Source: Microcystis aeruginosa LEGE 91341 (GTDB lineage: Bacteria > Cyanobacteriota > Cyanobacteriia > Cyanobacteriales > Microcystaceae). Taken from it: a DNA stretch of 37,554 nt. The stretch's first letter is position 1. The number at the start of each line of letters is the position of its first letter. The notes under the pieces are model-generated. The model saw nothing but the letters and a program-made list of their open reading frames with translations. It had not been told where the DNA came from and searched no databases. Where the stretch lies: NCBI RefSeq assembly GCF_015206885.1, contig NZ_JADEXY010000022.1, forward strand, positions 1 to 37,554, read 5' to 3'. Below are positions 1-37,554 of the stretch, piece after piece. Both the position numbers and the translations under genes were made by a program.

Positions 1-1
1 T

Positions 2-229
2 TAAAATTCGACTGATTGTTGAGTTGCTCACCACCGTCTGTGTTTTTTCCTCGATTTGTTTTCTTAACTCGTCTAAGGTGGCATCGTTCTTTTCTTGGAC
101 TAAATCGCCCAGCAAGATAATTTGGTCCCTCTTATAGCGGTGTGCAGTCGTATGAGGTACAGTGTCACGAGCTATAAACCATGCTAGGCAAAGCTTGGTT
201 TGTATCTCACTCAAGCGCTTACCGCTATA
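2..229 (-). pseudogene. IS630-type transposase fragment, runs off left edge
   Basis: An open minus-strand frame runs from an in-frame TAA (complement of 230-232) to the left edge. Its distal part reads ILLGDLVQEKNDATLDELRKQ and then STISRIL, the pattern of the second N-terminal helix-turn-helix of IS630-family transposases (DATLxEL...STISRxL). No start codon with a ribosome-binding site is visible and the upstream residues do not look like a normal IS630 N-terminus, so this is probably a decayed or rearranged copy rather than an intact gene. The rest of the protein would lie left of the window. The family call rests on the short motif only. Confidence 0.5.
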
Positions 230-328
230 TTATTTTTATTGGTCAGCAATAATTGTCTGTTTTTTATTTGATTTTACATGACAAGTTCGGAAGAGCCGAA
301 AATACTTTTCAGGGTGGGTAATGATGTT

Positions 329-1678
329 TTAGTAAAGCCATTCTAATTTTCTGACTAATTCTGGCATGACTTCTTTTTGATCGCGATATTTATGGATTCT
401 TTGTAAATTCTCATTTTGTTTTAAATTTTTGGCCAATTTACTAGGTAGATAGGCAGAATAAATTAATCCACCATTATTGGAAAATTCCTCAGTCATTGCT
501 GATATCCAAGGAAAAGGAGGCTCTCCAAAATAACTAAAATAGAATGGCTTTGACTGATCAAATATTATATCATAAATGCCAAAGTTGACCCAGCTAGTAA
601 TAAATAATGTTCTTTTGAGTGGATTAATTCCTTCGCTAACAAACCTGTTGATTTTTTTTGTGCCTCCTTTTTCTTCAATATATTTTTGGGTAGAGAAAAA
701 ATTCATATTTAATTCTTGAAAATTATTAATTGATTCTCTTAAATCTTTAGCTATTTGGAAAACATTAACTGTATCACTAGCCGCAGCAACATTAATCGTT
801 GAAATAAAGTTTCCCAAAAGATTTTCTGGTAATTCTATTCGGGATCTATAGTTAATTATTATTGACAGGTATCTTTCTTTATGATACTGATCGACTTCGG
901 AGATTATACTAGACAGATGCGCGCACAATGCATCATTTATAGACAAACTTTTTTTGGTATTTTCTAAAAATGCTTGTTTCATATTATTTAATTCATTTTT
1001 TGAAAAATAAAATTGTAATAAAAACTTATTTTGTCCAGAAGAAAATATGTAAAATATTAATTTAAACAATTCTTTAATGCTTAAATATCTAACACTAGGA
1101 ATAGTGTTGTTATTGTCTTTTAATTTTTCTTGGAGATACAAATCTCTTTCTTCAACAATTAGTGGCGCAGCATATTTTTTCCCATTTACTGAATTTGACC
1201 AAGCTTTCATCAGTTGCATAAATGTGTGCATATCGCCAATAGAATGATGCCAGGAAATCCCAAGACTCATTCCTCCACAAGCAAAATAGGTCAGTTTTAT
1301 AGTCATTACAGGGCTTTGGTTAGATATTACTTTTTGGGGATTAATTAGATTAACAAGCCTTTCTTTCTTGATTTTTGGAAGGTCCTCAATAACATGATCT
1401 AATGAAGAGTCATCTTTAGTAATTAAGAAAATTATTCCTTGATTGTTAGCATCTATACATAAATTGTTGTTTATTTTTTTCAATCTCCCTGCAAAAATGG
1501 AAAAATCACTTAACACTATTTTTAACGAATCTGTTAATATATTCGACTCAACACTTTCTTTATAGAAGAAGACAACACTAATAGGAAGATTAGCAAACAA
1601 CTGATCTATGATACCACAAGTTATTACCTGTTGAATATGGTGATTGCTTTGAACCATAAAGGTTTCTGATTTCATCAC
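329..1678 (-). CDS. BAHD-like acyltransferase (plant transferase family)
   Basis: A 449-aa protein with both hallmarks of the BAHD/condensation-like acyltransferase fold. HHSIGD carries the catalytic HxxxD (His145, Asp149), and NFGIYD at about residue 365 stands where plant enzymes have DFGWG. Family members move an acyl group from a thioester (CoA, or possibly a carrier protein) to an alcohol or amine. Translation can begin at GTG 1678 or at the adjoining ATG 1675; a GGAGG (complement of 1690-1694) lies about 11 nt before the GTG. It diverges from the desaturase gene and is strongly AT-rich. Inferred role: esterifying or amidating the product of the neighbouring polyketide synthase. The substrate cannot be read from the sequence, and a degenerate NRPS condensation domain is the main alternative. 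Confidence 0.75.
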   Translation of the reverse strand: MMKSETFMVQSNHHIQQVITCGIIDQLFANLPISVVFFYKESVESNILTDSLKIVLSDFSIFAGRLKKINNNLCIDANNQGIIFLITKDDSSLDHVIEDLPKIKKERLVNLINPQKVISNQSPVMTIKLTYFACGGMSLGISWHHSIGDMHTFMQLMKAWSNSVNGKKYAAPLIVEERDLYLQEKLKDNNNTIPSVRYLSIKELFKLIFYIFSSGQNKFLLQFYFSKNELNNMKQAFLENTKKSLSINDALCAHLSSIISEVDQYHKERYLSIIINYRSRIELPENLLGNFISTINVAAASDTVNVFQIAKDLRESINNFQELNMNFFSTQKYIEEKGGTKKINRFVSEGINPLKRTLFITSWVNFGIYDIIFDQSKPFYFSYFGEPPFPWISAMTEEFSNNGGLIYSAYLPSKLAKNLKQNENLQRIHKYRDQKEVMPELVRKLEWLY

Positions 1679-1721
1679 TAACTTCGTAGCCTCCGTGAAC
1701 GCTTACAGACATCTCAGCCCA

Positions 1722-1727
1722 ATTATA
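1722..1727 (-). promoter_or_regulatory. Possible -10 box for the acyltransferase gene
   Basis: A perfect TATAAT on the minus strand lies about 44-49 nt upstream of the acyltransferase start and upstream of its GGAGG. There is no convincing -35 box at 16-18 nt, so this is a tentative promoter call. Confidence 0.35.
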
Positions 1728-1998
1728 TCTCTTTTTTGCCATTTTTAAGCGGCGATCACTAGCTACGTCGATCAAACCTGCCAGTTTTTAGTCGCACGAG
1801 TAATGGAGACGGAAACTGCAGCCGCAGTCAACCAGGTTACTCAGTCCGCTTGTGCCAGCCTACCGACTCAGGAGGCATGATCTAGGTATGACAAGTGCCG
1901 CATCGCACCTTCGGCGTGAACCCAACAAGGGCATGGACGAGTAGGTTAAATTGTCTTGTCCCCAACAAGTAGCCCGCAAGACTGAACAAGTAGCACGC
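1728..1998. other. Intergenic spacer between divergent genes, no gene seen
   Basis: This is the GC-richer core of the 417-bp gap between the divergent acyltransferase and desaturase genes. It contains related pieces such as CCCAACAAGGGCATG and TTGTCCCCAACAAGTAG, and short stems, reminiscent of insertion-sequence end DNA or a structured RNA. Neither strand gives a credible protein. I do not recognise it. Confidence 0.4.
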
Positions 1999-2027
1999 TT
2001 GACATTATAACATCACGCCGCTACAAT
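1999..2027 (+). promoter_or_regulatory. Sigma70-type promoter of the desaturase-DUF1702 operon
   Basis: TTGACA at 1999-2004 and TACAAT at 2022-2027 are separated by exactly 17 nt, a near-consensus housekeeping promoter. Transcription would start near 2034, giving a leader of about 60 nt before the GTG start at 2096. It is the clearest promoter of the biosynthetic locus. Confidence 0.7.
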
Positions 2028-2095
2028 ACAATTTTGAGGAAAAATGGGGCAGTTCTGCAAAATTCCTCTCTGGCAAAGCGAATGGAGTTTAGTTC

Positions 2096-3193
2096 GTGAA
2101 AAATAACGTTAATCTTAACTCACTGATGAAACAGGGAGAGTACGCCAAAATCTTGCGTCCCCTACTTCCTGATGAGGCTTTTGTTCCTGACCTTAATAAG
2201 GTCTTTATTTTAGGGATTAATGTTGCCATTCTGCTACTAGGTTGGGGAACTGCGTCCTACCTTGATCGATGGCCTTGGTATTTTCTATGGTTATTTGTTC
2301 CCTTAGCTTTAATTATGGGCAATAGTATCATGGCTTTGATGTTTATTACTCATGAACTCACGCACTGTAAAACCATCAAAAACCGATTTTTAAGACAAAT
2401 TGTGAATCAATTAGGTTTTATGATGACCTGGCTACCTCCTACTTTTTGGAATGCACTTCACAATCGTCAACATCACCAAAACACTAATAGCCTTAAGGAC
2501 CCTGATCGCCGTTATTTGTTCGAGCAACCTAATAGTTGGGGAAAATTACTTCAGGAGTGGTTTGTTCCGTCTTCAGAAATCAAAACATTGAGTTTAGTTT
2601 TAGGAACGTGTAATGTCTGGGGTATCTATATTTTTCGCAATCTTATCTCTGTTATTTTATCTAATGATGAATTATTGGGGTATGGACCAGCTCCCTTTAA
2701 AGTCTATCCCAAAGAACGAAAGGTTATTACAATTGAACTACTAATTATTTTTATAATCCATCTGAGTATTATTATTTTTTTACAATTTCATCCTGTAAAA
2801 CTTTTACTCGGTTATTTTTTACCAATATGGATTGGTTATACTGGGATTATGTCTTACCTTTACACCCATCATATGCTTTGTCCTATGTCGGAAACTGATG
2901 ATTGTCTAATGACTACACTCTCGGTTCGCGTTCCTCGGATTGTTGATTATCTTCATGTTAACTTTTCTTATCATACGGAACATCATGTTTTTCCGACAAT
3001 AAACTCAGATTACTATCCGCTTGTGCAGCAGCTTTTAATAGAAAAATTTCCCGAGAAGCTTAACCTTATTCCGATACAAGAAGCATGGCGCTTAATGTTA
3101 CAAACCCCTATCCACTATAAAGATGAGACTACCTTTACTGATACCTTAGGAACTCAATTAGTTACCCGTCCTAAACCTTGTTTAACCAAATAA
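2096..3193 (+). CDS. Membrane fatty-acid desaturase/hydroxylase family protein
   Basis: A 365-aa integral membrane di-iron enzyme. The three histidine boxes are visible: HELTH (86-90), HNRQHH (122-127) and HTEHH (293-297), with an extra YTHH near 256-259. Hydrophobic stretches around 35-85 and 210-255 fit the four-helix desaturase topology. Such enzymes introduce double bonds or hydroxyl groups into lipid chains using O2 and electrons from ferredoxin. The start is GTG, supported by GGAG 8 nt upstream (2084-2087); the next Met is residue 11. The DUF1702 gene follows after 16 nt, so the two form an operon. Inferred role: tailoring the chain made by the enediyne-type synthase, perhaps desaturation or acetylenation. 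A general fatty-acid desaturase is the alternative. Confidence 0.85.
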   Translation: MKNNVNLNSLMKQGEYAKILRPLLPDEAFVPDLNKVFILGINVAILLLGWGTASYLDRWPWYFLWLFVPLALIMGNSIMALMFITHELTHCKTIKNRFLRQIVNQLGFMMTWLPPTFWNALHNRQHHQNTNSLKDPDRRYLFEQPNSWGKLLQEWFVPSSEIKTLSLVLGTCNVWGIYIFRNLISVILSNDELLGYGPAPFKVYPKERKVITIELLIIFIIHLSIIIFLQFHPVKLLLGYFLPIWIGYTGIMSYLYTHHMLCPMSETDDCLMTTLSVRVPRIVDYLHVNFSYHTEHHVFPTINSDYYPLVQQLLIEKFPEKLNLIPIQEAWRLMLQTPIHYKDETTFTDTLGTQLVTRPKPCLTK

Positions 3194-3209
3194 CCAATAG
3201 GAAAATAAA

Positions 3210-4172
3210 ATGTTTCAAATTTCCAGAGGATTATTACGCCGACTCTTAATGGGTCGCTCCGTTGAATTATTTAATAAAAAATGGAATACAGATTTTCCTG
3301 AACCTGAAACACTCGGCAGACAGCAAGTAAAAAAGTCAGCTTTTGGGTTTCTTGGTGGCTATAATAAAGCTCTTGAATTTGGTTTTTCTCCGTTACTCAT
3401 CAGCGAACTAGATGGATACAATCGTAACCTACGGGGATTTGCTTACGAAGGTGCTGGCATGGGTTTAGCAATGATTGACTACACCGCTTTGGGTAAGCGT
3501 TCACGACTTCAAGAATTTTTGGAAGGACCTGCCGCTCAATATCCAGAACTAATCCATGTAGGTGCTGGTTTTAGTATTGCCCTACTCCATAAAAATATTC
3601 ATAAAACTTTATCGCAAATGCCTCCTTTCTATCGTTGGTGGGCTATGGATGGTTTTGCCTTCTGTCGTGGAATTTTTGAATGGAAAAAATGTGTCATCCA
3701 CCAAGTCACTTATGGCCTTGATGGTTATTTTTTAAGAGCATTTGATCGTGGGCTAGGTCGTTGGTTTTGGTTCATGCACGATGCAGATGTAATGCGAATT
3801 GTTGATCAATTACAAAATTTTCCTGACTCTCGTCATGCTGACCTTTGGAATGGAATAGGTTTAGCTTGTACCTATGCTGGAGGAGTGAATCAAAAACAGA
3901 TCGAGTTTTTAAAAGAATCAGCAAAGTCTCACGTTTCTTATTTGGCATTAGGCTCTGCTCTAGCTGCTAAGTGTCGTTTAACGGCTGATCATATCGTTGA
4001 ACATAACGATTTGGCTTGTTCTATTCTCTGTAATATGTCAACTGAAGAAGTTGGACAATTAACTTTACATATTGCCAAAGAAATAAAGATTGATCCCGAT
4101 GAATCAGTATTAGTTGAACAGCCGATTTTTGAAACTTGGCGTGAAGCCATCCGTTCCCAATTAACGCGGTAA
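3210..4172 (+). CDS. DUF1702 protein, enediyne biosynthesis E3-like
   Basis: A 320-aa protein with the pattern I associate with DUF1702: a hydrophobic, basic N-terminus with LLRRLLMGR, then FxxGYNxAL, FAYEGAGMGLAMIDY (about 76-90) and HVGAGFSIAL (about 115-124). DUF1702 (E3) is one of the conserved accessory proteins of enediyne clusters, where E3, E4 and E5 accompany the PKSE; its chemistry is not established. The start has an AGGAAA ribosome-binding site, and the gene follows the desaturase by 16 nt. The synthase at 13.5-21.2 kb is of the matching type, which strengthens the call. E4 and E5 homologues are not present in the window. Confidence 0.8.
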   Translation: MFQISRGLLRRLLMGRSVELFNKKWNTDFPEPETLGRQQVKKSAFGFLGGYNKALEFGFSPLLISELDGYNRNLRGFAYEGAGMGLAMIDYTALGKRSRLQEFLEGPAAQYPELIHVGAGFSIALLHKNIHKTLSQMPPFYRWWAMDGFAFCRGIFEWKKCVIHQVTYGLDGYFLRAFDRGLGRWFWFMHDADVMRIVDQLQNFPDSRHADLWNGIGLACTYAGGVNQKQIEFLKESAKSHVSYLALGSALAAKCRLTADHIVEHNDLACSILCNMSTEEVGQLTLHIAKEIKIDPDESVLVEQPIFETWREAIRSQLTR

Positions 4173-4284
4173 ACTCTCAAAAATCCTGCTAGAAAATCAT
4201 GAATTATGAATGATGAACAGGAGATAAGGGAGAGATAAGCTAAGACGCATTTACAGTTTCCCGTTCCCTGTTCCCTTATCCCCC

Positions 4285-4315
4285 CCATAGACTAATTTAG
4301 ATGCTTAACAGCTTA
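4285..4315. repeat. Copy A of a ~30-bp repeat flanking the halogenase block
   Basis: This segment begins CATAGACTAATTTAG and ends AACAGCTTA. It matches 10141-10171 in the same orientation, with about 26 of 31 positions shared and a one-base length difference. It lies between the convergent DUF1702 and first halogenase genes. It may be the end of an insertion sequence that took part in assembling the locus. Confidence 0.6.
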
Positions 4316-4325
4316 CTATAGTTCG

Positions 4326-6086
4326 TTAATTCCAAGGGTGTAATTTAGGTTGATATTGATAGGTCTTAAACTCTTGGCGCATCTTTTTAATAAAAGTTTT
4401 ATGGTTTAATTGACGAACTTTAAACCGATAAATTTTTTCACCAATAGCAATGTAAAAAGAATAACTTAATAATTGTGTAACTCGTATCCATGTTTTAGGA
4501 GCAAATCCCCCCCAAATTCCAAACCCTTTAAAACGAAGCTTTAAATAAAAAACAGCCAAAAAGAAAAATGTATTTTTTAAACAAAGAAGCACATTGCATT
4601 GATGAGGGTCAAGCCTTGAATTTTCTAAAAAATTATCAAAATATTTGCTAGGTCCATAACCCCAAAGTAATTGATCAGTTCGAGCAAAATCCATAATTCC
4701 TAAATTGGCATCACACTCCACCAATTGATCAAATTGTTGATGCAAATCAGAAAAAAGACTATTTTGGGGACCAGCCAAAAATTCAATTGCTTTGATATGT
4801 TCATTGATAAAGTGGAAATCCAGAAACCATTTACCAATATACATAGGCACTAAGTTACCAAACCAAAACATATTTTCCATATAAATCCGCCAACTCATTA
4901 CACTAGCATGACCTAAATGTTTTTCGTGATTTTGGTAGAGCCGACTATATGAAGTAGCTGTCGCCACCATAAACTTATTATACATATCTTGCTTCTTCTC
5001 AGCTTCAGGTTCTTTGGCTAATTTAGCTCGAATTACTTCAGTCACACATTCAATTCCCAGTGCTGTTACGACTAACCCAGGAGAGTATAATGGGTCAAAC
5101 ATTTGAGCAGCATCACCAATAACATACCAGTTATCTTGGGAAAGATGTTGCTTGCTATTATGAGCCAAGCGAGGAAGATAATTAAAATCAATACATTGCC
5201 CACTCTCGATAAGATTATAAACAATTTCGTGGTTAGCTTTAAAAAAACTTTTTAATTTTTCTAAGGTATTGATTTGGTTGGCTGCAATAGAATTTTTATG
5301 GTGTACCAAGCCGATAGATATTTCTTTTTGTTTGGTATCAATTGGGAGAACCCAAATCCAGTGTCCAGTTCCAAAAAAGTGTTTGGTACTATAGTAACTA
5401 CTAGCTGTACCGTTAATTTTATTGTAAATATTATCAAAAATATTGAGATCAATGTTCTTAACTCGAAGCCAAGCAGAACCCGTATTAATACCAGTCATCT
5501 CTTCAGAGTCTAAAATTACATTATTAAGTTTTTTCCCAATAATAAAACGACGGCCAGCTGCATCAATAACGTGCTTAGTTTTTAACTCGATAGATGCTTG
5601 ATCGAGTTTTACGGTTACCGTATGTAATTGATCACAAGGAGTTAATTCTACATCGATAACACGGCCATTATAGAAAGTTGCCCCCATCTCCTGAGTCATT
5701 TGGAGAACATCCTGCTCAAATTTAGCTCGATTAATATGAAAACTATCAATTAAAGGGGTACGATTAAAACCCATATGATAATAATCATTGACGCTCTTGG
5801 TCTGAGCTTGATTTTTAGGCCAGTGATAGTTTAGTCCATACTTAGGTGCGTGATTCTCCAGTAAATATTCATGGAGAGCTAACTCTTTACACATAAACAT
5901 TGAACTAATTTCTACAGTTGATTCGCCAATTTTCATATCTTTAATTGACCTTTCTGGATTCCGAGGATCAATAATTGCAACTTTAATGTTAGGGAGGTTT
6001 AATAACAAGTGCCTCGCTTGACAAATTCCCGCAAAACCGGCTCCCATAATAAGAACATCATAAACTTGCTGTTGAGTTTTATTCAT
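4326..6086 (-). CDS. FAD-dependent halogenase 1
   Basis: A 586-aa flavin-dependent halogenase. It has the dinucleotide-binding GAGFAG (15-20), a GESTVE motif near 54-59, HAPKYGLNYHW containing Lys82 at the position of the halogenase-specific lysine, and the family-defining WxWxIP-type motif as HWIWVLP (W243, W245). A second FAD motif reads GDAAQMFDPLYSPGL. The enzyme would use reduced FAD, O2 and halide to make hypohalous acid that chlorinates an electron-rich substrate. The C-terminal third contains hydrophobic stretches absent from tryptophan halogenases. AAGGA lies about 9 nt before the ATG. The three paralogues are head-to-tail with gaps of 51 and 70 bp and are probably co-transcribed. 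Carrier-protein-bound or free polyketide substrates are both possible. Confidence 0.88.
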   Translation of the reverse strand: MNKTQQQVYDVLIMGAGFAGICQARHLLLNLPNIKVAIIDPRNPERSIKDMKIGESTVEISSMFMCKELALHEYLLENHAPKYGLNYHWPKNQAQTKSVNDYYHMGFNRTPLIDSFHINRAKFEQDVLQMTQEMGATFYNGRVIDVELTPCDQLHTVTVKLDQASIELKTKHVIDAAGRRFIIGKKLNNVILDSEEMTGINTGSAWLRVKNIDLNIFDNIYNKINGTASSYYSTKHFFGTGHWIWVLPIDTKQKEISIGLVHHKNSIAANQINTLEKLKSFFKANHEIVYNLIESGQCIDFNYLPRLAHNSKQHLSQDNWYVIGDAAQMFDPLYSPGLVVTALGIECVTEVIRAKLAKEPEAEKKQDMYNKFMVATATSYSRLYQNHEKHLGHASVMSWRIYMENMFWFGNLVPMYIGKWFLDFHFINEHIKAIEFLAGPQNSLFSDLHQQFDQLVECDANLGIMDFARTDQLLWGYGPSKYFDNFLENSRLDPHQCNVLLCLKNTFFFLAVFYLKLRFKGFGIWGGFAPKTWIRVTQLLSYSFYIAIGEKIYRFKVRQLNHKTFIKKMRQEFKTYQYQPKLHPWN

Positions 6087-6137
6087 GAATCTTTTTCCTT
6101 TTTTTACTAAAAGTTTTCTTGAAAAATCTAAAGAAGA

Positions 6138-7943
6138 CTAAACACTTATTTGCTTATGCCAAGGATTTAACTTAGGTTGATGTTGATAAGCTTGAAACTC
6201 TTCTTTCGTTTTTTCAATCATCGTATTATCAGGAACATTACGATAATTAAACAAATAGATTTTCTCGCCAATTGTTGCCATTAAGCAGAAGAATAAAAGT
6301 TGCATGATTCGCCAAGAACAACGGGGAGCTAACACTCCTAAAACGCCGTAAGCTTTAAATCTAAGTTTAATATAGAACATGGCCATAAAAAATAGAGCTG
6401 TTTTCATGCCAGCATAAACATTGCAACGTTTTGGCTCATATTTTTCGCTTTCAAGATAATCATCAGCGTGTTTTAGAGGACCGTAACCCCACATTAATTG
6501 ATCAATGCGACTATAATCCATCATTCCAATGTTAATTTTACGTTCAACTAATTGATCAAACTCCTCATACATCTGTGAAAAAAAGCTCTTCTTACTAAAG
6601 AAAAAAATATCACCAATGGCTAAATATTTCTGGATAAAGTCAAAATCTAAAAACCACTTGCCGACAAACATAGGAATTAAAACTCCAAACCAGACCATAT
6701 TCTCAAGATAAATTCGCCAACTCATTACACTGGCATTGCCCAGATGTTTTTCATGATGACGATAAACTTGATTGTAAGAACGAGAATTGGTGACTAAAAA
6801 TTTATTGTACATCTCTTGTTTTTGTGGAGCGTCAGCATCATTGTTTAGCTTCGCACGAATAACTTCTGTAGTAGATTCAATACCTAAAACTGCTAATACT
6901 AAACCTGGAGAATATAAAGGATCGAACATTTGAGCAGCATCCCCCAAAACATACCAGTTATCCTCAGAAATAATTTTTTTACTATTATGAGCGAGTCTCG
7001 GTAGATGATGAAAATCAACTATCTCACCACTTTTAATAATATTAAAAACAATGGTTTGATTGGCCTCTAGAAAACTGGTGAATTTATCTAAAGTATTGAT
7101 TTGATTGAGAGGAATAATGTTTTTATGGTAAACAACTCCAATAGATAATTCTTTTTCATTTCTGTCAATAGGAAGCATCCATATCCAATGACCATGGCCA
7201 AACCAATGATTCGTTGTGTAGTAACGGCTAGCACCACCATTTGAAGGCCGATAGTTATCATAGTAAATGCTACGATCTACATTTTTGACGCGCAGCCACG
7301 AAGAGCCAGTATTGATTCCATAAAGTTGCTCAGGATCGAAAATTAAATTATCCGTTTTTTTGCCAATGATAAAGCGCCGACCAGCCGTATCTATCAGGTG
7401 TTTTGCTTTTAGTTCTATTTCTCCTTGATCGAGTTTAACTTTGACAGTATGTAACTCATCTTTGGGAGTTAGTTCTACATCGACAACACGACCATTATAA
7501 AATTTTGCCCCCATCTCTCGGTTCATTTGTAAGACATCTTGTTCAAATTTAGCTCGATTGATATGAAAGCTATCAATACTGGGAGAACGGTTCATCCAAA
7601 TATGAAAATAGTCATCAGGCGTTTTCGTTTTTTCTGGATTTTTTGGCCAATGAAAACTGAGTCCGTACTTGGGTGCGTGGTTCTCAATCATATATTCATA
7701 AAGTCCAAGTTCTTTAAACAGAAAAATAGCGGTGATTTCAACCGTTGATTCCCCTATTTTTAAATCTTTGACCGACCTTTCAAGAGAGCGAGGATCAATC
7801 AGCGCAACTTTAAGGTTTGGAATATTTAATAGCAAGTGTCTAGCTTGGCAAATACCAGCAAACCCGGCTCCCATGATGACAACATCATAAACTTGTTCTT
7901 GACAAATTTTTGAGGGGGCAATGTCCATTTGAGCAAAATTCAT
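6138..7943 (-). CDS. FAD-dependent halogenase 2
   Basis: A 601-aa paralogue of its two neighbours, with an N-terminal extension of 10 residues relative to halogenase 1. It retains GAGFAG (25-30), GESTVE, Lys92 in NHAPKYGL, HWIWMLP (W253, W255) and GDAAQMFDPLYSPGL, so every recognisable catalytic element is present. GGAAGG lies about 11 nt upstream of the ATG. It looks closer to halogenase 3 than to halogenase 1 around the LYGINTGSSWLRVKN segment, suggesting stepwise tandem duplication. The C-terminal part (about 515-575) holds two hydrophobic stretches that could contact a membrane. Distinct regiochemistry for each paralogue is plausible but not shown. Confidence 0.88.
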   Translation of the reverse strand: MNFAQMDIAPSKICQEQVYDVVIMGAGFAGICQARHLLLNIPNLKVALIDPRSLERSVKDLKIGESTVEITAIFLFKELGLYEYMIENHAPKYGLSFHWPKNPEKTKTPDDYFHIWMNRSPSIDSFHINRAKFEQDVLQMNREMGAKFYNGRVVDVELTPKDELHTVKVKLDQGEIELKAKHLIDTAGRRFIIGKKTDNLIFDPEQLYGINTGSSWLRVKNVDRSIYYDNYRPSNGGASRYYTTNHWFGHGHWIWMLPIDRNEKELSIGVVYHKNIIPLNQINTLDKFTSFLEANQTIVFNIIKSGEIVDFHHLPRLAHNSKKIISEDNWYVLGDAAQMFDPLYSPGLVLAVLGIESTTEVIRAKLNNDADAPQKQEMYNKFLVTNSRSYNQVYRHHEKHLGNASVMSWRIYLENMVWFGVLIPMFVGKWFLDFDFIQKYLAIGDIFFFSKKSFFSQMYEEFDQLVERKINIGMMDYSRIDQLMWGYGPLKHADDYLESEKYEPKRCNVYAGMKTALFFMAMFYIKLRFKAYGVLGVLAPRCSWRIMQLLFFCLMATIGEKIYLFNYRNVPDNTMIEKTKEEFQAYQHQPKLNPWHKQISV

Positions 7944-8013
7944 CTTTTTTTTACCTTCCTTTTAAGTTTAGGTTAACTGTACCTTAAGAGTGCTTAAAAA
8001 CTCAAGTTTTCTT

Positions 8014-9807
8014 TCAAGCTTGTGCCTTTTCTCCCCAAGGTTGTAGCTTAGGCTCATACTTATAATTTTTAAAATCTTTTTTCATTTTTTCAACGAAGGT
8101 ATTATCGGGAAGGTGACGGGTCTTAAATAGATAAATTTGTTCTCCCATGGCCAGGTAAGCAGATAAAGACAGGAGTTGAAAAACGTAGAAAAGAGAGCGA
8201 GGAGATAACATTCCTAAGATTCCATAGCTTTTAAAACGAAATTTAAGATAATAGAGGCTCAGGTAAAACATAGTTGCTTTCATTCCTGCAAAAACATTAC
8301 ACCGTAGGGGTTCAAACTTAGTATTTCCTAAATAATGATCAAACTCTTTACTGGTTCGATAACCAAATAACAGTTGATCATTGCGGGTAAAATCCATTAA
8401 GCCAATATGAACTTGATCATCAACTAACTCATCAAAGTGTCTATGCAAATTATTAAAAAAACTATTTTGAGCAAAAAATAAAAAGTTGGCTATTTTCACA
8501 AAATGACTGATAAATTCTGAGTTGAGAAACCACTTACCCACATACATCGGCAATAAAACACCAAACCATAACATATTTTCACTATAAGTTCTCCAACTCA
8601 TGACAGAAGCATTTCCTAAGTGTTTCTCATGCTTTTGACAAAAGAAATTATAGGTTCTAGCATTCGTCAATAAAAACTGATTAAAGTCAGCTTGTTTTTG
8701 CCGAGCGTCTGGTTCTTGAGCTAGCTTGGAACGAATTGCTTCAGTGACACTTTCAATACTCAAAGCAGTCAAAACTAACCCAGAAGAATAAAAGGGATCA
8801 AACATATGAGCAGCATCACCTAAAATATACCAGTTGTCTTGAGAGATTATTTTTTTACTCATATGAGCTAATCTGGGCAAATTATGGAAATCAACTGTCT
8901 CACCACTTTCGATAATGTTGTAAACCAAATTATGATTAGCCTTTAAAAAGGCTTGAAATTTATTGATTTTATTGATTTCAGAAGTCGGAATAATATTTTT
9001 ATGATAAACAATCCCGATCGATAATTCTCTTTCATTCCTTTCAATTGGAAGCATCCATATCCAATGCCCATGACCAAAAAAATGATTCGTTGTATAATAG
9101 CGACTAGCAGCACTATTAGCAGGGTCATATCCATCGTCAAGAATTGTCCGATCTATGTTTTTAACCCGCAGCCATGAAGAGCCGGTATTAATTCCATAAA
9201 GTTGCTCAGGGTCAAACATTAAATTATCTGTTTTCTTGCCAAGAATAAAAGAACGACCAGCTGCATCAATAAGATGTTTAGCTTTCAGTTCAACTGTTTC
9301 TTTAGCTAGTTTAACTTTAACAGTATGCAACTCATCTTGAACAGTTAAATTTACATCAGCAACACGACCATGATAAAATTCTGCTCCCATTTCTAAATTC
9401 ATTTTCAGAACATCTTGCTCAAATTTAGCTCGATTAATCTGAAAGCTTTCCAAAGGAGGTGGACTGGCTGTCCAGATATGAAAGTAATCTTCACAACTTT
9501 CGGTTTGAGATTGATTTTTTGGCCAATGAAAACTGAGTCCATGCTTAGGACAATGATGTTCAATGAGGTATTCGTAAAGCCCTAACTCTTTGTACATAAA
9601 CATCGAGCTAATTTCGACCGTTGATTCTCCTACTTTTAGGTCTTTATCTGACCGCTCTAAGGAGCGGTGATCGATTAAAGCAATTTGAAGATTGGGAACC
9701 TTGAGTAAAAGATGTCTTGCTTGACAGACACCGGCAAATCCCGCCCCCATAACAACGACATCATAAACTTTTGGTGATACAGACACTAGATTTTCACTAA
9801 CATTCAT
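8014..9807 (-). CDS. FAD-dependent halogenase 3
   Basis: A 597-aa member of the tandem halogenase set, first in the transcription direction. Seen motifs: GAGFAG (21-26), GESTVE, HHCPKHGL with Lys88, HWIWMLP (W249, W251) and GDAAHMFDPFYSSGL. The change from APKYG to CPKHG and from PLYSPG to PFYSSG suggests an altered pocket. The start ATG is preceded by AGAGG. The upstream 413-bp spacer must carry the promoter for the three genes, but I cannot pick one out. As in the paralogues, the C-terminal region includes a hydrophobic FYLSLYYLKFRF stretch. Function is inferred from family motifs and from the neighbouring polyketide synthase. Confidence 0.88.
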   Translation of the reverse strand: MNVSENLVSVSPKVYDVVVMGAGFAGVCQARHLLLKVPNLQIALIDHRSLERSDKDLKVGESTVEISSMFMYKELGLYEYLIEHHCPKHGLSFHWPKNQSQTESCEDYFHIWTASPPPLESFQINRAKFEQDVLKMNLEMGAEFYHGRVADVNLTVQDELHTVKVKLAKETVELKAKHLIDAAGRSFILGKKTDNLMFDPEQLYGINTGSSWLRVKNIDRTILDDGYDPANSAASRYYTTNHFFGHGHWIWMLPIERNERELSIGIVYHKNIIPTSEINKINKFQAFLKANHNLVYNIIESGETVDFHNLPRLAHMSKKIISQDNWYILGDAAHMFDPFYSSGLVLTALSIESVTEAIRSKLAQEPDARQKQADFNQFLLTNARTYNFFCQKHEKHLGNASVMSWRTYSENMLWFGVLLPMYVGKWFLNSEFISHFVKIANFLFFAQNSFFNNLHRHFDELVDDQVHIGLMDFTRNDQLLFGYRTSKEFDHYLGNTKFEPLRCNVFAGMKATMFYLSLYYLKFRFKSYGILGMLSPRSLFYVFQLLSLSAYLAMGEQIYLFKTRHLPDNTFVEKMKKDFKNYKYEPKLQPWGEKAQA

Positions 9808-9844
9808 TAACTGCTACCTCTTTATGTAACCGTTGCAGGGGGAG

Positions 9845-9868
9845 GTGTCAATTAGCTAACCACAAAAA
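9845..9868. repeat. Direct repeat, first copy (24 bp)
   Basis: The segment GTGTCAATTAGCTAACC plus ACAAAAA recurs at 9910-9933 with two mismatches, 65 bp downstream. It lies just upstream of the halogenase operon. It could be a binding site for a regulator or transposon debris. Confidence 0.5.
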
Positions 9869-9909
9869 GACTGCCCGTTCCTGGTTTAGCATAGCGGTTC
9901 AGGAGTCGG

Positions 9910-9933
9910 GTGTCAAGTAGCTGACCACAAAAA
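9910..9933. repeat. Direct repeat, second copy (24 bp)
   Basis: This is the second copy of the repeat at 9845-9868, reading GTGTCAAGTAGCTGACC plus ACAAAAA. The 65-bp period is close to six turns of the helix, which would suit a pair of operator sites, but that is only a suggestion. Confidence 0.5.
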
Positions 9934-10140
9934 CACTACCTGCTGCACTCTGAGAGCCAAAGCTAGTCTGCCAGAAGTTGTACCGAAGAAAAATTAAGGT
10001 CGTGTAGGGGTTGCTATTGGGGAGTAAATCTGGTCTAATGGAAAGACAAGTGTGGTAACACAAAGCGAAGAAAAAGTTGAGAAAGCCCTCCACTGAGCGG
10101 TAGATCAGATAGCCCTTACTGTTATCTGTTCTTTTATCCC
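9934..10140. other. Intergenic spacer between halogenase and exporter operons
   Basis: This is the remainder of the 413-bp gap between the divergent halogenase and exporter genes. A minus-strand 87-codon frame crosses it, but it has no recognisable domain, no ribosome-binding site and begins inside a repeat, so I do not call it. Promoters for both directions should lie in this gap, but none has consensus boxes that I can defend. Confidence 0.4.
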
Positions 10141-10171
10141 CATAGACCAAATTTAAATGCACAACAGCTTA
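10141..10171. repeat. Copy B of the ~30-bp repeat flanking the halogenase block
   Basis: It begins CATAGACCAAATTTAAATG and ends AACAGCTTA, matching 4285-4315 in the same orientation. The two copies enclose exactly the three halogenase genes and their upstream spacer. Confidence 0.6.
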
Positions 10172-10220
10172 GCCTGGTCATAGCTTCTTTAACAGAACTT
10201 TTTGAGAATTTACCTTACAA

Positions 10221-11525
10221 ATGAAATCCCAACTTTTTGTTAAACTCAATAACCGGCTTCTCATTACCTGTCTCGGCCTTGGTACTATAGCGAGTGGGGC
10301 GGTGGCGACTTATGTAATTTGGCGCTATCAATTTTCGGATACAATATCTTCTTCAGATGTTTCATCCGTTCCGACAAAGCCGAAAGCAGTGGCGGCCTTA
10401 GGCTATGTGGAACCAGCAGGAGAGGCAATCAAGATTTCTGCTCCCGCTTTGGTAGAAGGCTCCCGCATCGACAAACTGTTAGTGCAACGGGGAGAATGGG
10501 TGAAAGCAGGCCAAGTTCTAGTGGTACTCGACAGTTGGGATAAGCTGGAAGCTTCACTGCAACAGGCGAAAGACCAGGTTCGCATTGCCCAATCCCGCCT
10601 AGACCAGGTGATGGCTGGAGCCAAACAAGGAGATATTATTGCCCAAGATGCTAGATCTAAAGAAGCCCGGGCAGAGCTAGAAGGTCAAATTATCACGCAA
10701 AAAGCGGCCATCGTCAGTTTGATGGCTCAATGGCAAGGAGAAAAAACTGCTCAATACGCTACTATTGAGCGCCTTAAAGCCGAGTTCCAAAATGCACAAA
10801 AAGATTGTCAGCGTTACCAGACTCTATCCCAGGAGGGTGCTGTCTCAGAGCAAGATCGAGATCGCTTTTGCCTGATGGCTAAAACTAGCCAAGAAAGTCT
10901 GCGAGAAGCCAAGGCTAATTTAAATCGAATTGTCACCACTCTAACAGCGAAAATTGATGAATATCAAGCTAATCTTCAGCGCACGGTGACAACTCTCGAT
11001 AAAAAAATCAAGGAAAACCAAGCGACCCTCGATTCAGTAGCTGAAGTCCGCCTCGTAGACGTTCAAGTTGCCCAATCGGAATTGATGGCGGCTCAAAGTG
11101 CTGTAAAAAAAGCCAAGGCTGATTTAGATTTAGCCTTGGTCAAAGCTCCGAAAGCGGGACAAATTCTCAAAATTTGGACCTGGCCGGGAGAATTGATTAG
11201 CGATCAAGGCATTCTCGACCTCGGTCAAACCAGCCAAATGTACGTCAACACTGAAGTTTATGAAACCGATGTCAGCCAGGTAAAAATAGGACAGATAGCG
11301 AAAATAACTAGGGATGGAGTTATTAGAGAATTGCGGGGAACTGTGGCTGAGATTGGCTTACAAATTGGCAAAAAAGATGTCTTGGGAACCGATCCAGTTG
11401 CTGATGTAGATGCAAGAGTGGTGGAAGTCAAAATTCGTCTTGACCCCTCTTCTAGTAAGCAAGTCGCCGACTTGACTAATTTACAAGTCAATGTCGTAAT
11501 CGATACGAGCAAAACTACCTTTTAA
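10221..11525 (+). CDS. DevB-type periplasmic adaptor (HlyD-like) of ABC exporter
   Basis: A 434-aa membrane-fusion protein. It has a short cytoplasmic N-terminus, one membrane anchor (about 13-33), a first lipoyl half-motif (VEPAGEAIKISAPALVEG, then VQRGEWVKAGQVLVVLD), a long coiled-coil hairpin (about 110-295), the second lipoyl half (VKAPKAGQILKI) and a beta-barrel region. This is the layout of DevB, the adaptor of the heterocyst glycolipid exporter DevBCA, which bridges the inner-membrane transporter to a TolC-like outer-membrane channel. The permease and ATPase genes follow in order on the same strand. Given its position between halogenases and polyketide synthase, it probably exports the locus product. 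The outer-membrane partner must be encoded elsewhere. Confidence 0.9.
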   Translation: MKSQLFVKLNNRLLITCLGLGTIASGAVATYVIWRYQFSDTISSSDVSSVPTKPKAVAALGYVEPAGEAIKISAPALVEGSRIDKLLVQRGEWVKAGQVLVVLDSWDKLEASLQQAKDQVRIAQSRLDQVMAGAKQGDIIAQDARSKEARAELEGQIITQKAAIVSLMAQWQGEKTAQYATIERLKAEFQNAQKDCQRYQTLSQEGAVSEQDRDRFCLMAKTSQESLREAKANLNRIVTTLTAKIDEYQANLQRTVTTLDKKIKENQATLDSVAEVRLVDVQVAQSELMAAQSAVKKAKADLDLALVKAPKAGQILKIWTWPGELISDQGILDLGQTSQMYVNTEVYETDVSQVKIGQIAKITRDGVIRELRGTVAEIGLQIGKKDVLGTDPVADVDARVVEVKIRLDPSSSKQVADLTNLQVNVVIDTSKTTF

Positions 11526-11588
11526 AATCATGAACAGTATCTGTGAATAACTTAGCCATAAATTAGCAGTCTTTAAGATGACGGAAAA

Positions 11589-12770
11589 ATGAAAAATTTT
11601 AACTGGAAATTACCAACAGCTTGGTTACAATTACGCTACCAAAAAACGAGGTTGCTGGTAGCTCTCTCGGGGGTTATTTTTGCGGTTGTAATTATCTTCA
11701 TGCAATTGGGGATTCGAGATAGTTTGTTTGACAGTGCTGTCCGGCTTCACAAAGCTCTCCGGGGAGACTGTTTTTTGATTAGTCCTCGTACCACTTCACT
11801 AATTGGTATGGAAACCTTTCCCGAACGCCGTTTGCTCCAAGCATCGGCTTTTGATGAAGTGGAATTAGTCAGTCCGATTTATTTAAGTTTTGCTCAGTGG
11901 AAAAATCCGAAAACTCGCAATTATTGGCGCAATATATTTGTTATTGGTTTTGACTTGAGGCATTCCATCTTAGATTTGCCAGGTGTGGCAGAAAATCAGG
12001 AGCAATTAAAACTTCCAGACCAGGTTCTATTTGATGCAGATTCTCGGTCTGAATTTGGACCAATTGTTACTGATTTTCAGAAAAATGGCAGGGTGGTCAC
12101 AGAAGTTGGTAAAGAGGGAAATAATCGGAAAATTCAAGTAGCCGGTTTGTTTAAACTGGGAACTTCTTTTGGTGCAGATGGCAATTTAATTGTTAGCGAT
12201 TTGAACTTTTTGAGAATTTTTGCTAATCGAAATCAAAGGTTTGTTAATATTGGGTTGATCCGCTTAAAACCAGGAACTAATCTAAATAAATTTTTAGATA
12301 ATCTCAAAAAATACTTACCACAAGATGTCAAAATATTAAGCAAACAAGAACTAATTGACTTCGAGAAAAATTATTGGCAAATTAGTACGCCAATTGGCTT
12401 TACTTTTAATCTGTCTGCTACCTTGGGTATTATTGTTGGTAGCATCGTTGTCTATCAAATTCTCTACACAAATGTTGCTGAACACTTATCTGAATACGCC
12501 ACCCTAAAAGCGATCGGGTACCGACACCGCTATCTCTTGTCGATGGTTTTGCAACAAGCTTTATTGATTGCTATTTTGGGATATATTCCTGGTTTTTTGA
12601 TTTCCCTGATTCAATACCAATTTATTCAACAGGCAACTTTATTGCCAATTCAAATGACGATAAGCCGCTCTTTATTTGTCTTTTCTTTAACTGTTACTAT
12701 GTGTTTTTTGTCAGGAATAACTGCCGTCGGAAAACTCAAAGATGCAGATCCAGCTGACATTTTTAAGTAA
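11589..12770 (+). CDS. DevC-type ABC exporter permease (FtsX-like)
   Basis: A 393-aa permease with MacB/FtsX topology: one membrane helix at about 21-42, a large periplasmic domain to about 265, then three helices at about 274-294, 315-342 and 358-380. YATLKAIGYRHRYL (about 303-316) is the coupling region typical of FtsX domains, and the protein ends in DADPADIFK, as DevC proteins commonly do. It would pair as a dimer with the DevA-type ATPase 17 nt downstream and with the adaptor 63 nt upstream. DevC relatives export glycolipids, so an amphiphilic or lipid-like cargo fits. Not a heterocyst gene here, since no heterocyst functions are visible in the window. Confidence 0.9.
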   Translation: MKNFNWKLPTAWLQLRYQKTRLLVALSGVIFAVVIIFMQLGIRDSLFDSAVRLHKALRGDCFLISPRTTSLIGMETFPERRLLQASAFDEVELVSPIYLSFAQWKNPKTRNYWRNIFVIGFDLRHSILDLPGVAENQEQLKLPDQVLFDADSRSEFGPIVTDFQKNGRVVTEVGKEGNNRKIQVAGLFKLGTSFGADGNLIVSDLNFLRIFANRNQRFVNIGLIRLKPGTNLNKFLDNLKKYLPQDVKILSKQELIDFEKNYWQISTPIGFTFNLSATLGIIVGSIVVYQILYTNVAEHLSEYATLKAIGYRHRYLLSMVLQQALLIAILGYIPGFLISLIQYQFIQQATLLPIQMTISRSLFVFSLTVTMCFLSGITAVGKLKDADPADIFK

Positions 12771-12787
12771 ATATTTTAGGAGAACAG

Positions 12788-13474
12788 ATGAAGCCAATTG
12801 CTATTAAAAATCTCAATCATCACTTCGGAAAAGGTAATTTAATTAAACAGGTTTTGTTTGATATTAATCTCGAATTATCCCAAGGAGAAATCGTGATCAT
12901 GAGTGGACTATCAGGGTCAGGAAAGAGTACATTGCTATCTTTAATTGGAGGATTACGTTCAGTCCAAAAAGGAAGCATAAAAAACCTAGGCAAAGAATTA
13001 AAAGGGTCCAGTGAACAACAACTGGTAGAAGTTCGTCGCCAGCTTGGCTATATTTTTCAAGCACATAATTTATTACCTTTCCTAACGGTTCAGCAAAATG
13101 TTCAAATGTCTATTGAACTCGATGACAATCTAGATAAACAGCAGACTGATGAGCGAGCAAAAGTAATACTTAAAGAAGTTGGCCTAGAAGAAAGAATAAA
13201 CTACTATCCTGAGAACCTCTCAGGGGGACAGAAACAAAGGGTAGCGATCGCCCGTGCCTTGGTTCATCACCCCAAATTAATTTTGGCTGACGAACCAACA
13301 GCGGCTTTGGACAGCAAGACAGGTCGAGATATTGTCTGCCTAATGCAGCGTCTCGTCAGAGAACAACAATGTACTATTTTGCTAGTCACTCACGACAATC
13401 GCATCTTAGATATTGCCGACCGCCTCCTTCACATGGAAGATGGTCGACTAATTGAAGTCAATAGAGTTTGTTGA
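12788..13474 (+). CDS. DevA-type ABC exporter ATPase
   Basis: A 228-aa nucleotide-binding subunit with all catalytic elements: Walker A GLSGSGKST (40-48), Q-loop at FQAHN (90-94), signature LSGGQ (144-148), Walker B LILADE (164-169) and the switch His202 in VTHD. The MacB/LolD/DevA class is recognisable from LMQRLVREQQCTILLVTHD and the short C-terminus ending LLHMEDGRLIEV. AGGAGA precedes the ATG. It ends 44 bp from the 3' end of the convergent polyketide synthase gene, with no strong intrinsic terminator between, so the two transcripts may overlap at their ends. It powers the exporter formed with the two upstream genes. Confidence 0.93.
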   Translation: MKPIAIKNLNHHFGKGNLIKQVLFDINLELSQGEIVIMSGLSGSGKSTLLSLIGGLRSVQKGSIKNLGKELKGSSEQQLVEVRRQLGYIFQAHNLLPFLTVQQNVQMSIELDDNLDKQQTDERAKVILKEVGLEERINYYPENLSGGQKQRVAIARALVHHPKLILADEPTAALDSKTGRDIVCLMQRLVREQQCTILLVTHDNRILDIADRLLHMEDGRLIEVNRVC

Positions 13475-13518
13475 AGGCGTTGCCTCTTTGCCGAATGATT
13501 TAGTCCACTTTCCGCACT

Positions 13519-16500
13519 TTATGATAAGTCGCAGTAATTGGATAAAGCTTCTTTAACTCGATGGGGTAAAGGTGCTGGTTCATAAGTTCTTTTTTCTGTT
13601 GCAACTAACCAGACGGTAAATTGTTCGCCAATAGCAACTTTTTGTTTTTTTCCCTCCGGGGTGATTCGGAAATATTCAAATCTTAAACCCATCCCACACT
13701 CGGAGATTGATTGGAGAGACATAATTACCTCAATGGAGTCAAAAGGAAATGCTTCTCGCAAATATTTAACCTCACTGTGCCCTGTCCGAAATTCTCCTTG
13801 ACTTTGAGTTCTTTGATAGTAGTCTGGAATTAATTTATAAATAAATTGATCGAGAACTCTGCCTTGCCAAATCCCGTAAGTAGCAAAATTAATATTCCCC
13901 ATTGCATCACTGTCTTCTCTAGAGGTTTTGAAGATCTCTTTGTGTAAAAATAGACCTGGATGAGGCCCAGTCGGCAATTGATAAATCTTTTTGCCCATTT
14001 TATCAGATTTTGGTACAGGTTGAAGAGTAAAATCTGGAAGATGAAGCTGCTCGACAAAATTTTGCAGAAAAGCGGGTAAAGCTGTTGGCTCAGAGCTAAA
14101 GTTAGGAGATAACTGAACCCAAGTCATTGTCAATTTACTTGTCGCAATCCGTTCAAACTCACCATTAGGAAGCAGTTTGAGCCAATCATAATAAAAATTA
14201 ACGGTAGAATTGGCTGATCCTGAAACATTTCCAATCCAAATACGGGCTTCCAGAATATCTTGGAGTCCTGCCTCGCCAAAAATCTCAACTTGAGCGTGAT
14301 TAGTCACCATCCCGCAGTTTCCAGTCGCCAATTCCTCAACTAGAGCCTCCCGCAACGGCCACATCGCCAGATCTCGAACATTGTCTATCCAAGCAAAAAA
14401 TTGAGAAAAATAAACTGTTTTGCTAAAATTCGCCGTGTGTTTATGAGAAATTGGCCAGCGAACGACACAAATTTTAGAATTATCGTGGGCAATGTTAAGA
14501 CGATAAATATCAGAAGGTTGAACGCCCTGATCGAGCCTTGAGGTGGTAGAACAAGGGATAAAATCTCTGGTTTCTGGGGGGATATTGAACGCCTTAACCA
14601 CCACTGCCACAATTCTTGGTGCGCCGCGAGTCAAAACTATAGGAAAAGTGAGAACACTTAAAGAGTAACCTTCAGCCGTTCCCACAAAAAGAATACTATC
14701 TTCGACTTGATGACTCAGCGTTAGATCAATGTTTTGAAGATTTATGGCTTTGCGTAGAGCTTCGAGCGCTCCCCAAATCCGAGTTCCTGCAACATCTACT
14801 GATTCCGCTTGACGAGAAAGTAGTAACTGCCGCATCAAGGGTTCACGGGCATTTCCTAACAAGGCTAACCAATCAGCTTGAGAACGGTGAGTGATTGGTG
14901 CCAGATCACATCCTTGAAGAAAGCGATCGGACACACAGAGACAAAATTGATCATCATGAGATAAAGAGATTTCTAATGAGTCTTCTTTTAGCCCCTCAAC
15001 AACGGGTTTTCCTGAATCAAGCCATTTGATTTGAAATGGTTGAGATGTTTGTTTTTTGAGCGTTTTCTCAAAAATTGGCAGTTCGCATTGATGACGTTCT
15101 TCAACAGATAAGCGATGTAACCCTGGAAGATAAACGAGAGACAACGCAGGAACCGCCACTTTTAATTCTGGCGATCGTCGATACAGTTGAGATTGAAGTC
15201 TTTGTTCATCTCGCTCACTAGGATCAGCAATTTCTTCGGCTGTCGGATAATCTTCACGGCGTTCAAGAACACGAACTTGATAACCCTCAAGCTTTTCAAT
15301 AACTGCCCCCTCTGGATTCATCGCTAAAACAGTCGTATTGTACTGTCGGTCTTTTTGACCTTGGTTGATCGCTAGACCAAAACAAGACTCTGACTCGTAG
15401 GCATTAAATTGGTTAATTTCAAGGCTCTCGATTCCAATCGGTAAACAAAGATATTGAGGAATCATCACCTGTACTGAATGGATTAAAGAATCTCGGTAAT
15501 AGGGATCTCCTAAAATGAACGGCCCATCAGCCCGATCTAAATAGTCTTTTTCCCTCGCAGAACTATGAATCCCTTTCTGTGTGCGAAAGAGGATATGACG
15601 AGAGTCTAAACTATAAATCTGCTCTAAGCGTTGAAAACGAGGACCTTGAAACAATAACCAGCTATAGAGATCTTGAAGGGGATCGAGATCGAGAGGTGTT
15701 GAAGGCAGTTGTCTTTTCTCCAGAGGAATTTCCTTTGTTTGGCCAAAGACAAAGTCAGCCGCAAAATGCGCTAGGGCAAATCCTGTTCGTTCTGTTCTAA
15801 TTTCAGCGCGAACTCGTATCGGCTCTTGAGCCGACTGTCGTTCCAGTACCTCAGTCCGAAGTTCAATTTCTACTCCGTTTTTGGGGTCAACAACGATTGG
15901 CCTTTCTAAACGAATATTCTCTAAGCGAACTGATAAGAGGTTTTCTTTTCTTAAAGTATAAGCTACCGCTTGGGCCATAGCTTCCAGACCAAACACGGTA
16001 GGGAATAGATAAGAACCTTTGTAAATATGGTGTTGAACGTAGGAATCCCGTTTTAGAGTAAGATGGCTGCGAATAACGCTTTCTACGCCAGGTTCTAGTA
16101 TCTCTATCTGTTCTAGAAAAGTCAGTCTTGTTGGCGGTGCTGTTCGTTTTGTCAGCCAAGTATCAAAATTTCCTTTGAGAGAATCTAGATTACCGAGTCT
16201 TGCTGCAATTACGACTTGAGCATCTCCCGGATCATTTTCTACCAGTTCAACAAAACGACTGACTCCTTCTGATACCGAGATCGCTTCAATCCCCCTACGG
16301 GCTAGACTTTCTACTGCATTCATCCGCGCTCCCATGCCTACGTCTGCCCAGATACTATAGGCAAGGGAAATAACCGCTGTTTTGGGGTGTTCTTGCTGAA
16401 AACACCGGAGAATTAAATCTAATGCTTCATTGGAGAAGCTATACCAAGTATTTCCAGGCAGTCCCAACACCGAACCAATTGAGGAAAAGCCAACAATTAG

Positions 16501-19500
16501 CTTGGGCGCTTTGTTTTCTAAAACTCCCATAAGATTGAGAAGCCCTAAGATTTTGGGAGTAACTTCTTGATAAGCTTCTTCTAAAGGACATTGTTCGACC
16601 TTTTGAGGGCGGTTAATAGCGGCTCCATGAATGACTCCTGTAATCTGTCCGAGTTCTTGTTCAATCCTGGCGACAAGGGTTTTGACTGACTCAATATCAG
16701 CAATATTACAGGAATAATAGTGACAAGTTAGTCCTTTCTCTTGAAAACGTTTGAGAGTCCTGGCAATCTCTGCACTCCGGGGACTGGGGGAATTTTCCTC
16801 AGGATGGGAAGAACTACCGACCAAAGCCATAGGAACGCCTGTTTTTTCGGCTAAGGCTAAGGCACACTCGGCGGTAATCCCTTTGGCTCCTCCAGTAACT
16901 AGGAACACATCTTCAGCAGACCAAGTTAAATTACGAGGAGAATAGCTGGCTCGGTCTTGAACTTGCGGTCGCGGAATTCGTCGGCAGAGTTGTTCATCAT
17001 AACCGACAAGAAGATAGGCTTGCGGTTGAGAGATTTCCTCGATAATGCGTTGAGCGATCGCAGATAAAGAAAGCTTTAAGGATAAATCAATCACCCGCAC
17101 TTTGAGATCGGCGCGTTCTAAATGGAGGCTGGCGGCAAAACCGACACTACAGCTTTGCTCGAGAGGTTGGCTCCCGATTCTTACTTTTTTACGATTCTGA
17201 CGATCTTGGTTGAAAATTACGGCTTGAGGATTCTGCCCTCTTTTGCCAAAATAGCCTCCGCCAAACTGAACATAACTGACGCTAGTGTACTGACGTTGAT
17301 CCTGAGAAGCTAGAGGAGGTGTTGCTACAGATTGTAGTCTAGCCATTGCTTTTTGGAGACGGTTTTCTATAGAAAGATTTTCTTGAGGATGGCGAGGAAA
17401 AATGGCAATAAAGTGACTAATTTTTACATTTTGCCTGAGAGAAAAGTCACTCTTTGCCTGAACAACCTCATGACTCATTGCACTGAAATTAACAATTTGG
17501 ACTTGAGATCCTTTCGTTTGCAGAACTTGACTAAGAGCCTGGGCGACATCAGTTTCTTCGACTTCGCAAACAATCACCACCTTCGCCTTTTCCCAGTTAT
17601 CCTCACAGAACAGATTAGCCGTTTCTAATTCCTGATTCTCCTCGGTTTCTCTTGTCTGACTGATCACATTATTATTGGCCGCAGTTTCTTCTAACACATA
17701 TTCAATTACAAAATTGCGAACCCAAGGATTTAAATCTCCTAGAGGGAGCTTGGTTTTATTTACCTGAGATAAACTAACTGGCCGGTTGGTTAGGGCTGTA
17801 CTCGCCTTACTCGTTGTCAACTGTGGCGAATTTTGCTTGATCTCTGTCTTCGGTAATTGTTGCCTGTTGTTACTATAATTATTGTTGGTCTGTTCTCCAA
17901 TTAAAGGACGGAAAACTTCTAGGATTTCTTGTAAACTAGCATTAGCTAGACTGGACGGATCAATTTGACCAGCTACACCACATTGAGAAGCCATAGCGGC
18001 CACTAATTCTGCTCCTTTGATCGAGTCTAAATTGAGATCGTCAAGTAATTTGGCATCTAAGGTAATACTGTCTCGTGGATATTCAGTTTGCTGAACCACT
18101 AAATCGATAAGAATTGCTTCCAGCGATAAAGATAGTGGTTGGCTATTCACGGGAATTTGTTGAGCAATGCCTTTGTCGGCATTATCATCGATACTTTGAA
18201 AAATCTTTAAAGAATCAATCTTAGTGCTGAAATCTTCAGATTCTTGAAACTTATTAGTCAGTAACAATGATTTTAAATCGACTAGGTGCTGATTATCAGC
18301 GATGGCAGAGATTTCTTCTTCAGACACCTGAAACGGTCTTTCGCAGAGGTTTTGAATAAACACCTGTTCCTGTGGAGCAACAAAAGGCCGGATCAGACGA
18401 TTTTCATAAACTTCTTGCCAATGAACGTCACCACCGAGGACAAAATAACTACCTAAAACAGTGTTGAGGTCGCGATCACGTCCAGCTTTTGACTCCAAGG
18501 GAAGACAGAAAGGCTCGTTAGCTGTCGTATTCGCTTTTACCAAGTCAGAAAGTATCTTACCCGGGCCCACTTCAATCATCAAGTCAGATGACGATGTCAT
18601 CGCCTTAACCATAGAAATAAAGTCAACTTGGGCGACAATTTGATCAGCAAAATGGTTTCGCAGCTCTAATCTTGCTTGTAATTGTTGGCCGTTAACACTG
18701 GAAAACAGCGATACTGACGGTGAGACCAATTGTTGAGGAATGAGAGCGCTATCCCTGAGTACCTTCGCTGATGGCAGCATCAGCCGCGAATGGAAGGCGT
18801 TGGACACGGGTAATTGACGAGTTAGGATATTTTTCCTCTCAGCCCGACTGATCGCCTCGGTAATACCCTCTAGCTCTCCAGAAATGACCGTTTGACTGGG
18901 ACTGTTAATATTGGCAACGACTACATAACTGGGAATTCCTTCTAATAAGCTTTCAGCAGTTAAGCGATCGCATCCTAAACTGGCCATGGTTCCAGGCGGT
19001 TGTCCTGATGTCGAGGTTGCCCTTCCTCGGATGGCCGCAAAACACAGGAGAGTCTTCTCGTCATAAGCTCCAGCAGCCTGAAAAGCGGTTAATTCTCCTA
19101 AACTATGACCACCAACGGCAACAGGGTTAATGCCTAAGCGAGCGAGATAACGTTGCCAGAGTAGCGAAGTCAAGCAAATCGCAGCAGAGGCAATGGGAGC
19201 AGCCGTTAACGCTTTTAACCACTGTTGGATTTGTTGCTGATCTTTGGCTCGTTCTAGGTCATGGTAAATGTAGGGACTGATGGGGTCAAGTTGTTGCTCC
19301 TGCAGCCATCGATCCGCTTGGGCTAGAAATTCTTGCGCCCAACTATGGCGTTCCACCAAAGTTCGAGCCATGTTTAAAGCTTGCGATCCTTGACCGGGAA
19401 ACAGAAAAGCGACACGGTTGCGCTTAACCCGATTACCGAGCCATAAGTCTTTTGGCACAGATGTCCTCACCTCCCCTGGACTCGGTGGCTGCTCCTTGAG

Positions 19501-21201
19501 GATTTGTTGTAATTTTTGCAGTTGTTCTCCTAAATGTTTGGGAGTTTCAGCGATCACTGCGGCGCGAATCGGTTGGGAGGGTTGCAGTTGTTGAGTTAAA
19601 TGAACGGCTAAGTCGGCCATTTCTGCCAGACTCATTTTTTGTGCAATGGGATATAATTCTTCAATTTGTTCGATTAAAGCCTCGTTCGAGCCAGCATTTA
19701 GCACAAATAGCTCTGTTTCTTGCTGAGAAACTAATAAGGCCCGTTCATTAAGGGAAGATTTTAAATAAACCGAGGGAGGATCGCCAGAAGTCAGGGTTAC
19801 ATGGGCATTAATCCCGCCAAATCCCATCGCTGAGACTCCAGCCCGCAAAATATCGCTGGTGGGACGAACTGCTCCACTGATGACAGGATAAATGGCTTGA
19901 GCGGTGGTTTCAAATACGGGGTTAAGTTCCCTGCAACCAGCAGTGGGAGGGATCACCCGTTGATTAACTCCCATGACTGCCTTAATTAAACCGCCTATTC
20001 CTGCGGCCGCTTTAGTATGACCGACAATGGATTTAAAAGAGGTAACGCCAACAGAACGGGGCGCAATTTCTCCATCAGCCGCAAGCGCTAGGGTAATTCC
20101 TTCTAATTCTGTGCGATCGCCTAAAGGAGTTCCCGTTCCATGTCCTTCAATAAAATCTAGTGCGTGGCTGCTATAGCTTGCTTGTTCGTAGGCACGACGC
20201 AGTGCTTTGGCTTGACCAATTTGGGAAGGTGCTGTCAGACCGCCTTTGCCATCAGAGGAAATCCCCCATCCTTCAATAATCCCATAAATATAATCTCCAG
20301 CCGCTCTAGCTTCTTCTAGACGTTTGAGGACAACAAAACCACTGCCTTCTCCTGGAATAAATCCACTGGCCTGGCGATCATATACTCTCATCTCATTGGC
20401 GGTTAGTGCTTCTGCTTTGGCAAAACCAACCAATTCAAAGGGATCTAAACTGATATCCACGCCTCCTGCTAAAGCTATATCCCATTGTTGGTTAGCTAGA
20501 TGGGTACAAGCTGTTATGACAGCAATGAGAGAGGAAGAACAAGCACCATCAACGGTATAACCGCCTCCATCTAAGTTGAAAAAGTTACAAATTCTCCCAG
20601 CAATAGTATTAGACAAGTTACCAGCTAGGCTATCTTCATTAATGTTGGGAAATACAGATTTATAGAGCTTTTCCATTAGCTCTTCCAAAACTCCTAAGCT
20701 TTCTGGGAGAAGACCTTTTATCCGAGCGGACTCCCGCAAACTTCGGCGCACAAACGGCCAGCGCATTCGCATAGATAGAGAACGACTTTGCTCACCCGTT
20801 AAGGTATTGCCTAAAATGACTCCAGTCTTGTCAGTAGGAATATTTTCTCGCGTATAGCCAGCATCTTCAAAGGCTTTTATCGCGACTTCAAGTGCTAACC
20901 AATGGGCAATATCTGTTGTCTCAAATGCTTTTTTAGGAATTCTTCTCTTCGCCCAATTAAACCTAAAACCGTCTATGACTGCCATCTGATTGCCATAGGT
21001 TTTATCGGGAGTTTTACGGTCAAGATCGTAATAGTCAACTAAGGGCAATCTTGCATCAGGTGTTTCTCGAAATTGCTGTCGTCTTGCTAGGATATTCTCC
21101 CAAAGTTTTTGCAAATCATTGGCTCCAGGGTAATAACATCCCATGCCAATTATTGCTATCTTAGTAGTCTCATTAGCCCAAGAATATGAACGATCTAGCA
21201 T
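13519..21201 (-). CDS. Enediyne-type iterative polyketide synthase with fused thioesterase domains
   Basis: A 2560-aa single-module synthase. Visible domains: KS about 12-470 (Cys221 in DGACSSS, His354 in EGHGTG, His395 in GHTKAAAG); AT about 597-905 (Ser700 in GHSLG, His804); ACP with Ser1060 in LDSIKG; KR with TGGAKG at 1436 and Ser1574/Tyr1587/Asn1591; DH double hotdog with HHIYKGSYLFP (His1725) and Asp1904 in DSLIH; Sfp-like PPTase with GCDL (Asp2099) and Glu2147. This order is that of PKSE enzymes, which modify their own ACP and build a polyene by iteration; there is no enoylreductase. Beyond the usual end lie two hotdog segments (about 2258-2390 and 2410-2545). The second, with NINFATYGIWQGR, resembles the separate enediyne thioesterase (CalE7/SgcE10 type). 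The ATG has no strong ribosome-binding site and sits in a 14-bp duplication. The cargo would be a polyene or polyenoic acid. Confidence 0.92.
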   Translation of the reverse strand: MLDRSYSWANETTKIAIIGMGCYYPGANDLQKLWENILARRQQFRETPDARLPLVDYYDLDRKTPDKTYGNQMAVIDGFRFNWAKRRIPKKAFETTDIAHWLALEVAIKAFEDAGYTRENIPTDKTGVILGNTLTGEQSRSLSMRMRWPFVRRSLRESARIKGLLPESLGVLEELMEKLYKSVFPNINEDSLAGNLSNTIAGRICNFFNLDGGGYTVDGACSSSLIAVITACTHLANQQWDIALAGGVDISLDPFELVGFAKAEALTANEMRVYDRQASGFIPGEGSGFVVLKRLEEARAAGDYIYGIIEGWGISSDGKGGLTAPSQIGQAKALRRAYEQASYSSHALDFIEGHGTGTPLGDRTELEGITLALAADGEIAPRSVGVTSFKSIVGHTKAAAGIGGLIKAVMGVNQRVIPPTAGCRELNPVFETTAQAIYPVISGAVRPTSDILRAGVSAMGFGGINAHVTLTSGDPPSVYLKSSLNERALLVSQQETELFVLNAGSNEALIEQIEELYPIAQKMSLAEMADLAVHLTQQLQPSQPIRAAVIAETPKHLGEQLQKLQQILKEQPPSPGEVRTSVPKDLWLGNRVKRNRVAFLFPGQGSQALNMARTLVERHSWAQEFLAQADRWLQEQQLDPISPYIYHDLERAKDQQQIQQWLKALTAAPIASAAICLTSLLWQRYLARLGINPVAVGGHSLGELTAFQAAGAYDEKTLLCFAAIRGRATSTSGQPPGTMASLGCDRLTAESLLEGIPSYVVVANINSPSQTVISGELEGITEAISRAERKNILTRQLPVSNAFHSRLMLPSAKVLRDSALIPQQLVSPSVSLFSSVNGQQLQARLELRNHFADQIVAQVDFISMVKAMTSSSDLMIEVGPGKILSDLVKANTTANEPFCLPLESKAGRDRDLNTVLGSYFVLGGDVHWQEVYENRLIRPFVAPQEQVFIQNLCERPFQVSEEEISAIADNQHLVDLKSLLLTNKFQESEDFSTKIDSLKIFQSIDDNADKGIAQQIPVNSQPLSLSLEAILIDLVVQQTEYPRDSITLDAKLLDDLNLDSIKGAELVAAMASQCGVAGQIDPSSLANASLQEILEVFRPLIGEQTNNNYSNNRQQLPKTEIKQNSPQLTTSKASTALTNRPVSLSQVNKTKLPLGDLNPWVRNFVIEYVLEETAANNNVISQTRETEENQELETANLFCEDNWEKAKVVIVCEVEETDVAQALSQVLQTKGSQVQIVNFSAMSHEVVQAKSDFSLRQNVKISHFIAIFPRHPQENLSIENRLQKAMARLQSVATPPLASQDQRQYTSVSYVQFGGGYFGKRGQNPQAVIFNQDRQNRKKVRIGSQPLEQSCSVGFAASLHLERADLKVRVIDLSLKLSLSAIAQRIIEEISQPQAYLLVGYDEQLCRRIPRPQVQDRASYSPRNLTWSAEDVFLVTGGAKGITAECALALAEKTGVPMALVGSSSHPEENSPSPRSAEIARTLKRFQEKGLTCHYYSCNIADIESVKTLVARIEQELGQITGVIHGAAINRPQKVEQCPLEEAYQEVTPKILGLLNLMGVLENKAPKLIVGFSSIGSVLGLPGNTWYSFSNEALDLILRCFQQEHPKTAVISLAYSIWADVGMGARMNAVESLARRGIEAISVSEGVSRFVELVENDPGDAQVVIAARLGNLDSLKGNFDTWLTKRTAPPTRLTFLEQIEILEPGVESVIRSHLTLKRDSYVQHHIYKGSYLFPTVFGLEAMAQAVAYTLRKENLLSVRLENIRLERPIVVDPKNGVEIELRTEVLERQSAQEPIRVRAEIRTERTGFALAHFAADFVFGQTKEIPLEKRQLPSTPLDLDPLQDLYSWLLFQGPRFQRLEQIYSLDSRHILFRTQKGIHSSAREKDYLDRADGPFILGDPYYRDSLIHSVQVMIPQYLCLPIGIESLEINQFNAYESESCFGLAINQGQKDRQYNTTVLAMNPEGAVIEKLEGYQVRVLERREDYPTAEEIADPSERDEQRLQSQLYRRSPELKVAVPALSLVYLPGLHRLSVEERHQCELPIFEKTLKKQTSQPFQIKWLDSGKPVVEGLKEDSLEISLSHDDQFCLCVSDRFLQGCDLAPITHRSQADWLALLGNAREPLMRQLLLSRQAESVDVAGTRIWGALEALRKAINLQNIDLTLSHQVEDSILFVGTAEGYSLSVLTFPIVLTRGAPRIVAVVVKAFNIPPETRDFIPCSTTSRLDQGVQPSDIYRLNIAHDNSKICVVRWPISHKHTANFSKTVYFSQFFAWIDNVRDLAMWPLREALVEELATGNCGMVTNHAQVEIFGEAGLQDILEARIWIGNVSGSANSTVNFYYDWLKLLPNGEFERIATSKLTMTWVQLSPNFSSEPTALPAFLQNFVEQLHLPDFTLQPVPKSDKMGKKIYQLPTGPHPGLFLHKEIFKTSREDSDAMGNINFATYGIWQGRVLDQFIYKLIPDYYQRTQSQGEFRTGHSEVKYLREAFPFDSIEVIMSLQSISECGMGLRFEYFRITPEGKKQKVAIGEQFTVWLVATEKRTYEPAPLPHRVKEALSNYCDLS

Positions 21202-21227
21202 GAGAAAATATACAGCATGAGAAAATA
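21197..21227. repeat. 14-bp tandem duplication across the synthase start codon
   Basis: AGCATGAGAAAATA occurs at 21197-21210 and again at 21214-21227. The complement of the first copy contains the synthase ATG. The second copy places another ATG upstream in a different frame, which could influence initiation. Confidence 0.6.
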
Positions 21228-21333
21228 GGTAAATGAAGGAAAAACAGCTTTGAGCTAGTGCTACATTGGCTTATAGCGTTTCTGATTCACAAGAGGTACA
21301 TTCCTGATTCTGAAAAGCTTAATCAGCAAAGGT

Positions 21334-21462
21334 TTAAGTGTGCCGCACAGATGTGAGAACTGCTATAAGCTGTTTTTCAAGTACACTGACAGCAGAGCTT
21401 ACCGCCACGTCTTCTAGATTGAGACAGGCGTTCAAATCCCGGTCAATCTCAAGCCCTGTTGA
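21334..21462 (-). pseudogene. TnpB C-terminal fossil (IS200/IS605 group)
   Basis: In the minus strand, directly downstream of the PEP-CTERM stop codon (TAG at 21465-21463) and in the same frame, the sequence reads STGLEIDRDLNACLNL, followed by about 27 further residues to TAA at 21336-21334. DRDLNAxxNL is the last RuvC motif of TnpB nucleases (DRDxNAAxNI/L). Only this tail survives; the zinc-finger and the rest of TnpB are gone. Part of it is overlapped by an inverted-repeat pair, GCTTATAGC at 21269 and GCTATAAGC at 21362, so a later insertion may have replaced the normal end. Confidence 0.6.
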
Positions 21463-22293
21463 CTAATTTAGTCTCCGCTTCCCTGCTAAAACCACACCAA
21501 GAGACCCTAATGCCAATAAACCCCATACGGATGAGCCTTCTGGTATTTGGGTCAGTGGCGCGCTAGTTGCTCCAGTATTGGCAACGTCCTGGGGTGTGCC
21601 GTTGATAACCTGCTGAGGATAGATAAAAGCATTGGAGACGACATTGTAGGTGCCATTGCCATTATCAGAGATAGTTATTTTCCCTACGGTAGGCTTCGTA
21701 ATGCTAGGGTTAAGTTGTACCCCAATGCTATTTCCGTTGACATTTGGATTACCGAATGACCCCTCCTCAACTACTATGTCAAAAGTACCTAAAGCCAGGT
21801 CCGACACACCACGATCAATGATTCGGAAACGGAAAGTCCCATCAAAGGTTGGAGTTACGGGAGTCCCAGTTAGATTGGAATTTGGGTAATAGTATGATTG
21901 GAAATGGGCATCACCGGGGTCAAATCTGAACAATTGGTCCCTTATAGTAGTCGAGTTAGGAGGGAAAGGTGGCACTGTTCCCCCAGGTTGAGGCCAATAA
22001 CTAGCGGCAGAACTTGGGCCACCAAGGGCAAAAGGGGTTGTTTTCGTTGGAGTATTACTGAATGTGATGAAAAATGTATCGACGTAGCCAGGTGATGTGG
22101 GACCAAAAATATAGGGCGTTTCGATCACACTACTAGCTTTGAGGAGAAAGCCACAGGGACTGATGGGATCATCGCCTATATTTATGGTGCAGGCTGCTTG
22201 GGCGGGGGCGGGCAGAAGTGCTGCCGAGGTTGACGCGATTACTGCGCCAGTTGCTGTTGCCAACAACGTGGTATTAAATAGTTTCAATGACAT
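21463..22293 (-). CDS. PEP-CTERM sorted exported protein
   Basis: A secreted protein with an N-terminal signal peptide (MSLKLFNTTLLATATGAVIA onward, likely cut after APAQA) and a C-terminal sorting signal: PEGSS, a hydrophobic helix VWGLLALGSLGVVLA and the basic end GKRRLN. This is the PEP-CTERM signal handled by an exosortase at the cell surface. The long frame opens at 22311, but AAGGA at 22305-22301 sits 7 nt before an internal ATG at 22293, so I prefer that start (276 aa). The middle is Gly/Asn/Thr/Pro-rich and beta-strand-like, with no enzyme motif. Such proteins usually end up in the outer envelope or extracellular matrix. The specific role is unknown. Confidence 0.85.
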   Translation of the reverse strand: MSLKLFNTTLLATATGAVIASTSAALLPAPAQAACTINIGDDPISPCGFLLKASSVIETPYIFGPTSPGYVDTFFITFSNTPTKTTPFALGGPSSAASYWPQPGGTVPPFPPNSTTIRDQLFRFDPGDAHFQSYYYPNSNLTGTPVTPTFDGTFRFRIIDRGVSDLALGTFDIVVEEGSFGNPNVNGNSIGVQLNPSITKPTVGKITISDNGNGTYNVVSNAFIYPQQVINGTPQDVANTGATSAPLTQIPEGSSVWGLLALGSLGVVLAGKRRLN

Positions 22294-22600
22294 AGATTTG
22301 TCCTTGATCATAGACTTGACGTTTTTACACTACCAGTTCAGAAAAACATTGTCAATATATACCTTGCACGTAACCTCTACCAGTACAAAATGACATCGAT
22401 ATTTGTTTCGTCATATTGGTGGATATCTTGGGGTGCATCTCAGCAAAAATAAATTCGGAACGATAGGATTTTGCGCCATTTCAGGGATCACTCTAAATGT
22501 TAAGAATTGTACAACCCTCTTGTTATAAGGATTTTTATCTCATGAAACCTTAAAATTAGAATTGCTGGGGTACATCTCATATTTGAGACTTTCTCTCACC

Positions 22601-22702
22601 TATAGCAAAGATCGGGGTGGTTAGGACAATCAATCGCTGAAACCCTTGACCGATAAGAGTTTGAAAATTGAAAGCGTCCTAAATAACCCATTTTTTGCTA
22701 TA
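22601..22702. repeat. MITE-like 102-bp inverted-repeat element
   Basis: The left end starts TATAGCAAAG and closes TTAGGAC at 22627. The right end (22676-22702) is its imperfect complement, GTCCTAA to TTTGCTATA, matching at 21 of 27 positions. It contains no frame of useful length. The structure is that of a small non-autonomous element, or a strong hairpin if transcribed. Confidence 0.5.
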
Positions 22703-22817
22703 TGGTGAGCAGCAGAAGTTAAGTGGGTGAGTGGAATTAAATGGTTCTTCCGAACTTACACTGTAGAAAATTCCCCAAGCTCCCTCTCTGTTCAGCAATG
22801 CTCTAAAGTTGATAAAT

Positions 22818-22864
22818 AGGGTCTGCTGAAAAAGTTTTTCCTGGGGGTAGGAGTCAGGAGTCAG
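22818..22864. repeat. Solo 47-bp copy of a dispersed repeat end
   Basis: This segment, beginning AGGGTCTGCTGAAAAAG and ending with AGGAGTCAG, is the exact reverse complement of 35403-35449. The latter forms the right end of the MITE-like element at 35219-35453. The copy here lacks the other end. Confidence 0.7.
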
Positions 22865-22942
22865 TAGCCGGTCGTTTCGGGCTTTATAGATAAAAATAGG
22901 TGAGTTAGCAAAGCGTAACCCACCCGATATCTATTTGCGGTT

Positions 22943-25066
22943 TTAAACCGTTTCTACCAAGGGACGGGTTAACTTATCCAACTGTTGGGTTAACAGACTC
23001 AGGAATAAACCCACATCGGTGACAATACCCACGGATTCTACGGAACCTCGATCGCTTAATTTTGTCACCACGGCCGGGTTAATATCAACACAGACCATTT
23101 TTACCCCCGCCGGTGTCATATTGCCCACACCGATGGAATGGAGCATACTAGAGAGCATGAGAATCATGTCTGCACCTTGAATTAAGCGGGAATATTCTTC
23201 CTGTGCTTTAATTAAATCCATCTCCGTATCTGGAAGCGGACCATCATCGCGAATTGAACCGGCCAAACTGAAGGGGATATTATTCTTGACGCATTCATAC
23301 ATTACGCCTTTTGTCAATACCCCGGCCGATACAGCTTTAGCGATGCTGCCGTGGCGACGGATGAGGTTGATAATCTTGAGGTGGTGACGATGGCCACCGC
23401 GCACCGGGATGCCTTTCTGCATATCTACCCCTAAAGAAGTACCCATGATCGCCTGTTCCATGTCGTGAACTGCGATCGCATTTCCCCCCAGTAAAGCGTG
23501 AACGTAACCATCGCGGATTAAACGGGAGAGATGTTGCGCTCCTCCAGTGTGAATGACCACCGGACCTGCCGTTACTACCACTTTACCGCCCTGGTCGCGA
23601 ATTTGGCGCATTTCCCAGGCAATCTGCTCCACGGTTAACTCGACTCGGCGCTCGCTGGAAACCCCCGCACCCATAAAGGTAAATTCCTGGGTGCTGTTCC
23701 GTTGTTCCCTGGATTCCGCCTGTCGGATAGTACGGATGCCCTCAACTCCCACCATAACGCGATCGCCAGCTTTTAAATCCCGCAGCAGAGTACATTTTGC
23801 CGTTTTGCCTTCCGCACCTTCAGTGACGACGATGGCTGCATCCATGCGTTGATTTTCCACCCGCACCCATTCACAGCTAACCCGCACTTCCGTGGGATAG
23901 ATGGTGCTGACATAAAAATCATCGGGAGCGACCCCATCTTGTGCCACCACTGCGGTATTGACATCACAGATTTCTTGGGGACGAGCGGCCGCACCGAGGT
24001 CGATCAATTGTACCATGATCTCCTCCATTACCTCGTGAGAGGGTGCAGAAACGCGCACTTCGGCCGAGGAGGTACTTTGGCGCTCAATCCCCAAAGTGAA
24101 GTTTAAAACCTTGAAACTGCCGCCATTTCCCACCACAACATCGAGAGCTTTATTCATAATTCCCGCGTCGAGCAGATGACCTTCTAGCTGGAGAATGCGA
24201 CTTTCAATGGTGACATTTGCGTGATGGTCTGGAATTAAGGGTTCCGTGGTACGCAGGGTTAAACATTTAGCGGCTCCTCCTGCTTTTAAGAACTCCGTTA
24301 GGGGAGTTTGTACCACTTCAAAGCTTTTTGACACTAACTTATATTGTAAATCGTCACTAATTTTATTCATGACGATTACTTGACCGATATTCACTGCATT
24401 ACAAGCAAAGTTAACCGCATCAGCTTCTTCAACGATAATGCGTTTTTCTTCGGGAATTTTTAACTCAATTAACCGATTAGAATAGGCATCAAAAGCATCG
24501 GGATAGTAGAGCAGATAACCACCACTAAGGGGACAAAAACAGGTATCAAGGTGATAGAAACGTTCATCGATTAAACGTAGGGATAAAACCTCAATATCGA
24601 GCCATTTAGCGATTAAAGGGTGGGAATCTAACTCGGTTCTGAAGCCATATCCTGCCCATAACCAACGTCCTTCCCGATCTAATAATGCGTCTCCTGCACC
24701 TTCAAAGGGTAAATCTTTGGGCAGTTCGTGAACCGTAAAACCGTTATCTTCAAACCACTGTTTAAAATAGGGTTCTTCTCCCTGTCTTTCTTTGTGTAAA
24801 AAGCGACTGAGAACGACTATTTTTTCCAGAACTAAACCTGCATTAGCGGTAAAAACCATGTCGGGCCAGCCTTTTTCTGGTGGGACTAAATCCACGAGCG
24901 CCCGATCCTTGAGAATATGATAAAGCTGCTGCCATTGTTGCCTAGCTTTTTCCTGGGAAGATTTGTGAATGTTGCCCTCCATCCAGGGATTAATCACATA
25001 ATCCACATCGTAATGATCGGGAGAACACATCAAAAAGCGAATAGTTTCAGTCATATTTTTTGACAA
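22943..25066 (-). CDS. argZ: Arginine dihydrolase / ornithine cyclodeaminase-type bifunctional enzyme
   Basis: A 707-aa enzyme of the cyanobacterial ArgZ/AgrE family. The N-terminal domain has the guanidine-modifying fold: RFLMCSPDHYDVDYVINPWM near the start, FTANAGL, and Cys268 in GGAAKCLTLRT, matching the catalytic cysteine of ArgZ (264 in Synechocystis, from memory). It converts arginine to ornithine, CO2 and ammonia. The C-terminal half (from about 290) corresponds to the LOR/SDH-like region that, in AgrE, makes proline from ornithine. Nucleotide-binding features such as VVTAGPVVIHTGGAQHLS and the GVGNMTPAG segment are visible. The protein feeds the ornithine-ammonia cycle in nitrogen remobilisation, including from cyanophycin. 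The cytosolic gene stands alone, without a clear ribosome-binding site. Length and motifs appear intact. Confidence 0.92.
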   Translation of the reverse strand: MSKNMTETIRFLMCSPDHYDVDYVINPWMEGNIHKSSQEKARQQWQQLYHILKDRALVDLVPPEKGWPDMVFTANAGLVLEKIVVLSRFLHKERQGEEPYFKQWFEDNGFTVHELPKDLPFEGAGDALLDREGRWLWAGYGFRTELDSHPLIAKWLDIEVLSLRLIDERFYHLDTCFCPLSGGYLLYYPDAFDAYSNRLIELKIPEEKRIIVEEADAVNFACNAVNIGQVIVMNKISDDLQYKLVSKSFEVVQTPLTEFLKAGGAAKCLTLRTTEPLIPDHHANVTIESRILQLEGHLLDAGIMNKALDVVVGNGGSFKVLNFTLGIERQSTSSAEVRVSAPSHEVMEEIMVQLIDLGAAARPQEICDVNTAVVAQDGVAPDDFYVSTIYPTEVRVSCEWVRVENQRMDAAIVVTEGAEGKTAKCTLLRDLKAGDRVMVGVEGIRTIRQAESREQRNSTQEFTFMGAGVSSERRVELTVEQIAWEMRQIRDQGGKVVVTAGPVVIHTGGAQHLSRLIRDGYVHALLGGNAIAVHDMEQAIMGTSLGVDMQKGIPVRGGHRHHLKIINLIRRHGSIAKAVSAGVLTKGVMYECVKNNIPFSLAGSIRDDGPLPDTEMDLIKAQEEYSRLIQGADMILMLSSMLHSIGVGNMTPAGVKMVCVDINPAVVTKLSDRGSVESVGIVTDVGLFLSLLTQQLDKLTRPLVETV

Positions 25067-25227
25067 TGAATATTCAGTATAAGTAGTCTGGAGATAAGTT
25101 TAGACCAATCTTCCATTATACTCTACTTTGCCCCAAAATATCACTAGACCTAAGATTAGGACAATCCCCGCTCTACAAGCTAAAAAGAGCATGATTTTAG
25201 TCGATAACTGACGGCTACAAGCTTAAA

Positions 25228-26991
25228 TTATTGTAAATCCTGATATTTGAATAACCCCATAAATTTCGGTTTGCGTCCGTGTTCCTTAATTAAACTTTCC
25301 CGATAAGTTTGCCATTCTTCCCGTCTTCCCGACATATAAAAGGCATTACGAGCTTTTTTCAGCCATTTAATCGCTTCTTGATAGCGGTCAGCCTTTTTTT
25401 CGTCGAGTATCTTTTCCGCAGGAGGACGCGCGTGATCGATTACCCAGTTAGGATCGACGGTAGCAGCCGCATCCATTATCCGCCAAATTAGGTGAGACTG
25501 CACATAGGAATTATCAGAAACGACTTTAATTGCATCTTTAACTAAATTTTCGTGGAGAAATATATCGATTTTAGCCTCTGTGGAACGTCCACCACTAAAC
25601 TCGCGCAAGTAATCTAACAAGTCTAATTTTAAATCGGGCCAATCTTCCCCAGCTAAAGACTCAATTTTTTGGTAATGGGAAAAGGAAGGTTGGTCTTGAA
25701 ATGCCTTAATTCTAGCAGCCAAAGCTGTATCTATATCCCCTAAAGATTGCGCTAGTTCACTTGTCCAGAGAGCTAATTGATAATAATAATTACCAGGGAA
25801 ATTTAGACCACCCCTGGCAATTATGAGAGCGGATTCTGGTGCGGATTCATCGCGTAAAGCTTTGGCAAAAAAGAAGGCTTCATCGTTTTTAGTTATCATG
25901 TTTTTTGATGCTGCCATCGCTTCCTCAATGCGATCAAGATAGACTAACTTAGTTAGGTATTCTACCACTTGTCCTGAAGCTAAAGCTAGATTCAAATACT
26001 CCTGATCTTTTTCCTGTTGCTCGAAAATTTCTAAGCGAATAGAAGTTAATTTTTGGGCATAATAAGGGATATTCCCTGACCACATTTCTGAAAAATTAGC
26101 CGATTCTCCTCGTAAAATCTTCTCTAAAACTGGATCGTCCCATCCCTGTTGTAAGGCTGCTAAACTCATCTCAAAATCGGCACTCCATTCATCCTGCCAT
26201 TGCTCGATCTTTTCCCTTAAATCTTGCTTTTCTTGGGGATTAAATTCCTTGCTTAAAATTGCTGCCGTTAGAACTCGATCGATTCTAGCACTTAAATCAT
26301 CATTAACAGCACCGTAATCTTCTAAATCATCCCATTCCTCGATACAGGCGCTAATAATTGCTTCTAAAATAGCGATCGCGTTATCGGGTTCTCCCTTTTG
26401 ATAATAATCTTTGGCCTCATCCACTAGGGCATAAATTTCATCAGAAATTGGATCTTCTTCGTAGTAATCTTCTTTGATCGCTCGCAGGGATTGCCGCAGT
26501 TCATTACGGACAGTATTACGATAAGCTTTGACATTAATAGTTATCTTCCCTCCCGCTTTATTAACTGGGGTAGCTGGCAATAAAAACTTATCAATTGTCT
26601 CGATAATTTCTGGGTGTTTAGTCACTAAATGATTAAGTAATTTTCTTAATTTACTTTCATCGATCGGTGTCAGCAAATCATCTAGGGATGCTTTTTTAAT
26701 AATTAATTCTGGTTGACGAGAACAGGTTAATAAAACCGCCACAATATGCTTACACCAACCCTCATAATCGTAGGGACAGGAACAGGAGACATTCTCAAGA
26801 TTTTCTTGGTTAAAATCGATAGCAACTCGATAGGGTTTAACCTCACTACCACTCACCAAAGCTTGTAGATTTTGCCCCCGTTGCCAAAGAGAAATAACTG
26901 CACCGCTATCGTAATAATATTGACCGCGCTGATAGGAAGCATTGGTGCTATTTTGCTGGATAATTTTTTCATTGATAGGAGGAATAGTCAT
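25228..26991 (-). CDS. SWIM zinc-finger domain protein
   Basis: A 587-aa cytosolic protein with one clear domain, a SWIM zinc finger C70-x-C72-x7-C80-x-H82 (CSCPYDYEGWCKH) near the N-terminus. The preceding segment (YQRGQYYYDSGAV, then VSGSEVKPYRVAIDF) is the usual SWIM lead-in. The remainder is mostly alpha-helical, acidic and repeat-like, consistent with the TPR-like helical repeats often fused to SWIM in bacteria (for example EAMAASKNMITKNDEAFFFAKAL). SWIM domains can mediate DNA or protein contacts; no enzyme motif is present. It is transcribed away from sulfiredoxin, from a 136-bp divergent gap. The function is unknown. Confidence 0.8.
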   Translation of the reverse strand: MTIPPINEKIIQQNSTNASYQRGQYYYDSGAVISLWQRGQNLQALVSGSEVKPYRVAIDFNQENLENVSCSCPYDYEGWCKHIVAVLLTCSRQPELIIKKASLDDLLTPIDESKLRKLLNHLVTKHPEIIETIDKFLLPATPVNKAGGKITINVKAYRNTVRNELRQSLRAIKEDYYEEDPISDEIYALVDEAKDYYQKGEPDNAIAILEAIISACIEEWDDLEDYGAVNDDLSARIDRVLTAAILSKEFNPQEKQDLREKIEQWQDEWSADFEMSLAALQQGWDDPVLEKILRGESANFSEMWSGNIPYYAQKLTSIRLEIFEQQEKDQEYLNLALASGQVVEYLTKLVYLDRIEEAMAASKNMITKNDEAFFFAKALRDESAPESALIIARGGLNFPGNYYYQLALWTSELAQSLGDIDTALAARIKAFQDQPSFSHYQKIESLAGEDWPDLKLDLLDYLREFSGGRSTEAKIDIFLHENLVKDAIKVVSDNSYVQSHLIWRIMDAAATVDPNWVIDHARPPAEKILDEKKADRYQEAIKWLKKARNAFYMSGRREEWQTYRESLIKEHGRKPKFMGLFKYQDLQ

Positions 26992-27112
26992 AGTCAGAAA
27001 AGGAGAGGATTGGGTGATAGAATCTTGTCTGTGGCCAGAAAACTACCAGTAGTGAGCCAGACCAGTGCATCAGCAACCGAGTCAACTTATCTTCAGTTTA
27101 GCCTAAATGTGC

Positions 27113-27118
27113 TATAGT
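27113..27118 (+). promoter_or_regulatory. -10 box for sulfiredoxin
   Basis: TATAGT preceded by TGC gives an extended -10-like signal. A start site about 7 nt downstream would fall at about 27125, only a few bases before ATG 27128, implying a very short or absent leader. The -35 region is weak. Confidence 0.35.
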
Positions 27119-27127
27119 GAAGACACT

Positions 27128-27388
27128 ATGGAAATTAAAAACATTCCTCTGTCCCAAATTCGTCGTCCTTTACCGCGACAAACCGATCCCGAAAAAGTTA
27201 ATCAGTTGATGCAATCGATCGCTGAGGAGGGATTACGAGAACCGATCGATGTTTTGGAGGTGGATGGTAACTACTACGGTTTTTCCGGTTGCCATCGCTT
27301 TGCCGCTCATCAGCGTCTCGGTAAAGAAACAATTCTCTGTCGAGTTCGTCGCGCTCCTAAATCCGTTTTAGCTAAACATATCGCTTAA
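27128..27388 (+). CDS. srx: Sulfiredoxin
   Basis: An 86-aa protein with the ParB/sulfiredoxin fold and the signature FSGCHR, whose Cys55 is the catalytic residue. Sulfiredoxin uses ATP to reduce sulfinylated (over-oxidised) 2-Cys peroxiredoxin, restoring peroxide defence. IPLSQIRRPLPRQTDPEKV and the EGLREPIDVLEVDG strand are typical of the family. A longer reading from ATG 27107 adds seven residues (MCYSEDT), but these overlap the probable -10 box, so I chose the second ATG. The HTH/GrpE-like gene follows 13 nt after the stop and is likely co-transcribed. Plasmid-type ParB proteins are longer and lack the catalytic Cys in this context. Confidence 0.88.
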   Translation: MEIKNIPLSQIRRPLPRQTDPEKVNQLMQSIAEEGLREPIDVLEVDGNYYGFSGCHRFAAHQRLGKETILCRVRRAPKSVLAKHIA

Positions 27389-27401
27389 GCTGAGAAGTCC
27401 C

Positions 27402-28094
27402 ATGAATGAGTCCTTATATAAATATCATCGGCAAAAATTAGAGCAGTTAATGGCAGAAATTGGCTGTCAAAATCTGGAAGAATTGAGTCAGTTATCGGGT
27501 CTATCTTCTTGGCAATTGCAGAGAGTTTGCCATGGTTTAATCGCCAAATTATCCTCTGAATCTTTGGTGAAGTTAGCTAAGGGTCTGCAGCTGCCAGTTA
27601 GCGATCTTCTCGATCATTTTCAAATTCCGACGATCAAGACAGAGGATCATTCAGGGGAATTAAAAATTCTCGAACAAGAGTATCAAAATTTACAGCAAAA
27701 ATTAGATAGGCAAAAAGACGAATTAGCCGCAGAATTTCAACGTCAAAGCATCGAAGCGATCGAATCTTGGTTAGTTCAATGGCCCACGGCCGAGGCCGTT
27801 GCCCGCAAAAATCCCGACCTAGCAGCCGTCAAAATCCTCTCTTTAGTTAAACCGATTATGCAGTTACTGGAGCGCTGGGGAGTGCAACCAATTCACAGCG
27901 TCGGTGATCATGTTAGTTATGATCCGCAAATCCATCAATTGATCGATGGTCAGGCAGAAATAGGTACACAAGTTCTAGTGCGTTATCGGGGCTATCGTCA
28001 TGGGGAAAAACTACTTTATCGTGCTAAAGTGAGTTTAATTAAAGTGGAAATGCAGGAAATTCAACCAGCAGAAACAGAAAATGTCACCGCTTAA
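27402..28094 (+). CDS. HTH and GrpE-like domain protein
   Basis: A 230-aa protein in three parts. Residues about 10-70 form a Cro/C1-type helix-turn-helix (LEELSQLSGLSSWQLQRVCH, then SLVKLAKGLQLPVSDLL). Residues about 85-125 are a coiled coil (LEQEYQNLQQKLDRQKDELA). The rest has the shape of a GrpE-like beta domain, seen in the VSYDPQIHQLIDG segment followed by VLVRYRGYRHGEKLLYRAKV. GrpE is the nucleotide-exchange factor of DnaK, but here the usual N-terminal dimer helix is replaced by a DNA-binding-like domain. Its placement directly after sulfiredoxin suggests a stress role. Whether it binds DNA or Hsp70 is not shown by the sequence. Confidence 0.75.
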   Translation: MNESLYKYHRQKLEQLMAEIGCQNLEELSQLSGLSSWQLQRVCHGLIAKLSSESLVKLAKGLQLPVSDLLDHFQIPTIKTEDHSGELKILEQEYQNLQQKLDRQKDELAAEFQRQSIEAIESWLVQWPTAEAVARKNPDLAAVKILSLVKPIMQLLERWGVQPIHSVGDHVSYDPQIHQLIDGQAEIGTQVLVRYRGYRHGEKLLYRAKVSLIKVEMQEIQPAETENVTA

Positions 28095-28149
28095 AGTGAT
28101 AATTCTTACAGAGCTTTAGTGCTGTGAAAAATTCCCCCGTGGTCTGCTT

Positions 28150-28998
28150 TTATCTCATCGGTAAAGATTGCAATCCAAAACAGAGACCTTGACAGACTCT
28201 TGTTAGGAAATTTAAGTCCAAAGTAGCGATTGTATCCCGAGAACTATGATAATAGGGATTACGCATATTAGCAGTATCTGTCACCATAATTGCCGAATAA
28301 CCGCAATCCCAAAAGGGAGAATGATCGCTGCGTCGAGTATCGGGGACGATATAACCTGCAAAAATTACCGGCAACCACTCGCAGGGAGTCTGATTTTCTC
28401 TCATGACTCGACTGAGAAAAATTAAATCCTCGCGCGTTTTGAGATTGCCAATCAAAGCGATAAAATCCCCAGTGTTGGGGTAAAAATATTCTAGAAAAGC
28501 TGGATATTTTTGAGAATGGGGATTTTTATCACAGTAACCAAGCATTTCTAAGGATAACATTAACCTTAAATCCTGCTTAGTTTGTTTTAATTTTTCCGAA
28601 TATGCAATGCTCCCCAGCAATCCGTATTCTTCTAGATCAAAGGCAATTAAACGAATTGGATAATTAGCCTGATTCTCCCCAAAAAACCTGGCTAATTCTA
28701 ATAATACCGCTAATCCCGTGGCGTTATCGTCGGCCCCTGGCGACCCCGGCACCGTGTCATAATGAGCGCCAATTAAAATCGGAGGTTTTTGACTATTATT
28801 AGGCAAATCTAAGATTAAATTTTCGTAAACTTTTCCCTGAAAAGTGAAAAAATGTGATTCAACCTTTCCACAATTGCCTAACTCTTGCCGCAGGTATTCT
28901 CGCACATAAAAATGTCCTTGACTAGAGAAAAAAGGGTTTCTTTCGCGGACAATTTGTTCTAGGTGTTGGCTTAAGCGATCGCTAAGAAGATCAAACAT
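28150..28998 (-). CDS. M28 family zinc aminopeptidase
   Basis: A 282-aa metallopeptidase. The two-zinc site of family M28 is visible: HYD (His79, Asp81), GADDNATG with bridging Asp90/91, DLEEYGLLGS with the catalytic and ligand Glu pair 123-124, a later Asp in the VPDTRRSDHSPFW region, and His in YYHSSRDT near the C-terminus. GSPGADDNATGLAVLLELAR is diagnostic. No signal peptide is seen, so a cytosolic peptidase is most likely. Some relatives are glutaminyl cyclases, but the HYDTVPGSPGADDNATG context favours an aminopeptidase. The gene is monocistronic and diverges from the amine oxidase gene across about 110 bp. Confidence 0.85.
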   Translation of the reverse strand: MFDLLSDRLSQHLEQIVRERNPFFSSQGHFYVREYLRQELGNCGKVESHFFTFQGKVYENLILDLPNNSQKPPILIGAHYDTVPGSPGADDNATGLAVLLELARFFGENQANYPIRLIAFDLEEYGLLGSIAYSEKLKQTKQDLRLMLSLEMLGYCDKNPHSQKYPAFLEYFYPNTGDFIALIGNLKTREDLIFLSRVMRENQTPCEWLPVIFAGYIVPDTRRSDHSPFWDCGYSAIMVTDTANMRNPYYHSSRDTIATLDLNFLTRVCQGLCFGLQSLPMR

Positions 28999-29107
28999 TG
29001 ATGGCAGCAGATAATTTAATCAAAAGAGCCAATGGATAGAGAAACTGAGGGAAAAATCGGGGAGAATAATAATTGTTAATTATAAAATATTCTGTGGAGC
29101 TAAAATC

Positions 29108-30490
29108 ATGACAAATCTCCAGTGGACTAGCTATGATTGTATCGTTGTCGGGGCAGGATTAGCAGGATTAATCGCCGCGCGGAATCTCCAGAGGCAAGGT
29201 CATCAAGTTCTGGTGATCGAAGCGCGAAATCGTTACGGTGGTAGAATGTTTGGTGAATATCTCCCCTCCGGACAGTGGATCGATCAAGGTGGTCAGTGGG
29301 TGGGTCCAACCCAAGAGCGTTTTTTAGCCCTCCTTGATGAGTATAAAATACGTCGTTTTCCCTCTCCCAATCAGGGAAAAACCGTCCTAGTGTTCAACAA
29401 CAAACGCTATGAATTCAATGGTTTTTTTCAAGGTTTCCACGAGGGAGAAGTACCCGATATCGGCCCAGCAGAATGGCAAGATGCGATGTCAGCATGGGCG
29501 CGTTTTCAAGAACTAGCCAAAACCCTACCTTCCGGTTATCCCCAAAGCAACGATCACACCAAAAAACTAGACAGTAAAACTTTTGCCCAGTGGATTGAAG
29601 AAAACACCAGCACAGATTTTGGTCAATGGTATTTTGCTTATATGGTGCGTGCAGTGGGTTTTCTCGGGCCGGCCGAACCCCAGCAAGTCTCACTGCTGCA
29701 CGTTCTTTGGGGACAAAATTGCGCCGCTCAAGCTGAACATCCAGAAGCCGAACTGATCCATGGCGGAGCGGGACAAATTCCCGACAAGATCGCGGCGGAA
29801 TTAGGAGAGCGAATTCGACTGGGGGAACCAGTTGTTCGCCTTAATTATGACTCGGCCGGTGTCACCATAGAAACCACTCAGAACACTTTTACGGCCAAAT
29901 TTGCCATCATTGCCATGCCACCCCATCTTGCTGGCCGCATTATTTATCATCCCCCGCTGCCACCCCAGCGAGAACAACTAACCCAACGAGTACCGATGGG
30001 ATGCTGCGCTAAAATCCTGACTTCCTATGAGCAACCTTTCTGGCGAAAACAGGGACTAGCGGGAGTTGCTCAGGGGAATTGTCAATGGTTGGAACTCTGT
30101 GCTGATAGTTCCGATCCCGAAACCGGTGTCGGGGTAATCGCCACCTTTGTGGTTGGCGATCGCTATATTCGTTGGCGCTCCATGAGTAGTCCGGTGCGTC
30201 GTGCCGCCGTCCTCTCGGATTTAGCTATTTATTTCGGTCAAGAGGCTCTTTTCCCGATCAGTTACGATGAAGTGGATTGGCCCGGGGATCCCTGGACTGG
30301 TGGCGCCTATGCCGCTTTTATGCCCCCCGGAGTCTGGACAAGTTTCGGCGAGGCTCTTTTTACTCCCGTCGGACCGATTCACTGGGCCGGCACAGAAATG
30401 GCCGATCGCTGGCCAGGATTTTTTGAGGGAGCGATCCGCACTGGTGAGGCAGCAGCCGATCGAATCGCCTTCCTTTTGCGGGAAAAATGA
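29108..30490 (+). CDS. Flavin-containing amine oxidase
   Basis: A 460-aa flavoprotein of the monoamine-oxidase fold. The N-terminal FAD site is CIVVGAGLAGLIAARNLQ (GxGxxG at 15-20), followed by the VIEARNRYGGRMF stretch; IDQGGQWVGPTQ matches the conserved substrate-side motif. The C-terminal FAD motif is HWAGTEMADRWPGFFEGAIRTGEAAA. Such enzymes oxidise amines or L-amino acids to imines with release of H2O2. The sequence does not settle whether the substrate is a polyamine, an aromatic amine or an amino acid. No signal peptide, full length, a single gene. Confidence 0.87.
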   Translation: MTNLQWTSYDCIVVGAGLAGLIAARNLQRQGHQVLVIEARNRYGGRMFGEYLPSGQWIDQGGQWVGPTQERFLALLDEYKIRRFPSPNQGKTVLVFNNKRYEFNGFFQGFHEGEVPDIGPAEWQDAMSAWARFQELAKTLPSGYPQSNDHTKKLDSKTFAQWIEENTSTDFGQWYFAYMVRAVGFLGPAEPQQVSLLHVLWGQNCAAQAEHPEAELIHGGAGQIPDKIAAELGERIRLGEPVVRLNYDSAGVTIETTQNTFTAKFAIIAMPPHLAGRIIYHPPLPPQREQLTQRVPMGCCAKILTSYEQPFWRKQGLAGVAQGNCQWLELCADSSDPETGVGVIATFVVGDRYIRWRSMSSPVRRAAVLSDLAIYFGQEALFPISYDEVDWPGDPWTGGAYAAFMPPGVWTSFGEALFTPVGPIHWAGTEMADRWPGFFEGAIRTGEAAADRIAFLLREK

Positions 30491-30569
30491 GCATCTAGAG
30501 GGCTATGCCACTTTTTAGGTCAAAAAAGTCATCATAGTCAAGTTTCGGGGCTAATAGGGTAGAAAAATC

Positions 30570-33095
30570 CTAAATCATCACGATTTCGCCCTGGTAATGT
30601 TCGACGAAATACTGCACACGATGACGATATTCTTTAATTGTCCGATCGACCCATTCCCGCTGCTCACTGTTAGCATAGATATGTACTAAAGGTTCTCCGG
30701 CATCGGGTAAAATCAATACCCAGTCATCATTAAGGGGATTAATCACCTTCACCCCATCGATTAACTCTAGATTATCGGTAGCGTGAGTTTCCACCAGATA
30801 GCGCATCAAGGATCCCTTTACTTTCCAAGGACAACGCACCGCCGTATTCTTATTGTAAATGCGTGGTAACTCGGCCCGCACCTGAGCTAGAGAACGTTCC
30901 TGAATGGTTAACATCTCCAAAAGTTTGGCCACGCTGAACATGGCATCAAAACCGGGATGTAATTGCGGAAAAATAAAGCCAGTTTGTCCAGATCCTCCTA
31001 AAACCACGTTAGGATTAGTTTGACATCCTTCCATTAAAGCGCTAGGACTGGCTTTTGTCCGCACCACCCGGCCATCGTGACGACGTGCGATCTGTTCCAC
31101 AGCACTAGAAGCATGAACCGGCACTACCACTGTACCGCGCGGATGGGCGGTCAGAATTGCATTCACCATTAAAGCAGTTAATTGTTCCCCGCGAATCGAT
31201 AAACCACTCTCATCGACGAGGACTAATTGTTCCCCGTTGGCCGAAACTTGTACCCCTAAGTTCGCTTTCAGGGCCTCCACCACATGGCCCAATTGATGGA
31301 TTAGTAACTCTCTTTCCTGCATGGAAAGGGCATTCTGACGTAAACTGGCATTGAGAACCACGGCATCACAGCCAAATTTGGCCAGTAATTCTGGTAAAAT
31401 TGCCCCTGAGACTCCGTAGGCGTAATCAATGACGATTTTGGAACTACTATTGCGAATAGCCTCCACATTTAGCTGAGTTTCAAAGGTTTTGCGGTAATTA
31501 TCGAGAATATCAGCCGGATAGGACATACTGCCGATTTCCTGCATTCCCACCCGTCGCAGATCTTCTTTAAAATAGGCCCCTTCGATTTTCTTTTCCCTCG
31601 CTTTGGAAACATTAATCCCTTTTTCGTCTAAAAACTCGATTAAGAGAAAATCTGGGCGATCGGGATGGATACGGACGTGAATGCCACCGACTACGTTTAA
31701 TTTAGACACTAAAGTCCGCGAAATCGGTAAAGCATTCGCTTGTAGGTTTTGGATATTCACCCCCACGGACATTAAACCGGCAATCAGCGATCGACTAACC
31801 ATGCGCGAGACACTACGTTGATCCCGGGAGACGATTACCGTTGACCCCGGTTTCAGGATGGAACCGTAGGCTGCCCCCAGTTTAACGGCGAATTCGGGCG
31901 TGATATCGATGTTAGCGAGTCCCGATACTCCTCGTTGACCAAAGAGGTTTTTATGGGCAGTATTTCCCCAAATCAGGTTAATATTGAGGATGGCTCCCGA
32001 TTCGATCTGTTTACTCGGCCAGACTCTTACTCCAGAGTTGATCTGCGCTTCTTCCCCGACGATCGATAATTGTCCGATCACCGCACCTTCCTGTACCTGG
32101 GCCCGTCGATCAATTCTGGTTCCTCTAGCGATCGTACAAGCGGCTAAATTGACCTCATCCCCGATCACCACACCATTCCAGAGGATGGGACGTTTCAGAT
32201 CGGAACCAGCACCGATGGTGACATTATCGCCGATAACCGAACCCCTCTCGATCAGAACATTTGCACCAATGCGGCAATGATTGCCGATCATGGCCGGGGC
32301 CTCAATCTGGGCGCTAGGATCGATATAGGTATTAGTACCGACCCATACCCCGGGGGATTTTTCTCGATAGGGAAATTCCAGGTTAACTTTGCCGGATAAA
32401 GCGTCGTATTGCGCTTCTCGGTAGGCCTCCAGATGACCGACATCGCACCAATAACCATCGGCTACATAACCATACATAGGTTCGCCCCTTTGCAGCAGCA
32501 GTGGAAACAAATCTTTAGAAAAGTCGGTTTCTTCTTTGTAGGGGAGATAATCGAGGACTTCTGGTTCGAGAATATAAGTTCCGGTGTTGACAGTATCGGA
32601 AAAAATCTCGCTGGTGGATGGTTTTTCGATAAAACGGCGAATTCTGCCTTCTTTGTCGGTAATCACTACCCCAAACTCGATCGGATTGGCAACTCGCGTC
32701 AGGACGAGGGTTGCTTTCGAGTTTTTGCTTTTATGGAATGCGATCGCTTTTTGCAGGTCAAAATCGGTGATACTATCGCCACTAATCACCAGAAAGGTAT
32801 CATCTAACCATTCGGCAATATTTTTCACACATCCTGCGGTGCCTAGGGGTTGATCCTCCTCGACAGCGTAGGTGATTTTTACCCCAAAGTCGCTGCCGTC
32901 TTGAAAGTAGTCGCGCATGACATCGGGGAGATAGTGCAGGGTGGTGATAATTTCGGTAATGTCATGTTTTCGTAGTAAATTAATGATATGTTCGGCGATC
33001 GGACGGTTGAGAATCGGAACCATCGGTTTGGGAAGATCACAAGTAAGCGGACGTAATCTTGTCCCCGAACCACCTGCCATTAGTACCGCTCGCAT
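30570..33095 (-). CDS. Sugar-nucleotidyltransferase / phosphomannomutase-like fusion protein
   Basis: An 841-aa three-part protein. Residues 1-235 are a nucleotidyltransferase (MAGGSGTRLRPLTCDLPKPM, with a second metal-site region in GDSITDFD). About 245-370 is a left-handed beta-helix of hexapeptide repeats (IGANVLIERGSVIGDNVTIG). About 380-841 is an alpha-D-phosphohexomutase-like region. The expected phosphoserine loop TASHNP is replaced by GGIHVRIHPDRP (about 470-481), so mutase activity is doubtful. Annotators usually call this a mannose-1-phosphate guanylyltransferase. It would supply NDP-sugar for cell-surface polysaccharide. GGAGGAAG lies just before the ATG. Confidence 0.85.
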   Translation of the reverse strand: MRAVLMAGGSGTRLRPLTCDLPKPMVPILNRPIAEHIINLLRKHDITEIITTLHYLPDVMRDYFQDGSDFGVKITYAVEEDQPLGTAGCVKNIAEWLDDTFLVISGDSITDFDLQKAIAFHKSKNSKATLVLTRVANPIEFGVVITDKEGRIRRFIEKPSTSEIFSDTVNTGTYILEPEVLDYLPYKEETDFSKDLFPLLLQRGEPMYGYVADGYWCDVGHLEAYREAQYDALSGKVNLEFPYREKSPGVWVGTNTYIDPSAQIEAPAMIGNHCRIGANVLIERGSVIGDNVTIGAGSDLKRPILWNGVVIGDEVNLAACTIARGTRIDRRAQVQEGAVIGQLSIVGEEAQINSGVRVWPSKQIESGAILNINLIWGNTAHKNLFGQRGVSGLANIDITPEFAVKLGAAYGSILKPGSTVIVSRDQRSVSRMVSRSLIAGLMSVGVNIQNLQANALPISRTLVSKLNVVGGIHVRIHPDRPDFLLIEFLDEKGINVSKAREKKIEGAYFKEDLRRVGMQEIGSMSYPADILDNYRKTFETQLNVEAIRNSSSKIVIDYAYGVSGAILPELLAKFGCDAVVLNASLRQNALSMQERELLIHQLGHVVEALKANLGVQVSANGEQLVLVDESGLSIRGEQLTALMVNAILTAHPRGTVVVPVHASSAVEQIARRHDGRVVRTKASPSALMEGCQTNPNVVLGGSGQTGFIFPQLHPGFDAMFSVAKLLEMLTIQERSLAQVRAELPRIYNKNTAVRCPWKVKGSLMRYLVETHATDNLELIDGVKVINPLNDDWVLILPDAGEPLVHIYANSEQREWVDRTIKEYRHRVQYFVEHYQGEIVMI

Positions 33096-33301
33096 AACTT
33101 CCTCCCAAGGCTATCTTTTCGCCGTTTTTAAATAGTTTTTGCAAATTCTGGCTTTAGTTTTCCTATCTCGATCGAGCTAGTTCCTAACCGGCATTCTAAC
33201 ACCGTCTCCCGGATTCAGGACAATATTTTCTTTTCCCAAGTCAGCAAAACCCAAGCTTAAAATAGTAGATGTGAATTGTCTAAATTCAAGGATGAGATGG
33301 C

Positions 33302-33493
33302 ATGAAACTGGTTGTTTTTATCTTAATAATTGCTTATGGTTTCGTTGGTTGGAAATTCTGGAATGGGTACAGAAGCACTAACTTTAGTTCCAGTTTACCC
33401 AATCGTTTAGCTCTAACACTGTTCTGGCCGCTTCTGTTGGTTGTTAATCCCGCCTACCGCAAGAATTTTAAAAAAGCCCTCAAGGGCAAATAA
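33302..33493 (+). CDS. Small two-helix membrane protein, unknown
   Basis: A 63-aa protein with a strong AAGGATGAG before the ATG. An N-terminal hydrophobic helix (LVVFILIIAYGFVGWKFW) is followed by a polar loop and a second helix (LALTLFWPLLLVV). The tail is basic (RKNFKKALKGK). It resembles small conserved cyanobacterial membrane proteins, but I do not recognise a family. The next gene on the strand is tRNA-Arg. Confidence 0.65.
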   Translation: MKLVVFILIIAYGFVGWKFWNGYRSTNFSSSLPNRLALTLFWPLLLVVNPAYRKNFKKALKGK

Positions 33494-33656
33494 AATTAAC
33501 ATACTGCCAAGGTTGCGGCCATAAAACAGAAAGTAGCCTGGTATCGAGACCTGATTCTGCTGGATTAGTCGAGATTACCCCCCAAAAAAACCCTAAATAA
33601 TCCATGGCAATCGGCAATTTAGCTGTGGATGGCTTATCATGGTTAGGGAAAAAATT

Positions 33657-33730
33657 GGGGTCGTAGCTCAGTTGGATAGAGCGAGTGCCTCCTAAGCACT
33701 AGGCCGCCGGTTCGATCCCGGCCGATCCCG
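33657..33730 (+). tRNA. tRNA-Arg (anticodon CCT)
   Basis: A full cloverleaf. The acceptor GGGGTCG pairs with CGATCCC with one G-T pair. The D arm is GCTC/GAGC, the anticodon stem AGTGC/GCACT carries the loop CTCCTAA, and the T arm GCCGG/CCGGC carries the loop TTCGATC. Anticodon CCT reads AGG, the rare Arg codon. The discriminator is G at 33730, and CCA is not encoded. A T-run follows at 33733, which may end the transcript. Confidence 0.95.
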
Positions 33731-33814
33731 CCTTTTTCAGTGTTGCCAAAGGCACGGCGTAGCCGTCCAGTGATCAGTAAACAGTGAAAAGATGCTGGGA
33801 AACTGCTATTTATA

Positions 33815-33836
33815 GCACTTTTCACTTTACTGAGGT
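33815..33836. repeat. 22-bp direct repeat, copy 1
   Basis: GCACTTTTCA followed by TACTGAGGT after three variable bases recurs at 34333-34354 with 20 of 22 positions identical. The two copies enclose the coiled-coil gene. Confidence 0.5.
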
Positions 33837-33840
33837 GAGG

Positions 33841-34116
33841 TTAGGCTTGATCGCTTCTGTTCTCGTTAATCTGTCGGATGATTTCAATCATTTGAGCGTG
33901 TCGATCATCCATTCTCTCTAGATGCCGGTAAAAATCGGCTTGAGTCTCATAAAAATCTGATTGTGCGCTTGCTATTCGAGCTAGGTAATCGTAAAGCCCT
34001 TTTTTCTCCTGTTTCCGTTCTTCGCGGTCACTAGCGACGGCATCAGCTAGGGCTTGAATAGCGCGAGCGTTCGATTCCACTATTTTCTCGATCCGCTCTA
34101 ATCTGTCTTCTGACAT
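33841..34116 (-). CDS. Small coiled-coil protein, unknown
   Basis: A 91-aa, highly charged, helical protein without membrane segments. It has heptad-like spacing throughout (LERIEKIVESNARAIQALAD, then the RIASAQSDFYETQADFYRHL segment). AQSDFYETQADFYRHLERMD holds a near-duplicated SDFY/ADFY pair. Similar short DNA-encoded coiled coils are common in cyanobacterial genomes, often in repeat-rich regions; I have no function for it. It is framed by 22-bp direct repeats. Confidence 0.6.
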   Translation of the reverse strand: MSEDRLERIEKIVESNARAIQALADAVASDREERKQEKKGLYDYLARIASAQSDFYETQADFYRHLERMDDRHAQMIEIIRQINENRSDQA

Positions 34117-34148
34117 TTTGGTAAACTCCTAATAGACTAATTTCTTGT

Positions 34149-34175
34149 CCCCCACCGATGCCCGTCGGATGGGGG
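34149..34175. other. GC-rich hairpin, possible transcript end
   Basis: CCCCCACCGA and TCGGATGGGGG fold into a stem with a single bulge and a loop of about six bases. No T-run follows on either strand, so it may be a processing signal or a repeat relic instead of a classical terminator. Confidence 0.35.
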
Positions 34176-34301
34176 AATAACTTTAATTATGGGCTTTTCG
34201 ATGCCAACGCTGATCCGATTCCCTAAATTCCCCCTGTAATGCGATCTCATCAGGAGCCTTAATCTTTCCTGACTATTACCAAGTCAGGGAGACAAAATCA
34301 A

Positions 34302-34325
34302 GGGTTTTCCGTTACAGGAAAACCC
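34302..34325. other. Perfect 9-bp inverted repeat
   Basis: GGGTTTTCC, six bases of loop, then GGAAAACCC. The purpose is not evident; it could be a protein-binding palindrome or a repeat-element end. Confidence 0.4.
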
Positions 34326-34332
34326 ACATATC

Positions 34333-34354
34333 GCACTTTTCATGTTACTGAGGT
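34333..34354. repeat. 22-bp direct repeat, copy 2
   Basis: It matches 33815-33836 at 20 of 22 positions; see that entry. Confidence 0.5.
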
Positions 34355-34430
34355 ATCGACAAGTTTTGCCAACAAAGGGCTTAAGCCCCTTGCCCATACC
34401 TCATTCTGATGAAAACTGCTATAATAATGC

Positions 34431-34502
34431 TCACTCAAAACTCAAAACTTAAAACTCAAAACTTAAAACTGATCACTGATAACTGATAACTGATCACTGA
34501 TA
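34431..34502. repeat. Short tandem repeat block
   Basis: Runs of CTCAAAA/CTTAAAA units give way to GATAACT/GATCACT units. Short arrays of this kind are common between genes in Microcystis and related cyanobacteria. The block ends immediately beside the RDD-family gene stop. Confidence 0.6.
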
Positions 34503-34503
34503 T

Positions 34504-35052
34504 TTATCTTCTCATTCTGCCCTTAACTTGATACCAAAGCCTTCTTAAACGTAGATCGAGAGAAAAACCCCGACGGGTGGGAATAACAATCGTGCCACCG
34601 ATGCGATCGTGGAAAGCGCGGTTAAATTGCTCATCGCCGATCGCCATACCACAATCGGCAAAAAGGGGCGAAGATAATAAAATCAAGCTTAAAGGATTGC
34701 CAAAAAAAGTATTTAACCCTACCATCATTAAAGCTGCCCCGCCACCAGCGATCGCCTCTCGTTTGCTTAACTCCAAAATTCCGGGTAAACGCTGAAGTCG
34801 TAGATCGATGATCTTCATATCCAAGGCCCAACGTCCTAAACTCTGACCCTGATTCTGCGCCACCAATAACACCCGCAAACACCACCAAATCAGGAGAAAA
34901 AGGAAAAACTGCAGTACAGGCGCACTATTAGCAAAGGAGCTTAAAAACCAGATCGAGGCAAAGTCGATCAGGAAAGCATAGGCCCGACGATCTAAGGGAA
35001 TTTTCGGAAATTTTTGCGGTAGATTATCTTCAGGCGGGATGGGGTAAACCAT
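34504..35052 (-). CDS. RDD family membrane protein
   Basis: A 182-aa integral membrane protein. RRAYAFLID (22-30) gives the Arg and Asp residues of the RDD domain, and HDRIGGTIV (about 148-156) matches the third conserved element. Two hydrophobic stretches lie between about 27 and 70 and another around 105-130. RDD proteins may act in ion or osmolyte transport, but most are uncharacterised. AAGAGGTC precedes the ATG. Confidence 0.8.
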   Translation of the reverse strand: MVYPIPPEDNLPQKFPKIPLDRRAYAFLIDFASIWFLSSFANSAPVLQFFLFLLIWWCLRVLLVAQNQGQSLGRWALDMKIIDLRLQRLPGILELSKREAIAGGGAALMMVGLNTFFGNPLSLILLSSPLFADCGMAIGDEQFNRAFHDRIGGTIVIPTRRGFSLDLRLRRLWYQVKGRMRR

Positions 35053-35218
35053 AAAAGACCTCTTGTAAAAATCAAAAATTGTTGTTAGGGTTAGGAGTCA
35101 GTAGCCAGTAGTCAGTAGTCAGGAGAATTAAGAATGAATAATAATCAGTTAAATGGTCTATTTACAGACTTTATGCCATTTAATCCTTATTTTTGCCGTT
35201 TTTGAACCCTGAAAAATT

Positions 35219-35453
<235 letters not shown>

Positions 35454-35697
35454 ATGCAAGAGGTTCAAAGTCAATTCTCGGAAAAATCCTGCGGTTTATC
35501 TTCTACTCTAATCGGGAAATTGGCAATTCTCGGATAGTTGTCCCTTGTCTTTTTTCTTCCCCTGTCTTGGAGTCTTCTGTCTGGGAGTCTCCTTGCCTAA
35601 CGGCAGATTTTTGATTTTTGCAGGAGATACAATTATTAATCGACTCGGAGATCTAAGCTACCATTGAGCAAAGGTAGCCCAGAATACAGGGATAATC

Positions 35698-36057
35698 ATG
35701 GAGCAAGATTCATTAACAACGGAGGTTATCCTAACCCATCCGCGGCAAAGTTTGGGAGAGATTCAATTGGATTGGATGCCACAACCGGGTAATTATTTGG
35801 CCTTAAAAGGACAAACCTACGCAGTTTTGGAACGTCACCACCAGTATCAATACAAGATTGGTGGCTATTGTTTACGCAAAATTTCCCTTTATGTACAAAC
35901 TGCTCCCACTCCTAACGAAAAAAGTTTGATTGAAGGACGTTGGGTGATGGGGGATGCTAGTTGTCGTTTTAACGCCAGATCCGAACTGTTGCGCTGTGCG
36001 ATTAACCCCTCCGGTCCCTGTCAAGATTGTCGTTTTTACGAAACTATTAACCCTTAA
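35698..36057 (+). CDS. Conserved cyanobacterial protein, unknown (DUF6464-like)
   Basis: A 119-aa protein. A beta-rich N-terminal half ([40 protein letters not shown]) is followed by a cysteine-bearing end, [31 protein letters not shown]. Four Cys in CxnCx9CxxC-like spacing suggest metal binding or disulphides. I believe it belongs to a cyanobacteria-specific family, possibly DUF6464. It is 47 bp before bioF on the same strand. Confidence 0.7.
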
Positions 36058-36104
36058 AAGAGCCTTTTTTGGCAATAATCTGGCTGTATATTGACAAATC
36101 GCCC

Positions 36105-37262
36105 ATGAATCATCCTTACTCTTGGATCGAGGATAGCTTAAAAACCCTCCATCGGGCCAATTGGTATCGAAGGGTTAAAACCATTCAAGGCCAGGGCGGA
36201 GCCGTTATAGAATTAGAGGGTCGATCGCTGATTAATTTTGCCAGTAATGATTATCTGGGATTAGCAGCCGATGAAAGAATGATCGCAGCAGCCATAGCAG
36301 CGACACAACGCTATGGAACTGGAAGCACCGGCTCGCGTCTATTAAGTGGACACCGAGATATTCATCGAGATCTAGAGTTAGCGATCGCATCCTTTAAAAA
36401 TAGCGAAGACGCGATCGTTTTTAGTTCGGGATATTTAGCCAATTTGGGGACAATTACCTGTTTAGTGGCGCAGAAAGACCTGATTTTAGGAGATCAATAC
36501 AATCACTCTAGCCTCAAAAATGGAGCCAAGTTAAGCGGTGCCACGGTGAAAGAATACCGGCACAATAGTCTCGAAGATTTAGAAAATCAGTTATTAGCCC
36601 ACCGTCATCACTATCGTCATTGTTTACTGCTCACTGATACAGTGTTTAGTATGGATGGGGATATCTGTCCCCTCGCGGGAATTCTCGCTCTAGCCGAGAT
36701 TTATAATTGTATGGTTTTGGTGGATGAGGCCCACGCTACCGGAGTTATGGGGGAAAATGGCACAGGTTGCGTGGAATATTGTGGTTGTCAGGGACGGGAA
36801 TTAATTCAGATGGGGACCCTGAGTAAAGCTTTAGGCAGTTTAGGGGGATATGTGACAGGAAGTGCCAAAATTATCGATTTTATCCGCAATCGCGCCGCCA
36901 CCTGGATTTATACTACCGGTTTATCCCCCGCCGACACCGCCGCCGCTAGAATGGCTTTAGAGATTATTCGTCTGGAACCGGAACGTCGCCAACGCCTACA
37001 CCAAAATATTAATTTTGTCAAGAGTAACTTAAATAATTTTAATATATTGCCTTCGGAAGCGGCGATTTTATGTTTACCAGTAGCCAATCCAGGTCAAGCC
37101 CTAGAATTATCGCAAAAACTACTAGAAAAAGGGATTTTTGCCCCCGCCATCCGTCCTCCTACCGTTCCCACCAGTCGTCTGCGATTTACTGCCATGGCCA
37201 CCCATAGCCTCGCCCATCTAGAGATTCTTGTCCAGTCTATTGGCGAATCTTTCCCTACATAA
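36105..37262 (+). CDS. bioF: 8-amino-7-oxononanoate synthase
   Basis: A PLP-dependent alpha-oxoamine synthase of about 385 aa. It joins alanine with pimeloyl-ACP/CoA in the first committed step of biotin ring assembly. Seen: [12 protein letters not shown] near the start, [29 protein letters not shown] (cofactor-binding Asp and His), and Lys241 in [12 protein letters not shown] as the Schiff-base lysine. The open frame extends back to TTG 36069, but ATG 36105 ([12 protein letters not shown]) fits the family N-terminus better, so I chose it. No other biotin gene is adjacent. Related enzymes (KBL, ALAS) share the fold, but the residues and length favour BioF. Confidence 0.88.
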
Positions 37263-37347
37263 CCTGAGTTCGGGATAACGCTATCTCAGGGGACTGTGGG
37301 AAAACCTGTGCCAACTCTGGATTCTGACCCCTCCACAATTAAAGTTA
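37263..37347. other. Spacer between bioF and insertion sequence
   Basis: CCTGAG (37263) and CTCAGG (37285) could pair to form a stem just after the bioF stop, without a T-run. This may be a weak terminator or the end of the adjoining insertion sequence. Confidence 0.3.
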
Positions 37348-37554
37348 ATGACCGAGCTACTTCACCTAGAAGGAATTGTCGTTACCAATTATCAAATTAT
37401 TACCGATATAGGAATTGTTTTACATTGAGAAAATATGTCAAGAGAAAGCCAGTGCATTCATTGTGGAAGTAAAACGGAAAAAGTTCATCAAAACAATGAA
37501 TTAACAATCCGAGATTTACCCTTTGGAGAACAGGCATTATATCTGAGAATTAAT
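37348..37554 (+). pseudogene. ISL3-type transposase, 5' part, in-frame stop, runs off right edge
   Basis: From ATG 37348 the frame reads MTELLHLEGIVVTNYQ and meets TGA at 37426-37428. The same frame then continues with ATG 37435: MSRESQCIHCGSKTEKVHQN, followed by IRDLPFGEQALYLRIN. CxxC...RDLP is the N-terminal zinc-finger pattern of ISL3-family transposases, whose normal start is the earlier MTELL. The stop splits the protein, so the copy is probably inactive unless translation restarts at 37435. The rest lies beyond the window. Confidence 0.65.

Follow-up and report, generated by a model that had tools for sequence, protein, structure and literature searches.

A probable biosynthetic island of Microcystis aeruginosa LEGE 91341 with a PksE-like polyketide synthase, three predicted flavin-dependent halogenases and a DUF1702 protein

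The window, i.e. the whole stretch of 37,554 bp of DNA analyzed here, is an entire contig (C231; NZ_JADEXY010000022.1) of the Microcystis aeruginosa LEGE 91341 genome (280 contigs, 4.49 Mb), so that the island described below is open on its left side. The first-pass annotation had named an enediyne-type polyketide synthase (PKS), a DUF1702 protein, three halogenases, a desaturase, an acyltransferase and a DevBCA-type exporter, and all of these were confirmed as intact ORFs, each with a profile match. The features are as follows:

329..1678, minus strand: BAHD-like acyltransferase (PF02458, 118 bits; cut-off 22.7)
2096..3193, plus strand: membrane fatty-acid desaturase (PF00487, 97.8 bits; cut-off 29.7)
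3210..4172, plus strand: DUF1702 protein (PF08012, 253 bits; cut-off 25)
4326..6086, minus strand: predicted flavin-dependent halogenase 1 (PF04820)
6138..7943, minus strand: predicted flavin-dependent halogenase 2 (PF04820)
8014..9807, minus strand: predicted flavin-dependent halogenase 3 (PF04820)
10221..11525, plus strand: DevB membrane fusion protein (TIGR02971, 321.8 bits; cut-off 129)
11589..12770, plus strand: DevC permease (TIGR01185, 506.1 bits; cut-off 290.35)
12788..13474, plus strand: DevA ATPase (TIGR02982, 355.3 bits; cut-off 295.8)
13519..21201, minus strand: PksE-like iterative type I PKS of 2560 aa (Pfam KS, AT, ACP, KR, PS-DH and 4HBT_2)
21463..22311, minus strand: protein with a PEP-CTERM-like C-terminal end (read by eye), within the island
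22885..22939, no strand: island edge beside argZ, where synteny stops (nucleotide comparison with six of six genus genomes)

Twenty proteins of the window were scanned with Pfam (E ≤ 0.001). The PKS contains KS, AT, ACP, KR and DH domains and a terminal 4HBT-type thioesterase (TE); motifs are present in KS (Cys and two His), AT (GHSLGE) and ACP (DSI) as well as in KR, DH and TE. Between DH and TE, reading by eye suggested a PPTase-like part and another part that is hotdog-like. No PPTase family was matched in the PKS by Pfam at E ≤ 0.001, and the PPTase-like motif of the window, GCDLAPI, departs from GCD.E; among eight synthases with letters at this position, five have E, two have A (window and L075) and one has T. 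The best NCBIfam model for the PKS was PfaA (TIGR02813) with 566.7 bits, below its cut-off of 1010.1, and a full-length match to the PKS was found once in the genome of the source strain. The terminal part matched the solved thioesterases 9ccr and 5vpj (both named merely thioesterase in PDB), CalE7, 4i4j ('ACP-polyene thioesterase') and DynE7; an E10-type thioesterase is present, fused to the C-terminus of the PKS.

In a quick tree built from 49 KS domains, 23 halogenase-linked PksE-like rows, including that of the window, lay on one side of a branch with an SH-aLRT support of 98; this group adjoins four enediyne cassettes, two from cyanobacteria and two from actinobacteria. The window KS is 65–75% identical to members of the halogenase-linked group, 49–50% to the four canonical enediyne rows and about 37% to rows that we ourselves labelled PUFA-like. 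A PUFA or heterocyst-glycolipid synthase was rejected on this tree, in which the window KS is separate from the five PUFA-like rows (SH-aLRT 99 for those five). A more careful tree, built from 27 rows, put the window KS into a set of seven (97/97) with the other Microcystis rows outside; the further members, assigned by the quick tree, are L061, L062, L063, L068, L074 and L110. For the KS tree and the halogenase tree described below, duplicate rows were removed, as were proteins that did not fit set length limits. Constraining the window KS to group with four Microcystis rows, a group named after the first tree was known, gave a p-AU of 0.007. Constraining it with the four canonical enediyne rows gave a p-AU of 0.074, so that this grouping is not formally rejected; in the two trees themselves, the window KS falls into the halogenase-linked group.

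Flavin-dependent halogenases possess the motifs GxGxxG and WxWxIP and a lysine after GES. All three window proteins carry GxGxxG, GES, WxWxLP (L for I in WxWxIP) and a lysine aligned with one in PltA, which we take to be the catalytic lysine. They scored above the PF04820 cut-off (43–54 bits versus 21) and below every NCBIfam cut-off (LodB-type, 74.5–77.9 against 400; CmlS, 52.9–61.1 against 900). Their closest solved relative is PltA (4.2e-23), with ChlB4 also among the nearest. Comparison of 79 halogenase proteins revealed W, W and P in all 79, a count that arises partly by construction because the scan pattern contained the WxWx motif, and K in 76. In a tree of these 79 proteins, the three window copies fell into a set of 14 rows (SH-aLRT 99) together with copies of the loci L058–L063 and L074 and one long-branch row from a Verrucomicrobiales MAG; halogenases 2 and 3 paired together (support 89). 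By homology, the three proteins are predicted flavin-dependent halogenases and may have halogenating activity.

The DUF1702 protein, presumably E3 of the enediyne cassette, was predicted to be all-helical (mean pLDDT 93.4), and no good PDB counterpart of the model was found among the chains compared. DUF1702 was present in six of the 386 cyanobacterial genomes drawn, including that of the window. Stretches of 20 kb from the others contained a PKS piece and two halogenases (G385), a PKS piece with a halogenase piece of 194 aa (G283), two halogenase ORFs, one of them cut (G199), a canonical enediyne cassette (G089), and no PKS piece, halogenase or cassette (G151). DUF1702 is a component of enediyne cassettes according to PMC7692728, and it lies within a cassette at locus L113.

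The desaturase gene ends 16 bases 5' of the DUF1702 gene; owing to this spacing and the shared plus strand, both perhaps belong to one operon. The desaturase family is common: of the 290 other cyanobacterial genomes searched, 29 contain relatives (E ≤ 1e-40). In three of ten contexts they adjoin plsX-, fabH- and fabD-like genes, names given from first residues and, for the third gene, from a 28–29% match to the PKS; in none of the ten are they located beside a PksE-type PKS. Lipid metabolism may be the source of the window's desaturase. The acyltransferase has plant hydroxycinnamoyl transferases as its closest solved relatives by sequence. HxxxD and DFGWG are the names of the BAHD motifs; the former is present as HHSIGD, and the latter is degenerate. 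No relatives of this protein were found in the 290 other cyanobacterial genomes (E ≤ 1e-15), and a search of 72,556 plasmid records gave one match, 28% identical, in a Streptomyces.

Right of about position 22,939, the window shows 96–98% nucleotide identity over 2.3–5 kb to six genus genomes (G001, G002, G005, G009, G010 and G011, out of 11 others in the set), and left of about position 22,885 no match longer than 150 bases was found in the stretches taken from any of the six. The foreign stretch extends to about 22,885, beyond the end at 21,201 given in the first-pass annotation. The gene argZ is 98–99% identical in all 11 other genus genomes; the genes 3' of argZ differ among the six (L138–L143), so that this spot looks variable in general. 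A tRNA-Arg (CCT) is located at 33657–33732, beyond the island. The G+C content is 0.296 for the BAHD gene, 0.343–0.357 for the halogenase genes, 0.46 for devB, 0.439 for the PKS gene and 0.473 for argZ. The locus is probably a biosynthetic island that was acquired horizontally. Vertical descent from the other Microcystis clusters is disfavoured by the KS constraint (p-AU 0.007 for the group chosen after the first tree).

A scan for related loci with two peptide patterns, using one genome per species, yielded 55 loci, each bounded by contig ends or by a distance of 10 kb from the match. The scan is incomplete, since a related plasmid cluster of Gloeothece is absent from these 55. Some loci share a contig (L058 and L068; L059 and L074) or a genome (L065, L073 and L085; L095 and L097; L069 and L099; L066, L082 and L100). 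No halogenase is labelled in L101, L104, L105 and L106, where it is probably hidden by overlapping ORFs, and the matches of L112 (29–32%) are below the identity cut of 38%. Pieces of a PKS of the window's clade were found in 29 of the 55 loci, DUF1702 in 15, and PKS, DUF1702 and halogenase together in 13; the recurrence of this core in other genomes indicates a grouping beyond chance. Complete DevBCA is present in four of the 13 (L058, L059, L060 and L063), and L062 has DevC and DevA only. Five loci (L070, L071, L075, L079 and L083) combine PKS, halogenases and complete DevBCA without DUF1702. No ORF in the 55 loci was best matched by UnbV or UnbU. Co-conservation of the genes had been named as a check, and it held for the core of PKS, DUF1702 and halogenase and failed for the desaturase and the acyltransferase: relatives of these two were found in none of the 55 loci within their flanks (E ≤ 1e-6). 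Both genes therefore look like local additions and may be passengers; the idea of the whole gene set as one conserved unit was rejected on the same count.

Further layouts recur among the 55 loci. RPE65, ALDH and DUF1702 occur together in eight (Fischerella, Nostoc and Pelatocladus); an alpha/beta hydrolase, the proteins u310 and u133 and DevBCA, without DUF1702, in four (Microcystis viridis, M. novacekii, M. aeruginosa and Prochloron didemni); and another four (L082 and L085–L087), which lack both DUF1702 and DevBCA, combine a PKS with two halogenases and u133. The Gloeothece verrucosa PCC 7822 cluster on plasmid Cy782201 (L160, 3365–26820) comprises a split PKS, three halogenases, a carotenoid oxygenase, an alpha/beta hydrolase and DevBCA; such clusters can thus reside on plasmids. 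PEP-CTERM proteins are encoded near this cluster, with no similarity detected to the window protein at 21463..22311, for which no Pfam family was matched. RPE65-type (carotenoid-oxygenase) genes were found in nine of the 55 loci and in the Gloeothece cluster, and the window holds no carotenoid oxygenase. Polyenes are the usual substrates of RPE65-type carotenoid oxygenases, so that these genes in the nine related loci lend support to a polyene product.

In five of 12 genus genomes, the PKS group occurs with adjacent halogenases (G000, which is the genome of the window, G003, G006, G007 and G009). In G004, G008 and G010, a single halogenase of the window's family (53–54% identical) lies beside other PKS genes (L091, L093 and L107). 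Single halogenases of the window type beside other PKS genes were additionally seen in L077, L088 and L089, all three of which contain a KS that we labelled PUFA-like, so that this arrangement is found in Microcystis and elsewhere. In L088, assigned to a Candidatus Gracilibacteria MAG and perhaps mis-binned, PKS and halogenase group with cyanobacterial ones. More distant halogenase relatives (38–57% in the best segment) occur in L098, L101, L102, L104, L105, L106, L108 and L111, in MAGs labelled Myxococcota, Deltaproteobacteria, proteobacterium and Verrucomicrobiales. One halogenase of L063 is apparently split into ORFs of 372 and 268 aa; that copy may therefore be decaying.

As in the window, PKS, DUF1702 and halogenases occur together in all six of the loci L058–L063; DevBCA is complete in four of them and partial in one, and the contig of L061 ends before DevBCA. 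Identities to the window are 70–75% for KS, 59–68% for intact halogenases and 45–52% for DUF1702. Unlike in the window, the PKS is encoded by three genes, four of the six loci have two DUF1702 genes, and desaturase and BAHD genes are absent. The hosts are Anabaena subtropica FACHB-260, Dendronalium phyllosphericum CENA369 and MAGs of Nostocales, Mastigocoleus, Xenococcaceae and Hyellaceae.

DevB, DevC and DevA all exceed their NCBIfam cut-offs, and by homology DevBCA may export the product of the pathway. For DevB, the window shows 78–80% identity to the Microcystis clusters that lack DUF1702 and 53–58% to L058–L060 and L063; the difference is smaller for DevC (70–79% versus 65–72%) and absent for DevA (72–73% versus 70–73%). 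The halogenases behave in the opposite way (53–56% in the Microcystis clusters without DUF1702 versus 59–68% in the DUF1702-bearing loci), and so does the KS, slightly by identity (69–71% versus 70–75%) and clearly in the tree. The affinity of DevB as opposed to that of halogenases and KS hints at a mosaic origin of the island, which would be indicated mostly by DevB.

The locus had been regarded as a candidate for an undescribed system. This has to be corrected: an orphan cluster of Microcystis PCC 7806 that combines a PksE-like iterative PKS and three halogenases was already reported in 2008 (Frangeul 2008, PMC2442094), and Humbert 2013 lists 'PKSI iterat' with 15.2–16.1 kb, complete in two and partial in one of 12 strains (PMC3741299). 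No product is given for the 'PKSI iterative' cluster in the available portion of a 2026 review of Microcystis metabolism (PMC12838216). Among the literature matches listed, no characterized product or pathway with the full gene set was found, in agreement with the earlier statement. The PCC 7806 cluster, likened here by its published description, shares with the window a PksE-like PKS, three halogenases and the lack of a known product. The window belongs to the halogenase-linked PksE type, having a KS of this group and three adjacent halogenases of the same family. The clusters of G003, G006, G007 and G009 were taken as PCC 7806 type; their PKS is split in two, unlike that of the window, with the KS-AT part 63–64% and the second PKS protein 34–43% identical. 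They possess two or three halogenases (53–56% identical to those of the window) and an alpha/beta hydrolase gene, two of the four have additional genes for an SDR and for an RTX-repeat protein, and genes for DUF1702, desaturase and BAHD enzyme were not seen in any of them. Going by the 2008 description, the window is a divergent variant of this type of orphan cluster.

With the canonical enediyne cassette E3/E4/E5/E/E10, the window shares the PksE-like PKS, DUF1702 and a CalE7/DynE7-type TE; it differs by the presence of halogenases, by a KS of another group (49–50% identical) and in that UnbV and UnbU were not found. Searches with UnbV and UnbU of the canonical cyanobacterial cassette L050 gave no match in the source genome G000 (280 contigs, 99.97% complete), whereas the same searches were positive in G010 (65% for UnbV and 70% for UnbU) and in G089; a canonical enediyne is thus unlikely. 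In the Microcystis genome G010, a seeming canonical enediyne cassette was observed on contig C15 (L049, L155 and L158), comprising a PksE-like PKS of 1979 aa, UnbV, UnbU, DUF1702, a 143-aa thioesterase and DevB/DevC. In L050 (G089:C15), which belongs to a different cyanobacterium of the same order, genes for a TE, a PKS, a UnbU-like protein, UnbV and DUF1702 follow one another without interruption, as in a canonical enediyne cassette. For cyanobacteria, a clade of enediyne KS and clusters of enediyne type have been shown (PMC4247773), and a lake bin has an enediyne-class KS 64% like a Microcystis one (PMC5826242).

PKS-NRPS-PUFA hybrid clusters of a clade II, from Microcystis and other organisms, are described in PMC13291983; two of the Microcystis ones have a putative tryptophan halogenase. 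The above-mentioned loci of G004, G008 and G010, each with one window-family halogenase, were taken as members of this clade, which is unlike the window in having another PKS (KS rows that we labelled PUFA-like, about 37% identical), NRPS parts according to that paper, and one halogenase. Sponge-derived aurantoic acid and aurantosides are a precedent for a chlorinated polyene (PMC3280575) and were likened to the window by compound alone.

With gene content, motifs, KS group, island edge and recurrence of the core established, we favour, at moderate confidence, the reading that the locus directs formation of an exported, multiply halogenated polyene-type chain. The PksE-like synthase, sister to enediyne synthases, would use its own carrier protein to assemble a linear, conjugated chain of polyene type, to which up to three flavin-dependent halogenases would add halogen, probably chlorine. 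The fused enediyne 'ACP-polyene'-type TE would release the chain; DUF1702, desaturase and BAHD enzyme may tailor it further by extra unsaturation and ester formation, and the DevBCA pump, probably together with a TolC-type channel, would export the amphiphilic product. The polyene nature, the halogen and its positions, the order of steps and the export are all predicted from homology. A linear heptaene was seen upon co-expression of a PKSE with a thioesterase (PMC8725005). In line with the first-pass annotation, a halogenated polyene-type chain with DevBCA export fits the data best, as far as homology indicates, and its view that a true enediyne is unlikely is supported by the UnbV and UnbU searches with their positive controls.

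The chain might instead become a halogenated polyyne, by elimination of vinyl halides or by the desaturase acting as an acetylenase, with DUF1702 involved and a linear alkyne formed without ring closure; we consider this unlikely. An iodinated intermediate provides a precedent in enediyne work, with which a 2024 study by Gui is, going by its title, reportedly linked. The precedent itself (PMC8725005), the occurrence of DUF1702 in enediyne cassettes (PMC7692728; L113) and the desaturase gene only 16 bases away speak for a polyyne, but relatives without DUF1702 or desaturase still keep PKS and halogenases, and neither UnbV nor UnbU was found in the genome.

A halogenated aromatic or cyclized polyketide in place of a linear chain is distinctly unlikely. 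The usual targets of flavin-dependent halogenases are aromatic or enolisable carbons, often in electron-rich aromatics, as with PltA and ChlB4, the nearest solved relatives of the window proteins; a plain polyene is therefore not a textbook substrate, which weighs against the favoured reading. Against an aromatic product, no cyclase or aromatase family was found among the 20 window proteins (Pfam, E ≤ 0.001), where weak lycopene-cyclase matches were confined to the FAD-binding part of the halogenases, and the TE resembles those of enediyne pathways.

That the island now makes nothing, being a mosaic or a remnant in decay, is also quite improbable. The uneven G+C content by gene (BAHD 0.30, halogenases 0.34–0.36, DevB 0.46, PKS 0.44) would fit such a remnant, as would BAHD and desaturase genes not common to relatives and a left end beyond the contig, where genes may be missing; yet all ORFs are open, including the PKS gene of 7.7 kb, and motifs are present except for the PPTase-like departure. 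A true enediyne warhead, suggested by the PksE-like PKS, the enediyne-type TE, DUF1702 and the p-AU of 0.074 for a KS grouping with canonical rows, is highly improbable and was set aside mainly because UnbV and UnbU are missing from the genome while G010 and G089 served as positive controls; the KS falls into a separate group in both trees, although by itself it is not decisive, and no further core oxidoreductase was recognized among the island genes in the general Pfam scan.

Returning to the halogenated polyene-type chain, we tentatively propose that a separate cyanobacterial lineage of enediyne-like synthases makes multiply halogenated polyenes or polyynes not yet isolated, using DUF1702 without UnbV and UnbU, to which the window would add desaturation and ester formation. 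This cluster type is widespread in cyanobacteria, including bloom-forming Microcystis, and no product later than the 2008 report was found for it among the literature matches listed. In the KS tree, its PKS clade neighbours the enediyne synthases, yet it is paired with halogenases. DUF1702 without its usual partners offers a simpler route to the function of that enediyne protein; if the separate-lineage proposal is true, the single reaction of DUF1702 would be open to study independently of the enediyne core. Related clusters in strains named after culture collections (FACHB-260, Fischerella thermalis PCC 7521 and Gloeothece verrucosa PCC 7822) make such tests practical.
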